A stretch of DNA of 64,000 nt from Olivibacter domesticus. Its GTDB lineage: Bacteria; Bacteroidota; Bacteroidia; Sphingobacteriales; Sphingobacteriaceae. This document shows positions 1-64,000 of the stretch, in pieces. The notes beneath the pieces are model-generated. The model made no database searches. It was not told the DNA's origin and was given only the letters and a program-made list of their open reading frames with translations. The stretch lies in the NCBI RefSeq assembly GCF_900109575.1, contig NZ_FOAF01000001.1, positions 2,203,662-2,267,661 on the forward strand. Reading direction: 5' to 3'. Position numbers and translations under genes: made by a program. Position 1 is the stretch's first letter, and the number at the start of each line of letters is the position of its first letter.

Positions 1-831
1 CGTACCACCTTCTGCACACATCAAATAATACCGCCCATTTCTTTTATAGAGATGCGGGCCTTCTATCCAGATAGGCTTCTTACTGATATCTACACCTCCG
101 TCAACAATCACCTTATCCGAACCCGGCACGATCTGATCACGCTCCAAATCGTAATCCCATATTTTAATAACCCGATGACCATTATATTGTTCCTTATCCT
201 TCTCGGGCGCATCGTTATGCACAACATAAGCTTTTCCGTTGTCGTCAAAAAAAAGTGCCGGATCAATACCATCAAAGTTGAGTTTAATAGGATCGCTCCA
301 CCCTTTCAGAGGATCTTTCGTTTTTACCACCATGTTTCCTATCCCTCCCGCAAACTGAGTTGTGATCATATAAAAGGTCTCGTTATGAGGATTGTAGCTA
401 ATATCCGGTGCATATATTCCCTCGCTCATACCGGCATCTGCCACCTTCAATTGTGAAGGTCGGTCAAGCACATGACCGATTTGTTTCCAGTTTACCAAAT
501 CATTGGAATGAAAAATCGGAACCCCCGGAAAGAACGCGAAAGACGAGTTTACCAAGTAATAATCATTGCCGCGGCGGGTAATGCTTGGATCGGGATAACA
601 ACCCTGCAATATCGGTGTATAGAACTCATTAGTGTTCAATGGATTTTTTTTATAGACCTCATCCTTTCCCTCATATTTAAAATAGGTAAAAAGCGGTGTG
701 GAATTCAATCGATTCTCTGCATTATTGTTTATCTGCGCTCGCGAAGGCCACGGAAAAAACGCAAAAAATACAAGTAAAAAAACAGGACCGATCGGAAAGC
801 ACAATGACTTACTTTTAGTTTTCTTCATCAT
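1..831 (-). CDS. GH43 beta-xylosidase/arabinofuranosidase, C-terminus cut by window edge
   Basis: The open frame runs from an ATG at 831 (or 828) off the left edge, giving 277 codons without a stop. After a signal peptide comes a GH43 five-bladed propeller start: the catalytic-base Asp lies in a CYPDPSI segment, the pKa-modulating Asp in a GIDPALFF segment, and the acid Glu in WIEGPHLYK. GH43 enzymes remove xylose or arabinose from xylan and arabinan side chains; the protein is probably periplasmic or surface exposed. It is the last visible gene of the SusC/SusD operon, 67 bp after the GH115 gene. The subfamily and any C-terminal module cannot be judged because the end is missing. Confidence 0.88.
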   Translation of the reverse strand, partial: MMKKTKSKSLCFPIGPVFLLVFFAFFPWPSRAQINNNAENRLNSTPLFTYFKYEGKDEVYKKNPLNTNEFYTPILQGCYPDPSITRRGNDYYLVNSSFAFFPGVPIFHSNDLVNWKQIGHVLDRPSQLKVADAGMSEGIYAPDISYNPHNETFYMITTQFAGGIGNMVVKTKDPLKGWSDPIKLNFDGIDPALFFDDNGKAYVVHNDAPEKDKEQYNGHRVIKIWDYDLERDQIVPGSDKVIVDGGVDISKKPIWIEGPHLYKRNGRYYLMCAEGGT

Positions 832-898
832 ATAAATTCTATTATTGTTTTTTGTCTTCTGTCTGTATGATCGTATTCTCATCTTCAGGTTGCAAGCT

Positions 899-3448
899 TC
901 AATCGCTTCTTTTGTATTCACTTTGTGGAGGGCCTAAATACGAAGGTTTCAATCCACCCATATCCAATAGAATCTTCTGAAACACAATACCTGGATCCAA
1001 TGGGCGGATGCGAAGCGTATGAAGTCCGGGCTTTTCGATGAGGTGTGTAGTAGCGGTTTCTATAATCCGCTTCGCCTGCCATTCACCGAGCTCCCCCCGA
1101 TAATGCCCATTGATATTCACTTCTTGCTCCGCTCCTCCGTCGATTGACACTGCGTAACGCAAGCCTTTATTCTCATTGAAATTTAAGGTTGGTGAGGTTA
1201 ATACCACCAATTTCGCTTCGCCCGTCGTCCGGACATCTACCTTATATTCAAGATACACCTGCTCATCCGGAGCTTTTGTCACAGGAGAAGTTGTTACACC
1301 AGAAAGCGTTTTTCCGAGATCAGGTATTACCGTCCACGAAACGCCACCGCCGCCACTACTAACATCATAATTTTCAGCTTCCATCGATACATAACCCTTG
1401 ACTTCCATGAAAATTTTGGGCATCGGCTTCATGGTAGGCAAATAGCTTACATGAGGCATGGTACTTTTGCGTGGTTCCTGCCAGATCTTGTAGCCAATCC
1501 GTACCTGATCCATCATATGTGACCATTTCCCATTTGCTATATCTTTATTATAATGTACGGTTAATATCGAATCGCGTTCAAAACAGGCTTTTACCTTATC
1601 AGCCCAATAGTTAGCCTGTTCGTCATTCTTACTGGCAAAATATTTATTTTTGGCTACCGCATAGTACATTTCATATAAATTGGAACAGGCATTGATCGGA
1701 AAAAGCACCAATTCATCAAAGGCATCCCTATATTGTTGGGGCAATATATAGTAAAGCCTCATGGCATCAATCAATAAATTGCGATAGTCCATAACCACCT
1801 GTTCAAACTCACCATAATGCTGCAAACTATAGGTATTTTCGTCTAACAACTCGGGTGTAACACGATGATTATATTTCGTATAGGTATTAATCAAACGGGC
1901 CGATTCTTTTGCATATTGTTCGCCGAACTGCTGTGCGCACCAAGCTTCGGTATGTTGTAATAAATTGGATGCCTTAAACTGATCGGGGTTCCATGCCATA
2001 TCCAAAAAGAATGAAATCGGATATTCCATCGGTTTTAAATCACCCACATTTACAATCCATATCTGATCTACACCATATTGATAAGCTAGGTTCATCTGCT
2101 CCCAAACCCGCTGCACCTGGCTTACATTAATCCATTTGGAATTCCTGGGACCCCCTACGTAATCGAAATGGTAATAAATTCCATAGCCTCCACTTCTTTT
2201 TTTCGCAGTAAGGTCGGGTAGTTTACGTATATTTCCCCAATTATCATCGCAAAGTAACAGGGTTACATCATCAGGTACACGCATTCCCCTATCATAATAA
2301 TCCTGCACTTCCTTATAGAGTGCCCATAGTTGCGGTGTTTCTTTTGCTGCTTTGCCTGTCTCCTTTCCAATAATTTTTCGTTGATCGTTCACAATTCGCT
2401 CCAACAGCTGAATGTTGTTCTCCTCGCTCATAGGCTCGTCTCCATCACCACGCATGCCAATCGTAACGAGGCTTTCTCTTGCTCCCATCCTACGGATACC
2501 ATCTCGCCAAAAATTCCGAAGGTTTTCCTCATTTTTCTGATAGTCCCACGGTCCTTCACCATAACGGCGCCATTCATCATGGGCCCTAGTCAGCGGTTCA
2601 TGATGTGATGTACCCATAACCACTCCCATCCTATCGGCCCAAATTGCATTTTCGGGATCATCATCATAGAAAGCGCTTCCCCACATAGCCGGCCAGAGGT
2701 AATTACCTTTTAGGCGCAGAATAAGCTCAAAAACATGCTTATAAAATTCATGGTTAAAGCCCCCAAACTTTTCTTTGGCCCAACCAGATAATGCGGGAGC
2801 TTCGTCGTTCAGAAAAATGCCTCGATACTTTACTTTCGGCCGGCTGATTGCCCTGATCGAACGGGCATACACAGCGGAATGCTGCTCTATAGGAACATCA
2901 GCCCACCAGTACCAAGGTGACACACCCATCTGTTTAGATAGCTCATAAATACCATAAATTGTTCCACGCCGATCACTCCCCACGATAAGTAAGGCTTTTT
3001 CAATACCTGGTAACGGGTTGTCTATCGTTTGCGTCAACGATGCTTCCCACTGCCCATGGATTGCAGATACATCGATCTTTTTCTGTTTTACTAATTGATC
3101 GATCAATGGATTCTGACCCAAGGTTCCTATTAAGAGCAATGTTTTACTTCCTTTCGGCACTTCATTATGTGCTGCTGTAGACTTAACACCCGTTACCTTT
3201 TCAAAATCTTGTCGCAGCTGATCTATTGCCCAAACAACAGCCTCCGCTTCATTTTCTCCCTGCACAATAGGAATTGTGTTGGCACCTTCCACCAGAGGCA
3301 GATAACCCGGTTGCTCCGCAAAATCAACGTATACCGGTACATCAGTGGTCGCAGCCATCACAAGTGGGTTCATCTGTAACATCAAACCCATTAGCACCAA
3401 AAATCGAAAGATAGATCGAACTGTTGTCAGGTTATTTATCTTCATCAT
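899..3448 (-). CDS. GH115 xylan alpha-1,2-glucuronidase
   Basis: This 849-residue protein has a signal peptide (about 1-32) and the family-typical core, with KYRGIFLNDE near residue 205, then GGFNHEFYKHVFELILRLKG and a GTSHHEP segment. A C-terminal beta-sandwich with the AEN and GLHTLRIRPLDPG features common in GH115 follows from about 690. GH115 removes 4-O-methylglucuronic acid from internal and terminal xylose units of glucuronoxylan. Length is normal for the family. The start (MM, 3448/3445) lies inside the end of the preceding GH43 gene, a 17-bp overlap, so translation is probably coupled. Its presence is the strongest pointer to glucuronoxylan as the operon's substrate. Confidence 0.93.
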   Translation of the reverse strand: MMKINNLTTVRSIFRFLVLMGLMLQMNPLVMAATTDVPVYVDFAEQPGYLPLVEGANTIPIVQGENEAEAVVWAIDQLRQDFEKVTGVKSTAAHNEVPKGSKTLLLIGTLGQNPLIDQLVKQKKIDVSAIHGQWEASLTQTIDNPLPGIEKALLIVGSDRRGTIYGIYELSKQMGVSPWYWWADVPIEQHSAVYARSIRAISRPKVKYRGIFLNDEAPALSGWAKEKFGGFNHEFYKHVFELILRLKGNYLWPAMWGSAFYDDDPENAIWADRMGVVMGTSHHEPLTRAHDEWRRYGEGPWDYQKNEENLRNFWRDGIRRMGARESLVTIGMRGDGDEPMSEENNIQLLERIVNDQRKIIGKETGKAAKETPQLWALYKEVQDYYDRGMRVPDDVTLLLCDDNWGNIRKLPDLTAKKRSGGYGIYYHFDYVGGPRNSKWINVSQVQRVWEQMNLAYQYGVDQIWIVNVGDLKPMEYPISFFLDMAWNPDQFKASNLLQHTEAWCAQQFGEQYAKESARLINTYTKYNHRVTPELLDENTYSLQHYGEFEQVVMDYRNLLIDAMRLYYILPQQYRDAFDELVLFPINACSNLYEMYYAVAKNKYFASKNDEQANYWADKVKACFERDSILTVHYNKDIANGKWSHMMDQVRIGYKIWQEPRKSTMPHVSYLPTMKPMPKIFMEVKGYVSMEAENYDVSSGGGGVSWTVIPDLGKTLSGVTTSPVTKAPDEQVYLEYKVDVRTTGEAKLVVLTSPTLNFNENKGLRYAVSIDGGAEQEVNINGHYRGELGEWQAKRIIETATTHLIEKPGLHTLRIRPLDPGIVFQKILLDMGGLKPSYLGPPQSEYKRSD

Positions 3449-5012
3449 TTATGGTTTTGTAATCAAAAAAATCAACATCCACATATCCTCCCGTATTTTT
3501 AGTTGCGTAATTAAATAATCCAAACCGATACCCCATAAAGTGAGGTAAGGTATATGTCATTTTCAATGGTGTTCCAATGGAAATCCATTTTTTCCCATCT
3601 AGACTAAAAAAGAAATTGGCAACGTCCTTCTTATTTCTAAAATCGCATTCGGCTTTCAGATATACGCGCTGCTGATTTAATGGAACTTTTGCAAGCTCTT
3701 TAGGACTACCGCTTGAAGCATTAATCATGACCAAATACTTTTGATTACCCGCCGATCGGACACCGAGTATGCCATAATTTTTTTGCAAAAGAGACAATCC
3801 TGCAAAATCACCATCTTTCATTTCGGCCACTTCTATGGCAATAGTGCCACTACAAGTAGGACCTATTGTACGTTGCGTTAATGTATTTCTTGCTTGTAGG
3901 AAGTTGGTATCAATGCGGCCGGTTTTCAACCGCAGGTATCCTTTACGCTCAGTTACCGACCAAAGGCTATCCACCGGATTATGATTCCACTGCCATACCA
4001 GCGGCAAGTTCGGCTCCCCTTTTTTGCGGCTGAAATCATCCGAATTAACGATGCCTGGAACCAAGCCTTTACTTGGAGGTAAATTTAGCACCTCGGGCAC
4101 CTTACCATCAATGCCCAAAACTGGCCAATCATCCTTCCATTGAACCGGTACCAAAAACGGAATACGACCAACCGCACCATAATCTTGGAACAGATAAGCG
4201 TACCATTCGCCATTAGGTCGATCAATCAAGCCTCCTTGTGCTACCCCTTTATCCTGCAACATCACCCGTCCTTCATAAGGTCCTTTCAATTGATCAGCAC
4301 GATGGACAATGACGGTACGCATGCCCCCTGGAGGCCAAGAAATGTTGAACAAGTAATACTTGCCATTTACTTTAAACAGTTGTGAACCTTCTGCCGGTAG
4401 TCCACCTTGGGTACCACTAGGTGTGCTGGGCAAAGTTGCATTATCGATCAACACCTGTTGGGTTTCTGGTTTTATACCGGAAAAGTCTGGCAATAACTCC
4501 ACGATATGCAGTTGCCCGCTACCCCAAATCATATATGCTTTATCGTTCTCAAAAAAAAGCGTATGATCGTGCATGCTTGGCTTCAACTCTTTTATTTCCC
4601 AAGGACCTTTTTCTATATCTTTCGTCATATAGATATAGGTTTTGCCGGTAGTCTGCGCAAATGTGCTTACATAATACGTCCCCTTGTGATATCGAAGGCT
4701 ACTGGCCCAAGAGCCTTTCCCATAGCTATTTTTACCATTACTCAAATTGAGTTCATCCATATCGGCCAAAGCCTGATGCGCGTAACCAATTAGTTTCCAG
4801 TTGACCAGATCTTTGGATTTCATTAAAGGTAAGCCCGGATTCATATGCATCGTCGTACTACTCATATAATAGGTATCTCCAACACGGATCATCGACATAT
4901 CCGGCACATCTGAAAAAATAATAGGATTTTGTGCTTTTCGATTTTGGGCTATACTATTTAAGGGAATCAATATCATCAGTAACGCCCCACTTAAAATTAA
5001 GAATCTTTTCAT
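3432..5012 (-). CDS. GH43 (subfamily 12-like) xylosidase/arabinofuranosidase
   Basis: The chosen start is the ATG at 5012, because it begins a clean signal peptide (MKRFLILSGALLMILIPLNS); an in-frame ATG at 5054 would add 14 residues before it. The propeller shows the base Asp38 in DVPDMS, Asp149 in MHDHTLFF and acid Glu208 in PAEGSQLFK. The segment YGKGSWASSLRYH and a C-terminal concanavalin-like domain (about 335-525) match the two-domain GH43_12 type. It probably trims xylose or arabinose from oligosaccharides in the periplasm. It follows susD by about 50 bp and overlaps the GH115 gene by 17 bp. Confidence 0.9.
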   Translation of the reverse strand: MKRFLILSGALLMILIPLNSIAQNRKAQNPIIFSDVPDMSMIRVGDTYYMSSTTMHMNPGLPLMKSKDLVNWKLIGYAHQALADMDELNLSNGKNSYGKGSWASSLRYHKGTYYVSTFAQTTGKTYIYMTKDIEKGPWEIKELKPSMHDHTLFFENDKAYMIWGSGQLHIVELLPDFSGIKPETQQVLIDNATLPSTPSGTQGGLPAEGSQLFKVNGKYYLFNISWPPGGMRTVIVHRADQLKGPYEGRVMLQDKGVAQGGLIDRPNGEWYAYLFQDYGAVGRIPFLVPVQWKDDWPVLGIDGKVPEVLNLPPSKGLVPGIVNSDDFSRKKGEPNLPLVWQWNHNPVDSLWSVTERKGYLRLKTGRIDTNFLQARNTLTQRTIGPTCSGTIAIEVAEMKDGDFAGLSLLQKNYGILGVRSAGNQKYLVMINASSGSPKELAKVPLNQQRVYLKAECDFRNKKDVANFFFSLDGKKWISIGTPLKMTYTLPHFMGYRFGLFNYATKNTGGYVDVDFFDYKTINDEDK

Positions 5013-5064
5013 CGTTTGTTTTAATTGACAACCACCATAATATGCCGCCTTCATTATTTTATAA

Positions 5065-7017
5065 CTAATTATATCCCGGATTTTGATACGCAGCTTTTTC
5101 CGCCTCCGTCATTTGCATACCATCTAATTGCCCTTGTGGTATAGGACGCAGATAGTGGAAGGGCTGAATACTACGCGTTACTGTCGTCGGCGTATGATCG
5201 CCAATACCGCTACCACCTATACGATAGCTAGACGACAGTTCAGTCCATTTTTGCGTCCGTACTAAATCATACCAACGGTAACCTTCTCCGTAATACTCCC
5301 GAGAACGCTCAGCCAAGATATAGTTAATATCAATCATTGTAGGCGTAGCAGTTGTCATTTGTTCACTGTAATCCGCTATCTTTTCCATATTCCCTGCATT
5401 GTCAAACGTCCATTTTCCCGCCCGTGCCCGCATCACATTAATGAGTTCTCTAGCCGATTTCCCTCCCTGTACCGCAGCCCCTTTTACGGCTGCTTCTGCG
5501 GCTATAAAGTAAAGTTCAGAAAATTTGGCAATATTGAAAGGCCTTGTACTTCCCGCATTTGGCTGACCTAGGCCATCGCCATTATCCGTGCGATAGGTTC
5601 CCAATTTCCAAAGCCCGGGATGTCTTAACCTGCTAAGTCCTTCCGGCGAAATAACAAAATCTGCCCGACCTGGCAAGGCGCCGGCACCGACATTACTTTT
5701 TGTTGCCCAATTCGTATAATCAATTGGTGTTTCCGGTTCTTCGTTCAAAAACGTCAATATCGGATCCCCCGGATTCACCGGTAAGTTATTCGCATTGTAT
5801 AAGATCGTCTGAGAAACTCCGGCCTTTGGCCAATTTCCACGATAAACGGTCACAAAGGTGCCATCATATCTGGAATCATTTATTTTATCCGCAAAAGTAT
5901 TTTTTATCACATCGATCGTCGGTGCCATCCGCGTCCAGGGGCGGCCCAACGACTGCACTGCCTCGCGCTGCACGGAGCTCACGGCATTCGACCAAGAAGC
6001 ATCACTACTACTTCTAAGCAGCGTATAATTCCAGGTAAACATCCAAACAGCGAAATTATCAGGGGCGCCACCGCTTCCGTACTCTAAACTTCCTCCGTTA
6101 TAAAATGCGCTCTTCTCCGTATGATCCGCGTACAGTAAAACCTCATTGTTGCGATCATTAGATCCAATGTGTATGTCATAATAACTTGGTTGTAATCCAA
6201 AGGGACCCGGAGAATCAATAGCTTCCACCGCTATATTGTAAGCCTGTTGAAAATACCACGTCGCGTCATGTCCGTCCGGATCGGTTCTCCCAACCTCTGG
6301 ATAAGTAGGGATGTTATTTGGGTTTTCAAGCCACCACGCGTAGGTAAGATACGCTTTCGCTAAATAAAGTCGTGCAAGCGTTTTTGTTACTCCACCCGTT
6401 ACCCGTCCGGCATCCGGCAGATTCTCCACCGCTAAGAGTAAATCGGGAAAGATCGCTTTCGTATACACTTCGGGCACGGTATTACGCACTGAAAAACGAA
6501 CGGGGTTGGTATTGAATTGCAGTTCCCCGGCACCTAAATCCAGCGGCACCCCCCCATAGGTTTGCACCAGTAAAAAATAATCAAAGGCACGAAAAAAACG
6601 GGCTTCGGCCACAATTGATTCAGCCACGCCGACATTAGCCGCATTTTCGATGATTCCACTGGCCGTATTTATATTCGGGAAGCTTACATTCCATACAAAA
6701 CTAGTGGGGTGGCTCGTAGCACTAATCTGCCCGACACCTGACAAGTCCATATCTCTAAAGTTTCCATCCGCACTCTGTGCGTAAGTCGCTTCGTCTGTAC
6801 CCGTGATACAAGAATTATAATAATAGGCCTCGCCATATAAATAGCGCAAATGTGCATACATAGATGTTATGCCCCCCAAAACACCTTTTTCAGTGGAAAA
6901 ATAATCTGGAGTAAAAATACTCCGTGGCTGTTCGTCTAAAATTTTTGAGCAACCAGCCATTAACAATAGCGCCAAGGCAGCCGTAAGATAACGTTTTATA
7001 TTTATAATCGATTTCAT
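5065..7017 (-). CDS. susD: SusD/RagB-family glycan-binding lipoprotein
   Basis: A lipoprotein signal with lipobox LLLMAGC (Cys23) is followed by the SusD signature KILDEQPRSIFTPDYFST. At 650 residues it is a typical larger SusD. The C-terminal region carries the standard RagB features (ELYFIAAEAAVKG, ERSREYYGEGYRWYDLVRT and a closing YQNPGYN). SusD proteins sit on the cell surface as a lid over the SusC channel and bind oligosaccharides. It lies 35 bp after the susC gene in the same operon. Given the GH115 and GH43 partners, the ligand is likely a xylan oligosaccharide, but this is inferred from context only. Confidence 0.95.
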   Translation of the reverse strand: MKSIINIKRYLTAALALLLMAGCSKILDEQPRSIFTPDYFSTEKGVLGGITSMYAHLRYLYGEAYYYNSCITGTDEATYAQSADGNFRDMDLSGVGQISATSHPTSFVWNVSFPNINTASGIIENAANVGVAESIVAEARFFRAFDYFLLVQTYGGVPLDLGAGELQFNTNPVRFSVRNTVPEVYTKAIFPDLLLAVENLPDAGRVTGGVTKTLARLYLAKAYLTYAWWLENPNNIPTYPEVGRTDPDGHDATWYFQQAYNIAVEAIDSPGPFGLQPSYYDIHIGSNDRNNEVLLYADHTEKSAFYNGGSLEYGSGGAPDNFAVWMFTWNYTLLRSSSDASWSNAVSSVQREAVQSLGRPWTRMAPTIDVIKNTFADKINDSRYDGTFVTVYRGNWPKAGVSQTILYNANNLPVNPGDPILTFLNEEPETPIDYTNWATKSNVGAGALPGRADFVISPEGLSRLRHPGLWKLGTYRTDNGDGLGQPNAGSTRPFNIAKFSELYFIAAEAAVKGAAVQGGKSARELINVMRARAGKWTFDNAGNMEKIADYSEQMTTATPTMIDINYILAERSREYYGEGYRWYDLVRTQKWTELSSSYRIGGSGIGDHTPTTVTRSIQPFHYLRPIPQGQLDGMQMTEAEKAAYQNPGYN

Positions 7018-7051
7018 TTTTTATTTCTTTAATGGTTAGCAACCTAGGTAA

Positions 7052-10000
7052 TTAAAAAACGAGATTAAGACCCACTACATAATTACGCGTCGCAGGCGCA
7101 TTCGTACCAATTGTCAAGATCCGATTCGGATAAGACGATACCGCTGAATTTTCATCACCGAAAGAGTTTGTTTCCGGATCCATGCCAGATTCACGATGGT
7201 AAGGAGAAAACATAACAAAAGGATTTTGTACGGTAAAATATGCGCGTAAGCGCATGTTAGGGCTTTTAATTAAACTTCGATTGAAGTCGTACCCCAAAGA
7301 AATCGTACGCAGCTTCAAAAAGGAAGCGTCAAAATACCCTAAGGTGCTACCATACTTCGGATTATCACCGCTAAGTGGCCCAGCAGGGTTTGGATACTTT
7401 GCATCTGTATTCTCCGGTGTCCAATAATCGACTTTCACGTTATTGTTGCGGGTAGTGAGCGTATTCAGGTAGCCCCCTGATCCATACAAAGTACTCACCA
7501 GTAATCCGCCGCTTTTGAAAAAACCCACCACACTTAAATCGAATCCTTTGTAGGCTAAGCGCGTATTAAAACCACCTTCAAAATCAGGATCAACATTCAT
7601 CACTTGTCGATCATCCGCATTAACGGGTCTAACCGGTGTACCGTCTTCATTGTAACCACCCGTATACTTCACCTTAATCATTCCTACACTACCCCCAGGT
7701 TCCAAAATGTTCAAATAGGAATCTCCTTCCTGCCATAAACCTATTTTTTCATAGTCATAAATTGCGTTGATATTATAGCCAACAAACCAGGAGTTGCCCA
7801 CATCCTGCGTGGCGCCTGATGCAAGCGCAGTCAGCTTATTCCGGTTTGCATAAAGGTTAAATCCGAGGTCCCAGGTTAAACCGTCTCGCCCACCAGCTAA
7901 AATATTCCCATTTAAGGTCAACTCGATTCCCTTATTCTGTGTCTGCCCGATATTCGCTGTATAACTCTGTACACCTGAAGTAGGTGGCAAACCGACACCT
8001 AACAATAAATCTTTCGTATGGGTTGTATAATATTCAATTGTACCCGATAAACGATTGTTCAACAACGAAAAATCAAGCCCATAATTCCACGTTTCTGAAA
8101 ATTCCCAACCCAGGTTGCTATTCGGCAGTTGGGTTACATAATAACCAACAGCATAATTTTCCTCACCGAAATTATAAGGCCTTGTGCTTAAACGCCCTAA
8201 GGTAGCATAAGGAGCAATGGCTTGATTGGACGTTTGTCCGTAGCCCACACGCAACTTCAACATATTTATCCAGCTCAGACTTTTCATAAACGATTCATTG
8301 GCGATATTCCAACCCGCAGACACCGCAGGATAAGTATGCCAACGATGTTCAGGTGCCAACCTAGAAGAAGCGTCTGATCGAAGCGTCGCCGATAGCATAT
8401 AGCGATTATCATAATCATACATAACTCTTCCCATCCATGACATCAACCCCCATAAGGTATAATTCTGCTGATCTGGATTTATCGTAATCTCTCCCGTGGC
8501 TTGTCCTAGATTATAGAACTGGAAAGCCTCAGACGGAATATCCCTGGCCGACATCGCCGAAGAATTAAACTTTTGCCGTTCCGCAGAATAAAGTCCAGTG
8601 AAATTCAAATGATGTTTTTCCGCGATCGTCTTATCATAAGTGATCAGGTTTTCGACGGTCCAATGATACGTATGCGCGTTACTGATTCCCGCAGTAGATA
8701 TCGTTTGTGGATTCACATTGTTGACACCCTCTCCGGTATAATTACCATTATTACTTTGAATAAAATCCAAACCAAGGTTAACACGGTATTTCAAACCTTC
8801 TACCCAAGGGATGCTCACCTCACCATACATCGAATTATAGGTAGCAAAACCCCTGGTTTCATTGAGCCACATCCCATCATCATGAAGCCCCTCTACCACT
8901 TTTCTCGTCAACACGTAATTGTCGCCTAACGCGGTATTCACGGTTCTTTTCAGCGTGCCATCTTCGTTATAAGGGTTAAGGATCGGTGAAGCAGCCAATG
9001 TTCCAAATAGCCCAAGCTGATTACCTGCACTTATATTATAATTGCTATTGGTAGTGAAACCCACACGAAAGTGTTTACCAATCCCTTGATCAATTGAACT
9101 CCGTAATGAGTACCTTTTGTATTCTTGCGTAGGAATCAATCCTTGATTTTGATAGAATGCAGCCCCAACATTATAGCTTCCCTTTTCCGTACCACCCGAA
9201 ATTCCAATGTCATGACTATTTACTGCTCCGGTTTGGTAATTCAGATCCTGCCAGTCTGTGTTCACATGATCAGCTTCATCCACGCCATTTGAAAAAATAC
9301 CGGCAGCCTTACGTAAAGCTACAAACTCCTCCCCGTTCATCATGGGATATGGCGCAAATAACGTCTGTGCGCCATAATAAGCATTGTAACTAAACTTTGC
9401 CTGCTCACCTTGTCGCCCCTTGTTAGTGGTTACCAATATCACGCCATTTGCACCTCGTGAACCATATATAGCCGTTGCGGAGGCATCCTTTAACACATCT
9501 ATACTTTTGATATCATTTGGATTAATGTCTCCAATTGAACCAGGAAACGGGATACCATCCAAAACGATTAACGGATTATTGTCCGCTGTTAAGGAACGTG
9601 TACCACGGATACGGATCTGCATGGTTGCGCCCGGCCGTGTGGATGTTTGTGCTAATTGCACACCTGGTAATCGTCCCTGTAGCGCCTGGGAGATATTAGG
9701 CGTAGGTACTTGGTTTAAATCGCTTCCGCTGATCGAAGCTACAGACCCCGTCACAGATTCCTTGCGCTGCGTACCATAACCCACCACTACTACTTCAGAA
9801 AGAGCCTCTGCGTTTAGAGAAAGGTCTACGTTAATTAAGGCTTGTCCAGCCACCTTCACTTCTTTAGGTACATAACCTATATAAGAGAAGACCAATACAG
9901 CATCTATACTCGGTACATTCAGCGAATAATAGCCATTTTCATTGGTTTTCGTTCCTGCAGTAGTACCTTTCACCTGAATACTTGCACCCGGGAAACCTTT

Positions 10001-10147
10001 TCCCGATTCATCAACTACCCTTCCTTTTATTGGATGCTGCGCTTGTGCATCCACCGTCGGCAAGATAAAAAGGGCAAATACAAAAACAAAACCGAAAAGC
10101 TTCAGCCATTGCCCCATAACATAGGTTTGTAAAATTGGTTGTTCCAT
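7052..10147 (-). CDS. susC: SusC/RagA-family TonB-dependent outer-membrane transporter
   Basis: This 1031-residue protein has a signal peptide, a carboxypeptidase-regulatory-like domain (IKGRVVDESGKGFPGASIQVKG, about 39-115), and a TonB box region SEVVVVGYGTQRKES. It also has a plug with VLKDASATAIYGSRGANGV (about 220-240) and a 22-stranded barrel region ending in the usual NYVVGLNLVF. It imports oligosaccharides across the outer membrane with energy from TonB. ATG at 10147 is used; an ATG at 10117 would also leave a signal peptide. It is the first gene of the operon running down to 1, behind a recognisable promoter at 10299-10328. Confidence 0.95.
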   Translation of the reverse strand: MEQPILQTYVMGQWLKLFGFVFVFALFILPTVDAQAQHPIKGRVVDESGKGFPGASIQVKGTTAGTKTNENGYYSLNVPSIDAVLVFSYIGYVPKEVKVAGQALINVDLSLNAEALSEVVVVGYGTQRKESVTGSVASISGSDLNQVPTPNISQALQGRLPGVQLAQTSTRPGATMQIRIRGTRSLTADNNPLIVLDGIPFPGSIGDINPNDIKSIDVLKDASATAIYGSRGANGVILVTTNKGRQGEQAKFSYNAYYGAQTLFAPYPMMNGEEFVALRKAAGIFSNGVDEADHVNTDWQDLNYQTGAVNSHDIGISGGTEKGSYNVGAAFYQNQGLIPTQEYKRYSLRSSIDQGIGKHFRVGFTTNSNYNISAGNQLGLFGTLAASPILNPYNEDGTLKRTVNTALGDNYVLTRKVVEGLHDDGMWLNETRGFATYNSMYGEVSIPWVEGLKYRVNLGLDFIQSNNGNYTGEGVNNVNPQTISTAGISNAHTYHWTVENLITYDKTIAEKHHLNFTGLYSAERQKFNSSAMSARDIPSEAFQFYNLGQATGEITINPDQQNYTLWGLMSWMGRVMYDYDNRYMLSATLRSDASSRLAPEHRWHTYPAVSAGWNIANESFMKSLSWINMLKLRVGYGQTSNQAIAPYATLGRLSTRPYNFGEENYAVGYYVTQLPNSNLGWEFSETWNYGLDFSLLNNRLSGTIEYYTTHTKDLLLGVGLPPTSGVQSYTANIGQTQNKGIELTLNGNILAGGRDGLTWDLGFNLYANRNKLTALASGATQDVGNSWFVGYNINAIYDYEKIGLWQEGDSYLNILEPGGSVGMIKVKYTGGYNEDGTPVRPVNADDRQVMNVDPDFEGGFNTRLAYKGFDLSVVGFFKSGGLLVSTLYGSGGYLNTLTTRNNNVKVDYWTPENTDAKYPNPAGPLSGDNPKYGSTLGYFDASFLKLRTISLGYDFNRSLIKSPNMRLRAYFTVQNPFVMFSPYHRESGMDPETNSFGDENSAVSSYPNRILTIGTNAPATRNYVVGLNLVF

Positions 10148-10298
10148 AAAATAATTGTTAGCTTATAACATAGGTTAAATTGTGTATAGCTTTAATGGTC
10201 CAGAAACTAATAAATCAATTGTCAGCAAAATCGTTTCGCAAACAAAAAAATAAAGACTTATTAGGCTGGTTTATGTTAAATCTGTACGATAAGCAAGA

Positions 10299-10328
10299 CA
10301 AAAGTATCTATACGAGGTAAGGAACAAC
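10299..10328 (-). promoter_or_regulatory. Promoter of the susC operon
   Basis: On the minus strand the -7 box TACTTTTG (10299-10306) matches the Bacteroidota consensus TAnnTTTG exactly. A GTTG at 10325-10328, 18 bp upstream, is a one-mismatch -33 box. The predicted transcript start is near 10292, giving a leader of about 145 nt. Confidence 0.6.
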
Positions 10329-10332
10329 CTAT

Positions 10333-10362
10333 AAAAATGTTGATATTGCTAGCAAAAATGTT
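10333..10362 (-). promoter_or_regulatory. Direct repeat activator site upstream of susC
   Basis: AAAAATGTT (read on the plus strand) occurs at 10333-10341 and again at 10354-10362, exactly 21 bp apart, immediately upstream of the -33 box. The same TGTT pair and distance recur at 20652/20674 and 36432/36453. It is a plausible site for the HTCS regulator at 21062; no binding data can be read from sequence. Confidence 0.5.
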
Positions 10363-10418
10363 TAATTTAAAATGTATAAGTGCCGTTTTTTCAAAAAAAC
10401 AGGAAAATTTAAGTTGTA

Positions 10419-10438
10419 TTATGCTAACGTTAGCATAA
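10419..10438. promoter_or_regulatory. 20-bp perfect palindrome, LacI-type operator
   Basis: The sequence TTATGCTAACGTTAGCATAA is its own reverse complement over all 20 bases. The central TAACGTTA with a CG in the dyad is the form seen in operators of LacI/GalR-family regulators such as PurR and CcpA. It sits about 130-145 bp upstream of the predicted susC transcript start and about 140 bp past the end of the GH43 gene on the same strand. No LacI-family gene is in the window. The 429-bp spacer 10148-10576 holds this site, the direct repeats and the promoter; no further gene is seen in it. Confidence 0.6.
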
Positions 10439-10576
10439 AATTTGCATTTGGTGCCATCAAAAGAAGCATCAGGTAAAAGCAGAGATATGAAGCTCTTTTA
10501 GAGAAACATTCTTAAGTCTACTATTTGGCAATAACGCTTCTCACTATGATTATTATCAATAATCCGTATTTCTTCG

Positions 10577-12157
10577 TCATTGATAATAGAAATAATCAAT
10601 ATCCACATACCCCTCCTCTGTTTTATCATTAAAACAGTAAATCCCCAAACGGTCGCCCCGGTAGTTGCCCCAAACCAATGGATAAGGTTCTCCGAACGGA
10701 ATGAATTGATCTCCATCAAAACTATAGTAGAATCGGGATATACCATCCAACCCCCATTCCGATTTTAGCCAGATAAATGACGATCGAATTTGAGTTCCTC
10801 GAGTAATATAATCGTTTTTTCTATACTCAAGGTAGCGGGTATTCCCTTCTTTAACGATACCGATAGCTGCATGTTGAGAAGAAAAATGACAAAGACCATT
10901 TTTCTGCCCTTCTGTCATATTCGAAACATCCATTTTGACAATAATTTTGTTTTCTGGCTTTCTGAAACTCCGCTGGGTAAGAGTATTGCCCGCATACATC
11001 AGTTTATTTAACTGCAAAGGACGATATGCCTTTAGGCGCAGCCACCCAGGGCGTTCAAGTAATGAAAACTTTGTTTTTCGTGGTTGGTAATTCCACTGCC
11101 ATTGCAGAGATAGTTTTTCACTATCAAAGTCGTCGCTTCGCTTAATGCTCAATCTTTCCTTTTCTTTTATCGGAATACGACCGCTCCATGTCATTGTTCC
11201 AATCTTCTGTGGAAGAACCTGACCAATGATTGGCCAATCATTTATCCAAGTAACAGGCAAAAGGCTAACAATACGACCACTCCAATCACCTGTACCGTGG
11301 TGTGTAAGAAAATACCAATTGGAGTCCCTTCCTAAAACGACACCTCCCTGATTAGGCTCCAGTGCTTCAAGGTTGGGCAATGCCAACTGCTTTTCTTCGT
11401 TATATGGCCCGGTCACCTTTCTAGACCGTTTTGCCATCACATAGCGACCAATATCCTCCTTATGTTCGCTGAAGATCAAATAATACCATCCGTTTACCTT
11501 TATTAGCTTATTGGCTTCCCGACCATTGCCAATGTTGATCAGGACAGTGGATTTCCGGTCTATGCTTTTCCCATCTGACGACATATTGAAGAGGTAGGTT
11601 TTATATCCATCAGAAAAATGGGTACCAACAAAGTAGGCTTTTCCGTCATCATCCCATATTGCCGTACAATCATCCCACCCTTTATCGGAAAGCAAATGCG
11701 TCAATGGTTCCCACGGCCCCTCGGGCCGCGAAGCAGATGTCATAAAATACCCCTCATCGGGGGTTCCGAAGAACAAATAGAATCGATCATTATGATGTCT
11801 CAATGTTCCTGCCCACACTCCTTTACCGTAGCGATTCATACGGCTCCAGTTCAGTTCTTCGCTTACCTGGGTCAGGTCGGTTATTGCATTTCCGCATATT
11901 TGCCAGTTCACAAGGTCTTTGGAATGTAGTATAGTCATCCCCGGAGAAAATTGAAAAGTGGAGGATATAGCATAGTAATCATTGCCAACTCGTATACAGT
12001 CGATATCGCTATAATCAGACGGAATAATCGGATTGAAATAAGTTCCATTTCCTTGATCTCCCCACATGCTCCAATCCCCCCATTCTCTCTCTTCTTGAGC
12101 AAAGGCAAGGAAGCTAAAAAACATACTATATAGGATGGATAATAGATATTTCATCAT
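10577..12157 (-). CDS. GH43 (subfamily 12-like) glycosidase with C-terminal beta-sandwich
   Basis: After a signal peptide (1-20) the propeller carries the base Asp51 in SDIDCIRVG, Asp162/163 in WDDCTAIW and acid Glu214 in GREANKLIK. A concanavalin-like C-terminal domain spans about 345-526, ending in a GYVDIDYFYY motif shared with the other two-domain GH43 enzymes here. It is homologous to the product of 3432-5012 but clearly divergent. An extra tryptophan-rich segment (residues about 25-38) precedes the propeller. It is the last gene of a probable minus-strand unit, 15 bp after another GH43. Exact specificity (xylosidase or arabinofuranosidase) is not readable. Confidence 0.9.
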   Translation of the reverse strand: MMKYLLSILYSMFFSFLAFAQEEREWGDWSMWGDQGNGTYFNPIIPSDYSDIDCIRVGNDYYAISSTFQFSPGMTILHSKDLVNWQICGNAITDLTQVSEELNWSRMNRYGKGVWAGTLRHHNDRFYLFFGTPDEGYFMTSASRPEGPWEPLTHLLSDKGWDDCTAIWDDDGKAYFVGTHFSDGYKTYLFNMSSDGKSIDRKSTVLINIGNGREANKLIKVNGWYYLIFSEHKEDIGRYVMAKRSRKVTGPYNEEKQLALPNLEALEPNQGGVVLGRDSNWYFLTHHGTGDWSGRIVSLLPVTWINDWPIIGQVLPQKIGTMTWSGRIPIKEKERLSIKRSDDFDSEKLSLQWQWNYQPRKTKFSLLERPGWLRLKAYRPLQLNKLMYAGNTLTQRSFRKPENKIIVKMDVSNMTEGQKNGLCHFSSQHAAIGIVKEGNTRYLEYRKNDYITRGTQIRSSFIWLKSEWGLDGISRFYYSFDGDQFIPFGEPYPLVWGNYRGDRLGIYCFNDKTEEGYVDIDYFYYQ

Positions 12158-12172
12158 GAGTTCTTATTACTA

Positions 12173-13549
12173 TTAATAAATGCTCCACTCCCAGATACCT
12201 GCAACTCCTTTCAGTATTTTAATTCTTAAATAACGATACTTTTTATTTATCAAATCGATGTGTGGTGATTGTACCTTGACATCTTCGCTTCCGCCATAGC
12301 TCTCCCAGACACTTCCATCCGTTGATGCTTCAAGCAAATAAGCATGACCAGCTGTGGGGCGTACAAAACTCACCTCACTGCGTTGAATCTTTTTGGAAAC
12401 TCCCAAATCCGCAACGATCCACTTTGCACTGTCACCGTTAGCGGCCATCCATCGTGAACCATTTGCACCATCTGCTGCAAATAACGGAAGAAAGTATTCT
12501 GTTCGTTTAAACCGAGTGTCTTTCATTGGTTCAATCGTCAATGGTTCTGAAACACTGGAGGCATATATCGTATCTAGCCATATCTTTTTTTCTTGTTTCA
12601 CCTTACGTAGCGCACCAACCCCTTCCATGGTAAGATCAACTGGGCAGATGGTTCCATCTTCATTGAATTTCAACCGGTTCACATAAGTTTGACGGTTGGT
12701 ACTCCGCCTTCCAAACTCTAAAAAAGCGAAGTACCAATCATCTGTTCCTTCCAAATTGAAAACGCACCCATGTCCAGGGCCAAAAATTCTCCGTTCATAA
12801 TTGGTAGTAGAAATTATATCCTCTTTGGGATGTTCAAACGGACCCAATGGAGAAACCTTGCTCATCACATAAGCGTATTGGTATTTCTCATCTCCTCCAA
12901 TTGTATATAAATAATAATATATACCCTTTCTTTTAAAGAAAATTGGCCCTTCGGAATATCCCTTCCGAGGTGTGGAAATAATCTGAGCAGTGTCTACACT
13001 GATCATATCTCTACCAAGCTTAGCTACGTGCCTCTTTCCCCAAAACACATAAGCCTGATGATCATCATCAACAAAAATTTCAGCATCAATACCACTAGGA
13101 TCTTTTGTTTGAAGTAGTGTTGCAGACGTAAATGATTTATAGAATTCATCTTTTCCACGGGCTAATTTAAATGGACCTACTGGTTTGTTAGCGACTGCTG
13201 CATACATATAGCCATTAATTGTTGGATATATATAATACCTATCATTGGCTGCTACTGCTTTACTAGGCGCCCAATATTTTTCTTTAACCGCAGCAGGAAA
13301 GTAGCTGCCGCTAAAACTCCAATGAACAAAATCCTTCGACATCCATACGACGGGAGGACCCGAAGTTTCAAGCCCCTGATCATACCCGTCTGTTGTAGCA
13401 TAACAGTAAAACAATCCATCTATTTCTTGTATACTTACATCTGCAATCATATCCGGTATCAATGGATTACCAAAAGGATTTTCAACTTGTGCCTTTGTCT
13501 GTAATAACAAGAATATTCCTAGTATCAAACAGATAATACTTTTTTTCAT
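12173..13549 (-). CDS. GH43-family glycosidase with C-terminal discoidin-like domain
   Basis: A signal peptide (1-20) is followed by a propeller with Asp37 in IADVSI, Asp155 in SGIDAEIF and acid Glu200 in YSEGPIFFK. The C-terminal 115 residues (about 345-458) resemble an F5/8-type, CBM32-like carbohydrate-binding domain, with SRWMAANGDSAKWIVADLG and a closing YRYLRIKILKGVAGIWEWSIY-like strand. This architecture differs from the other GH43 proteins here, so it probably targets a different arabinose- or xylose-containing linkage. It is 15 bp from the downstream GH43 gene and 204 bp from the upstream GH29 gene. Confidence 0.88.
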   Translation of the reverse strand: MKKSIICLILGIFLLLQTKAQVENPFGNPLIPDMIADVSIQEIDGLFYCYATTDGYDQGLETSGPPVVWMSKDFVHWSFSGSYFPAAVKEKYWAPSKAVAANDRYYIYPTINGYMYAAVANKPVGPFKLARGKDEFYKSFTSATLLQTKDPSGIDAEIFVDDDHQAYVFWGKRHVAKLGRDMISVDTAQIISTPRKGYSEGPIFFKRKGIYYYLYTIGGDEKYQYAYVMSKVSPLGPFEHPKEDIISTTNYERRIFGPGHGCVFNLEGTDDWYFAFLEFGRRSTNRQTYVNRLKFNEDGTICPVDLTMEGVGALRKVKQEKKIWLDTIYASSVSEPLTIEPMKDTRFKRTEYFLPLFAADGANGSRWMAANGDSAKWIVADLGVSKKIQRSEVSFVRPTAGHAYLLEASTDGSVWESYGGSEDVKVQSPHIDLINKKYRYLRIKILKGVAGIWEWSIY

Positions 13550-13587
13550 CTGTTTATTTTTTGTTTATTCATTATCTCATGTTTCTA

Positions 13588-13678
13588 AAGGCAGTATTCA
13601 TAAGTATTTATTTTCAAAGGCATTCATGAGCTCGTTTACTCATTAAATTGGTATTCTAAGGTATTCGTGAGCTCACTT
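13588..13678. repeat. Degenerate tandem repeats between GH29 and GH43 genes
   Basis: Three related units follow each other: TATTCATAAGT (from 13594), GGCATTCATGAGCTC (13619-13633) and GGTATTCGTGAGCTC (13660-13674). They lie directly beside the structured element at 13686-13730. Function unknown; no reading frame is supported. Confidence 0.45.
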
Positions 13679-13685
13679 CATCCGG

Positions 13686-13730
13686 TTCATGCTGCCTTCG
13701 GCAGTTTAGTGGTCAGATGGAGCAGCATGT
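13686..13730. repeat. Structured intergenic repeat, copy 1
   Basis: TTCATG is followed by the hairpin CTGCC-TTC-GGCAG, TTTAG, the 13-mer GGTCAGATGGAGC (13711-13723) and CATGT. An outer inverted repeat CATGCTGC/GCAGCATG encloses the block. The same order of parts recurs at 31014-31067 with a different stem sequence. This suggests a small interspersed element or a conserved RNA structure. Confidence 0.5.
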
Positions 13731-13753
13731 CTTTCTTAAAGTTTATCGTTCAA

Positions 13754-15403
13754 TCACCCAATTTTCAGTGCATAGGCCGCTTGTTCTCTGTCCGTAACAT
13801 TGGGCAATGTCACTTCAAGACCCACTGCTGTTTGTTTGAATGTCAATCGATCATTCATACCAAGCAGTGATACTTTTTTGACCTCATGCTTCTCTTTCGC
13901 CAAACTTTTAATCAATACACTTCCCGTTTCAGGCCATCCCATTACAATAGCGTATATTATTCCGGCCTTCGTTGTGAATCGTATATCTTCAGCAGTTAAG
14001 GGTTTGTTTTTCCCCTCATTGAAACCAGGACCAGACAATGGAGCAACGCCGTCCATTGCAGGCCCTTCTCCAAAGATCTTCCAAGGTCTTGTACCAATAA
14101 TACTTTCCCCGTTTACTTCCATCCAGGAAGCGATCCCCTCCACCGTTTTCAACGCTTCTGAATCAATGGAGCCATCGCCACGGAGCGGTACACTCAGCAA
14201 GAGGTTGCCATTCTTACTTACAACATCAGCTAACATATGGATCACCGTTTTAGCGCTTTTGTAGCTTTTATTCTCGTAGATCCGTCGATCATAATGCCAA
14301 GCACCTATACATGTACAGGTTTGCCAGGGTTCTTTTTCAATCTGATCGCTTTGCCCCCGCTCTATATCCCATACCATGCATTTCCGTTGCTGCTCGTTAA
14401 GGATTTTCCCATTTATAACCGCTTCCAATTTTCCTTTATTTTTTTGCTGATTGACATTGTAGTAATGAGCGGCAATGCGCAGTCCAGCATCATCAATGGG
14501 CCAGAGAGGAAGTACGGTATCATCAAAATAAACCAGATCTGGATCATAGTTATCTATTAGCTCAATCGTCCGATCATGAAAGTTTTCACAATAAGCTTTG
14601 GAAGGAACATTCACTCCCGAGCTCACATCCCACCCCCATTGACTATGGATTGCACCACTGTCTTTAGCATTTTTGCTTAAAGGATGATTTTGTGCATACA
14701 GCTCCTGTGGGTCAAGGCCATCCCACCATTTTCCGGTTCCATCGGCCTTCGTTACCTTTCCGTCGTAGGGGATACCCTGAAGTGATCCTTTTTTATCGGC
14801 TCTTTGAGCAGTTTCGTACCAGGTCCATGCATGCGCAGCGTGTACGCTTACACCGAAACGTAAGCCACGTTTCTTGGCGGCTCTTGCCCAACCTGCAACC
14901 AGATCCTTTTTCGGCCCTATTTTGGTGGAATTCCATGGCTGATGACTGCTTTCATAAAGATCCATATTATCGTGGTGGTTGGCCAGCGCAACAAAATATT
15001 GAGCCCCAGCACGTTTATACAAATCCAATAACATTTCAGGATCCCATTTTTCCGCTTTCCATTCGTTGATTACATCTTTGAAGCCGAATTTAGACGGGTG
15101 ACCGTACTTCTCAACATGGTAATTGTATTGATCGCTCCCTTCCTCATACATTCCTCGTGCATACCAGTCGCCCCTTTCAGGTTGACATTGAGGGCCCCAG
15201 TGGGCCCAAATACCAAATTTTGCATCACGGAACCAGTTGGGAACCTGATATTGTTCCAACGATTTCCAATCCGGTTTAAAATCGACCTTTGCAATCGGTG
15301 CATTGGTGTGCAGGGTGCGAAAGCTCGACTTGGCTATTGATTTACTCAACCAAAGCGAAGGAATTGTTAGCCCTAAGGCTTTTATTGCGGTTCTTCTTTT
15401 CAT
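13754..15403 (-). CDS. GH29 alpha-L-fucosidase
   Basis: The N-terminus MKRRTAIKALGLTIPSLWLS resembles a Tat-type signal. The (beta/alpha)8 domain shows WFRDAKFGIWAHWGP (about 57-71), ANHHDN (141-146), the WNSTKIGPKKDLVAGW segment and the probable nucleophile Asp294 in DLVYFDD. Near the C-terminal side of the barrel is SKNGNLLLSVPLRGDGSID. GH29 enzymes release terminal alpha-L-fucose; in this setting a fucosylated hemicellulose side chain is possible, and some members act on other sugars. It is divergent from the AraC regulator at 15671, with shared operator-like repeats between, suggesting control by that regulator. Confidence 0.9.
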   Translation of the reverse strand: MKRRTAIKALGLTIPSLWLSKSIAKSSFRTLHTNAPIAKVDFKPDWKSLEQYQVPNWFRDAKFGIWAHWGPQCQPERGDWYARGMYEEGSDQYNYHVEKYGHPSKFGFKDVINEWKAEKWDPEMLLDLYKRAGAQYFVALANHHDNMDLYESSHQPWNSTKIGPKKDLVAGWARAAKKRGLRFGVSVHAAHAWTWYETAQRADKKGSLQGIPYDGKVTKADGTGKWWDGLDPQELYAQNHPLSKNAKDSGAIHSQWGWDVSSGVNVPSKAYCENFHDRTIELIDNYDPDLVYFDDTVLPLWPIDDAGLRIAAHYYNVNQQKNKGKLEAVINGKILNEQQRKCMVWDIERGQSDQIEKEPWQTCTCIGAWHYDRRIYENKSYKSAKTVIHMLADVVSKNGNLLLSVPLRGDGSIDSEALKTVEGIASWMEVNGESIIGTRPWKIFGEGPAMDGVAPLSGPGFNEGKNKPLTAEDIRFTTKAGIIYAIVMGWPETGSVLIKSLAKEKHEVKKVSLLGMNDRLTFKQTAVGLEVTLPNVTDREQAAYALKIG

Positions 15404-15490
15404 TAATTCTATGCTTAGATGGTTTTATTGGTATGAAGGTGAATTTAAAAAATTGTTTTGATGGTTTTATAATAGGGTTTCATAATCTTT

Positions 15491-15642
15491 CAAAACTAGG
15501 CATCTCTTGCTTATCCACTTTGTCCATTATCGACAAATTATATCACTTTATCGATTTTTCTACTGTATGGAACCTTCTATAAATAACTTAATATTTCGTT
15601 TTTTTATAAACAATAAAAAAATGCACTTTATCGACTTTTTCT
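15491..15642. promoter_or_regulatory. Divergent promoter region with AraC-type direct repeats
   Basis: A -7 box on the minus strand (TAGTTTTG, 15491-15498) would serve the GH29 gene. Upstream of it CACTTTATCGATTTTTCT (15544-15561) recurs as CACTTTATCGACTTTTTCT (15624-15642), exactly 80 bp apart, with a partial third copy around CATTATCGACA (about 15525-15535). These are likely binding sites for the adjacent AraC protein, but this is inferred from position. Confidence 0.5.
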
Positions 15643-15670
15643 TATTATATTTAAGCTACATAAAGACATT

Positions 15671-16555
15671 ATGAGCGAAAAAAGGATCAAAAGGGAATTT
15701 ATCCTACTGAATACGGGGCAGGCTATTCACCATGCAGATTGGAATTGGAAAAACATTTATAGCCCCTTTGCGCGCATTCATTATATAGAGAGCGGGTCTG
15801 CCGAAATCGTTCGCGAAGATCACTGTTATACATTAAGGAAAGGGCACTTATACTTAACGCCACCTTATACACAACATGGCTACACCTGTACGGGTGATCT
15901 ATCGCTCTATTACATCCATATTTATGAGGCTTTGGGTAAGCAATTGAGTATTTTCGACATCCTTGATTTTCCTGTTGAGATCAAAACCGACGAGTTACTT
16001 GTTTTCCTCATCAAGCGCCTGGCAGCTATCAACCCCCAGCTTAAATTACAGGCCTTTGATCCGAAACATTATGATAATTCGCCAACACTGATGAGGAACA
16101 TTAGTCAGCATACCCATACGCGTCCTGCTTTGGAGATGGAAACTGAAGGCATCTTGAAACAGATTCTATCACGCTTTCTGGCGCAAGCTTCTGATAAAAA
16201 TTTAGGACTGGATGAACGCATATTACAAACTATTCACTACATTCACAGTAATATCGACAAAGCGATAAAAATTGAAGCGCTAGCGCAAATATCTTGCCTA
16301 ACAGAAGATCATTTTATTCGCCTTTTCAAAAAGCAGATGCAATGCACACCTGGTAAATACATCAACCAGAAAAAAATCGAACAGGCGCAACTGATAATGC
16401 TTGTTAAGGACATCAGCATTAAAGAACTTGCATATCAGCTGGGTTTTGAAAATATATCTTATTTTAATCGTCTTTTCAAAAAAATAGCAGGTGAAAACCC
16501 AGGCAAGATGCAACGCAACATCCTGGCAAGCAGAGAGTCACTGCGATTGAGGTAA
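15671..16555 (+). CDS. AraC-family transcriptional regulator with cupin sensor domain
   Basis: This 294-residue protein has an N-terminal AraC-ligand-binding/cupin domain (about 20-150; ARIHYIESGSAEIV, KGHLYLTPPYTQHGY). Two C-terminal helix-turn-helix motifs occupy about 185-285; the second contains IKELAYQLGFENISYFNRLFKK. Regulators of this type bind sugars and activate nearby carbohydrate genes. It is the only plus-strand gene between minus-strand glycosidase genes and is divergent from GH29, so it probably controls GH29 and the GH43 genes downstream of it. The ligand cannot be told from sequence. Confidence 0.9.
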   Translation: MSEKRIKREFILLNTGQAIHHADWNWKNIYSPFARIHYIESGSAEIVREDHCYTLRKGHLYLTPPYTQHGYTCTGDLSLYYIHIYEALGKQLSIFDILDFPVEIKTDELLVFLIKRLAAINPQLKLQAFDPKHYDNSPTLMRNISQHTHTRPALEMETEGILKQILSRFLAQASDKNLGLDERILQTIHYIHSNIDKAIKIEALAQISCLTEDHFIRLFKKQMQCTPGKYINQKKIEQAQLIMLVKDISIKELAYQLGFENISYFNRLFKKIAGENPGKMQRNILASRESLRLR

Positions 16556-16633
16556 AATCGGCTTTTTTTGAAATTTCTCGTCTATGAAGACTATTTCAAC
16601 TTGGAGATAGATCGACTTTCATGTACCCCTATC

Positions 16634-16658
16634 CAAAGCTTTACCACCAGAAGCTTTG
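16634..16658. terminator. Inverted repeat between convergent genes
   Basis: CAAAGCTT (16634-16641) and AAGCTTTG (16651-16658) form an 8-bp stem with a 9-nt loop in the 134-bp gap between the convergent AraC and GH42 genes. There is no clear T-tract, so a terminator role is tentative. Confidence 0.35.
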
Positions 16659-16689
16659 AACGAAGCTATTTCTCTCGTAGGTCACCCCG

Positions 16690-18780
16690 TTACTCACTGA
16701 TAATTTTCACATCCCATGCACCAAGCGTAATCTCCTTACCAGTTGATTGTCCCGAAAGGAGCTCTTTTCCACTGGGATAGGGATTATTCATCGTTTGGCT
16801 TTTACCACTGTAATTGAATAGATAATGAAGCGCTTTTCCTGACTGATTTTTCCCGGAACGGATAATAATAGGAAAGTGGTAATTATTTTCGACTGTGATG
16901 ATGCCTGCATCCTTTGCTGTTTGGAAGACAATTTTTTCCAGCAGTTCTTGCGAAGGATAGGTGCCAACATATACCAGCTTCCCTTTTCCGTAACTATTTT
17001 CCGTTATAACCGGCCATTTGCCATAGAAAGGATGATCAGCATAGGCCAAGGGTTTTGCCGTTTCGGGTACTAAAAACTCATACCATTCACTTATCTCTTT
17101 TCCGCTTAATCCAAAAGCATTATCTTTTAAAGACAATGGAGGGATGTTCGCATATTCTTGGTAATAAAAGCCAGTGGCTTTTCGTAATGGCCCTGGCGCA
17201 AGTGTGGCGCGAACGGCGGAATGCTCGTTGGTGTACCCACTTTTATATAGCATCACCACATAACCGCCATTTTTTACAAATTCATCTATTTTCATCAATA
17301 AATTATCGTTAGCTACATACAATGGTGGGATAACCAACATTTTGTATTTGCTAAAATCCGCCAACTCATCACAAGGAACGATATCAGTTTCAATATTTTG
17401 ATTATACAAGGCACTATGAACGAGCCCTGCTGGGTAATGTGCTTTATTCGTATAAGGCATAAAGCTTAAGGCATGATAAGAATCATGACTAAACAAGATG
17501 GCCACTCTATTTTCCTTTTTCAGGTTTACCAAGTCTTCACCAATGTGCTTAAGCTCTTTGGCAGTGGTAGCAAATTCGTTATAAATTCGATTAGGCTGCA
17601 GATCTTGCCCCAATATACCGCGCCAATAAGTTTCTTGTCCGTAATGCAGGGTATGCCAGTGCCAATACTCTACCATATTAGCACCTGAAGCCAGGTGTGC
17701 AAATACGTTTTGCCTTAGTTGTCCGTCGTAAGGAGGTTCTTGTTTTCTGGCATCCCAGCCCGTAGCCTGCGCATTCGTTTCCGTTATCAGATAGTTCCCT
17801 TTCGCCACGGTACGCATATAATCGCCTGAATAAGCAATAAATTGCCCGTTTTGCCCGTCTTGCACATCATGGTAAACATTTATTGCGGGGTATTGCATTT
17901 GCCTGAAGCTCTCCAACTGGTCAATGTTTTGGAAAGACGGCATGAAACAATGGGTAACAAATTGATCTTTTCTTTTATACTCGTTTACGATATCAACCTG
18001 CCAGTTCAGAAACTCGGCGACGCGATAACGATTGTAGCGCTCCCATTCGTTTTTATAGGACGGGTTGGTTACTCCGTCGCGGGGATAAAATTCTTCCCAA
18101 GTGTTGATGTTCATTCCCCAATAGTTCAGTCCCCATTCCCTGTTCAGTAATTTAAGATCTCCGTGGAATTTGTTTTTCATATAATCAACAAAACCCTGAA
18201 AATACCCAGGATTATTAATCCCTCTTGCTTCCACTTCATTATCTACTTGGAAGCCTATAATGGCGGGGTGTTCGGCAAAGTGTTCCATCATTTTACGGAT
18301 CACTCTTTCAGATAATTTCCGGTACACAGGATTGGTGATATCCATATTCTGACGGATACCATAATAGGCTTTTCTTCCCCCGGTATGCGCTGCTAACACC
18401 TCAGGGTATTTATGGGCCATCCACGCCGGAATGGAATAGGTGGGCGTGCCTAAGATCACTTTGATACCGGCAGCATGCATTTTATTGAGGATGGTATCCA
18501 TCCAGGCAAACTCAAAAACACCTTCCTGCGGTTCAAACAACGACCATGTCGATTCACCTACCCGCACTACCGTTAGGTCGGCTTCTTTCATCATCTGTAT
18601 ATCTTCATCTAAACGGGGAGATGGCATATATTCATGATAATAAGCTGCGCCGTAAAGCACATTGTCAAAACGATATTGAGCCCTCGCCTGAAACATGAGC
18701 AGACAAGCCAATATTACAGGCAGATAGATTTTGCAGAGATTTGATATTACAGTACGATAGCCTATTAATTTTTGTTTCAT
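16690..18780 (-). CDS. GH42 beta-galactosidase
   Basis: Start 18780 is preferred over 18813 because an AGGA lies at a good distance before it and the signal peptide is then shorter. The barrel has YGAAYYHEYMP (about 43-53), acid/base Glu182 in FQVDNEVEARG and nucleophile Glu334 in LITETNAQATGW. The HWHTLHYGQETYWRGILG segment typical of GH42 follows. The trimerisation-like and C-terminal beta domains run to 696. GH42 enzymes hydrolyse terminal beta-galactose, here probably from galactosylated side chains in the periplasm. It is convergent with the AraC gene and downstream of a GH43 gene on the same strand. Confidence 0.9.
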   Translation of the reverse strand: MKQKLIGYRTVISNLCKIYLPVILACLLMFQARAQYRFDNVLYGAAYYHEYMPSPRLDEDIQMMKEADLTVVRVGESTWSLFEPQEGVFEFAWMDTILNKMHAAGIKVILGTPTYSIPAWMAHKYPEVLAAHTGGRKAYYGIRQNMDITNPVYRKLSERVIRKMMEHFAEHPAIIGFQVDNEVEARGINNPGYFQGFVDYMKNKFHGDLKLLNREWGLNYWGMNINTWEEFYPRDGVTNPSYKNEWERYNRYRVAEFLNWQVDIVNEYKRKDQFVTHCFMPSFQNIDQLESFRQMQYPAINVYHDVQDGQNGQFIAYSGDYMRTVAKGNYLITETNAQATGWDARKQEPPYDGQLRQNVFAHLASGANMVEYWHWHTLHYGQETYWRGILGQDLQPNRIYNEFATTAKELKHIGEDLVNLKKENRVAILFSHDSYHALSFMPYTNKAHYPAGLVHSALYNQNIETDIVPCDELADFSKYKMLVIPPLYVANDNLLMKIDEFVKNGGYVVMLYKSGYTNEHSAVRATLAPGPLRKATGFYYQEYANIPPLSLKDNAFGLSGKEISEWYEFLVPETAKPLAYADHPFYGKWPVITENSYGKGKLVYVGTYPSQELLEKIVFQTAKDAGIITVENNYHFPIIIRSGKNQSGKALHYLFNYSGKSQTMNNPYPSGKELLSGQSTGKEITLGAWDVKIISE

Positions 18781-18950
18781 AGCAGTGTTTCCTATAATGG
18801 TTAGTTTATTCATTAATTGTGAGCAGCGGAACTAAAAGTCACTCATTGGCTTACCAATGTACCGATAAAACAATACATTTTAAAAGCTGAGGAATGCCAA
18901 ACTCGTCGACACTCCATTTACAACAGTAATTAAAGCTATTTGAATGAATA

Positions 18951-20546
18951 CTATGGTTTTGAAACACGATAATCAAAGTAATCAAAATAGGCCTTTGATG
19001 AGGTTTTTTGTCCGTTAGACGAAGCATAAAGCCCAATCATAACCCCTGTAAAACCACCGGCCACTTCAGTGCTAAGATACCTAGTATCCAAACTTTTTAA
19101 CTCTACAAACTTACCGGCCTTCGTATTGAAATAGCTAAAAGTATAATTCAAGGGTTTTCCTACTACTTGAAGGCGAACCTTCGGCTCATCGATCAGCTCT
19201 TCCGCGGCAAGGTAGGAAAGGGAGCCAACGACTACCCGAAGCTGAATAGCAAACCGTTTTCCTTTACGTTTAAGCAGCAGATCATAATGATGCGTATTGT
19301 TTTGTATAAGGGTTAAACCAGCCTCCTCTTCTTCCTTAGTAGACACTATTTCCAAACTAGTTTCTGCTGTAAAATCGTGTTCAGTTTGTCGTCGGCCAAT
19401 AAAACTGACTGCTGCAGGCTCATTGAGTGTAAAGGGCGAAGCACTCATCCGCAAAAATCCTTTTCGCTCGGTTAGTGAATAATTTGATGAGACAGGATTT
19501 CTGAGGTATTGCCATTCATAACCTAGTTTGGGCGTGTCAAAATCGGTTCGATTTGCTTGTTCTTCAAACGGCTGGAGCGGCAAAGTTGGCACTTGCATAT
19601 CGATGTTTATAATGCCGTTTCCATTAATCTGTGGCCATCCGTTTTTAGGCCAGTCTACCGGTGCAAGAAATGTCTCTCTACCCAATACGTGATAGTATGA
19701 ATAAGGTTGAGTAACCCTAAAGCCCAGAAAAACGGCCCACCATGAACTATCGGCTGCTTGAATAAGATCGGCATGCCCTACTCCTTGTATCTGATTACCT
19801 TGCCCCATTCGATTGCTATGCGATAGGATAGGATTTAACGGGCAGCTTTCGTAAGGACCAAAAAGATATTTACTGCGTCCTATCGTTGCACTATGAGCAT
19901 ACTCGGTTCCACCTTCGCCAAGCAACAGGTAATAATAATCATCTTTTTTGTAGACATGGGGTGCCTCAGGAAAACGGCCACCCGTACCACCCCAAACTAA
20001 GCGTTCAGGTGAAAGTGTTTTTCCGGTGTGGATATCGATTTCCGTAATCCGTATTCCCTCATTACCCTGTGTTACAAAATATGATTTACCATCATCATCC
20101 CAAAAGATATCCGGATCAATGCTTTTTATACCCACCCAGATCGGGTCACTCCAAGGGCCGGCGGGATTATCCGCTGTGCAATAAAAATTGCCACCACCTG
20201 ATACGTTGGTGCAGATCACATAAAATTTGCCATCATGATATCTTAACGATGGAGCGAAAAGCCCACCGGAAGAAAATGCCTTATGCAAGGGAAGCTGGGA
20301 TTCACGTGTTAAACAATGCCCTATTTGCTGCCAGTTAACTAAATCTTTACTGTGGTAAATGGGTAATCCGGGAAAATATTCGAACGATGAAGTAACTAAA
20401 TAGAAATCGTCATTCACCCGGCAAACACTTGGATCTGGATTAAAGCCACGTAATATTGGATTTTTATACCCTTGTTGGGCAATAAGCGCTTTGGGCAAAA
20501 CGAATAGAAGTGCACAGATAAAATAGAAACTGAACTTTTGAATCAT
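18951..20546 (-). CDS. GH43 beta-xylosidase, XynB-like
   Basis: After a signal peptide (1-23) the propeller shows all three catalytic residues: Asp38 in FNPDPSV, Asp144 in SIDPDIFW and Glu194 in FPEAPHVYK. A C-terminal beta-sandwich (about 330-531) carries the aromatic KGFLRM and FTGVMIGLYAS strands usual in two-domain beta-xylosidases. Length (531) is typical. It should release xylose from xylo-oligosaccharides, with arabinofuranosidase as the alternative. A promoter with TGTT direct repeats lies about 70-130 bp upstream. The GH42 gene follows 170 bp later on the same strand. Confidence 0.92.
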   Translation of the reverse strand: MIQKFSFYFICALLFVLPKALIAQQGYKNPILRGFNPDPSVCRVNDDFYLVTSSFEYFPGLPIYHSKDLVNWQQIGHCLTRESQLPLHKAFSSGGLFAPSLRYHDGKFYVICTNVSGGGNFYCTADNPAGPWSDPIWVGIKSIDPDIFWDDDGKSYFVTQGNEGIRITEIDIHTGKTLSPERLVWGGTGGRFPEAPHVYKKDDYYYLLLGEGGTEYAHSATIGRSKYLFGPYESCPLNPILSHSNRMGQGNQIQGVGHADLIQAADSSWWAVFLGFRVTQPYSYYHVLGRETFLAPVDWPKNGWPQINGNGIINIDMQVPTLPLQPFEEQANRTDFDTPKLGYEWQYLRNPVSSNYSLTERKGFLRMSASPFTLNEPAAVSFIGRRQTEHDFTAETSLEIVSTKEEEEAGLTLIQNNTHHYDLLLKRKGKRFAIQLRVVVGSLSYLAAEELIDEPKVRLQVVGKPLNYTFSYFNTKAGKFVELKSLDTRYLSTEVAGGFTGVMIGLYASSNGQKTSSKAYFDYFDYRVSKP

Positions 20547-20612
20547 AATGTATTGGTCTATTATTTAATTTGAAAATAAGTTAAGCGTTTAATCAGCGAT
20601 GTAGAATCCGCA

Positions 20613-20679
20613 CAAAGCTAGCGGATACCCGATGTAAACAAGGGCTGCTTTTGTTAATATTTTAGGGTTATTTTGTTAA
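20613..20679 (-). promoter_or_regulatory. Promoter and direct-repeat activator site of the GH43 gene
   Basis: A perfect -7 box TAGCTTTG (minus strand, 20613-20620) is preceded 18 bp upstream by CTTG (20639-20642), a weak -33. TTTTGTTAA follows at 20649-20657 and 20671-20679, 22 bp apart. The rest of the 515-bp spacer 20547-21061 shows a possible plus-strand -7 box TAGCTTTG (20819-20826) for the HTCS gene and no convincing gene. Confidence 0.55.
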
Positions 20680-21061
20680 CTCGCTGAATGGTGTTCGATA
20701 AGATGTATTGAATGTCGCTAATGAACACCCTGTATATCATATATAGATCACACCTCCCTATTCAACATTCTTACTTCTAATTTAAACAAATTTACCCGTC
20801 ATATAAATACTGTTTTATTAGCTTTGTTAATAGGAAGGGAAGAGCGGGAAATGCACCAAACAAGAAAAACGATCTTTCCTAACGCTAACGAACAAGACAA
20901 TAATCAATTATATAAGCTTTCGGCTCATACCATGCTAACGGTAAAACTTGAAAGCAGCCATACAATTCATAGACATTACCGGGACAGTCAGGAATCAACA
21001 GCTGCTTCTATGATAAGCTTTGATTTATAGCGAGGCTTTCGGTAAGTGCCAGTAAACCGAT

Positions 21062-24000
21062 ATGATGATGAAAATCAAAAATTTAATTCCACTGGTATGC
21101 CTGCTGATTATCCCTACTATAACCAAAGTAGCAGCACAATCGGGCAAATTGTTTACGCTTGAATCAGGACTATCCAGTAGTATGGTAACGGACATTCATC
21201 AAACCCGGAATGGTTTTGTATGGGTGGCTACAGAAGATGGACTAAACCGTTTCGATGGGTCTAAGAACACGCTGTATAGAGCCGACAAAAATATACCTGG
21301 TTCGGTGTTAAACGACATGATAGTGACATTAGGATCAGACGCAAAGGGCGTGATGTATGTAGGATACTTAAATGGGCTACAGTACTACCATGATGCCAAT
21401 GATTCTTTCTTTAATGTTCCACTTTGGACGGATGAGGGGAAGCTTTCAGAACCTCATGTAACATCTATTCTGCAGCGGAAAAATGGACAATTGCTGGTTG
21501 GTACCTCAGGTTACGGAATTTTTGAAATACATCACGGTGAAGACGGCCAACCCTATGGCCTTCGATTGGTAAATTTTGAACCCAGTAATTTCATTGTTCG
21601 TCTTTTTGAAAACAAAGCGCAAGAGCTCTGGATTGCAACGGAAAACGACGGTTTATTCAAATTTTCGAACCAGCAAAAACAATGTTATTTTTCCAACAAA
21701 AAAGGTCAAAAAAACGTGATCATGAGCATTTGTGAGGACAAATATGGCACGCTACTAGTAGGTAAATTAAATGGTGGCCTACATCGCTACGATGCATCGA
21801 CAGATATTTTTGATCAGGTCCCCTCCGCTGACATTTCGAACTCAACCGTTTTAGATCTTTATGTGGGGACCGATAACCGCATCTATGTAGGAACCGAGGG
21901 TTACGGTATGAAAATCTATCATCCAGAGACAAATGCCTTGATCGATCTGAATCCGGCACTCACGACATTCAATCTTTCTACCACCAAAACAAGCTCTATC
22001 TTAGAAGATCACGCTGGCAATCTTTGGGTAGGGATTTCTCAGAAAGGTGTATTTCTTTTACATAGACATAAAAACAGGTTCAGCTATATAGGAAATCATT
22101 CAAGCAAGCAGGACTTCATTGGAGATAATGCCGTCACATCGATATACGAAGATCGATCGGGATGGTTATGGGTTGGAACCGATCGGGATGGTTTGTACCA
22201 GTTAGATGGCAGCCATGCGAAGAGTATACGGTATAAAGCAACCAGCAAATGCCAACCGCCTGCGTCTATTATGGCGATATTTGAAGACACTGACGGTGAT
22301 TTCTGGCTAGGCGGAAGTAAGGAAGGGCTTATCAATTTAAATCGCCGAACCGGTATTTGTCGAAGGATACCTGGATTGACAGATAAAAATGGTGATCAGG
22401 TAGAGCTGATTCACAGCATTTGTGAAGATAAACGACACCGATTGTGGGTTGGAAGTATGGGGGCTGGACTGTTTTGCCTGGAGAAAAAGTCGGGTGCAAT
22501 AAAAAACTTTTGCTTCGTCAAATCTAAAGACACTCATGCAGGAAAAGGTTACCTGCCCAACAACTGGATCAATTGCTTACTTATCACACCATCAGACAAA
22601 TTATATATTGGAACTTACGACGGCTTAGCCTGCTTAGACCTCAACCATGAAAGCTTTATTTCCACTTTTGGCACCGACAAGCTCTTTGCCGGCAGTGTAG
22701 TCTATTCGCTGTTAGATGATCAAAAGGGCAATTTATGGGTAGGAACTTCAAAAGGTCTAATGCGTTTAGATATGGAAACAGGGAAAACACTCCACTATCA
22801 GATGGAGCATGGACTCCCCAGTAACACGGTTTATGCGATTGAAATAGATACGCAAGGTAATCTCTGGCTAAGCACTAACCGTGGCTTGGCCAAAATGGAC
22901 ATCCACGAAAACCGTTTCATCAATTTCTATTCCGACGATGGTCTTCAGGGCAATGAATTTACAAGAGGAGTCTCCTTGCTTTCTGAATCTGGAGAATTAT
23001 ATTTTGGCGGGATAAATGGTATATCGCACTTCAACCCTTTGGAAATTCAAGTGCGCCCAAAATCGCTATCTGTCAATATTGTAGATTTTTACGTCCATGA
23101 CAAACCGGTAAAAACAGGAATGAAATCAGGTAAATACCAAATAATTGACACCGTGATCACCAGTGCTAATGTATTCAATCTGGCTCATAACGACAACTCG
23201 TTCACTATTGAGTTTTCAACCATGGATTTTAACCAATCCGACCGTGTACAATTTGAATATCAGGTAAATGATAATGACTGGGTTACATTGAGAACGGGGT
23301 TGAATCGTGTTACTTTTGATCACTTGGAAACGGGTAATCATCGCTTACGCTATCGGGCAAAAGTTAATGAAACCTACTCGCGCACACGGCACGCCCAGAT
23401 TATAATAAATCCGGTATGGTTTCTATCTTTTCCTGCTAAAATACTGTATGCACTTTTTATAATTCTTAGTGCCATGTGGATTTTAAAGACCTTACAAAAT
23501 CGACAACTATATAAAAAACAAATGCTTGCCCATCGACATGCTGAAGAAATTAACGAAGCAAAACTTCAGTTTTTTATACACATTGCTCATGAGATCAGAA
23601 CCCCTTTAACCTTAGTTATAAATCCGCTAAAAAAACTGCTAGGTCGAACAGAAATGGGCGATCAAGATGGCCTCTATCGGCTTATTGATCGCAATATCCA
23701 ACGAATGTTAGACCTTGTTAACCAATTGATGGATATCCGCAAGATTGAAAACGGTCAAATGAATTTACACGTCGATCGAGTGGAAATGGTTAGTTTTGCT
23801 AAAACGGTATCTTCCTTATTCAGTGAAGAATTTGCTATAAGAGGAATAAAGTTCTGCATATCCCATCAACCGGATACGATATATGCGCAAATTGATATAC
23901 GCAATTTTGATAAAGTACTGATCAACCTGCTATCTAATGCGTGTAAGTTTACACCAGATGATGGCGAAATCCGCATGGCAATGATAAAAAAACACAGCAC

Positions 24001-25120
24001 TGTGCCAAATAGACCGCCAGTGCTTCGCATTGAGATCGCTGATTCTGGCCAGCTATTAAGCGATGACGAGTTTGAACGTATCTTCAATTGCTTCTATCAA
24101 GCGGAAAATTCAAAAACCTATCAAGGCTATAGCACCGGCGTTGGATTGCACTTAACCCGTCAACTAGTAGAAATGCATAACGGTAGCATCCGTGTGGAAA
24201 ATGTACGGGATTGGGGTTATGCCTTTATTATTGAAATCCCACTCGACTCCGATCAGGAAAGTGCAGTACATATTAATGAACATGCCTTTGGTAGTCGCCC
24301 ACAACCACTTGTGCTAACTTCACCCTTCGGAAAAAGAAGAAGGATCCAGAGAAGCACTAAGCGAATCCTTGTTGTCGACGACGACATCGATATCCGTGAA
24401 TACTTGAGAAAAGAGCTTTCTCCCACCTATTTGGTTAACACCTTTGCAAATGGCGAAGATGCTTATAAAAGTATGCTGAGTGCAGTTCCAGATTTGGTAA
24501 TTAGCGACGTTATGATGCCTATTATGGATGGAATGATACTTTGTAAGAAAATACGTGAAAGCCCACTGGTTCATCATATACCCATTGTATTGTTAACTGC
24601 CAAAAGTGAAGACAACCATCAATTACAAGGTTTAGGCCTTGGAGCAGACCTCTATATCATTAAGCCATTTAATATGGAGGTTCTAGCTGAAAACATTAAG
24701 ACTTTACTGAGAAATCGTGAGATTGTACGTATTGATGAGCGCGAAGCACAATTGCAGGAAGCCTACATTTCGAAAGTCAATCTGAAAAGTTCAGATGAGA
24801 AGTTATTGGAAAAAGTACACAAACTGATTGAAAAGCATATTGGTGATCCTTCTTTAAGTGTAGAAATGATTGCTTCCGAAATTGGCATTAGCCGTGTACA
24901 CTTACATCGAAAATTAAAGGAACTTACGCATTTAACAACCAAAGACCTCATAAAGAACATCCGGCTGAAACAAGCAGCAGATCTACTAATTTCTAAAAAA
25001 CTAACGGTATCAGAAGTGGCTTATGCCGTTGGGTATAATGACGTTAATAGCTTCTCAGTAGCGTTTAAGACGCTTTATGGTGTAGTACCAAAAGAATTCG
25101 CCACACAGAAAAATGCGTAA
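21062..25120 (+). CDS. Hybrid two-component system regulator (HTCS)
   Basis: All domains of an HTCS are in one 1352-residue chain: signal peptide (1-26), two periplasmic Reg_prop beta-propellers (about 30-680, with repeated LWVG motifs) and a Y_Y_Y domain (about 700-780). A membrane helix (about 786-808) leads to a histidine kinase with His843 in IAHEIRTPLTLV and the N-box NLLSNACKFTPDDG. A receiver domain follows with Asp1149 in VISDVMMPIMDG, then an AraC-type DNA-binding domain (about 1255-1350). HTCS proteins sense oligosaccharides in the periplasm and activate polysaccharide-utilisation genes. It lies between the two glycan regions, and a strong terminator follows it. Which promoters it controls is inferred from shared direct repeats. 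Confidence 0.96.
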   Translation: MMMKIKNLIPLVCLLIIPTITKVAAQSGKLFTLESGLSSSMVTDIHQTRNGFVWVATEDGLNRFDGSKNTLYRADKNIPGSVLNDMIVTLGSDAKGVMYVGYLNGLQYYHDANDSFFNVPLWTDEGKLSEPHVTSILQRKNGQLLVGTSGYGIFEIHHGEDGQPYGLRLVNFEPSNFIVRLFENKAQELWIATENDGLFKFSNQQKQCYFSNKKGQKNVIMSICEDKYGTLLVGKLNGGLHRYDASTDIFDQVPSADISNSTVLDLYVGTDNRIYVGTEGYGMKIYHPETNALIDLNPALTTFNLSTTKTSSILEDHAGNLWVGISQKGVFLLHRHKNRFSYIGNHSSKQDFIGDNAVTSIYEDRSGWLWVGTDRDGLYQLDGSHAKSIRYKATSKCQPPASIMAIFEDTDGDFWLGGSKEGLINLNRRTGICRRIPGLTDKNGDQVELIHSICEDKRHRLWVGSMGAGLFCLEKKSGAIKNFCFVKSKDTHAGKGYLPNNWINCLLITPSDKLYIGTYDGLACLDLNHESFISTFGTDKLFAGSVVYSLLDDQKGNLWVGTSKGLMRLDMETGKTLHYQMEHGLPSNTVYAIEIDTQGNLWLSTNRGLAKMDIHENRFINFYSDDGLQGNEFTRGVSLLSESGELYFGGINGISHFNPLEIQVRPKSLSVNIVDFYVHDKPVKTGMKSGKYQIIDTVITSANVFNLAHNDNSFTIEFSTMDFNQSDRVQFEYQVNDNDWVTLRTGLNRVTFDHLETGNHRLRYRAKVNETYSRTRHAQIIINPVWFLSFPAKILYALFIILSAMWILKTLQNRQLYKKQMLAHRHAEEINEAKLQFFIHIAHEIRTPLTLVINPLKKLLGRTEMGDQDGLYRLIDRNIQRMLDLVNQLMDIRKIENGQMNLHVDRVEMVSFAKTVSSLFSEEFAIRGIKFCISHQPDTIYAQIDIRNFDKVLINLLSNACKFTPDDGEIRMAMIKKHSTVPNRPPVLRIEIADSGQLLSDDEFERIFNCFYQAENSKTYQGYSTGVGLHLTRQLVEMHNGSIRVENVRDWGYAFIIEIPLDSDQESAVHINEHAFGSRPQPLVLTSPFGKRRRIQRSTKRILVVDDDIDIREYLRKELSPTYLVNTFANGEDAYKSMLSAVPDLVISDVMMPIMDGMILCKKIRESPLVHHIPIVLLTAKSEDNHQLQGLGLGADLYIIKPFNMEVLAENIKTLLRNREIVRIDEREAQLQEAYISKVNLKSSDEKLLEKVHKLIEKHIGDPSLSVEMIASEIGISRVHLHRKLKELTHLTTKDLIKNIRLKQAADLLISKKLTVSEVAYAVGYNDVNSFSVAFKTLYGVVPKEFATQKNA

Positions 25121-25168
25121 TATACATCATCGGGCCTTGCACAGTTTGTGCAGGCCCGATGATGTATA
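25121..25168. terminator. Bidirectional terminator between HTCS and susD2
   Basis: A stem of about 22 bp, TATACATCATCGGGCC + TGCACA, pairs with TGTGCA + GGCCCGATGATGTATA around a 3-nt loop, with one bulged T. AT-rich flanks on both sides and the convergent arrangement support termination in both directions. Confidence 0.85.
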
Positions 25169-25170
25169 TA

Positions 25171-26712
25171 TTATTCTATATCCCAGAATACGCGAACCGA
25201 TAAATTGTCGCCTCCCATTGCAGCAACAACGGCCTGATAGTTATTCGGGTTCTCTGACATTTCATCATTCGGATAGGCCATCCGCCTTACAAAGCCACCA
25301 TTGAGATTATTGTTGTATCGATTAGGGGTCAATGCAGGAAAGCCGCTTCTTCTGAAATTAGCGAAGGATTCCGTTCCATTGCCAATGTTGGATACCCAAT
25401 ATTGGGTATTGATTAGCTCCAATGCATTGTTTGTATTGAATGCAACCAGAGGATCCCTCACATAGCTTTCTTTTTCTTCCTCACTGATTGCACGATCAGG
25501 CGTGTTCGGGTACAGTGACCACTGATCCATGCTGGCGCGTATTCCCTCCTCATAATAGGCTTGGGGTGAACCACTGATCCAGTTACGATAGGCCGCTTCG
25601 GCCATCAAAAGTTTTGTTTGTGAGTGTGTGATATAAAAAAGAGGCGCAAATGGATTTCCGATAATGGCATAATTGAGCTGTGAATAATTAAAGCCTGTAC
25701 CTGCTCGACCACGGAAGTTAGGATGTTGAGCCACATTGTTTTGATCGTAGCCAACAGGAAACCCAAATTGGTTGGTAAGTGTTACATCGGGCACCGAACT
25801 CAGTACGGCATTCGGATCCGCATACTTGCCAGCGATGTATTTTGCGCGCGGGTCATTGGTAGATTTCAATTGATTGACGAAGGGTTCTGCCAAGTAATAA
25901 TAGTAAGCATTAACCACGGCACCATCGTTAAGTGTGCTGTTGTAGGCGTTTGTAAAGATCATATAAGCATCATCGTCATTTGATTCCATCACACCCCCAT
26001 CCACGGCCTCTTGAACAATTGCACGGGCTTTCTCGGGATCAACTTTTGAATAGCGCATACCTAATCTCAACAACAAAGAGTTTCCTAACCGCTTCCATTT
26101 AACCACTTGTGCCGCCGCTGAACCTGTTGCTCCATAGAAAAAGTCTTCGGTAACATAATCAGCTGCGGGGTTCATATTGGCAACAGCAGATTTCAATTCG
26201 TTATATAGATCTTCATAGATCACCCTGTCGTCGTCATAAACCGGATAAAAAATAATCTGCTGATATGCTTTCCCAGCCTCGCTATAAGGCACATCCCCAT
26301 AGGTATCTACCAGGGTCATAAATACGTAAGCTTTCCATATCCGCATCATGCTCATCAGGTTGACTCGCTCCGGCGTTTCTTGCGCCATTTGGATTGCTTC
26401 AACCAGTAACTTAACAGCATTCTCATAACAGCTATTCCACTTTGGGATGTTGAAATTATTATTGTCTTCATTAAAGTTGAAACCGGCTGTAGCACCCAGG
26501 TTATATGCATTCACAAATTGTTGAACGATCGTTTGTTCCCCTTCCCAAGCGCCAACATGGGTTAACCTCTCCGCATTAGAAAATAAAAGCGCTGGATCAA
26601 TATTGGTAACGCCATATTCATTAGTATTGATTGTTTCAAAATTCTTATCACAACTGCTTAATGAGAAACAGATAGATCCTAAAAGGGCTAAAAAATATTT
26701 TATCTTTTTCAT
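25171..26712 (-). CDS. SusD-like outer-membrane lipoprotein (SusD_2/PF12771 type)
   Basis: The lipobox LSSC places the lipidated Cys at 21. The mature start CDKNFETINTNEYGVTNIDP and the segments MMRIWKAYVFMTLVDTYGDVPYS-like and KWKRLGNSLLLRLGMRYS are typical of the SusD-like PF12771 group rather than of classical SusD. At 513 residues the length fits. It should work with the SusC protein encoded 5 bp upstream to bind a ligand at the cell surface. Its different subfamily and its place next to the sugar-acid operon suggest a ligand other than that of the first SusC/SusD pair. Confidence 0.92.
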   Translation of the reverse strand: MKKIKYFLALLGSICFSLSSCDKNFETINTNEYGVTNIDPALLFSNAERLTHVGAWEGEQTIVQQFVNAYNLGATAGFNFNEDNNNFNIPKWNSCYENAVKLLVEAIQMAQETPERVNLMSMMRIWKAYVFMTLVDTYGDVPYSEAGKAYQQIIFYPVYDDDRVIYEDLYNELKSAVANMNPAADYVTEDFFYGATGSAAAQVVKWKRLGNSLLLRLGMRYSKVDPEKARAIVQEAVDGGVMESNDDDAYMIFTNAYNSTLNDGAVVNAYYYYLAEPFVNQLKSTNDPRAKYIAGKYADPNAVLSSVPDVTLTNQFGFPVGYDQNNVAQHPNFRGRAGTGFNYSQLNYAIIGNPFAPLFYITHSQTKLLMAEAAYRNWISGSPQAYYEEGIRASMDQWSLYPNTPDRAISEEEKESYVRDPLVAFNTNNALELINTQYWVSNIGNGTESFANFRRSGFPALTPNRYNNNLNGGFVRRMAYPNDEMSENPNNYQAVVAAMGGDNLSVRVFWDIE

Positions 26713-26717
26713 GATCG

Positions 26718-29700
26718 TTAGAATATTATGTTTAAGTTGAAAGCGTAGTTACGTGTGGTAGGCACAGTTGCTTGCTCATATCCTATTCTATTGTCGCCCG
26801 AAGAGGCGAATGCTTCGGGATCGTAATCTGGCAAATCTTTATATAAGATCGCAACATTCCTGCATGAGGCTGTCAAGGTCAGTCCTTTGATAAAACCAAA
26901 TTTGTTTTTCACGTAATCACTCAGGTTATACGTTAACGCAATGTTTCTTAATTTAATGAAGTCTGATTTGAAAATGAAGGGATCTGCTATCTGTAGGTTG
27001 CGATAATCCGTATAAAAGTCTTGCGGATTAACGGCTATTGTATTGGTCTCGCCATTCTGATATACACCATCAAACACCACTCCATTTTCACCCTCGCGAC
27101 GACCAACCAAAGATGCTTTGGTATGTCCTTGCCGCAAACCGTTTAAGGCGCTTGAAGACAATACTTTTCCACCAGCTTTGAAATCAATATGCATGGAAAG
27201 ACTCAGGTTCTTATAGATAAAGGTGTTGGTCCAGCCCCCCACCCATTTCGGAAGGGCGCTACCAAAATTCACAACAGGTCCCTGAAGCAGACGTCCGTTA
27301 TCATTTAAAAGTATTTCCCCATTTTCATTTCTCAGATAGGTGTTAGCAGACAACTGATTCAGGGGTAATCCGACCTCATACACCAACGACCCAATGAATT
27401 CGTTCCCTTCAAAACGTTGAGCAACAAACCGTTCGGTACCAGGAGCGATAGACAACACCTTAGTCGTGTTTAATGATGCATTGAAAGCACTTGTCCACCT
27501 AAAATTATCTCTTTTCATAGGTATTACTTCCAGCATAAACTCCATACCCCGATTTTGCAGCGAACCGACATTTTGCTGCGTATCTGTGTACCCTGATGCA
27601 TTTGAAATCTGCACTGGCAATATCTGATCGGTTGTAACTTTTTCATAGGCCGCGATATCAAGGTTTACCCTACTATCAAAGAACCGTAGCTCTACACCAA
27701 GTTCCCGCTCTTCTACACTAAAAGGCTTCAATAAGGCATTTGGAGAACGCGTACCTAATATGGTACCCAATGTCCTTCCGTGTAACTGATTCGGTAGGAT
27801 GTCATAAAAAAGATGGTTGGAAAAGGGAGGAATTCCGTTTGCACTACCCACCTGTGCCCAGGAGCCTCGCAGCTTACCATAAGAAAGCCATGACTGATCT
27901 TTCATTAATTCCGAAAAAATGAAGCTACCCGATACCGATGGATAAAACTCGCTATTAGCGTCTGGGTTCAACACAGAAAACCAATCCTTCCGGCCCGTCA
28001 AATTAACATAAAGCATCCCTTTATATCCAACTTCGGCAAATGCATAAAGTGAATTGGTCTGATCCCTAAAGATGGTATAATTGTTAATCGTTTTATTGAT
28101 GCCATTTTGGATAGAATAAAGGTCTCTAACCGTAAAATCCTCCACTTCGTCAATAAAGGTTCCGACATCCCGTTTAAAAATATTCCCACCCACGCTTAAA
28201 TCGACCGAAAAGTCGCCGAATTCCTTATTGGCACCAATGAGGAAATCTGTGTTAATTTCTGTACCCTTTGCCTGTTCAATATGATACATCCCATTAAAGC
28301 CCGGGCCCTGTCCGTTATTGTTAAATGCTGTAGAAGTTCCTCTCCCGGTGGGTGTATTAAATTCGAGCTTAGAAACGGAGTAATCGTAATTATATCTTCC
28401 CTGCACATACAACCAATCGGTCATGTCGTACCGCAAGGTTGCCGTTCCGAGAAAACGGTCCCGATCGTTTAGGATAAACTCCCGGCCTTTGGCAAAATAG
28501 GGATTCAACAAGGTACCTTGAAATCCGGATGTTTGTCGCTCGGTTCCATTTTCTGCAACCGCACTTTCCCGAAAGGCCGCAAGCGGTATGGAGGTTGACA
28601 TTCTAGTAAGAAAGTTGGGTGCTCCCGGTCCCTGAGCTCCTACCTGCGGTGGATTCTCATTATTCTCTTTTGTATAATTTACGTTGAAGGAAAAATGCAA
28701 CCTCTTGGTTAAATCCTGATTTAGACCTAAATTAAAAATACGTTTCGTATACCGATTATCTGGTGCAGGGGTAATCCCCTTTGCATCCGCATTGGAAAAA
28801 GATGCTCTGAAATTGCCCTTATCACTTCCGCCCGATAAGGCAACGGTATTAGTAAACACCGCACCATCTCTGTAGAACTCCTTAATACGGTTCGGGTTTG
28901 AGCTGTATGGACGCATAATTCCATCAAAATTGATAATCGGCTCGCCATCCATCCTACTCCCCCAGCCCAACATACCTGTTGAAATGGCGCTGCCAACATC
29001 TGTGGGCCGCTGTCCGCCCTGCCCTTGACCGAACTCCTGTTGGAAATCGGTAAAATCCAACACACTATTAACCGTAAAATTTGACGTATATTCGATACCT
29101 ATACCTTGATCACGTTGACCATTTTTAGTGGTAATGATAATGGCTCCATTAGCAGCACGCGAACCGTAAATGGCCGCAGCAGTGGCCCCCTTCAACACCG
29201 TCATACTTTCAATGTCGTCCGGATTAATCTGCTGCATATTATCGCCAAGGTCATAGGCAGGTTCCCACCCATTCGAACTGCGAGCTCCCTGATCCATTGG
29301 TAGCCCATTGATGACAATGAGCGGAGAGTTTGCTGCTCCGGCAAATGCCGATTGACCTCTTAAGCGTATTTTAGTACTTGATCCGGCTCCTGCAGCAGGC
29401 GGAGATATATCCAACCCAGCAACCTTACCTTCCAAAGATTCCATCACATTGACGGTTCTATTCTGTAATAAATCCTGCCGCTTCACGGTTTCTGCCGAAT
29501 AACCTAGTTTTTTCGACTCTTTCTTAATACCAAGTGCAGTAACAACAACCTCGTCCATGCTCCTTGATTCGGGACTCAGTTGTACGTTGAGCACCGCTTG
29601 ATTTTGAAGCGTTATTTCCCGCGTCTGATGGCCGATCAATGAAAAAGCTAAAACAGCACCACTGGGTGCATTGATGCTGAAATTACCGTTTGCATTGGTG

Positions 29701-29918
29701 GCTGTAGCAATGGAAGTGCCTTTAACTTGCACTGTAACTCCCTCTAAGGGTACATTTTCTGTATCCCTTACTTGCCCACGCACCGGTTTTTCCTGTCCCT
29801 GTAAGAAAGCAGGATTGAAACTCATCGTGCCCACTAGGATGAGCACCTTGAGAAAAATAGACGTCCTATCCCCTATAGAAAGCCGATTTCTTTGTTTAAT
29901 GTTACCTTTAATCATCAT
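26718..29918 (-). CDS. SusC/RagA-family TonB-dependent transporter (second pair)
   Basis: This 1066-residue protein has a signal peptide and a carboxypeptidase-like domain (VRGQVRDTENVPLEGVTVQV, about 45-120). It also has a TonB box region MDEVVVTALGIKKES, a plug with VLKGATAAAIYGSRAANGAI and a barrel ending RNYAFNLNIIF. The EVVVTALGIKK form differs from the EVVVVGYG form of the first SusC, placing it in another SusC clade. It is followed after 5 bp by its SusD partner. The 199-bp spacer before it may carry its own promoter, or it may be read through from the sugar-acid genes on the same strand. Confidence 0.95.
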   Translation of the reverse strand: MMIKGNIKQRNRLSIGDRTSIFLKVLILVGTMSFNPAFLQGQEKPVRGQVRDTENVPLEGVTVQVKGTSIATATNANGNFSINAPSGAVLAFSLIGHQTREITLQNQAVLNVQLSPESRSMDEVVVTALGIKKESKKLGYSAETVKRQDLLQNRTVNVMESLEGKVAGLDISPPAAGAGSSTKIRLRGQSAFAGAANSPLIVINGLPMDQGARSSNGWEPAYDLGDNMQQINPDDIESMTVLKGATAAAIYGSRAANGAIIITTKNGQRDQGIGIEYTSNFTVNSVLDFTDFQQEFGQGQGGQRPTDVGSAISTGMLGWGSRMDGEPIINFDGIMRPYSSNPNRIKEFYRDGAVFTNTVALSGGSDKGNFRASFSNADAKGITPAPDNRYTKRIFNLGLNQDLTKRLHFSFNVNYTKENNENPPQVGAQGPGAPNFLTRMSTSIPLAAFRESAVAENGTERQTSGFQGTLLNPYFAKGREFILNDRDRFLGTATLRYDMTDWLYVQGRYNYDYSVSKLEFNTPTGRGTSTAFNNNGQGPGFNGMYHIEQAKGTEINTDFLIGANKEFGDFSVDLSVGGNIFKRDVGTFIDEVEDFTVRDLYSIQNGINKTINNYTIFRDQTNSLYAFAEVGYKGMLYVNLTGRKDWFSVLNPDANSEFYPSVSGSFIFSELMKDQSWLSYGKLRGSWAQVGSANGIPPFSNHLFYDILPNQLHGRTLGTILGTRSPNALLKPFSVEERELGVELRFFDSRVNLDIAAYEKVTTDQILPVQISNASGYTDTQQNVGSLQNRGMEFMLEVIPMKRDNFRWTSAFNASLNTTKVLSIAPGTERFVAQRFEGNEFIGSLVYEVGLPLNQLSANTYLRNENGEILLNDNGRLLQGPVVNFGSALPKWVGGWTNTFIYKNLSLSMHIDFKAGGKVLSSSALNGLRQGHTKASLVGRREGENGVVFDGVYQNGETNTIAVNPQDFYTDYRNLQIADPFIFKSDFIKLRNIALTYNLSDYVKNKFGFIKGLTLTASCRNVAILYKDLPDYDPEAFASSGDNRIGYEQATVPTTRNYAFNLNIIF

Positions 29919-30007
29919 GTTTTAATTGGTTTATAAGTCTTTACACGGTTAGTTTTCTCAGGGCGAACGAAAGGCGATGCCCTTGTCTATAATAGATTTA
30001 ATAAGTC

Positions 30008-30031
30008 AGTACTTACTGGAGTACTTAAGTA
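30008..30031. promoter_or_regulatory. AGTACTTA direct repeat upstream of susC2
   Basis: AGTACTTA occurs at 30008-30015 and 30020-30027, 12 bp apart; the second copy runs into the palindrome TACTTAAGTA (30022-30031). It lies about 90-110 bp before the SusC start. No consensus -7 box was found nearby, so the role is a guess. Confidence 0.3.
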
Positions 30032-30117
30032 TGCTATTCTTCATTAAGTATCATTTTGACACTTATATATCCGGAAACCAAGAAATGTCTCCGGTAAAGC
30101 ATAAGTATTAAGTCGTT

Positions 30118-30972
30118 TTAAGCCGATGGATTATATGCGACCGTATTCCTTAAGGTGCCAATCGGCTCAATAGTAATAAGAATCTCGTCTCCCGGAAGTA
30201 ATGTAAAATCACTGGGAGGTACCAAACAAGTGCCTGTCATGAGAAAGCTGCCATCGTTGAAAGTAGACTCCCTGTAAAGATAAGCTACTAGTTCCGTTAG
30301 CGGCCGCTTGATTCGCTTTATCGCTACCGAATCCCTGAACATCAGTTGTCCTTCCCTTAAAATATCCATTTCGATCAAGGTATTGGAATCCAGCGGCGAA
30401 ACAGGAACATACAGACAGGGCCCCAGTGCTGCGCTTCGGTCATAAACCTTTGCCTGTGGCAGGTACAGAGCATTTTCTCCCTCAATGCTACGCGAGCTCA
30501 TATCATTGCCAACAGTGTAACCTTCTATATTTCCATATGAATTAATGAACAAGGTTAGTTCGGGTTCGGGAACGTTCCATACAGAGTCCTTCCTGATGCT
30601 GACAGCTCCCTTATGTCCGGATACTTTGTGTGGGAAGGCTTTAAAAAACAGCTCAGGTCGTTCTGCATGGTATACACGATCATAGAGATCGGCTCCACCA
30701 GATTCCTTCGCCTCCTCCATACGCGCTTCCATACTTCTTAAGTAGGTAACTCCGGCAGCCCAAACCTCCTGCGAACCTATTGGCGGCAAGATACTCTCCT
30801 CGATGAGGCTTTTAGCTTTTTCTTCCGAGATTGAGATCGCGTGGTTAAGCTGTGATTCCAAATAGCCATGGAGATGCTGCCTATTGATTAATTGATTCCA
30901 ATCGCCTGCTATGATATGATAGTTATGATCTACTTGCAATAGGTTTTCCGTTTTTGTTTTATAGAGTTTCAT
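30118..30972 (-). CDS. FAH-family 2-keto-3-deoxy-sugar-acid dehydratase
   Basis: The ATG at 30972 ([12 protein letters not shown]) is chosen over 31014, which adds an unusual lysine-rich extension. The fumarylacetoacetate-hydrolase fold is shown by the metal-binding Glu pair in VPEPELTL, the Asp of [17 protein letters not shown] and a C-terminal [16 protein letters not shown]. In pentose oxidative routes FAH-family enzymes dehydrate 2-keto-3-deoxy-pentonate to alpha-ketoglutarate semialdehyde. The dehydrogenase for that semialdehyde is encoded just upstream, which supports this role. Hydrolysis of an acylpyruvate would be the main alternative. It is probably cytoplasmic, since no signal peptide is seen. 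Confidence 0.82.
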
Positions 30973-31013
30973 CTGTAAATAATTAGTTCGTTCGTGTTTG
31001 TATCTTTTTGGCA

Positions 31014-31067
31014 CTCATGAACCGCGTAGCGGTTTTTATTCCATCGGTCAGATGGAGCTTACCATGT
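31014..31067. repeat. Structured intergenic repeat, copy 2
   Basis: CTCATGA, the hairpin ACCGC-GTA-GCGGT, a TTTTTATT run, the 13-mer GGTCAGATGGAGC (31046-31058) and CATGT occur in the same order as at 13686-13730. It lies in the 311-bp spacer 30973-31283 between two genes of the sugar-acid operon. Nothing else recognisable was seen in that spacer. Confidence 0.5.
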
Positions 31068-31283
31068 TAAAAATTTACATTCTCCCGTGTGACAGAAATG
31101 AAATTTTTGACATGGACGGTTCATATGTAAATATTATTTATGAGTGTGCGTATTCAAGGAATAAATGATCTCATTGCACTCGGTTTGTTTTTAAAGGCCA
31201 CATGGAATATCCACTTTATTTCACTGGTATTTGAGTAAGCTGTGCCCCGTGGATATTTCATAAGCAATGCGCATTATTAAGAA

Positions 31284-32795
31284 TTAAACTTCGTTTTTCG
31301 TTACCTCTCCGTTTATACGACGCCAAATGTGCTGCGGATTGCTATCTTGCAGTTCAATGGGCAACAAATGTTGAGGATAATTTTGATAGGAAAGGGGTCG
31401 CGTAAATCGGTAAATTGCTTGCGTACCAACCGAGGTACTGCGACCATCCGTGGTGGCAGGAAATGGCCCCCCGTGTACCATGGCATGGCAAACCTCCACA
31501 CCTGTAGGTGCGCCATTGACAATCAATCGGCCAGCCTTTTCTTCCAGCACCTGAAACAGCTTGTCAAATAATTTAGTATCTTCTTCCGTGCACCACACGC
31601 TAGCTGTTAGCTGTCCGTTTAACGAGGCTGCTATTTGTAGCAACTCCTCTTTGTTCGCTGCAGTAACCAATACAGATGCAGGCCCAAAATACTCTTTGCT
31701 GTACAAAGCCTGTGAAAGGAAGTCTCGACCACTGACACGTATTGCGGTCGGCACCGGTTGTTCAGCTTCCCCTGCTTCTACTTGTCCGCTGGCAAGTAAG
31801 GATGCGCCTTTCGCCGCTTTTAACTGTGCTATCCCTTCGCGATAAGCTTGATAAATGCCAGCACTCAACATACGATGCACCGATTGTTCTTGAACTTGCT
31901 CAGCATAAGAAGCTAAAAATTTCGCGGTATCTTCCGATTCAATCAGCACGAGCAATCCGGGATTCGTGCAAAACTGACCTGCTCCAAGTACATTTGATGC
32001 TACTAACATGGAAGCTGTTTTTTCCCCCTGTTCAGCTAATCGGCCAGGCAATAGAAATACAGGATTAATACTGCTCATTTCTGCATACACAGGGATTGGG
32101 GTCGTGCGACGGGCTGCCGCATTATACAATGCCATACCTCCTGTATAGGAACCAGTGAAACCAACCGCTTTAACTAGAGGGTGGCTTACTATCTTTATTC
32201 CTATATCTTGCGATGTAAGCCATAAAGATGCAAAAACACCGTCAGGCATTCCTGTTTTATGTGCTGCTTTTGCGATGCATGTAGCCGTCAGATGCGCGGT
32301 CTCCGGCTGATTTGGATGCACTTTATAAAGTACCGGGCAGCCTGCTGCCAGTGATGAGATGGTGTCACCACCTGCTACCGAGAAAGCGAACGGAAAGTTA
32401 CTTGCTCCATACACGCATACAGGCCCCAGCGGAACCTGCATCTGCCGGATATCGGGTTTTGCTATAGGCCTCCTTTCCGGAATAGCCGTATCGATAATGG
32501 CATTGATCCAAGATCCTTCTTTAAGCAAATCTGCAAACAGCTGAATTTGAAATAATGTCCGATCCAATTCGCCTTGGAGCCTAGCCTCAGGAAGATGAGA
32601 TTCCCGACTACAGGTTTCTATTAATCTTTCTCGGTCGTTAGCAAGCTCTACGGCAATTTGTCGAAGGAAATCCTCTCTAGAACGATTTGGCAAACATCGA
32701 TAAATCTCAAATGCAAAAGTCGCTTTCTCAATATCCTGCTCTACCGCTGCCCAGTCCTTTGGGATATGATCATTAATAACATCTGATGTATTCAT
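31284..32795 (-). CDS. Alpha-ketoglutarate semialdehyde dehydrogenase
   Basis: Start 32795 (MNTSDVINDHIP) avoids overlap with the upstream gene; 32846 would overlap by 32 bp. The aldehyde-dehydrogenase fold shows GASNFPFAFSVAGGDTISSLAAGCPV (first 20 residues diagnostic), the NAD-site GFTGSYTGG, the general-base Glu in YAEMSS and the catalytic Cys in GAGQFCTNPG. The NFPFAFSVAGGDT form is characteristic of type III ketoglutarate-semialdehyde dehydrogenases. It oxidises 2,5-dioxopentanoate to 2-oxoglutarate, the last step of the non-phosphorylative pentose or sugar-acid route. It lies between the dehydratase and FAH genes. Confidence 0.88.
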   Translation of the reverse strand: MNTSDVINDHIPKDWAAVEQDIEKATFAFEIYRCLPNRSREDFLRQIAVELANDRERLIETCSRESHLPEARLQGELDRTLFQIQLFADLLKEGSWINAIIDTAIPERRPIAKPDIRQMQVPLGPVCVYGASNFPFAFSVAGGDTISSLAAGCPVLYKVHPNQPETAHLTATCIAKAAHKTGMPDGVFASLWLTSQDIGIKIVSHPLVKAVGFTGSYTGGMALYNAAARRTTPIPVYAEMSSINPVFLLPGRLAEQGEKTASMLVASNVLGAGQFCTNPGLLVLIESEDTAKFLASYAEQVQEQSVHRMLSAGIYQAYREGIAQLKAAKGASLLASGQVEAGEAEQPVPTAIRVSGRDFLSQALYSKEYFGPASVLVTAANKEELLQIAASLNGQLTASVWCTEEDTKLFDKLFQVLEEKAGRLIVNGAPTGVEVCHAMVHGGPFPATTDGRSTSVGTQAIYRFTRPLSYQNYPQHLLPIELQDSNPQHIWRRINGEVTKNEV

Positions 32796-32814
32796 AATAC
32801 AATCGATTTTTATA

Positions 32815-34098
32815 TTAAGTAAAAAAAGGATAGCCTGGTGCCGCATATTTCTTCATTCCCTCTTCGTTAATATCCACACCTATACCGGGAGTCTCACGGA
32901 GTTTAATAAAGCCGTCTTCCACCATAGGTCCTTCGAAGGTGACGATATCCTTAAACATCTGGTCTGTATGAAAGTAGCTCTGCCATTCCAAAATCATAAA
33001 ATTGGGCACAGAAGCGCAGACATGGCATGATGCCATCGCCCCTAGAAAAGAAGCTACCATATGCGGGGCAAATGGTACGTAATAAAGATTTGCCAGGTTG
33101 GCAATACGTTGTCCCTCACCAAGTCCCCCTGCTTTTTGAAGGTCGGGCATAATAATATCCACTGCGCCCAGCTCCAGTAAGCGCCTAAAGCCATAAGCAA
33201 GATAGAGGTTTTCACCGGCACAGATAGGAGTTGACGTGCTATCGGCAATTATTTTATAGGCCTCGGGATTTTCGGCCGGTATAGGCTCTTCCAACCACAT
33301 GAGATTTAAGTGCTCCAACCGTTTCGCCACTTGCTGTCCCGTAACCAGATCGTAACGTCCGTGCATGTCACAACAGATATCAATATCTGGACCGACGGCT
33401 TCACGAGCAGCGGTCACCTGATCGACCATACGCTGTAGCTCTTTGGGGCTAGCTGTCCAATTATACTGATCGTATTTATTGGGGTCATTTCCTTGGTCAA
33501 GGTCAAATTTAATAGCTGTAAAGCCCATTTCTTTGGCTTGAGAGGCCGCTTTTGCAAAGTCTTGTGGCGTTGGTAAATTTTGCTGGTAAAGAGCCGTGTC
33601 ACAATACACCCGTATTTTATCCCGAAATTTACCGCCGAGTAATTGATAAACCGGTACACCAAGCGCTTTTCCGGTAATATCCCAAAGCGCAGTCTCGATG
33701 GCCGATAAAACAGCGATGTACATCCCTGCCTGCGCACCTTGGAAAACACCGGATTTACGTAGCTCTTCGAAAATCCTGTGCACATTAAGCGGGTTCTTCC
33801 CAACCAGCCTGCGCTCAAGCGATTTTACAAAATGGTAAGTACCGGGCACGGCATCAACCCCCTCTCCACAGCCATAAATGCCTTGATCTGTTTGTATCTT
33901 AACAAAAAGCCCGGAACCGTACCTTATAAAAGCGCATGTTACTCCAGTAATCTTGAGCGCAGAAGGTGCTGATCGTCTCAGCGATCGCTCTTCCGACTGC
34001 AGGAGTGCGCTTCCAAAAGTGTCCGACAAAGGGCTTAGGGCAGCTCCCATCACCATGGCTTTTTTAAAAAAAGCTCTTCTTGTTTTTGCATTTGACAT
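32815..34098 (-). CDS. Tat-exported enolase-superfamily sugar-acid dehydratase
   Basis: The 427-residue protein begins with a Tat-like signal (TRRAFFKKAMVMGAALSPLS). The mandelate-racemase/muconate-lactonising fold follows, with Lys197 in IKFD, Asp244 and His246 in CCDMHGRYD, Glu270 in WLEEP, Glu296 in CAGENLY and His346 in FAPHM. The D-x-H, E, E, H pattern and spacing (26, 26, 50) correspond to the galactonate-dehydratase type. It should dehydrate an aldonic acid to a 2-keto-3-deoxy acid, probably in the periplasm. The exact substrate (pentonate, galactonate or fuconate) is not readable. It is 27 bp after the RraA-like gene. Confidence 0.85.
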   Translation of the reverse strand: MSNAKTRRAFFKKAMVMGAALSPLSDTFGSALLQSEERSLRRSAPSALKITGVTCAFIRYGSGLFVKIQTDQGIYGCGEGVDAVPGTYHFVKSLERRLVGKNPLNVHRIFEELRKSGVFQGAQAGMYIAVLSAIETALWDITGKALGVPVYQLLGGKFRDKIRVYCDTALYQQNLPTPQDFAKAASQAKEMGFTAIKFDLDQGNDPNKYDQYNWTASPKELQRMVDQVTAAREAVGPDIDICCDMHGRYDLVTGQQVAKRLEHLNLMWLEEPIPAENPEAYKIIADSTSTPICAGENLYLAYGFRRLLELGAVDIIMPDLQKAGGLGEGQRIANLANLYYVPFAPHMVASFLGAMASCHVCASVPNFMILEWQSYFHTDQMFKDIVTFEGPMVEDGFIKLRETPGIGVDINEEGMKKYAAPGYPFFT

Positions 34099-34125
34099 TG
34101 TTATCTAAATTAAGTGAATAAGGCG

Positions 34126-35079
34126 CTACCAAGTGCGCTGTTTGAGAAGTTCATTTATCTGTTCTTTAGCTACAGGAAGTTTATCGGCATTTGTGTTAAG
34201 CCAATCCATAAAATCCTTTTCAATTGCTTCAGACCACCTGTTATCTATCTCCCCGGGGGTATATTTCTGCTCGCGTAAGCGTTGATGACCGAACATATCA
34301 CGCAGGCGAACTACTTCGGAAGTCTTCACAACCTTCTCCGCCAAGTGGGGAGGAATAAAAATAACACCTCCATCTCTACCCAGCGCAATATCTCCTGGCA
34401 TAACCGTAGCTTTGCCAATTCGAGTAGGCTGGTTTATCCCAACAAGCGTTGTATTCAGTTTTCCGTCCGGATTATTGAGATGATGCGATGGATGATAAGA
34501 CCGAAAGAACGAAGTAAAGGCACCTATTTCCTTTAAACCACCAATATCCCGTAGCGCACCATCATACACCACACCGTTACCTGTTTTGGTATAAATGGAG
34601 TTACCTAGATTATCTCCTATGGTTGGTCCATCAATGTGGGCACCAAATTGATCCACCACATACACATCTCGTTTAACCAGCAAGTCGATTGGCCAGGAAT
34701 TTTGTGATTTGATCCGGCCATCCCGGTTATGACCGCGCTCGTCAATTACCCGATGAATATCTGGCCTACCTGGCATAAAAGTGGCAGTAATCACCCGTCC
34801 AACCAGCACACTATCCGGATGAATACACATCCAGCCATCTTCATATTGATAATGATAGTTTTCATTCCGCAATACCGCCCAAGCCTCTTCCAACGTAACC
34901 AATTTCATTCGATCTAACATCTCATCCGATACCCTGGGGCGTCCATCTTCAAAACGTTCGCCCTGCCATTCCGGTGTTAGAAAAATTAGTTCCTTTTTAC
35001 TGATTTGCTGTCCTTTTACCGCCTTTGTGTACAGTGTATTCATAAAAGCCAACAATAATAGCATGCTATAAATCTTCAT
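34126..35079 (-). CDS. Exported RraA-like (HMG/CHA aldolase fold) protein
   Basis: A signal peptide (MKIYSMLLLLAFMNTLYTKA) precedes an RraA fold with GPTIGDNLGNSIYTKTGNGV and YDGALRDIGGLKEIG. The latter matches the G-x-x-R-D active-site loop of class II 4-hydroxy-4-methyl-2-oxoglutarate aldolases. At 317 residues it is longer than RraA (about 160-230), with extra N- and C-terminal helices. It could cleave or decarboxylate a 2-keto acid in the periplasm, or act in another way on sugar acids. Its ATG overlaps the stop of the BASS transporter gene (ATGA), so the two are translationally coupled. RNase-E inhibition is unlikely because it is exported. Confidence 0.8.
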   Translation of the reverse strand: MKIYSMLLLLAFMNTLYTKAVKGQQISKKELIFLTPEWQGERFEDGRPRVSDEMLDRMKLVTLEEAWAVLRNENYHYQYEDGWMCIHPDSVLVGRVITATFMPGRPDIHRVIDERGHNRDGRIKSQNSWPIDLLVKRDVYVVDQFGAHIDGPTIGDNLGNSIYTKTGNGVVYDGALRDIGGLKEIGAFTSFFRSYHPSHHLNNPDGKLNTTLVGINQPTRIGKATVMPGDIALGRDGGVIFIPPHLAEKVVKTSEVVRLRDMFGHQRLREQKYTPGEIDNRWSEAIEKDFMDWLNTNADKLPVAKEQINELLKQRTW

Positions 35080-36212
35080 ACCTTGATGGATTTAGTTTTT
35101 CGGTTTATCATTTCAATTTCTTCTAATTTTTGATTTTGCAGCGGGCGCGACCGCCACCACAATGCAAGTGATGAACCGGTAATGTTCATAATCGGCGAAA
35201 ATACGGCTGATGCTAAACCCACAGTAGATAGCTTCCCCATTGCTAAGGCTAAACTCGAACCTAAGCCCGCATTTTGCAGCCCAACTTCAATGGCAATTGT
35301 CCTACAGTCCTTCTCTTCCATCCTCAACAAACGCGCAAGCCAATAACCGAGCACATAACCACTCGTGTTATGCAATAACATCGCTAACACTAAGGCAGGT
35401 CCTACAATCAGCAAGTCTTTTTGACCGGCGGCGGTAATTACGATGATGATCAATGCAATACCTGCCATGGATAATACAGGCATAACATCGTCTAGCCACT
35501 TAGCTTTTCCGTGCAAGAATCGATTGAACACCAGCCCAGCAAATACAGGTATGATGACAATTTTGGTAATATCCCAGGCCATTTCCCAAAAATCAATCGA
35601 TACATAGGCTCCCGCCAACCACTGCATAAATAAAGGCGTCATCAAGGGCGCTAGCAGCGTCGAGACTGCCGTAAGCGTTACCGATAAGGCAAGGTTCGCA
35701 CGGGCTAGATAAGTCATTACATTAGATGCTAATCCGTTTGGACAACTACCGATTAAGATAATTCCTGCTGCTACTTCTGCAGGAAAATTGAAAATACGGG
35801 TAATAGTGAAAGCTACTGGAGGCATAACCATATAATGACACAGTACGCCTACAACTACACCTTTCGGCATTTTAACTACACCAGCAAAGTCTTTCACGCT
35901 CAGTCCGGTTCCCATTCCGAACATAATGATCTGCATAAGCGGCACGATAAGCGCTGAAAGACGGAAGTCTCCGATACGGATAAAAAGTTGCGGGTAATAC
36001 ATCGATACGCTCACCGCAGCAAATATCATCACGGTAAAGGAATAGCCTTTTAGTAATGAATAATAACGCAGTCCAAGAGCAATACAGAGAAAAAAAATCA
36101 TTAGCAGCCAACCGCCGTAATTATGAGCCTCTCTCCAGGTTGCAAGAAGAAATGCCGAGAGGAAGAGACCTCCTGTAATAAAAAACACGATGGGTATACC
36201 TTTTTTTGTCAT
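35076..36212 (-). CDS. BASS-family sodium:solute symporter
   Basis: About ten hydrophobic segments are seen in 378 residues. The BASS signatures are present: MFGMGTGLSVKDFAGVVKMP near residue 97 and GSCPNGLASNVMTYLARAN near 155, followed by GLQNAGLGSSLA near 315. Family members carry bile acids, pyruvate, ketopantoate and other organic anions with sodium. As the first gene of the operon with a 4-bp overlap to the next, it is likely the importer of the keto acid formed in the periplasm or of the sugar acid itself. Substrate is inferred from context. Confidence 0.88.
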   Translation of the reverse strand: MTKKGIPIVFFITGGLFLSAFLLATWREAHNYGGWLLMIFFLCIALGLRYYSLLKGYSFTVMIFAAVSVSMYYPQLFIRIGDFRLSALIVPLMQIIMFGMGTGLSVKDFAGVVKMPKGVVVGVLCHYMVMPPVAFTITRIFNFPAEVAAGIILIGSCPNGLASNVMTYLARANLALSVTLTAVSTLLAPLMTPLFMQWLAGAYVSIDFWEMAWDITKIVIIPVFAGLVFNRFLHGKAKWLDDVMPVLSMAGIALIIIVITAAGQKDLLIVGPALVLAMLLHNTSGYVLGYWLARLLRMEEKDCRTIAIEVGLQNAGLGSSLALAMGKLSTVGLASAVFSPIMNITGSSLALWWRSRPLQNQKLEEIEMINRKTKSIKV

Positions 36213-36393
36213 TTAATTTTAATTGGTTCACATGATACATAATTGGTTAAGGCACGTAAGCACTAATCATACCCGTGCACCTTCTTGAACGAAAGCCTGT
36301 GTCTATGGTCCCATAGCTACCTCCTTGATATTGGTTTATAATTGGAAAGAATAATCTCTTTCCTGTAATTTAAGCATTACTACAATCGTTCGA

Positions 36394-36462
36394 CAATTGT
36401 ACCTAACAGAAAATAAACCTTTAAGGATTTATGTTACAAAAAACCCTTTAAATGTTACAAAA
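36394..36462 (-). promoter_or_regulatory. Probable promoter and direct repeats of the sugar-acid operon
   Basis: ATGTTACAAAA occurs at 36431-36441 and 36452-36462, 21 bp apart. A one-mismatch -7 box TACAATTG lies at 36394-36401 on the minus strand, 38 bp from the first TGTT. No good -33 is visible, as expected for an activator-dependent promoter. The 609-bp spacer 36213-36821 also holds the small inverted repeat CTATGG-TC-CCATAG (about 36303-36316) and no gene. Confidence 0.45.
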
Positions 36463-36821
36463 CAACCAACACACTATAAATCAGTTAATTAAAATCGCAA
36501 ACACCTATTAAATAACCGCGCACTAGAAGGATATAACATTACAACTAGCACTTGGCTGCTTTATTTTAAAGTTTGTTTGCCGTGGACGAAAGATTTTACA
36601 TAGAAGCAGATATGAAAGTACCTGGGGATTGGGTAACTTTTATGCTCTTCTTCAATGATTAATCTCAAATCATTTACGCGCAGCAGAAACCTACAAAAGT
36701 CTTTCAAAGAGACATATCGCACCAATAGTTTTCATTGAACCATCGCATTTTTTTAGTTCGGTTGGATAACAGCGAACCAAACTAGAGTGAGACTAATGTA
36801 CTTTGACAAAAAATAACGACA

Positions 36822-38714
36822 ATGAACAAGCGTAAAACATCATTTTTAACCCTATTTTTCATGGTATTGTTATGTAACATGGTTAATGCCCAACGGCAGC
36901 ATGAGAGTTCTCCGATAGCGGAAATAGACCAATTGCTCAAAAAAATCGATACCGTTCTGCAAAAAGAACACATACCCGGATTGATGATTTCCATCGTAAA
37001 GAAGGACAGTATCTTGTTTTCGGGAGGATTGGGATATGCCGATTTAGAGCAAAAAATAAAAGTTGACCAGACAACGCAATTTCATCTGGCATCCATTACA
37101 AAATTCTTTGTAGCAATGGGTATCCAAAAATTAATAGCAGAAGGTAAGCTAAAGCTCAACGACCGATTGCAGTCAATCGCGCCCGAGATTCCCTATACCA
37201 ACAAATGGGAGTCTACGCACCCTGTAAGACTCGTTCATTTGTTAGAACACACTGCCGGATTCGAGGATATACAATTGAATAAAATGATAAATACTACCGG
37301 AAAGCCGCTAACAGGGATAAACAAAGTAAAAGCAGTAGAGAGCTCGCTGAATTCCCGTTGGAAACCTGGCGAAAGGATGTCCTATTCAAATCCGGGATAT
37401 AACGTTTTAGGATACATAATAGAGAAAGTATCGGGCATTTCCTGGAATGCGTATATCCAACAGGCGCTGTTTAAACCATTAGCGATGAATAACACCCTGT
37501 TTGATTTAAGTGGCGAACGTCAACAAACCTATGCTAAAGGGTATGACTTTAGTAATGGAAGCTATACATTATTACCGTTTTATATGCCCAGTAGTAACGG
37601 AGCCTCAAGCGCCCTGGTGTCGAATGCAACAGATATGGCTAAATTTATGCATTACCTCCTAAATGTAAACACAAACAACCACATTGATTTACTTAGTGGA
37701 AATGATATTTTGGAGATGGAAAAAGTCCATAGTACATTAGCTAGTCAGCACGGATTACAGACTGGGTATGCTTTGGGCAATGATCTATTTCCGAACAACA
37801 AAAAAGTAACATTTAGAGGGCATAATGGCAAAGGTGAAGGCTTTAGCTCCTGGATATTTTTTAACCGGGAGGCCGGTATGGCATATACGATCTCTGCCAA
37901 TTGCAATACAAACCTCTGGCCTGTATCCCAGCTTATTGAAGATTTTTTAACCAAGGATATTGCATACCCTACTATGAATAGTATAATGATAGATAAGTCG
38001 AAAATAGAACCTATGCTGGGATATTATCAATTTATGAATCCCAAGAATGAACGATGGGAGTTCTACAGAAGAATATTCGGAGGGATTAAACTGTTGTCCA
38101 TTGACGAAGACAAACTTATTGTCGATAGAGGGCGTGGACAGATAGATTCCTTAATACACATGGGAAATGGTATCTTTCGATTAAAAGGAAATATAATTCC
38201 TTCGTGTGTTATTGGGCACGACCATGGGGGTCACCCTTTCTTTCAGGGTTATGGTAATAGTTTTTACAGTAAAACAATTTACCTACCAATTCTATTGCAA
38301 AAAATCCCTGTTTATCTCGGGTCGATTGCTGCCCTACTATCTATCATCTACGCGATTGTCGGGATACCCTTAGCCTTATTTAAAAAACTAAAAATAATAG
38401 ACCTTTGCATAGTTCTTTTACCCGCTCTGGGCATTGTCTGTTTTCTGGCTTCCTATCGTCTATTGGGGACAACAGACGCGGTCAACAAGGAACTGTTTAC
38501 ATCTGCGAATAGTACAAGTATCTTCATTTTCGCAGGTATGCTTTTTTTCGGAATCAGTGTTATGATTGCAGCATATTTATTGTACAAACGTTGGCATCAA
38601 ATTAAAAAAAAATGGATAAAGTTTCCCTTGGTTTTTAATATTATATTCTTGTTTTATCTAGCGATGTTATTTTCAATACACGGTTGGATCGGGATTCCTA
38701 TCTGGAGTATGTAA
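36822..38714 (+). CDS. Serine hydrolase (beta-lactamase/S12 family) with membrane anchor domain
   Basis: After a signal peptide (1-23) the beta-lactamase-like domain (about 35-370) has Ser91 and Lys94 in SITK and Tyr188 and Asn190 in YSN. A possible third motif is HNGKGEG. From about 485 on, four or more hydrophobic helices follow, so the enzyme domain is tethered to the inner membrane facing the periplasm. Such proteins include D-aminopeptidases, esterases and PBP-like enzymes; a true beta-lactamase cannot be claimed. A membrane-bound AraC regulator is encoded 54 bp downstream on the same strand, so the two may form a sensing pair. Confidence 0.85.
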   Translation: MNKRKTSFLTLFFMVLLCNMVNAQRQHESSPIAEIDQLLKKIDTVLQKEHIPGLMISIVKKDSILFSGGLGYADLEQKIKVDQTTQFHLASITKFFVAMGIQKLIAEGKLKLNDRLQSIAPEIPYTNKWESTHPVRLVHLLEHTAGFEDIQLNKMINTTGKPLTGINKVKAVESSLNSRWKPGERMSYSNPGYNVLGYIIEKVSGISWNAYIQQALFKPLAMNNTLFDLSGERQQTYAKGYDFSNGSYTLLPFYMPSSNGASSALVSNATDMAKFMHYLLNVNTNNHIDLLSGNDILEMEKVHSTLASQHGLQTGYALGNDLFPNNKKVTFRGHNGKGEGFSSWIFFNREAGMAYTISANCNTNLWPVSQLIEDFLTKDIAYPTMNSIMIDKSKIEPMLGYYQFMNPKNERWEFYRRIFGGIKLLSIDEDKLIVDRGRGQIDSLIHMGNGIFRLKGNIIPSCVIGHDHGGHPFFQGYGNSFYSKTIYLPILLQKIPVYLGSIAALLSIIYAIVGIPLALFKKLKIIDLCIVLLPALGIVCFLASYRLLGTTDAVNKELFTSANSTSIFIFAGMLFFGISVMIAAYLLYKRWHQIKKKWIKFPLVFNIIFLFYLAMLFSIHGWIGIPIWSM

Positions 38715-38768
38715 TTTATAATCTTAGCGGAAATATCCTAAATTTACGGAAACAGTCCAAATTATCTG

Positions 38769-39881
38769 ATGTCCGAAATAAATACTTTAGCTATTTTTTA
38801 CGCCTTTTCCGGAGGAGCGTCATGGCTGCTTGGATCGTTATCCTTTCTCGGTGTCAATCGGGTAAATACCAAGGCCGACCGATGGCTTGGAGCATTCTAT
38901 TGTATTTTGGCCTGTACATTTACCAAAATCTTCTTTGAGGAATTTAATGTTGGCGGCGGATTTCTGCTACATCTACTTGAACTGCCAACATGGGCAATGT
39001 TTCCGTGTCTTTATATGGCGATAAATTATTTTGTAACGCCTTCTACAGCCAAAAAAGACTGGCATCTGCATTTTGTACCTTTCCTGCTTTTCCTTATATT
39101 TTCTCTGGTCTACTTAATGCCAAATATCTTCAATAGGGAAAACCAGCTACCAGTATTACCTCCGTGGATACAGTTTATCGTCCGGTATTTCTTCTCTGGC
39201 CAGATGGTTTATTATTGGATCGTTTGTTTCGCGTTGCTCCGCCGTCACCAAAGGAACTTAAAGATGGTCGCTTCATTTACCGAAAAAATAGATCTGGAAT
39301 GGCTTAGGTACCTATTGATTTCCGTATTATTCTTCATTCTCATCCGTATAGGGAGTATAGCTAATATTCACGTAACTTACTACTCCCCTATTCTATATTT
39401 TTTGGGAATAATCCTTTTGGCCTATTCAACACTTACTCAAAAATCAATTTATACTATCGAAACCTATCAACCTTCGGAGAAAGACGAAATCACAGCAAAA
39501 AAGACGCTAAATGAACGACTTACCACAGAACAAGTGGAGGAACTCAAATCCATAGTCACGCAAAAAACAGTCGACGAAAAACTATACCTCGACTCAAGCC
39601 TGACACTTTCAGTCCTTTCAGCTAAAATTGGTATCAGTACTCATGAACTCTCCTACGTCCTTAATAACGGACTTGGTAAGAACTTTTATCAGTTTATAAA
39701 CGAACTGCGAACGGAGGAAGCAAAATTATTGCTATTATCGGAGGACACCAAGCATTTAGATCTGCTCGGTATTGCGATCAGAGCTGGCTTCAATTCCAAA
39801 ACAACCTTTTATACTACCTTTAAAAAAGCAACTAACCTCACTCCTAAAGAATACATTAAAGCAAAATCAAAGGTTACTTGA
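38769..39881 (+). CDS. Membrane-bound AraC-family regulator
   Basis: The N-terminal 225 residues contain about seven hydrophobic segments separated by short loops (first at about 5-28, last at about 200-222). A short linker leads to an AraC-type DNA-binding domain (about 270-368) with SAKIGISTHELSYVLNNGLG and IAIRAGFNSKTTFYTTFKK. This layout, a seven-helix-like sensor fused to an AraC domain, is common in Bacteroidota. The ligand is unknown. It follows the membrane serine hydrolase gene and may respond to its product. The coding region ends before a set of strong palindromes. Confidence 0.88.
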   Translation: MSEINTLAIFYAFSGGASWLLGSLSFLGVNRVNTKADRWLGAFYCILACTFTKIFFEEFNVGGGFLLHLLELPTWAMFPCLYMAINYFVTPSTAKKDWHLHFVPFLLFLIFSLVYLMPNIFNRENQLPVLPPWIQFIVRYFFSGQMVYYWIVCFALLRRHQRNLKMVASFTEKIDLEWLRYLLISVLFFILIRIGSIANIHVTYYSPILYFLGIILLAYSTLTQKSIYTIETYQPSEKDEITAKKTLNERLTTEQVEELKSIVTQKTVDEKLYLDSSLTLSVLSAKIGISTHELSYVLNNGLGKNFYQFINELRTEEAKLLLLSEDTKHLDLLGIAIRAGFNSKTTFYTTFKKATNLTPKEYIKAKSKVT

Positions 39882-39933
39882 CCACAATGCTGTTCATTTG
39901 CATCCATCCGAATTTCTTCTAATCGCTCAAGCA

Positions 39934-40074
39934 AGCTTGGCTCTCACAGGATTACCTCGCTCCGCTCGGTGATCCTGTAGGAGGGAGATGACAGACCAAA
40001 AGGCAGCGCACTACGTGCGCTACCTTTTGTTATTTTATACGCTCGCTCAAGCAAGCTTGGCTCGCTATAAAACA
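39934..40074. repeat. Cluster of palindromic repeats beside tRNA-Pro
   Basis: Three hairpins are packed together: ACAGGATTACC/GGTGATCCTGT (39946-39978), CAAAAGGCAGCGCAC/GTGCGCTACCTTTTG (39997-40029, 15-bp stem with one mismatch) and TTTTATA/TATAAAA enclosing a GC-rich loop (about 40034-40072). The 19-mer GCTCAAGCAAGCTTGGCTC occurs twice, at about 39935 and 40054. The second hairpin is followed by T-rich sequence and could terminate the AraC transcript. Confidence 0.65.
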
Positions 40075-40076
40075 AC

Positions 40077-40104
40077 AAAAGCCCTTGCCTTCGCAAGAGC
40101 TTTT
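40077..40104 (-). terminator. Rho-independent terminator of tRNA-Pro
   Basis: On the minus strand AAAAGCTCTTGC-GAAG-GCAAGGGCTTTT forms a 12-bp stem with one G:T pair, a 4-nt loop and a T-tract. It begins 7 nt after the tRNA acceptor end. Confidence 0.8.
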
Positions 40105-40110
40105 TATCTG

Positions 40111-40184
40111 TCGGGGTGGCAGGATTCGAACCTACGACCTCCACATCCCAAATGTGGCGCGATACCGGGCTACGCTACACCCCG
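40111..40184 (-). tRNA. tRNA-Pro(TGG)
   Basis: The minus strand folds as a complete cloverleaf: acceptor CGGGGTG/CACCCCG plus discriminator A, D-arm AGCGTAGCCCGGTATCGCG, anticodon stem CCACA/TGTGG with loop TTTGGGA (anticodon TGG) and T-arm with GGTTCGAATCC. CCA is not encoded. A terminator follows directly. Confidence 0.97.
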
Positions 40185-40336
40185 ATCTTAGTATCACTTT
40201 CAATGAGGTGCAAATATAGGTTTAAGTTTGAAATTGTCAAATGTTAATGAGCACATTAAAAGTAACTCACTGAATTAAAATAGGATAATTTTCACCGGTC
40301 ACCAAAAACTGCACCTAAAAGCCCGTCGAGTAGAGT

Positions 40337-41344
40337 CTAGCGTTTGTGTATCATAACTAACTTATTCCCTTTGCTTAGATTTTTTTCTAAAATTTCATGT
40401 GCCTCTTTAACCGTTTGCACGTTAAAATCTCCTACCACTTTTATTGGTGGCGGACAAATAAGCTCCCTTTTTAAAAAATCGACAACTGATTTTAATTGGT
40501 TCCCGTAGTAAGCTAAATCACCCTGCAATGAATAAGCATAATTAGATACATTAATAATTGTTGCACCTTTATCAAATAACTTGGCTCGGGCACCGATCGT
40601 CGTTAAGGCCGTAACATCCATATAATAACCATTAATAGCCAACAGAGATGCACAAATCTCAGACATATGATCCCCTACGAGGTCAATACAAGCTTTAAAG
40701 AGATTGTTTTGATTAATCCGAAATATTTCTTCCTTTAATTTTGGATGTTTATAATCGATGATGCGATCGCTTGAAATACCGAGTGCCAGCAGTTTACTTC
40801 TGCTTTCTTCATTACCAGCCGTTACCACAATATTTAAATATCCATTTGCCAACAATAATTTTGTCAGCATCAGACCAACCCCACCGGCTGCTCCGCTTAC
40901 AAAAATTGAATCACCGGCGGATAAAGGTAAACGATTAATACACTGGATTGCTGTCAGGCCAGCAACAGGGATGGCAGCAGCTACTTCATAACTTAAGTTA
41001 GTTGGTTTATGTACTACTACCGCTTCTGGAACGCTTATATGGGATGCATAGGTACCATTAGAGCCCATACTTCCTGCAGCAGCCAATACATCATCTCCTT
41101 CTTTAAATTTTTTCACATCTGAACCTATTTTTATTATCCGACCGGAAAATTCACGCCCCAGTATAAATGAACGCATTTTTTTACTTTCCGGCCTTCCTTG
41201 CCGCATTTGATAGTCAATCGGATTAAAAGCTGACGCTATAATCTCAACTAACACCTCCTTTTTTCCTATCTTTGGTAAAGGGATTGCTTCATCGAGCAAA
41301 AAATTTTCCACTCCCCCAAAATTCTTCAATTTAATTGCTTTCAT
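40337..41344 (-). CDS. MDR-family NAD(P)H quinone oxidoreductase / alcohol-dehydrogenase-like protein
   Basis: This 335-residue medium-chain reductase has the GroES-like start VLVEIIASAFNPIDYQMRQG and the Rossmann motif SGAAGGVGLMLTKLL (about 150-165). Zinc-ligand residues of true alcohol dehydrogenases are absent, which fits the quinone oxidoreductase branch. It probably reduces quinones or enones with NADPH. It is divergent from an HxlR regulator gene, a common arrangement in which the regulator senses electrophiles and controls the reductase. A minus-strand -7 box TACTTTTG lies at 41433-41440. Confidence 0.87.
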   Translation of the reverse strand: MKAIKLKNFGGVENFLLDEAIPLPKIGKKEVLVEIIASAFNPIDYQMRQGRPESKKMRSFILGREFSGRIIKIGSDVKKFKEGDDVLAAAGSMGSNGTYASHISVPEAVVVHKPTNLSYEVAAAIPVAGLTAIQCINRLPLSAGDSIFVSGAAGGVGLMLTKLLLANGYLNIVVTAGNEESRSKLLALGISSDRIIDYKHPKLKEEIFRINQNNLFKACIDLVGDHMSEICASLLAINGYYMDVTALTTIGARAKLFDKGATIINVSNYAYSLQGDLAYYGNQLKSVVDFLKRELICPPPIKVVGDFNVQTVKEAHEILEKNLSKGNKLVMIHKR

Positions 41345-41432
41345 ACTTAATGAATTAATAATCTCCTAAGGGTAAAATACTGCTTTATCTTGTCACCCAT
41401 TCGTTTTTCCTAATTGAATTTATCGCAGACCT

Positions 41433-41504
41433 CAAAAGTATGTCGCTTAAGCGTTATATTTGTTATGGGTTAACTCCAAGTAAGTGGTTACCTTGAGTTA
41501 ACTC
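41433..41504. promoter_or_regulatory. Divergent promoters and HxlR operator candidate
   Basis: A minus-strand -7 box TACTTTTG (41433-41440) and a plus-strand -7 box TATATTTG (41455-41462) flank the palindrome CGCTTAAGCG (41444-41453). GTTAACTC occurs at 41469-41476 and 41497-41504, the latter as the full palindrome GAGTTAACTC. The repeat pair lies over the predicted hxlR transcript start, consistent with autoregulation. Confidence 0.5.
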
Positions 41505-41512
41505 TTCTCATT

Positions 41513-41881
41513 ATGGCAACTATTACAGATAAAGAAAAAATACGTGAGGCGAGCTGCCAAGAAGAATTGGTAGCCATGCGAGACAGCATCGAAATACTTG
41601 GTGGTAAATGGAAACTTAGAATTATGCGCTATTTGGCTAACCGCATCGCACAAAAAAATCATTTCAAAAAAATATTGCGGGAAATTGATGGCATCTCTGC
41701 AAAGATGCTTGCAAAAGAATTAAAAGATCTTGAAATAAATTTGTTGATTACCAGAACCGTTCAGGAAACGAAACCAATTATGGTTGAATACGCCATTACA
41801 GAGTACGGCAAGACCGTTTTACCCGTCACGGAAACACTCGTTCAATGGGGGTTGAACCATCGGCAAAGAATTAAAGAATAA
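41513..41881 (+). CDS. HxlR-family winged-helix regulator
   Basis: The 122-residue protein has the HxlR core: a Cys near residue 14 (EASCQEEL), then ILGGKWKLRIMRYLA, FKKILREIDGISAKMLAKELKDLE as the recognition region and a wing with PIMVEYAITEYGKTV. Members are dimeric repressors or activators that often sense quinones or aldehydes through the N-terminal Cys. It is divergent from the oxidoreductase at 40337-41344, its likely target. Confidence 0.92.
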   Translation: MATITDKEKIREASCQEELVAMRDSIEILGGKWKLRIMRYLANRIAQKNHFKKILREIDGISAKMLAKELKDLEINLLITRTVQETKPIMVEYAITEYGKTVLPVTETLVQWGLNHRQRIKE

Positions 41882-41950
41882 CAATGCTCCGCCCCCCAAA
41901 GTGATTTGGCTATCAACCAAATTCAACAGGCTCTAAAGGTATATATCCGA

Positions 41951-42241
41951 TTAAACCAATGATACCACCACAATATCTTCGTTAAAAAAAGATGGTTCAA
42001 AACGTCGTATTTTTCCACGGTTTAGATAGGTCTGTAACTCCTCGTACACACGATTCTTCAAGAGGCCCCTTCCTTGACCATGAATAAACCTGATTTCCTT
42101 ACAGTTATCGGCGATAGCTTTTTCCAATACGCTTTTCATCCTTTCGATGCTAAATGCGAGCATCTCTTCGCCACTTAATCCGTTGGTATTACGCATAAAA
42201 GCCCCAAGATGAAGATCGACCTCGATCGTTTTATTATTCAT
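41951..42241 (-). CDS. Stand-alone Smr-domain protein
   Basis: The 96 residues form one Smr domain: IEVDLHLG at the start, then IRFIHGQGRGLLKNRVYEELQ, the H-G-x-G loop typical of the family. Smr domains are found at the C-terminus of MutS2 and alone, and have nicking or mRNA-cleavage activity in studied members. The role here is not known. Part of the N-terminal region seen in larger Bacteroidota Smr proteins (DUF2027) is missing, so this is a minimal form. It is divergent from the beta-propeller hydrolase gene, with a 179-bp spacer. Confidence 0.85.
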   Translation of the reverse strand: MNNKTIEVDLHLGAFMRNTNGLSGEEMLAFSIERMKSVLEKAIADNCKEIRFIHGQGRGLLKNRVYEELQTYLNRGKIRRFEPSFFNEDIVVVSLV

Positions 42242-42420
42242 TTTACAAAATTATTCATTTGCGTTAGAATAGCTATTCGGCTTTTTATAAACTGCTATTT
42301 TTTTATCAATATATGCGATTCATTCTTCCTTGGCTAAATGGATGTTTGTGCCAAAAACAACTAAAGATTGATATTTTTTGTTAAAATTGTAAAAATATAA
42401 ACCCAATCTCTTTACGTAAT

Positions 42421-43536
42421 ATGAATCTACCTTCTAGAAGATCTTTTATTAAAAACACTGTAGGAGCAGCTTCGCTTCTTTTGATTAACAACAACATTTT
42501 CGCGAAGGAGGTAAAAGAGCTATCCCTTCCGGAGCGTATGCTACCAGCGCCTTTAAATGGTGGTTTTCGTATGGAAAATTATTGGGTATGGGATCCTTCG
42601 ATAGTGAAAGGAGAAGATGGTCTCTATCATATGTTTGCCTCTCGATGGTCTAAAGATTATGGCTTTGGCAATTGGGTTACTAATTCAGAAATTGTAAGAG
42701 CAGTTTCTCAACATCCGGCAGGTCCTTATGCTTTTGCAGAAGTTGTATTGCCTGCTCGTGGTCCAAAGTTTTTTGATGGACGTACTACCCATAATGCCCG
42801 GATTATAAAAAGTGGCGACTATTATCTGCTATATTACTTCGGGAATACGTATCCCGGTCCCGATCCCGAACCAGGTATTGATGTATGGGGAAACGGATTG
42901 GCACAAAAGGCGTGGATGAATAAGCGCATTGGATTGGCGTGGTCCAAATCAGTTTTTGGGCCCTGGCAACGGAGTGAACAGCCTATCCTGGAGCCTAGAC
43001 CAGGGCATTGGGATGCTTCAATTACCTCCAATCCTTCTCCGGTTGCTTTACCAAACGGTAGCATTTACCTGATGTATAAATCATCGCAAAAAGATCATAA
43101 TCCCCCTTTACTACTGGGCGCAGCAGGTGCCCGCTCTTTTCAGGGTCCTTACGAACGTCTTGCCGACAAACCATTGTTCGAATTTCATTCAAAAGGACAA
43201 ATGGATAACGATGTAGAAGATCCTTTCGTGTGGTGGGCTAACGACCATTATGAATTAATTATGAAAGATCGATTTGGGCATATCTGTGGTGAAGAAGGAG
43301 GTGGTATTCATGCACGGTCTAAAGATGGTATCAAGTGGAAACTTGCTGATCCTATAAAAGCTTATTCCCGACATATTTTGTGGGAAGACGGCAGTAAGAC
43401 CAGACAAGCCAACTTCGAAAGACCTTTCCTATTGTTCGAGGATGGCAAACCCACACATTTATTTGCTGCAACGGGCTCGGGAAGTAGACCTTATGAGCTT
43501 GAAAATTCTTGGAATATGGTCATTCCATTGAAATGA
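42421..43536 (+). CDS. Tat-type GH43/GH117-like five-bladed propeller hydrolase
   Basis: The start MNLPSRRSFIKNTVGAASLLL is a Tat-like signal. The remaining 340 residues show propeller repeats like those of clan GH-F enzymes: NYWVWDPSIVKGEDGLYHMF near residue 58, FFDGRTTHNARIIKSGDYYLL near 118, DASITSNPSPVALPNGSIYLMY near 197 and MDNDVEDPFVWWANDHYELI near 262. Acid residues sit in DPSI and VEDPF, as expected for a glycosidase. The family cannot be named with confidence; it is probably one of the uncharacterised GH43-like groups. It stands alone between the Smr gene and the nitrate locus. Confidence 0.7.
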   Translation: MNLPSRRSFIKNTVGAASLLLINNNIFAKEVKELSLPERMLPAPLNGGFRMENYWVWDPSIVKGEDGLYHMFASRWSKDYGFGNWVTNSEIVRAVSQHPAGPYAFAEVVLPARGPKFFDGRTTHNARIIKSGDYYLLYYFGNTYPGPDPEPGIDVWGNGLAQKAWMNKRIGLAWSKSVFGPWQRSEQPILEPRPGHWDASITSNPSPVALPNGSIYLMYKSSQKDHNPPLLLGAAGARSFQGPYERLADKPLFEFHSKGQMDNDVEDPFVWWANDHYELIMKDRFGHICGEEGGGIHARSKDGIKWKLADPIKAYSRHILWEDGSKTRQANFERPFLLFEDGKPTHLFAATGSGSRPYELENSWNMVIPLK

Positions 43537-43552
43537 AAACAATTACTTTTAA

Positions 43553-43572
43553 GATCTAAGGTGATCTAAGGT
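43553..43572. repeat. Tandem 10-bp repeat
   Basis: GATCTAAGGT is present twice without a gap in the 37-bp space between two convergent genes. Significance unknown. Confidence 0.4.
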
Positions 43573-43573
43573 C

Positions 43574-44821
43574 CTAAAATTTAAGTGTCTTATAATAGAG
43601 TTTACTCAATTCAATCAACATGGCTGGCAAAATTTCTTTGTGGACCATTTTTGCGTATGAATAATAAACGGTGCTATTTGGATTAAACTCTTTCGCATAA
43701 AGTAAGTGATAAACAGGCTGATGGTGATGATGTTGCTCCGTGCTTTTCTGTATCACAATACTAGTAAACCATAATTTATCTTCAGTAGTTTCAATGGTAT
43801 AAGTGAGCCCGTGCGTACTGATATCCTGCTGATCCAATTCTTGAACCAGGTATCTTTTCAACAAGAGAGCCTCTTCATCAAGTACAGGTATATGCCAATT
43901 TAATTCCAAACTGGAGTGCCTCATATTGATTCCCATTTGGCCCATTAATTTTTCCCAAGATAATTGATCAGCAGCATTAATCCCTTTAACAACAAATGAT
44001 TTCCACGGACTGATATAGATATAAGCAGGACCTGTTTGCATACATAACTGGCAAGCTTTCCGTAAAAAAGCAATATCAAATTCATTATTCCGCCAATATA
44101 ACCCCAACCAGAGTAAGCTTTCATCCACGTTATTTAATCCTTCATAGTACGGAAAAAGGCTATTGGGTAATCTCAACTCGACTTTAGAGACAATACTATC
44201 TATCTTTAAGTATTCAGCCAAACCAACAATTAGGTCAGCTAGCAATGATTTAGGACTTTTTACCAACCTATTTTCTACATATCGGCTAAGTTTGGATAAG
44301 TCAGCACTACGAATAAGCGTAGGCCATTTTTCTAATCTATTTCGATTATGCTCATTACGGATATATAGGTACCAATAATCAGCACGTTCGGCCGCAATAT
44401 AATTCAGATGCCCCGTAAATAAAGGCACCATTGATTGCTTCGGGTCGGTAATATTGATCTTTAACCTTGGCGTAAAATCAAAGCTCTTCAGAATTGAAAG
44501 ATACTTATCTAAATTAAGCCAGCTCGTATTGGCCGTAATATCTAAAGCGATAGCACTGCTCACGATGTTCTGATAGGCATCTCTTTTACCGTATTCAAAA
44601 TCAACATGATGAGTTGTTAGGTACTTTTCTATTCGCGGCAGTATACTGGGCTCAACCGGAAATAAAATATCCTCTCTTGATCCAAAATGAACAAAATAAT
44701 TACCGGCCATTTCCGAGGCCTCTAAAACCGTCATGAAAATCTGGGGCGTGATCATGCCCCCCTTTACAAACACTCGAACCAATTGATTACGATCATAGGT
44801 TACTGAAAGGTCTCCTGTCAT
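43574..44821 (-). CDS. Nitrite/sulfite-reductase-like protein lacking siroheme/Fe-S cysteines
   Basis: This 415-residue protein aligns throughout with the product of 59479-60924. Shared segments include PRLKINI, a VPLFTGHLNYI/IPFFTGNLNFI pair, YISPWKSFVVKGI/YTTPWKSLLIKNI, RHSSLELNW/RHASNELNW and EFNPNS/NFNPNS. The PWKSLxxxG-type segment and the PRLKI segment recall the ferredoxin-like halves and heme-domain start of nitrite/sulfite reductases and CobG. The C-x5-C and C-x3-C ligands seen in NirB of this locus are missing, and there is no rubredoxin tail. It lies 26 bp after the porin gene at the end of the nirB-side cluster. Function unknown; electron transfer or a regulatory pseudoenzyme role in nitrate use is possible. 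Confidence 0.7.
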   Translation of the reverse strand: MTGDLSVTYDRNQLVRVFVKGGMITPQIFMTVLEASEMAGNYFVHFGSREDILFPVEPSILPRIEKYLTTHHVDFEYGKRDAYQNIVSSAIALDITANTSWLNLDKYLSILKSFDFTPRLKINITDPKQSMVPLFTGHLNYIAAERADYWYLYIRNEHNRNRLEKWPTLIRSADLSKLSRYVENRLVKSPKSLLADLIVGLAEYLKIDSIVSKVELRLPNSLFPYYEGLNNVDESLLWLGLYWRNNEFDIAFLRKACQLCMQTGPAYIYISPWKSFVVKGINAADQLSWEKLMGQMGINMRHSSLELNWHIPVLDEEALLLKRYLVQELDQQDISTHGLTYTIETTEDKLWFTSIVIQKSTEQHHHHQPVYHLLYAKEFNPNSTVYYSYAKMVHKEILPAMLIELSKLYYKTLKF

Positions 44822-44846
44822 GGTATTTTAATTTCTCAACAGCATG

Positions 44847-46103
44847 CTAGTGTTGAAATATCATCGGTTTAATCGTTAACATAAGCCAGGCCCATGAAGA
44901 TTGTCCATTTTTTTGATCTACCTGCTTCAGCACAGCCATGCTTGACGTATAAAATAAATGTGAATACCCCCCTTTAACATTAACAGATTCGGCTAAGTCA
45001 TAAGAAAAAGTTAAATCTAATTCTGTTCCTAAATACTTATTTTTATTATTGTTAGCAGCATCAACAATTCCCGCAGTAGCTGCAAAACGGTGCCCATCCA
45101 ATGATAAGATCCAATCATTCTTTGACCAGCTTGTTCTCAAAAATACATCATTTAGCCCTTTATTTCCATGACCATTTCCAACATAAAAATAATCCATATA
45201 TCCATAAAATTTATGATGGGTACCATACAAAGGATCAAAAGCTTCATTGTTACTAGTGGTAGCTTTATCACCGCTTAAATAGTCGGCTCCAAGTTCAAAT
45301 TTAAAATGTGTACGCTTCAAAGCTACACTCAATGAAGCCATATAGGCGCGCTTGTTAGCCCCCGTACTATTCTTGCCCATTTGATAATAATATTCAGCAG
45401 AAAATATAAGGGACGATAACGATGCCTGACTGTAAAACCCACCCGTTTGCATATAATACGATGTATCAGGTGCATATTGTCTGCTTTCGTTTAAAATAAG
45501 CATAGAGGCATAGATCTTCTTAAAATCTTTATGAAACCAAGCAAATTGAAAAGACTTATAATTATTTAAGCCTCGGTAATACGTTTCTGCAAGCTTAGTT
45601 GGTTCAGGGCTGTTACTATCCTGATTAAATGCAGCACCGAGATGCAGTCTACTCGTTTTACCATTATATTCATATTTTAACAAATCATGGCTCCTACCTT
45701 GCTGTGCCCAATCCAAATTACCTAAAATACGCGCATTATCATAATCAAGTTCCATTCTCCCTACCAAGAACCGCTGTTCAGGATTAAATTTATAAGCGGC
45801 CCAAGCTTGCTGAAAACTGGTTAATGCTTTATCTGTTTTACCTGCCTGGTCCGTATTGCCCCATATACGGACATCCTGAGGAACAAGCATAAGATCTATT
45901 TTTTCACTATGGAATTCAACATATAATCTAGATCGCTGTTCGATAAAAAACGCGGGGTTGGCATTTTCAGGCAAAGGACTTTTAAATCCATTTCGCCATT
46001 CAGCCCTCGGCCTTATTTCAGCTGTCAATTTAAATTGTGCAAGCGCATCTGGGACAAAAATTATCACTGTAAATAAAAGCGTAAATACTAGCTTCATAAC
46101 CAT
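44847..46103 (-). CDS. Alginate-export-type outer-membrane porin
   Basis: After a signal peptide (to about residue 22) the 418-residue protein has amphipathic beta-strand pattern throughout. It carries features of the alginate_exp family: LTAEIRPRAEWRNGF at the start, QRSRLYVEF, VPQDVRIWGNTDQAGK near residue 75 and FLVGRMELDYDNARILGNLDW near 117. Placed in a nitrate locus and behind its own TACGTA-type motif, it probably forms a channel for nitrate or nitrite across the outer membrane. No motif proves the solute. Confidence 0.82.
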   Translation of the reverse strand: MVMKLVFTLLFTVIIFVPDALAQFKLTAEIRPRAEWRNGFKSPLPENANPAFFIEQRSRLYVEFHSEKIDLMLVPQDVRIWGNTDQAGKTDKALTSFQQAWAAYKFNPEQRFLVGRMELDYDNARILGNLDWAQQGRSHDLLKYEYNGKTSRLHLGAAFNQDSNSPEPTKLAETYYRGLNNYKSFQFAWFHKDFKKIYASMLILNESRQYAPDTSYYMQTGGFYSQASLSSLIFSAEYYYQMGKNSTGANKRAYMASLSVALKRTHFKFELGADYLSGDKATTSNNEAFDPLYGTHHKFYGYMDYFYVGNGHGNKGLNDVFLRTSWSKNDWILSLDGHRFAATAGIVDAANNNKNKYLGTELDLTFSYDLAESVNVKGGYSHLFYTSSMAVLKQVDQKNGQSSWAWLMLTIKPMIFQH

Positions 46104-46111
46104 TATATTTT

Positions 46112-46159
46112 TTAAGTAAAAAAACGTAAAAAATACAACAATAACAAGTAAATTTACTT
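46112..46159. promoter_or_regulatory. Nitrate-locus motif upstream of the porin gene
   Basis: TTAAGTAAAAAAACGTAAA (46112-46130) is the reverse orientation of the element TTTACGTATTTTTACTTAA found before 52723. The palindrome AAGTAAATTTACTT follows at 46146-46159 and recurs, extended, at 54365-54382. Confidence 0.5.
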
Positions 46160-46164
46160 AAAAA

Positions 46165-46839
46165 CTATACTAAATTTTCTTTTACTGCTTTATTAACCAT
46201 GTCTACTGCATTGTTCACACCTAATTTCTTCATTATGTTAAATCGGTGTGTCTCTATCGTACGTATACTTTTGCCAAGTAGATCAGCAATATCTTTATTG
46301 TGTTTGCTATTTATAACCATACTCAATATTTGCTTCTCCCTTTTGGAAAGTCCGTAGGCTTCTGAGGAGACATTTTCGGTATTGTTAATGCTATTCCTTT
46401 TTTGCTGGGTTCCGCCACCTAACAGCTGATTTGCTAAAATATTAGAGACAGCCCCACTATAATACCTTACACCATTATTAATCTGCTTTAAAGCCTTTAT
46501 AAATTCGACCCTATCCGTGTCTTTTAATAAATAACCCCAAGCACCTACCCTTAATGACTGCAAAACATAATCCTCTGTATCGTGCATGGATAACATGACT
46601 ACCTTAGTGTTTTCGAGCTTGCCTGCTAGGGCTTCACAGGCCTCTAAGCCATTCATTTCGGGCATTCGAATATCCATAATGGCTAAATCAGGCTGCAATT
46701 CTCGTGCGCGTTCTACAGCCTGTAAGCCGTTATCTGCCTCTCCAACCACTATGATTTCTTCATCCGCCTCTAGCATCGCCTTGATACCATTACGCACCAA
46801 CACATGATCATCCGCTAAAAGCACCGTAATTTTACTCAT
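46165..46839 (-). CDS. NarL/FixJ-family response regulator
   Basis: Start 46839 (MSKITVLLADDHVLVRNG) is chosen because it follows the kinase stop by one base, while 46875 would overlap it. The receiver domain has the acidic pair Asp10/Asp11 and phosphoacceptor Asp56 in LAIMDIRMPEMNG. A LuxR-type helix-turn-helix (about 160-220) carries LSKREKQILSMVINSKHNKD and the segment GKSIRTIETHRFNIMKKLGV. Paired with the NarX-like kinase encoded immediately upstream, it should activate nitrate or nitrite genes of this locus. The motifs at 46112, 52616, 52691 and 54365-54475 are candidate targets. Confidence 0.9.
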   Translation of the reverse strand: MSKITVLLADDHVLVRNGIKAMLEADEEIIVVGEADNGLQAVERARELQPDLAIMDIRMPEMNGLEACEALAGKLENTKVVMLSMHDTEDYVLQSLRVGAWGYLLKDTDRVEFIKALKQINNGVRYYSGAVSNILANQLLGGGTQQKRNSINNTENVSSEAYGLSKREKQILSMVINSKHNKDIADLLGKSIRTIETHRFNIMKKLGVNNAVDMVNKAVKENLV

Positions 46840-46840
46840 A

Positions 46841-48685
46841 TTAAGTATTTCCTGGTTTATTAACCAAAGGTACAAAAAGCTTTACAATTGTGCCTACACC
46901 AAGATTAGATTCGATTTTTAATTTCCCATTAATATACGTAGCTCTTTCTTGCATATTCAAAAAGCCATGACCAAATTCTACATGAAATATATCAACCGAT
47001 TTACTTTCAAAGCCAACACCATAATCCCTAATAGTGAGTACGAGTTCATTTTGATCATGTTCCATGATTACTTCAACCTTTGGAGACTCGGCATACTTTA
47101 TGGCGTTATTCAAGGCCTCCTGCACAATTCTATAAATGTTATTTTCTATTTTAGGAGACAAGCGTTTACTAAAATCCGTCCTGTTCTCGAAAATCAGCTG
47201 ATTATTGCTCAGTTTATCAATTTCAAGCACCAAGTTTTTTAAACCCGCAGCTAGCCCATAATCACTTAATACAGGAGGTTTTAGGTTAAAAGTCACTACT
47301 CTTACCTCCTTGATAATATCCTTTGTCAGCTTGTTAATATCTATTAATTTCTGCTCAGCCTCTTTTTCTTTTGTAAGATCGATAGATGCCATGTGAAATT
47401 TCAGCGAGGTGAGTTGCTGTCCTATTCCATCATGTATGTTCATCGCAATCCTTTTCCTTTCTTCTTCCTGTCCCTCTAGTACTAATATTGATCGGAATTT
47501 TTGTTCATTTACCTTTCTTTCAATTTCCGCCCTATCTTTTTTATACATATTCTGTTCAGCTAACCTTCTCGGGGTCATATCTGCTCCAAAAACATGCAGC
47601 TCGTCCACTTCATTATCATGACCATAGATAGGCACAATACTCACATCCATATAATGCTTGTTCTTCGAACGATCATTATAGATAAGCTCTTTATGCCAAT
47701 TTTGTTGATTTGCTACCGTATCAATCAGCTGTTCATTAAAATCATCAGCAGGCTCACCGGCTAAACCAAAAAGGTGCGCAATACTTTTAAATGCGACATC
47801 ATTTCCTAAAAATTTATGGATATATTGGTCGGTAACATAATAAACATTACCTCCGCGATCAGCTTTTGCAATCAACCTTGGTAAGGCCACCGGTAACGTA
47901 ATGCCAGATATACGTTCATACGATTCTTCTAAAGAGGCATATAACGCGCCAATCTCCTTACTCATCTGCTGTGCATCACTTTCTGACCTGATAAGTTTAA
48001 GCAAGGTATCATTAACTTTCCTTGTAGTTGGTATGAAAATGAGAAATATTTCGAGGACAATAATACTCAACGATACCGCCAATAAGATATATTCTGTACG
48101 TTTTAATTGCAGGATCTTCTGTGAAGCTATGTATTCAAATGCAGATACAATGGCATCCATATGCTGCAAGAACAATCCTTCATGCTGTAGAATTGTTTGC
48201 ACATTGGCCGCTAGCAAAGGATAAACTACATCCGCCTTGTTTTCTATTTTCCTACACAGCTGGGTACTTGCTAGAAATATGCTATCGAAGGTTGGTTGAT
48301 TGTCTGTAAACAATTGATTGACAAAAGCATTTTTATTAATAGGCAATGCTAAACTATCATTACCATACCGTAAACTACGGTTATTTCTATCCCACTCTTT
48401 ATTTGCTGTTTTTAATTCATCAAGTAAATGTAGACGTCCTTCTTGAGAGTTGATCTCATTCAGTCTGAGTGCTAATTTGCTGATCTGCTGACTGAGCATT
48501 CGCTGCCTGCCAGCTAAGTTCACAATACGCGCATCACTCTCCTGTTCACGTAAATGTTTCTGCACTAAAAATTGCCCAAGAACAATGCTTAACGCAATTG
48601 TACTCAGTGCTAACAGGTAATAAATCCTTAGTTTACTAAATTGGTCTTTCTTATATTCTATTCGCACGGTTTGTTCGGCATTCAT
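46841..48685 (-). CDS. NarX-like sensor histidine kinase with PAS domain
   Basis: Membrane helices at about 22-42 and 199-219 enclose a four-helix periplasmic sensor whose first helix carries NLAGRQRMLSQQIS (56-69). This is the PilJ/NarX-type helix that resembles the nitrate-binding P-box of NarX. A PAS domain (about 265-375), a HisKA_3 region with His418 in MNIHDGIGQQ and an HATPase with IVQEALNNAIKYA complete the NarX-class layout. The cognate regulator gene follows directly. It very likely senses nitrate or nitrite, given the operon with nirBD and the nitrite channel, although the P-box arginine arrangement is only similar. Confidence 0.88.
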   Translation of the reverse strand: MNAEQTVRIEYKKDQFSKLRIYYLLALSTIALSIVLGQFLVQKHLREQESDARIVNLAGRQRMLSQQISKLALRLNEINSQEGRLHLLDELKTANKEWDRNNRSLRYGNDSLALPINKNAFVNQLFTDNQPTFDSIFLASTQLCRKIENKADVVYPLLAANVQTILQHEGLFLQHMDAIVSAFEYIASQKILQLKRTEYILLAVSLSIIVLEIFLIFIPTTRKVNDTLLKLIRSESDAQQMSKEIGALYASLEESYERISGITLPVALPRLIAKADRGGNVYYVTDQYIHKFLGNDVAFKSIAHLFGLAGEPADDFNEQLIDTVANQQNWHKELIYNDRSKNKHYMDVSIVPIYGHDNEVDELHVFGADMTPRRLAEQNMYKKDRAEIERKVNEQKFRSILVLEGQEEERKRIAMNIHDGIGQQLTSLKFHMASIDLTKEKEAEQKLIDINKLTKDIIKEVRVVTFNLKPPVLSDYGLAAGLKNLVLEIDKLSNNQLIFENRTDFSKRLSPKIENNIYRIVQEALNNAIKYAESPKVEVIMEHDQNELVLTIRDYGVGFESKSVDIFHVEFGHGFLNMQERATYINGKLKIESNLGVGTIVKLFVPLVNKPGNT

Positions 48686-48754
48686 TTGCTTACCCTCAAA
48701 GCTACTAAATATTCACCATCCGCAATATATCAAATGCCTGATATGTCAAATAGA

Positions 48755-49624
48755 TTAAACCTCTTCTACCACTCCTAATTTTACCTGTTCACGTAGGACT
48801 GTTTTTCTAATAGGGTTGTTTATTCTTGTTTCAGTCCGTTTATTTCTACCAAAAGTATAATACAATGCCCATGCAGTGAACACAACTCCTCCAAGCAGAT
48901 TACCAAATGTTACCGGAAGTTGGTTAAACAACCACCAATCAGCAACCGAAACATCCGCTCCTAAAATAATTCCTGCCGGAATAACAAACATATTTACAAC
49001 AGCATGTTCAAAGCCCTGGCCAAAAAATATAAAGATCGGTAGCCAGGCAGCTAAAATTTTCCCAGTTGATGAATTAGAACTCATTCCCAACACAACACCT
49101 GTTGTGACCATCCAGTTACACAAAACTCCTTTTGTAAAGGCACTGAACATACCATCTAAACCATACTGTGCATATCCAACGGTTTTTGCTTCCGCTATTT
49201 TTACAATCAGTTGTGCTACAGCATTTTTTTCTTCGTGCCCAAACTGCGAAACAGAAACACAAAAAAGACAAGCATAAAGAAGGCCTCCGAGCAGATTACC
49301 TACAAATACCAAGGAGAGATTTTTCAGCATGGCCCAAAAGCCGATTTTCTTATCAAAATAGGCCATAGGCAATACAGCAAAACTACCCGTAACCAATTCA
49401 AGTCCCATGAGCACTACAATAATAAAACATGCCGGAAAAAGTGCCGCACCAACAATCGCCAAGCCTGTTTGGGCAGTAGCCGTCAATGCCAAAGTAGTAC
49501 CAAAGCCTAATATAGCGCCAGAAAGTAGACCTCTAACCAATAAATCGCCGGCAGATAAATTTATTTTATCGACACCGGCCTGTATCATGGAGGCAGCAAC
49601 GACAGTGGGTTTGTTATAATCCAT
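48755..49624 (-). CDS. Formate/nitrite-channel (FNT) family transporter
   Basis: Six transmembrane helices in 289 residues with the FNT start KPTVVAASMIQAGVDKINLS are seen. Also present are the pore segments GAILGFGTTLALTATAQTG, LSLVFVGNLLGGLLYACLF and GVLCNWMVTTGVVLGMS, and the helix GFEHAVVNMFVIPAGI, which includes the central conserved His. FNT channels move nitrite, formate or hydrosulfide. Its position 32 bp after nirD marks it as a nitrite channel (NirC-like) for uptake or overflow export. Confidence 0.92.
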   Translation of the reverse strand: MDYNKPTVVAASMIQAGVDKINLSAGDLLVRGLLSGAILGFGTTLALTATAQTGLAIVGAALFPACFIIVVLMGLELVTGSFAVLPMAYFDKKIGFWAMLKNLSLVFVGNLLGGLLYACLFCVSVSQFGHEEKNAVAQLIVKIAEAKTVGYAQYGLDGMFSAFTKGVLCNWMVTTGVVLGMSSNSSTGKILAAWLPIFIFFGQGFEHAVVNMFVIPAGIILGADVSVADWWLFNQLPVTFGNLLGGVVFTAWALYYTFGRNKRTETRINNPIRKTVLREQVKLGVVEEV

Positions 49625-49656
49625 CCTATAAATTTTAACAGCTTACATAATAATTA

Positions 49657-50076
49657 TTAAAAAATTGCACTTCCCTGTAAAACATCTCCGGTCATTTTCG
49701 CCAATCCAACATAAACTTCTCCATTTTCTTCTCTAACAGGGAAGGTAACAATAGCACATTCATCACCGTTTAAACATTCGCCCGTTTTCAGAGAAAATGT
49801 CTTTTTATGAAAAGGGCAAGCAATTTTAGGTTCCCCGCCTTGGGAGCCGATCATACCTCGGGCTAAAATCATCTGCATTTTATGCGGACAAAGATTTTGG
49901 CAAGCATACCATTCCTTACGGCTACTGAAATTAAAAACAGCAATCTGTAAAACGTCATGTTTAAAGCATAATCCGCCATTATCAGGAAAGTCCGACACGT
50001 TACCTACATTTAACCAAAAGTCAACGTCCTGACCATTCACAGGCACAAAACTTGAATAATCAATTGTTTCCATCAT
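49657..50076 (-). CDS. nirD: Nitrite reductase small subunit
   Basis: This 139-residue Rieske-fold protein keeps both iron-sulfur ligand pairs, CPH in NLCPHKMQMI and CPFH in ACPFHKKTF, which in many NirD proteins are lost. It is encoded 26 bp after nirB and partners it in NADH-dependent nitrite reduction to ammonium in the cytoplasm. The length is normal. GECLNGDECAIVTFPVREENGEVYVG closes the fold (first 20 residues typical). Confidence 0.93.
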   Translation of the reverse strand: MMETIDYSSFVPVNGQDVDFWLNVGNVSDFPDNGGLCFKHDVLQIAVFNFSSRKEWYACQNLCPHKMQMILARGMIGSQGGEPKIACPFHKKTFSLKTGECLNGDECAIVTFPVREENGEVYVGLAKMTGDVLQGSAIF

Positions 50077-50102
50077 TCATTTATTTTCTAATCTTAATTG
50101 AA

Positions 50103-52607
50103 CTAAACAACACTTCCCCACTCAACCGGCATCTTCTGTCCGCGAACTTCTTGGAATTTCATGTTTGGATCCCCTTCCTCACTATTTGCAAAGTGACTGA
50201 AACGTTTACGGAAAGATTCATTCTCTACAGCGTGCTTCCATTCACATTCATAATTTGCAATCAATGTTTCCATTTCAGCTTCAAGCTGATTACCTATTCC
50301 AAGTACATCATTCACTACCACATCATACAGATAAGTCAAACCGCCTTCCATTTTATTTAACCAGGTAGCAGTGCGTGTAAGCGGTTCTGCCGTCTTGATA
50401 TAAAACATCAAAAAACGATCAAGATAACGTATGCAAGATTCCTTATCTACATCACCCACTAATAAGAGTGCATGTTGTGGTCTTGCCCCACCGTTTCCAC
50501 ATACATACAAGTTCCATCCCTTTTCGGTCGCTATAATCCCAAAATCTTTTGATTGAGCTTCTGCGCATTCGCGTATACAACCAGAAACAGCGCCCTTTAA
50601 TTTATGAGGAGATCTCAACCCCTTATACCTATTTTCAATCTCTATGGCAAATCCAACAGAATCCTGCACACCAAACCTACACCAGGTAGAACCTACGCAA
50701 CTTTTAATGGTCCGTAATGACTTACCATAAGCATGTCCACTTTCAAAGCCAGCCGCAACCAATTCCTCCCATATAGCAGGCAATTCATGTAACTGCGCAC
50801 CAAAAAGATCAATTCGTTGCCCGCCTGTAATTTTTGTATAGAGTTGGTATTTTTTAGCTACCTGTGCAATAACCAATAACTTATCAGGTGTAATTTCTCC
50901 TGCTGGAATGCGCGGAACAACAGAATAGGAACCGCCCTTTTGTATATTCGCCAAAAAGCGATCATTTGTATCCTGAATAGTGCTTTGTTTTAAGATTACT
51001 TCGTTCCAAATACTAGCCAATAAAGAAGCCACAGCAGGCTTACAGGTTTCACAACCATCCCCCTCACCGTATCTTCCTAACAGTTCATCGTAACTTTTTA
51101 TATCGTTCACACGGATGAGGTCGTACAATTCTTGTCGGCTATAAGCGAAATGCTCACATAAGGTCTTCTTAATTTGCTTACCTTGAGATTCAAGCACAGA
51201 TTTTAATAGATCAGCCACCATAGGCGTACATCCGCCACAACCTGTACAAGCCTTCGTCACTTTCTTCACTCCTGCCAAGTCCGTTAACTCATTCGCCTCG
51301 ATAGCTTCACAGATACCACCCTTTGTAATTCCTTCACATGAACAGATCTGCGCGGTATCGGGCAAAGCTTCTACCCCTTGCCCACTAGCCGACTGGTTAG
51401 CGCCTCTTGCACCTAATATGAGATCAGCAGGGTCCTCTGGCAGGCTTAGTCCATTTTGAGTAATCTGCAATAACATATTGTAGGCATCTGCCTCTCCCAC
51501 CAAGATGCCCCCCTTCAGGTACTTCCCATCACGCGTAATATTAATTCTTTTATAAACGCCCTTTGCCTTATTTTCATAAACAATGGGCACACATTCTTCT
51601 TCCACATCCAATGCATCACCAAAGCTTGCCACGTCGACACCTATTAATTTTAGTTTAGTCGACATATCAAAACCGGTAAAAGAGGCCTGGTTATCACCGC
51701 TAAGCACTGTCGCCACTACTTCAGCCATATCATAACCAGGAGCAACCAACCCATAAATCATTTCTTGGTGCAAGGCTACTTCGCCAATGGCGAAAATATC
51801 TGGGTAATTCGTCTGCAACTTATTATTTACTTCAATCCCCCCCCTGCTACCGATACTTATACCACTGTTTTTAGCTAACTCATCCCGTGGTCTGATACCG
51901 GCCGAAACTACTAACATATCGCAATCAAGCACAGAACCATCTGCAAAGGATAAGCCATTGATTTTACCTTCACCAAGTACTTCTTTCGTACTTTTGGAAG
52001 TATGAATATGTAAGCCTAAGGCTGTCAACTTATCCTTTAAAATGAGCGCACCTTTAACATCCAGCTGACGGGGCATTAAACGATCTGCAAACTCAACCAC
52101 ATGCGTCTCGAGTTTCATATCCAACAATGCTTTCGCCGCTTCCAAACCCAGTAAACCTCCCCCAATGACAACCGCTTTTTTGGCTGTTCTGCCATAATCT
52201 TCCATCTGCTGAAGATCCTCAATTGTTCTGTAGGCAAATACACCCATTTTATCAATCCCATGAAGAGGTGGCATAAAGGGTGATGAACCGGTTGCCAATA
52301 TAAGTTTATCATACGTATCAATCGTTCCCCTATGCGTACTTATTGTTTTCTTTGATGGATCGATATTGGTTACTAGCTCACCTGTTATTAAATTAATGCG
52401 ATTCGCTGCATACCACTCCTTTGGAGCCATAAGCAGATCATCCGCTGTTTTACCGGCAAAGTATTCACTTAAATGAACCCTGTCGTATGCTGGTCTGTGC
52501 TCTTCACCATACACAGTAATCTCACAGTGTTGAGCATTTTCTTTTTTACGTATTTTTTCGCAAAACTTATATCCAACCATGCCATTTCCAACAACAATAA
52601 TTTTCAT
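50103..52607 (-). CDS. nirB: NADH-dependent nitrite reductase large subunit
   Basis: The 834-residue chain has an FAD/NAD(P) part (1-400; VVGNGMVGYKFCEKI, ATGSSPFMPPLHG, VIGGGLLGLEAAKALLD). A BFD-like [2Fe-2S] domain (about 415-475; CSCEGITKGGICEAI and CTGCGGC) follows, then the nitrite/sulfite reductase domains. The siroheme/[4Fe-4S] cysteines are intact in SCVGSTWCRFG and SGCIRECAEA (about 637-680). It reduces nitrite to ammonium with NADH. It is the first gene of the minus-strand unit; its 115-bp upstream region is shared with the divergent SUMT-like gene and contains two copies of the locus motif. Confidence 0.96.
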   Translation of the reverse strand: MKIIVVGNGMVGYKFCEKIRKKENAQHCEITVYGEEHRPAYDRVHLSEYFAGKTADDLLMAPKEWYAANRINLITGELVTNIDPSKKTISTHRGTIDTYDKLILATGSSPFMPPLHGIDKMGVFAYRTIEDLQQMEDYGRTAKKAVVIGGGLLGLEAAKALLDMKLETHVVEFADRLMPRQLDVKGALILKDKLTALGLHIHTSKSTKEVLGEGKINGLSFADGSVLDCDMLVVSAGIRPRDELAKNSGISIGSRGGIEVNNKLQTNYPDIFAIGEVALHQEMIYGLVAPGYDMAEVVATVLSGDNQASFTGFDMSTKLKLIGVDVASFGDALDVEEECVPIVYENKAKGVYKRINITRDGKYLKGGILVGEADAYNMLLQITQNGLSLPEDPADLILGARGANQSASGQGVEALPDTAQICSCEGITKGGICEAIEANELTDLAGVKKVTKACTGCGGCTPMVADLLKSVLESQGKQIKKTLCEHFAYSRQELYDLIRVNDIKSYDELLGRYGEGDGCETCKPAVASLLASIWNEVILKQSTIQDTNDRFLANIQKGGSYSVVPRIPAGEITPDKLLVIAQVAKKYQLYTKITGGQRIDLFGAQLHELPAIWEELVAAGFESGHAYGKSLRTIKSCVGSTWCRFGVQDSVGFAIEIENRYKGLRSPHKLKGAVSGCIRECAEAQSKDFGIIATEKGWNLYVCGNGGARPQHALLLVGDVDKESCIRYLDRFLMFYIKTAEPLTRTATWLNKMEGGLTYLYDVVVNDVLGIGNQLEAEMETLIANYECEWKHAVENESFRKRFSHFANSEEGDPNMKFQEVRGQKMPVEWGSVV

Positions 52608-52615
52608 ACTCAGTT

Positions 52616-52712
52616 ATTTTTACGTATTAAAACTTAATTTTAATCAAAAAAAAGAATATTTTTTCACAAAAACAAATAAACAGTAAAATATTTTACGTAT
52701 TTTTACTTAAAA
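52616..52712. promoter_or_regulatory. Shared nirB / SUMT-like regulatory region with two motif copies
   Basis: TTTTTACGTATTAAAACTTAA (from 52616) and TTTTACGTATTTTTACTTAA (from 52691) are two direct copies in a 115-bp divergent spacer. The same element appears before the porin gene and partly before narK. An unambiguous -7 box was not found here. Confidence 0.55.
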
Positions 52713-52722
52713 TTTAGAAGAA

Positions 52723-53439
52723 ATGGATTTTGTACTTATAAAAAATGCAGAAAACGCAGATTTTCTTACGATAAAAGCTGTCAGACATATCAAAGAAGCC
52801 AACTTATTAATTACTGAGTTTTTCATTTCAGAAAAACTATCTAAGTATTTACATGCGAACTGTAGCATTTTAAACCAACACGAATACCGGCATTATTTTA
52901 TAGGCACAAACCGAAGAAGTGCAAAAAAAATAGTTTATTTAATGGGCGATAGTAGCATTAACAGAACAGAAGAAACAAAGACAACAGATTATTTCAAACA
53001 TCTCGGATACAGGGTAACTGTTTTACCAGGTATCAGCGAAATTAATCGTATAACAGGACAGAACCATTTTCCTTTAACTATTCGTCATCGCAATGAAAGC
53101 TTCTGGGTCTATGATGGAAAAACAAATAATAGTATATCGGAGACGGAAAAATTCAAACAGATAGCAGCCACCGCTGCCACCATAGTTATCAAGAACCCCT
53201 TTAAACAAACGCACGCCCTCATATCGCTTATCTATCAATACAGAAATCCAGACACTCCTGTACTACTAAGCACAAAGCAGCATGACGTTATAAATTGCAC
53301 ACTAAAAGATTTACTTAAAAAGAAAGCAGACATAGAGAGGTATCTGATGATTGTCATCAATCCAAGTTCGAAGGATTCTCCTTCAATAGAGCTTTCCTAT
53401 CAATCCTCCCCATTAAACGCAAGCTTAGCAACCGGATAA
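52723..53439 (+). CDS. Divergent uroporphyrinogen-III methyltransferase-like protein (degenerate SUMT)
   Basis: The 238 residues align end to end with the CobA encoded next door: FLTIKAVRHIKEANLLI against LLSMAGLEALESADAVL, VTVLPGISEIN against TAVIPGMSSSL, and ESFWVYDG against ADFWVITG. The SAM-binding loop GAGPGDPE of CobA reads IKNAENAD here, and the GGDPYVFGRG motif is lost. The frame is intact and preceded by a purine-rich AGAAGAA, so it is probably expressed, but methyltransferase activity is unlikely. It is divergent from nirB and abuts cobA tail to tail with no spacer. Function unknown; siroheme or precorrin binding is a guess. Confidence 0.72.
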   Translation: MDFVLIKNAENADFLTIKAVRHIKEANLLITEFFISEKLSKYLHANCSILNQHEYRHYFIGTNRRSAKKIVYLMGDSSINRTEETKTTDYFKHLGYRVTVLPGISEINRITGQNHFPLTIRHRNESFWVYDGKTNNSISETEKFKQIAATAATIVIKNPFKQTHALISLIYQYRNPDTPVLLSTKQHDVINCTLKDLLKKKADIERYLMIVINPSSKDSPSIELSYQSSPLNASLATG

Positions 53440-54168
53440 TTACATAGTTGGAAACCCCACCACCTGACCAATGATGATAATTGCAGGTGCACCTATACCT
53501 TGGTTGATTATCTTTGGCTCAATATCATCGATTGTACCAATCGCGACGCGCTGATCAGGCAGGGAACCATTCTGTACAATGGCCACTGGAAGCAACTGTT
53601 TCTGCTCATGCCGATAAAGAGCTGTGATAGTACTTATATGTTGCATGCCCATCAAAATCACCACTGTAACATCTAATTTAACTGCCGTTAATAAATCTTC
53701 TGACAAATTTCCATTTTTTGTTGAGCCAGTTATCACCCAAAAGTCAGCAGAAACTCCCTCATGAATAAGCGGAATACCTATCAGATCTGCCAAAGCTAAG
53801 GAGCTCGACATCCCCGGTATTACTGCCGTTGCTATATTTCTTGCCTGCGCATATTGCAACTCTTCATTCCCTCGCCCAAAAACATACGGGTCTCCTCCTT
53901 TTAAACGCACCACATGCCCGTATTTAAGTGCGCAATCTACTAACATCTGATTAATTTCTTCTTGTTTATAAGCATGATCTCCCAATCGCTTACCAACATA
54001 AATCAACTCACATTTTTCCGCGGCATATTCCAAAATAAGTGGATTCACCAAGGCATCATACAGAACAGCATCAGCACTTTCCAATGCCTCCAGGCCAGCC
54101 ATGCTTAATAACTCAGGGTCTCCAGGACCTGCCCCAACAAGGGTTATTTGAGGTAATTTAGTTTCCAT
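53440..54168 (-). CDS. cobA: Uroporphyrinogen-III C-methyltransferase
   Basis: This 242-residue SUMT shows the complete family motifs: LVGAGPGDPELLSMAGLEAL at the N-terminus, VRLKGGDPYVFGRGNEEL near residue 86, VIPGMSSSLA near 118 and ILMGMQHI near 177. It methylates uroporphyrinogen III twice to give precorrin-2, the first step to siroheme, the cofactor of NirB. There is no fused dehydrogenase/ferrochelatase domain of the CysG type, so those steps must be encoded elsewhere. It is convergent with the SUMT-like gene and divergent from narK. Confidence 0.95.
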   Translation of the reverse strand: METKLPQITLVGAGPGDPELLSMAGLEALESADAVLYDALVNPLILEYAAEKCELIYVGKRLGDHAYKQEEINQMLVDCALKYGHVVRLKGGDPYVFGRGNEELQYAQARNIATAVIPGMSSSLALADLIGIPLIHEGVSADFWVITGSTKNGNLSEDLLTAVKLDVTVVILMGMQHISTITALYRHEQKQLLPVAIVQNGSLPDQRVAIGTIDDIEPKIINQGIGAPAIIIIGQVVGFPTM

Positions 54169-54364
54169 TTAATTAATTTATCATCGCTTTCGATGTGCCA
54201 CAATACAGACAGAGAATCTCAAACGGGGTATTACATGCCATTATTCAATGTTAATCTATATCGTGATGCACACAACAGACTAAACACAAATTCCAAATAT
54301 TGACATCCCGTTTCACTTGCTTAACTATGAATTGTACACGTTATTTTTTTCGTATAAATAATAA

Positions 54365-54475
54365 ATAAGTAAATTTACTTATATTTATATACAAAAATAC
54401 GTAAATATTTTGCTTAAATACGAATTTTTATTATAAATTTGCCCCAATACAAATATTTTATACGTATAAAAACGT
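54365..54475 (+). promoter_or_regulatory. narK promoter region with palindrome and TACGTA motifs
   Basis: A canonical promoter is present: TTTG at 54409-54412, 21-bp spacer, TAAATTTG at 54434-54441. Upstream are the 18-bp palindrome ATAAGTAAATTTACTTAT (54365-54382), whose arms TACTTAT fit the NarL heptamer TACYYMT, and TACGTA at 54398-54403. TACGTATAAAAACGTA follows at about 54461-54476, past the start site. The 457-bp spacer 54169-54625 holds no gene; the leader of narK is about 175 nt and has no obvious structure. Confidence 0.6.
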
Positions 54476-54625
54476 AAAAATACATAAAAATAACTGTTTT
54501 TGACTTAACAAGGATGTATAAACAAACGGTCACTCGAATATACCTTCGCACATCTCATCACAATAGGCGATGTAAAGCAATTTAATAAATTATCTTTTTC
54601 CGCATTTTAAAATGTTCAACCTTCA

Positions 54626-55939
54626 ATGGCAAAATTTATGAAAGCAACCTCTCAGCAACCGCTCCCTTCACTGCCCCTGTTTTCAATCAAAGGTGTACAG
54701 ATGCGAACGTTCCACATTACCTGGTTTATGTTCTTCATTTGTTTTTTCGGCTGGTTTGGCCTGGCACCCTTAATGCCTACTATTCGGACAGAAATGGGCC
54801 TCACGAAAGAACAGATTGGCAATATTATTATCGCTTCTGTATCGTCTACCATCATCGCTCGCCTTATTATAGGAAGGTTATGCGATCTTTTTGGCCCTCG
54901 TAAAACTGCCGTATGGCTTTTAATTATTGGCTCTATTCCGGTCTTTCTGGTTGGGTTAGCACATAATTACGAAACTTTTCTCCTGTTTAGGCTTGCTATC
55001 GGGGTAATAGGTGCTTCTTTTGTCATTACGCAGTACCATACAAGTATGATGTTCGCACCCAATATAAAAGGTACAGCAAATGCCATTACCGGAGGCTGGG
55101 GTAATTTGGGTGGTGGTATTACCAACATGGTTATGCCGCTTATTTTCGCTTGTATAGTAGGCTTTGGTTATACGGCAGAAATAGCTTGGCGTTATGCTAT
55201 GATAGTCCCCGGTGTATTTATGCTCTTGATAGCTTTCCTTTATTGGAAATATACAAAAGATACACCAGCCGGTAATTTTAATGAAATAGAAAGGCTAAAA
55301 ACAGCCAAAAAGAAATTCAGCTGGAAGGTTCTGGGCGATTGGCGCATCTGGGCATTAACCTTTGCTTATGCCATGTGTTTTGGCATGGAAATAACATTTG
55401 ATAATGTGGCAGCGCTCCATTTTGTAGATAGCTTTGATTTAAGCCAGAGCAGCGCTGGGTTTTGGGCAGGCATCTTTGGGTTCATGAATCTTTTTGCCCG
55501 CGCCTTGGGCGGTATTATGGCAGACAAAACGGGTCGAAGCTATGGCTTAAAGGGTAAAGGATTACTGCTTGCATCCATGTTGTTATTAGAAGGTATCGGT
55601 GTATTACTCTTTGCACAAGCCGGTTCTCTTATGCTCGCTATTATTTCGATGTTAGGCTTTGCTTTATTTCTAAAGATGGCAAATGGCGTAACCTATGCTA
55701 TTGTTCCATTTATTAACAAAGAACATGTCGGACTTATCAGCGGAATCGTGGGTGCTGGAGGCAATCTAGGGGGCATGCTCTTCGGCTTCTTATTTAAATC
55801 AACAGCCATTAGCTATGCAACGGCATTTCAATACATTGCATTTATCATTTTAGCTGTCGCTTTTGTGGTACTGCTTACGCCATTTAAGAAAACCAGGAAA
55901 AAAACTGTTGCCGAAAAAGAGCTAGCCATACAAGCATAA
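54626..55939 (+). CDS. narK: Nitrate/nitrite MFS transporter
   Basis: The 437-residue protein has about twelve helices and both glycine-rich nitrate signatures of the NNP family: GGWGNLGGGITNMVMPLIF (about 153-171) and GIVGAGGNLGGMLFGFLF (about 373-390). The conserved arginine in helix 2 is represented by ARLIIGRLCDLFGPR. It imports nitrate, or exchanges nitrate and nitrite. The start could be ATG 54626 or 54638. It heads the plus-strand unit with the nitrate reductase gene 13 bp downstream. Confidence 0.94.
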   Translation: MAKFMKATSQQPLPSLPLFSIKGVQMRTFHITWFMFFICFFGWFGLAPLMPTIRTEMGLTKEQIGNIIIASVSSTIIARLIIGRLCDLFGPRKTAVWLLIIGSIPVFLVGLAHNYETFLLFRLAIGVIGASFVITQYHTSMMFAPNIKGTANAITGGWGNLGGGITNMVMPLIFACIVGFGYTAEIAWRYAMIVPGVFMLLIAFLYWKYTKDTPAGNFNEIERLKTAKKKFSWKVLGDWRIWALTFAYAMCFGMEITFDNVAALHFVDSFDLSQSSAGFWAGIFGFMNLFARALGGIMADKTGRSYGLKGKGLLLASMLLLEGIGVLLFAQAGSLMLAIISMLGFALFLKMANGVTYAIVPFINKEHVGLISGIVGAGGNLGGMLFGFLFKSTAISYATAFQYIAFIILAVAFVVLLTPFKKTRKKTVAEKELAIQA

Positions 55940-55952
55940 GCCACTAAATACC

Positions 55953-58900
55953 ATGAAAGAAAGCAATGATAAATCGACTACTCAACTAAAAAGCACTTGT
56001 TGTTATTGTGGTGTTGGTTGTGGTGTTATTATTGAGAAACAGTTTAACGGTTTAATCAATATTAAAGGAGATGAAAGTCATCCTTCCAATAGAGGGCTTC
56101 TATGCAGTAAGGGCATGAACTTACATCATACCGTAAACGATCAAAGTGATCGTTTGCTTTTCCCCCAAATGCGTTACGGAAAACACCTACCCTTGTTGCG
56201 GGTCGATTGGAATACGGCGCTCGAGCGGGCGGCAGCAGTGTTCAGCACTTTTATAGAAAAATATGGACCGGACAGCGTTGCTTTTTATGCTTCAGGGCAA
56301 TGCCTTACAGAAGAATATTATGTATTAAACAAGCTAGTTAAAGGATTTATTGGCACCAACAATATCGATACCAACTCCCGCTTGTGTATGAGTAGCGCCG
56401 TAGCAGCCTATAAAATGGCGCTTGGTGAAGACACGGTGCCCGTTTGTTACGATGACATCGAGCTTTCTGATTGTATTTTTGTCGCAGGTGCCAATCCCGC
56501 CTGGTGCCACCCCATCATTTGGCGGAGGGTGGAACAACACAAAGCGGCAAATCCGTCTGTAAAAATTATCGTGATAGACCCTCGTGTAACAGACAGTTGT
56601 GCCATAGCAGACTTACATCTACAGTTAAACCCAGGCACTGATATCACCCTTTTTCATGCTATAGCCAAGATATTGATAGAAAATGGCCAAATAGATGCCT
56701 CCTTTATACAATTACACGCTACGGGTTTTGACGCTTTTAAAAGGATGCTCGCACAACAATCCGTCCATGAAGCGGCGCTAATCTGCGGATTGAGCGAATC
56801 GCAGATCCAGCTCGCAGCAAACTATATTGCACAATCAAACGGCTTTTTGAGCATGTGGACGATGGGATTGAATCAGAGCGCTGTAGGAGTTAACAAAAAC
56901 CTAAGTCTTTTAAACTTACACTTAATCACCGGTAAGATTGGCAAACCGGGTTCAGGACCACTTTCGCTTACCGGACAACCAAATGCAATGGGAGGCCGTG
57001 AAGTTGGAGGTCTTGCCAACCTGCTTCCTGCACATCGCGATTTAGGCAATTCGGCACACAGACAGGAAGTACAAGTTTTTTGGGGAGGTAAGGAGATCGG
57101 GAGTAAGCCGGGCTTAACGGCTACCGAAATGTTTGATGCATTAGCCGACGGACGGCTGAAGGCTATCTGGATTGCTTGTACAAATCCATTGATAAGTCTA
57201 CCGGATGTTCGCAAGGCAGAAGAAGCACTGAAAAAAGCAAAATTTGTAGTCGTACAGGAAATAAGCAACAAAGCGGAAACATTACCTTATGCAGATGTCG
57301 TCCTCCCTGCTGCTGCCTGGAGTGAAAAAGAAGGTACTATGACGAATTCCGAAAGACGCATCAGCTACCTGCCAAAGGGGAATATAGCTCCCGGAGAAGC
57401 TTTAGCAGACCAAGAAATCTTCTGTAGATTTGCCAAAAAAATGCATTTCAAGGGCTTCGATTTCCCAAATACTGAAGCCATTTACCTGGAGCATGCGCAA
57501 CTTACCAAGGGTACCAATATTGATATAAGTCAGCTAAATTACCGTCTTATTCAAGAGAGCAGAAGCATACAATGGCCTTATAAAAACCAACAATCTACGC
57601 CACGTCTGTTTACAGATCATGCCTTCCATACGCCTGATAAAAAGGCACGCATTCATACCGTTACAGCTAATTTTAACAGTGAACAACCAGACGATCAATA
57701 TCCCTATATCCTCACTACCGGACGTATTCGAGATCAATGGCATACCCGCAGCAAAACAAGCAAGGTAAACAAACTAAACCAACATATTCCAAGGGCTTAC
57801 CTGACCGTTCATCCAATAGATGCCAAGCCCTTAGGTTTAAGAGAAGATGACATCGTTATCGTACGTTCTCGCCGGGGAGAAGTTACTGTGCCTTGTAAAA
57901 TCGATAGGGCTATTAAGCCAGGTGTTGTATTCCTACCGATGCATTGGGGCAAAATTTCAGGAAGCGACTTAAACAGGGTCAACAATCTTACGAACAAATT
58001 ATTAGATCCCATTTCGAAAGAACCTGATTTTAAATTTTGCGCCGTCCAAATAGAGAAGTTTAAAAAACCCAAACAACGTATCGTAATAATTGGCGCAGGT
58101 GCCGGAGCATATGGTTTTGTTAAAACGTACCGTGAGAAAAACCAGGATGATGAAATCATTATTTTCAGTAAGGAAAATTTTCCTTTTTATAATAGGGTAA
58201 TGCTACCCGATTATATATGTGGCGAACAAAGCTGGGAACAGCTTATAAAAATGCCCGAAGAGGAAGAAAAGGATTTTAATATCACTTTACATAAAGGACT
58301 GGCGGTTACGTTAATTGACCGCAAAGCGAAAAAAGTAACGGATAACCGCGGCCTAAAAACAAGTTATGATATTTTAGTTATGGCTACCGGAAGTAGGCCA
58401 ACACTTCCGAAAGGCGTACCCTTGCTTGAAGGCATCTTTACGATGCGGAGTCGTACAGATGCTGATCAATTTAAAAGCTATACGCCAATAGACGGCCACG
58501 TAGTGATTGTTGGAGGAGGTTTGCTAGGCCTGGAGATGGCAGCCTCCTTACGAACTATGGGTACGCGCATCACTATTATTCAACGGGTATCCCGCTTTCT
58601 CAACAGACAGCTCGATACGTTAGGCAGCCAGTTATTACATGAAGAGATGACCGAGCAGGGCTGCGATATTTACTATGATGAAGAAATACAGCTTTATTAC
58701 GGCAGTAAATACCTCACTGGAATAGGGCTTAAGAATGGAAAGAAAATCGAGTGCAATGCACTGATATTTGCTATCGGAACGACCCCTAATATTGAATTAG
58801 CCAAAGATTGCAACCTAGTTTACAAACGCGGGATAACTGTGAACGACCATATGCAAACAGATGATCCTGCTATTTTTGCAATAGGTGAAATTGCTGAACA

Positions 58901-59468
58901 TCAAGATATCCTTTATGGTATTACCGCAGCAGCCGAACAGCAAGCGACTGTAGTAGCGAATTATTTAAATGGAGATATCGCTAGCAGATACCAGGGAAGT
59001 ACATTTATGAATATCATCAAAATACATGGATTTGACCTATGTAGCATCGGTTTACCTGCAGCTCCAAGTGGGCAGGCAGGCTACGAGGAAATAACGTTTA
59101 CCGACAAAGCCAAACGTTATTATAAGAAATGTGTCATCTACCAGGACCGTTTGGTTGGAACTATTTTGGTGGGCGACAAATCCGAATTTTTGGAATATAA
59201 AGAACTCATTGAAAAAAAACTGGAATTAGGTGAAAAAAGACTAAAACTTCTTCGAAGCGGACAAAGCGCTGAACCGGTAATAGGCAAATTGGTATGCAGC
59301 TGTAGTAACGTAGGTGCTGGAAATTTACTTCAAAAAATAAAAGAAGGACACGACGATCTAACAGCGCTCTGTTCCGCAACCGGAGCGGGCTCCGGTTGCG
59401 GCTCCTGTAAATCGGAGATCAAGCGCATCTTATTGGAGAACATAGATCAATCTATCGTTTCAGCTTAA
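55953..59468 (+). CDS. nasA: Fused assimilatory nitrate reductase: molybdopterin, FAD/NAD(P) and BFD domains
   Basis: The N-terminal two thirds are a bis-MGD nitrate reductase with [4Fe-4S] cysteines 16, 19, 23 and 51 (CCYCGVGCG ... LLCSKG), a probable Mo-ligand Cys in NSRLCMSSAVAAY and the C-terminal molydopterin-dinucleotide domain (about 555-700). From about 709 (RIVIIGAGAGAYGF) runs an FAD/NAD(P)-dependent reductase like the front of NirB, with VIVGGGLLGLEMAASL. It ends in a BFD-like [2Fe-2S] domain (LVCSCSNVGAGNLL, GSGCGSCKSEIKRIL, about 1115-1165). At 1171 residues it joins in one chain what NasA and NasB (NasC) do as separate subunits in other bacteria. It should reduce nitrate with NAD(P)H in the cytoplasm. 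The rubredoxin-type gene follows after 10 bp. Confidence 0.93.
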   Translation: MKESNDKSTTQLKSTCCYCGVGCGVIIEKQFNGLINIKGDESHPSNRGLLCSKGMNLHHTVNDQSDRLLFPQMRYGKHLPLLRVDWNTALERAAAVFSTFIEKYGPDSVAFYASGQCLTEEYYVLNKLVKGFIGTNNIDTNSRLCMSSAVAAYKMALGEDTVPVCYDDIELSDCIFVAGANPAWCHPIIWRRVEQHKAANPSVKIIVIDPRVTDSCAIADLHLQLNPGTDITLFHAIAKILIENGQIDASFIQLHATGFDAFKRMLAQQSVHEAALICGLSESQIQLAANYIAQSNGFLSMWTMGLNQSAVGVNKNLSLLNLHLITGKIGKPGSGPLSLTGQPNAMGGREVGGLANLLPAHRDLGNSAHRQEVQVFWGGKEIGSKPGLTATEMFDALADGRLKAIWIACTNPLISLPDVRKAEEALKKAKFVVVQEISNKAETLPYADVVLPAAAWSEKEGTMTNSERRISYLPKGNIAPGEALADQEIFCRFAKKMHFKGFDFPNTEAIYLEHAQLTKGTNIDISQLNYRLIQESRSIQWPYKNQQSTPRLFTDHAFHTPDKKARIHTVTANFNSEQPDDQYPYILTTGRIRDQWHTRSKTSKVNKLNQHIPRAYLTVHPIDAKPLGLREDDIVIVRSRRGEVTVPCKIDRAIKPGVVFLPMHWGKISGSDLNRVNNLTNKLLDPISKEPDFKFCAVQIEKFKKPKQRIVIIGAGAGAYGFVKTYREKNQDDEIIIFSKENFPFYNRVMLPDYICGEQSWEQLIKMPEEEEKDFNITLHKGLAVTLIDRKAKKVTDNRGLKTSYDILVMATGSRPTLPKGVPLLEGIFTMRSRTDADQFKSYTPIDGHVVIVGGGLLGLEMAASLRTMGTRITIIQRVSRFLNRQLDTLGSQLLHEEMTEQGCDIYYDEEIQLYYGSKYLTGIGLKNGKKIECNALIFAIGTTPNIELAKDCNLVYKRGITVNDHMQTDDPAIFAIGEIAEHQDILYGITAAAEQQATVVANYLNGDIASRYQGSTFMNIIKIHGFDLCSIGLPAAPSGQAGYEEITFTDKAKRYYKKCVIYQDRLVGTILVGDKSEFLEYKELIEKKLELGEKRLKLLRSGQSAEPVIGKLVCSCSNVGAGNLLQKIKEGHDDLTALCSATGAGSGCGSCKSEIKRILLENIDQSIVSA

Positions 59469-59478
59469 TCAAATAGAG

Positions 59479-60924
59479 ATGAAAAATAAGCAGCACCACA
59501 TAGTAAAAATCAACTTACCTGGAGGTATCATTTCTGCCGGTAATCTACTCCAAGTGCTTAAACTTGCGCATGCATTGGAAATAACAGAACTAAGTTTTGG
59601 ACATCGCCAACACCTGTTACTGGAGGCATCCGACGCTCAAATACGTCAGCTTCAACTCCATATTGGCAACAATACAATGGAAGTGAATGCAGACGATTAC
59701 CCCAATATCATGAGCTCCTATGTAACCGACGAGGTATTCGCGCCTTATAGTTGGTTAAGTGAGGGCGTATACAAAGACATTATCTACTCATTCAATTATG
59801 CCCCTCGTTTAAAAATTAATATAGTAGACCGGGAACAAAATCTTATACCTTTTTTTACCGGTAATCTGAATTTTATTTCATCTGATATCAATAATCATTG
59901 GTACTTATATGTCAGGTTTCCAAAAACGAATCGGATGTTCCACTGGCCATCGCTCATTTATTCAGGCGACATAGCAGAATTCAGCCGATCAATAGAATTT
60001 ATCATCTTATCCGAACACCACTTATTCTATAATAAATCGGATGCCGACGGACATCTGCTGGTAGAGAAATTAACACGCAAAGCCAATTTTAATACCCAGC
60101 CTTTTTTGCAGCAGCTGCTACATACGGATTTTCAGTTACCCTTTTACGAAGGGATCAACACCTATAGTGAACAAAAACTCTGGTTAGGCATTTATCGAAG
60201 GAAAGAAAGCTTCCCCATTGAGTTTTTAATAGCGCTCTGCTCTCTCTGTATAGAGCGTCGTATAGGTCAGTTGTACACCACCCCTTGGAAATCGCTTCTG
60301 ATAAAGAACATCCTTCCGGCAGATCGTATCCACTGGAGTACGCTGCTCAATAAATACCGCATGAATGTACGCCACGCTTCCAACGAATTAAACTGGCAAT
60401 TAGAAGATCGTTGCGAGGAGGCTTTAGACTTGAAATGGAAATTGGTAAAAGCATTTGAAGAAGCCGATTTACGAACATCAAAACTTTGTTTTGCCATTAA
60501 AACGACTAAACAAACTGGCCTTTTTGGATCCATTGTCATTCAAAAAGAAAAAACAACAGATGGAGTAACCTTATACCAGGTAATGCACACCCATAATTTC
60601 AACCCCAATTCAAAGCAATTTATTCATTATGGAAGCGCCACCGATATACAAGACCTTAGTAGCCTTCTCATTCATCTATGTCATTTTTATTATGATATGC
60701 ACAGCGATCTTCCGGAAAAAGAGGACCAAAATGAAAAAGAAGTTAGGGAAAATGAAAATAATTCTGTCGAAATATATGCATGTAAATACTGTCTTACACA
60801 ATATAATCCCTTATATGGAGACCCTCAGCAGGCGATTCCGGAAGGTACTTCTTTTCAATTATTGAAAGAATATCATTGTCCGACATGCGACGCCACCCTA
60901 GCAGATTTTAGACCTGTCATGTAA
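59479..60924 (+). CDS. Nitrite/sulfite-reductase-like protein with C-terminal rubredoxin domain
   Basis: The first 400 residues are homologous to the product of 43574-44821. They start with a ferredoxin-like half (LPGGIISAGNLLQVLKLAHA, then TELSFGHRQHLLLEA) like that of sulfite reductase, then PRLKINIVDREQNLIPFFTG, then a second half with YTTPWKSLLIKN. No C-x5-C/C-x3-C siroheme ligands are present. A complete rubredoxin follows an acidic linker: Cys435, Cys438, Cys467, Cys470, with YGDPQQAIPEGTSF between. It probably transfers electrons in nitrate or nitrite reduction; the SiR-like part may bind a partner or heme precursor. It is the third gene of the narK unit, and a convergent Crp/Fnr gene ends 5 bp away. 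Confidence 0.8.
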   Translation: MKNKQHHIVKINLPGGIISAGNLLQVLKLAHALEITELSFGHRQHLLLEASDAQIRQLQLHIGNNTMEVNADDYPNIMSSYVTDEVFAPYSWLSEGVYKDIIYSFNYAPRLKINIVDREQNLIPFFTGNLNFISSDINNHWYLYVRFPKTNRMFHWPSLIYSGDIAEFSRSIEFIILSEHHLFYNKSDADGHLLVEKLTRKANFNTQPFLQQLLHTDFQLPFYEGINTYSEQKLWLGIYRRKESFPIEFLIALCSLCIERRIGQLYTTPWKSLLIKNILPADRIHWSTLLNKYRMNVRHASNELNWQLEDRCEEALDLKWKLVKAFEEADLRTSKLCFAIKTTKQTGLFGSIVIQKEKTTDGVTLYQVMHTHNFNPNSKQFIHYGSATDIQDLSSLLIHLCHFYYDMHSDLPEKEDQNEKEVRENENNSVEIYACKYCLTQYNPLYGDPQQAIPEGTSFQLLKEYHCPTCDATLADFRPVM

Positions 60925-60928
60925 GCCA

Positions 60929-61615
60929 TTAAATACGGCAATAACTTTCAAGCAGCTGGAAGTTAATTATTTTAAAATTTTTACCCTCAGTAAGAATCGC
61001 CCCCTCTTTTGATAAGTCTACGATCGTCCTAAAAAAAGTTTCGTAGGTTGTTCCAGCATAATAGGCCAGATCCAGTCTTTTCAACTTCATACGTATAAAA
61101 CCATCCTCCTCCACGCCAAAGCGACTCTGCAACATTAATAACGTGTCGGCAATTCTACCTTTAACATCCATCAGTGCCAAATCACGCATTCTTTTTTCAG
61201 CAATACGCAGTTCATTTAAATGAAACTTCAAAAAGTGCAAGGTTAATGTATGGTCTTCCAGCAATAACTTATTAAAGAATGCTAAACTTATAAATGCTAT
61301 TGTGCTTTCAACTAATACTGTTGCTGTAATAGGATAAATCGTTTCATCTCCCATCCCCCTGTAGCCAAAGATATCTCCCGATTTATTAAATTGCAGTATT
61401 AATTCCTTATCCTTGCCCCACTCTTTATGGATTTTTACGCATCCGGCTAACAAAAAATAGATACCTTTTGTTGCTTCCCCCTCCCTAAATATAACCGCCC
61501 CCTTTCTAAACGTTTGCGTTTGTTTTTCCCTATCAATCTTATCTAAACCAGCTTTAGAAGCTAATTTATCAATAAAACAATCATAAAAGTCACGTTCATT
61601 CTGTTTCACCTCCAT
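60929..61615 (-). CDS. Crp/Fnr-family regulator
   Basis: A cyclic-nucleotide-binding-type beta barrel (about 25-120; IFREGEATKGIYFLLAGCVKIH and GDIFGYRGM) is followed by the long dimer helix and a winged helix (about 150-220) with LKRLDLAYYAGTTYETFFRTI. Only three cysteines are present and not in the FNR pattern, so an oxygen-sensing [4Fe-4S] cluster is unlikely. It may sense another signal such as NO or a nucleotide. A promoter with -7 box TAGCTTTG lies at 61633-61640. Its place at the end of the nitrate locus suggests control of these genes. Confidence 0.88.
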   Translation of the reverse strand: MEVKQNERDFYDCFIDKLASKAGLDKIDREKQTQTFRKGAVIFREGEATKGIYFLLAGCVKIHKEWGKDKELILQFNKSGDIFGYRGMGDETIYPITATVLVESTIAFISLAFFNKLLLEDHTLTLHFLKFHLNELRIAEKRMRDLALMDVKGRIADTLLMLQSRFGVEEDGFIRMKLKRLDLAYYAGTTYETFFRTIVDLSKEGAILTEGKNFKIINFQLLESYCRI

Positions 61616-61632
61616 AATAAATTCTTAGGCAA

Positions 61633-61707
61633 CAAAGCTACAATCTTCAGCATCGTATAACAATTACAAAATAAATATAAAAAAACATGATATAAATCAT
61701 ATTTTTG
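61633..61707. promoter_or_regulatory. Divergent promoters with Fnr-like palindrome
   Basis: The minus strand has -7 box TAGCTTTG (61633-61640) for the Crp/Fnr gene, with ATTG 20 bp upstream. The plus strand has -7 box TATTTTTG (61700-61707) for the ClC gene. ATGAT-ATAA-ATCAT (61687-61700) is a perfect palindrome with the TGAT/ATCA arms of Fnr-type sites, lying directly against the plus-strand -7 box. Confidence 0.5.
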
Positions 61708-61725
61708 CAAAAAAATAAAGAATCG

Positions 61726-63588
61726 ATGTCTATTAATAAATCGCCCATCCCCATATCTATATCGCTTGATGATAGTTTTAGTTCAGCCGCCACTCGCCCT
61801 TCGCATCATAAAAACTATCAGCGCGTATTGTTAATTTCTACCTATGCAATCTTAATAGCTGTATGCATTAGCTTTATAGCTAAATTATTGGTCTATCTCA
61901 TCAGTGTAGTGACCAATTTATCCTTTTTTGGCACCCTATCCATACATGAACATTCACCTGCCACCAACGAGTTAGGTTTATGGGTAATTGCTATCCCAGC
62001 TTTGGGAGGTGTCATTGTTGGCATCATGGCGCTATACGGTTCAAAGGCAATCCGAGGGCACGGCATTCCAGAGGCCATGGAACAGATTCTAACCAATCAA
62101 AGCAAAATAAAACCGTCCATCACCTACCTCAAACCCCTATCTTCTGCAATCGCCATTGGAACTGGCGGACCATTTGGGGCAGAGGGTCCGATTATTGCTA
62201 CTGGTGGCGCGCTGGGTTCTACCCTTGGACAGTTATTACATATAACCAACACAGAACGAAAAATATTACTTGCATCGGGAGCCGTAGCCGGCATGACAGC
62301 TATCTTTGGTACACCCATTGCAGCTATCTTTTTGGCAATAGAATTATTGCTTTTTGAATTCTCGCCCAGAGCTATTATAGCAGTGTCACTTGCCTGTATC
62401 ACCGGAGCGGGAGGGCACCATCTCCTATTCAGTTCACATCCCGTTTTCTATACGGAGCATGTCATTTCCACACCAACAAATATGGCTACTTTTTATTATA
62501 GTCTATTAGGTATCATTATTGGTTTCATAGCTATAGGCATTACAAAAGCTGTTTATGCGGTAGAAGACCTATTTGAACATCTACCCATACACTGGATGTG
62601 GTGGCCCGCTATTGGCGGTTTAGCAGTCGGAATAATTGGCTATTTTGCTCCAAGAACCATAGGTGTTGGTTATGAAAATATTACAGCGCTTCTTGGTGGA
62701 GAACTGCCATTCTATGCTGTCTTAAGCTTATGCCTGTTTAAATTTTGTTCTTGGGCAATTGCGCTTGGAAGTGGTACTTCCGGAGGTACACTTGCTCCAT
62801 TATTAACCATAGGTGCAGCCACAGGTATATTAATAGCGCATGTTTTTATTTATTTCTTCCCGACGGTTGAGATTGATTTAGGACTGGCCGCGCTGATCGG
62901 TATGTCAGCAATGTTTGCCGGCGCATCTCGAGCAGTACTTACCTCTATCCTTTTCGCACTCGAAACCACTGGACAGTTTAATGCCCTAACACCCTTATTA
63001 GCTGCTTGTCTGGCAGCGTATGCCATCTCCTATCTTTTCATGCGCAACACCATTATGACAGAGAAAATCAGCCGGAGGGGAGTGCATACGCCCGAAACAT
63101 ACGAGCCAGATCCGCTTAGCCTGATAAATGTTCAGCAAGTAATGGAACCTTGTGATACGTACATGCTAGAAGACACCTCACTGCTGAAAGTAAAAGAGTG
63201 GATTGACTATCAGCAAGACAGTCCAAGTTATTATATAGTTGTAAACGAACAGCAATCTTATGTAGGCATTGTCAGCACTTCAAATTTACTGGCTACACAT
63301 CATGATGAGCAAAGCACCGTTGGTTCCCTCATCCAAAGGAAAGCAATCTCCCTTCGTCCACAGGACAATCTACGTACTGCTCTTGGTAAATTTATGGCAG
63401 AAAATATCGATGTCATTCCAGTAGTTGAGCACGAAAACCGACATATTATCGGCATTATTTCCTATCAAAAAATAATCAAGACCTTTCAGGAAATTACAAG
63501 CACCGAACAACAGAAAAGTGTTAACATCTCGCTAAAAAGGAAGCGGTTAAGATTTCTGTCCAAACATCGAAAAGCCAGCCATCATTAA
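61726..63588 (+). CDS. ClC-family anion channel/antiporter with CBS domains
   Basis: The ATG at 61726 (MSINKSPIPI) is preferred over a TTG at 61705. The membrane part (about 35-450) shows the ClC motifs RGHGIPEAME (His112 in place of the Ser or Pro of the anion filter), GGPFGAEGPI with gating Glu153, and GSGTSGGTLAPLLTIGAATG. Two CBS domains fill about 470-600, the second containing ENIDVIPVVEHENRHIIGII. ClC proteins carry chloride, nitrate or fluoride. The filter residue is neither the typical chloride Ser nor the nitrate Pro. Beside a nitrate locus a nitrate/proton exchanger is possible but unproven. Confidence 0.9.
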   Translation: MSINKSPIPISISLDDSFSSAATRPSHHKNYQRVLLISTYAILIAVCISFIAKLLVYLISVVTNLSFFGTLSIHEHSPATNELGLWVIAIPALGGVIVGIMALYGSKAIRGHGIPEAMEQILTNQSKIKPSITYLKPLSSAIAIGTGGPFGAEGPIIATGGALGSTLGQLLHITNTERKILLASGAVAGMTAIFGTPIAAIFLAIELLLFEFSPRAIIAVSLACITGAGGHHLLFSSHPVFYTEHVISTPTNMATFYYSLLGIIIGFIAIGITKAVYAVEDLFEHLPIHWMWWPAIGGLAVGIIGYFAPRTIGVGYENITALLGGELPFYAVLSLCLFKFCSWAIALGSGTSGGTLAPLLTIGAATGILIAHVFIYFFPTVEIDLGLAALIGMSAMFAGASRAVLTSILFALETTGQFNALTPLLAACLAAYAISYLFMRNTIMTEKISRRGVHTPETYEPDPLSLINVQQVMEPCDTYMLEDTSLLKVKEWIDYQQDSPSYYIVVNEQQSYVGIVSTSNLLATHHDEQSTVGSLIQRKAISLRPQDNLRTALGKFMAENIDVIPVVEHENRHIIGIISYQKIIKTFQEITSTEQQKSVNISLKRKRLRFLSKHRKASHH

Positions 63589-63631
63589 TTCTTAACTAAA
63601 TCAAAATTTTCACTATTCTTTTAAACAATTA

Positions 63632-64000
63632 ATGAAGAAAAGAATCCGGAGACATGTAAGAAGAGCAAAATATATTTTTTACAAAGAAACACTTGTTGAT
63701 GCTAGAGAGCATTTTTGGACATTCATCGGATCTTTTTGTGGTATTGGCCTTATTGGATTACTCCAAAGCAGCTATTTTTCATCCACTGACAATTTATTCC
63801 TTATAGGATCCTTTGGTGCCTCGTCTGTGCTAATTTACGGCATCATCAATAGTCCACTCGCGCAGCCCCGCAACCTAATTGGTGGTCACCTTATTTGTGC
63901 ACTCGTGGGTGTAACTGTTAATAAGTTGATCCCCTCTGAGGTATGGCTATCTTCTGCACTTTCTGTTTCCCTGTCAATTGTCATGATGCAGATCACCAAA
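63632..64000 (+). CDS. HPP-family membrane protein, C-terminus cut by window edge
   Basis: An open frame of 123 codons starts 43 bp after the ClC gene and runs off the window. The visible part has hydrophobic helices from about 32 and the HPP-family segment IGSFGASSVLIYGIINSPLA followed by QPRNLIGGHL. Some HPP proteins are nitrite transporters of cyanobacteria and chloroplasts, which fits the nitrate locus, but others are uncharacterised. A CBS tail may follow beyond the edge. Confidence 0.8.
   Translation, partial: MKKRIRRHVRRAKYIFYKETLVDAREHFWTFIGSFCGIGLIGLLQSSYFSSTDNLFLIGSFGASSVLIYGIINSPLAQPRNLIGGHLICALVGVTVNKLIPSEVWLSSALSVSLSIVMMQITK

Follow-up and report, generated by a model that had tools for sequence, protein, structure and literature searches.

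A protein that combines the fold of sulfite and nitrite reductases (SiR), without the ligands of the [4Fe-4S]/siroheme site, with a C-terminal rubredoxin is encoded beside the assimilatory nitrate reductase gene of Olivibacter domesticus. Relatives with the rubredoxin are widespread in Bacteroidota, and this family is here called SRrub. In the genomes searched, the SRrub gene is kept where both the fused nitrate reductase NasA and the nitrite reductase NirB are present, allowing for shared ancestry. Our leading reading, tentative and at a little under even chances, is that P0001, the Olivibacter protein, serves the Bacteroidota assimilatory nitrate reductase as an accessory electron-transfer subunit, in which an SiR scaffold with a tethered rubredoxin would couple NasA to NirBD. 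Fold, ligand loss, rubredoxin, gene order, co-occurrence with both enzymes, clades and constraint are all shown here by prediction and comparison.

The nitrate locus of Olivibacter domesticus

The window, that is, the whole 64,000-nucleotide stretch of DNA that was analysed, contains genes for nitrate and nitrite reduction on both strands (Table 1). On the minus strand the order is nirB-nirD-FNT-HK-RR-porin-P0002, and on the plus strand NasA lies upstream of P0001 with a gap of 10 bp. NasA is a molybdenum nitrate reductase joined to an FAD/NAD/BFD half of the NirB type; its extra domains are a Pfam Rubredoxin_C domain in the NirB-like FAD module (E 8.6e-19) and one BFD [2Fe-2S] domain. The tetrapyrrole methylase is taken as CobA-type, with a role in siroheme supply, the CobA name coming from its context.

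Table 1. Features of the nitrate locus in the window.
Feature	Position	Strand	Description
P0002 (SR2)	43574..44821	-	SiR-fold paralogue lacking the rubredoxin; 415 aa; ends the nirB operon
Outer-membrane porin	44847..46103	-	Alginate_exp family
Response regulator (RR)	46165..46875	-	LuxR type
Sensor histidine kinase (HK)	46841..48685	-	PilJ-type N-terminus
Formate/nitrite transporter (FNT)	48755..49624	-	FNT
NirD	49657..50076	-	Rieske subunit; TIGR02378 above cut-off
NirB	50103..52607	-	nitrite reductase large subunit; Fe-S/siroheme ligands present; TIGR02374 above cut-off
Tetrapyrrole methylase	53440..54168	-	TP_methylase match, E 1.5e-43
NarK	54626..55939	+	NarK-family nitrate/nitrite transporter; TIGR00886 311.6 bits, just below cut-off 311.7
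NasA	55953..59468	+	Mo nitrate reductase with a fused FAD/NAD module of the NirB type, 1171 aa
P0001 (SRrub)	59479..60924	+	SiR-fold protein without siroheme ligands, C-terminal rubredoxin, 481 aa

A sulfite reductase fold with a rubredoxin

An earlier note, made from the sequence, had described P0001 and P0002 as SiR-like proteins without siroheme ligands, one of them with a complete rubredoxin, and this observation is confirmed. Structure comparison of the predictions, which that note had suggested against NirA and CysI, found the SiR fold over the whole body of P0001 and in residues 8-301 of P0002. Sequence searches of the PDB matched P0001 to rubredoxins and to no SiR, and gave no credible match for P0002; structure comparison was needed. 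A PHROGs search gave no match. The rubredoxin domain occupies P0001 residues 433-477, where two CxxC pairs and the rubredoxin fold are both present, and a four-cysteine rubredoxin is found in 113 of 117 distinct family members (a recount of 131 frames, some genes having been fetched twice, that includes P0001 and P0002 and counts L091, a member cut by a contig end, among those lacking it).

The P0001 body contains two SiR repeats, the number also present in NirA and CysI. In NirB, Pfam detects a single repeat, so the body is not simply the lost half of NirB. No FAD/NAD-module or curated NirB match, and no match to the Rieske domain of NirD/NasG ferredoxins, was found in either at E up to 1. 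The precorrin-3B synthase CobG has weak profile similarity to the second half, but our proteins have no cluster ligands, and their scores with the CobG profile TIGR02435, 16 and 10.4 bits, are far below its cut-off of 234.8.

Loss of the siroheme-site ligands

CysI/SiRHP and NirA have [4Fe-4S]/siroheme ligands, unlike P0001, in which both ligand loops fall in gaps. A profile of 35 family members was aligned to a set made up of the two-repeat SiR encoded in the same genome (697 aa, L204) and five NirA-like proteins. The alignment spans the whole body (E 4.2e-5, probability 70), and both cluster-ligand loops sit in gaps. The motifs C-x5-C and C-x3-C occur together upstream of the rubredoxin in none of the 117 distinct members; C-x5-C is found elsewhere in the sequence in 13. 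The substrate residues are mostly replaced as well. Among the four basic residues that we take to bind substrate in SiRHP (Arg83, Arg153, Lys215, Lys217), only the Arg83 position is retained, as R43 in 35/35 members; the other three correspond to P/Q75, L111 and I113 in an alignment read by eye with residue counts, and a one-residue strand shift would place a lysine, K112 (32/35), at a basic position.

The former active-site stretches rank with the best conserved parts of the body: their 74 positions average 3.36 bits and the remaining 323 positions 2.34, a comparison that is descriptive because two of the seven loops were picked after looking at the alignment. The second cysteine pair lies in a loop that is barely above average (2.70 versus 2.53). 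The conservation pattern thus suggests that the emptied active site has been reused, and it seems not to be decaying. Invariant or near-invariant residues are R43, N76, W92, K112, N114, E224, W235, R298, H299, E303 and N305. A CxxC in the second half (C254 in 34/35 members, C257 in 33/35) might have formed a new metal site, a reading that was rejected because one cysteine is missing in a few members.

Distribution of the family and its gene context

A scan of species genomes confirmed at least 581 relatives. Eighty of their loci were examined, several of which end at contig boundaries, and all are from Bacteroidota by record title. In 79 of the 80 a match to the FAD part of NasA precedes the SRrub gene on the same strand; the NasA catalytic part is present in 76, NarK in 72, NirB in 53 and NirD in 52. 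L019 is without an adjoining NasA, but a fused NasA-like frame lies on another contig of the same genome. A common order is nrtABC or nirBD, narK, nasA (fused, ~1170 aa), the SRrub gene, tauE, moaA, moaE and mobA, the nrt, tau, moa and mob names being assigned by eye. Among 15 NasA-bearing stretches, one of which (G018) is also among the 80 loci, SRrub directly follows NasA in 13 and is separated from it by one gene in 2. Two annotated plasmid records show the same gene and context, with SRrub named 'rubredoxin' and NasA 'nitrate reductase'. An association with NasA alone, considered on the strength of the 53 loci with NirB, was dropped once genome searches located NirB elsewhere in all ten locus genomes tried.

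The SRrub family, fused NasA and NirB were each looked for in one common set of 395 Bacteroidota genomes. A raw tally of 127 genomes with the family consisted mostly of stand-alone rubredoxins and was reduced to 29 with full-length members by a threshold of 350 bits, the next match being at 48 bits; NirB was found in 28 genomes and fused NasA in 33. All 28 genomes with both NirB and fused NasA have the family, none of the five with fused NasA and no NirB does (G066, G105, G207, G231, G271), and among the 362 without fused NasA it appears once, in G178, as a truncated copy at a contig edge that stops before the rubredoxin, in a genome without NasA or NirB at the thresholds used. The five genomes with fused NasA and no NirB each have near NasA a NirA-like gene with the four cluster cysteines, and they come from other families than the carriers, so that lineage and partner are confounded in this comparison.

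Among 60 relatives of the window genome, 18 have NirB and 14 of these have the family, always beside NasA; the count scores as present a family copy in two pieces (G023) and a NirB in two frames (G007). The other four NirB genomes (G003, G020, G029, G035) lack fused NasA and have the nirB-nirD-FNT set, one of them (G003) with an unfused 744-aa NasA relative and three with a CobA-type gene in the fetched stretch. The NasA search among relatives lacking NirB covered G002 and G004 and found none. The profile search and co-occurrence analysis proposed in the earlier note returned a family that tracks both enzymes, and because it is found almost only where fused NasA and NirB both occur, it probably links the two, in support of that note's suggested connection between nitrate reductase and NirBD.

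The second copy, P0002

The earlier note had also seen the two proteins as a pair, but the data do not support an obligate one. In the 395-genome sample a single copy is present in 28 of the 29 genomes with a full-length member, and the window genome and G001, an Olivibacter relative, were the only two in which a rubredoxin-free second copy was found. The tree of NasA and that of the SR proteins divide into the same two clades. P0001 and the window NasA both fall in clade A, and P0002 and its G001 counterpart belong to clade B within a four-member set with G011 and G263 (support 99); the nine other clade-B members in the SR tree have kept the rubredoxin and lie beside NasA. The window NirB lies outside the 15-row clade-A NirB group (97), beside that of G263 (92, not starred), and among the 60 relatives its best match outside the genus pair is the NirB of G011 (70%), where the order is nirB-nirD-HK-RR-narK-nasA-SRrub (L155). 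The simplest history, we infer, is that a clade-B operon lost narK-nasA and the rubredoxin, and that a clade-A narK-nasA-SRrub set now adjoins it. P0002 would then descend from a second, clade-B NasA-SRrub set and have remained with its NirB.

Could P0002 be a functionless relic? Its rubredoxin and adjoining NasA are gone and its stem branch is long (0.81), but the frame is open, of equal length and 73% identical in the two species. Synonymous sites are saturated, so constraint was judged by pN and not dN/dS; the pN of P0002, 0.172, is in the range of its operon neighbours (HK 0.193, NirD 0.192, porin 0.201), that of NirB being lower (0.101). By this measure P0002 looks constrained, and we consider it improbable that it is a relic. 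Constraint comparable with that of its neighbours indicates that the SiR-like body probably functions without a rubredoxin of its own, perhaps with NirB, possibly with NasA in trans.

Discussion

What might an SiR body without siroheme ligands do beside NasA, with a rubredoxin tethered to it? The FAD/NAD/BFD half of NirB serves an SiR domain and the NirD Rieske protein, and P0001 has the same two elements in altered form, an SiR fold predicted to be free of siroheme and a rubredoxin replacing the Rieske protein. Because P0001 mirrors these elements, we propose that it docks to the FAD module of NasA and delivers electrons to NasA, the SiR-like body being the docking scaffold and the rubredoxin the carrier. 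Electrons from NADH would enter the FAD (and BFD [2Fe-2S]) module common to NasA and NirB, pass to the docked rubredoxin and reach the [4Fe-4S]/Mo centre of NasA. The SiR-like face of P0001 would also touch NirB, keeping nitrate reduction in step with nitrite; such a contact could account for the need for both enzymes and for the continued presence of P0002 beside NirB. From the comparisons we infer the electron flow, the docking, the contact with NirB and what it is used for, and the past of P0002. There are points against this proposal: NasA has an FAD and [2Fe-2S] module of its own and might need no other partner, NirD is already available as an Fe-S carrier, five genomes with fused NasA and NirA manage without SRrub, and P0002 retains the SiR-like part without the rubredoxin, which may therefore not be the core function.

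That last point favours a different division of labour, in which the SiR-like fold would hold NasA and NirB together or shield nitrite between them, and the rubredoxin would be a redox sensor or switch and not the main carrier. The distribution, requiring both enzymes, the strong constraint on the loops of the former siroheme site, as for a ligand or partner site, and the apparent constraint on P0002 in the nirB operon are all consistent with such a scaffold, but a four-cysteine rubredoxin in nearly all distinct members suits an electron carrier at least equally, and we regard the scaffold as rather unlikely. Also doubtful is a redox clutch. In this picture P0001 would be a reductase pseudoenzyme that binds a partner or ligand at its former siroheme site and physically bridges NasA and NirB, and its rubredoxin would gate electrons to keep nitrate reduction from outrunning the removal of nitrite.

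The siroheme-binding fold, its conserved former active-site loops, the CobA-type gene within the locus and the moaA, moaE and mobA genes (named by eye) downstream in several loci could instead point to a maturation factor whose vacant pocket binds siroheme or molybdenum cofactor for delivery to NirB or NasA. The earlier note had suggested a siroheme sensor or chaperone. The distribution disfavours both readings, since both the four NirB/NirD/FNT relatives without fused NasA, three of them with a CobA-type gene, and the five genomes with fused NasA and NirA need siroheme and lack SRrub; a rubredoxin, moreover, has no obvious part in maturation, and we think a maturation factor improbable. Least probable of all, and very unlikely in our view, is an enzyme of changed activity with another redox centre or substrate in the pocket, fed by the rubredoxin. 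The eleven (near-)invariant residues from R43 to N305 and the C254/C257 pair would suit one, but that pair is missing in a few members, there are no cluster ligands, and the context points to no substrate beyond nitrate and nitrite.

Returning to the electron-transfer subunit, the closest parallel to a carrier for both enzymes is Paracoccus NasG, a ferredoxin which in the excerpted text of PMC4724949 is considered to transfer electrons from NasB to NasC and NasB. NasG and NirD resemble the SRrub proteins, on that excerpt, in that a small Fe protein is genetically tied to nitrate and nitrite reductase and proposed as carrier to both; they differ in that NirD is a Rieske protein and not a rubredoxin, has no SiR body and is itself present in the window. 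The FAD module fused to NasA is of the same kind as the Flp/NasC FAD reductases and the NADH:rubredoxin reductases of the NorW type, but here it is fused to the Mo subunit, and the acceptor rubredoxin is on a separate protein.

The earlier note had called the component undescribed, which holds for the SiR-like body, for which we found no description in the open-licence full-text PMC literature, but not for the operon 'rubredoxin', which is in print. The excerpted PMC11861422 reports one in a Bacteroidota nitrate operon, that of Aquirufa, in the same context, an identity that rests on the described context and not on sequence, and in a table of the excerpted PMC10821818 a strain without nitrate and nitrite reductase is also without the rubredoxin. 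The name covers only the last ~50 residues, and the SiR-like body goes unmentioned in these excerpts. The SiR fold, rubredoxin and the 'rubredoxin' of nitrate operons were thus already known; as far as the open-licence PMC literature goes, what is new is the joining of an SiR body without siroheme ligands to a rubredoxin.

If our reading is true, SRrub would be a missing component of Bacteroidota nitrate assimilation, with at least 581 relatives and named just 'rubredoxin' in two annotated records. It would open to testing the way in which NirBD is coupled to a nitrate reductase that brings an NADH module of its own, and would be a case in which the fold of a siroheme enzyme has been reused without its cofactor.

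Results

Between the two Olivibacter species, the degenerate tetrapyrrole-methylase-like protein encoded in the window shows 36% identity and a pN of 0.43, and has evolved faster than the neighbouring genes; among the best 80 of at least 581 related loci, only the Olivibacter locus has one, as judged by best match. A normal tetrapyrrole methylase adjoins it. Elsewhere in this genome, the neighbours of the apparent siroheme-synthase-like/permease fusion include a sulfite reductase of 697 aa and another tetrapyrrole methylase (all named by eye). Counterparts of the PilJ-type two-component system occur near nasA in two compared genomes (G011 and G246).

Features of the window and of two loci outside it
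Feature	Location	Strand	Remark
Two-component system, PilJ-type sensor	window 46165-48685	-	within nirB operon
Degenerate tetrapyrrole-methylase-like protein	window 52723-53439	+	PF00590, E 2e-7
Siroheme-synthase N-terminal-like sequence, apparent fusion to TauE/SafE-like permease	L204 (own genome, C12) 1-1371		named by eye
Family member without rubredoxin	L196 (genome G178) 63-1556

The family member of G178, a genome in which searches for NasA and NirB detected neither, is apparently in decay. Fused NasA lies close to NirA in all five loci fetched from genomes that have fused NasA but no detected NirB (L191-L195, from G105, G066, G207, G231 and G271). In L191, CysJ-like flavodoxin and reductase pieces are also encoded, each as a gene of its own with a NirA-like start; such starts recur in L192, L193 and L195, with none seen in L194 (genes in these loci named by eye). 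The nas genes are also carried by 330 kb plasmids of Spirosoma (L219; nirB, nirD, cobA, porin, narK, nitrate reductase and 'rubredoxin') and Hymenobacter (L218; a set spanning nirD to cobA).

Discussion

The narK-nasA-rubredoxin side of the window's nitrate locus belongs to clade A, and its nirBD-side genes are closer to clade-B loci. The locus (window 43574-60924) looks like a hybrid.
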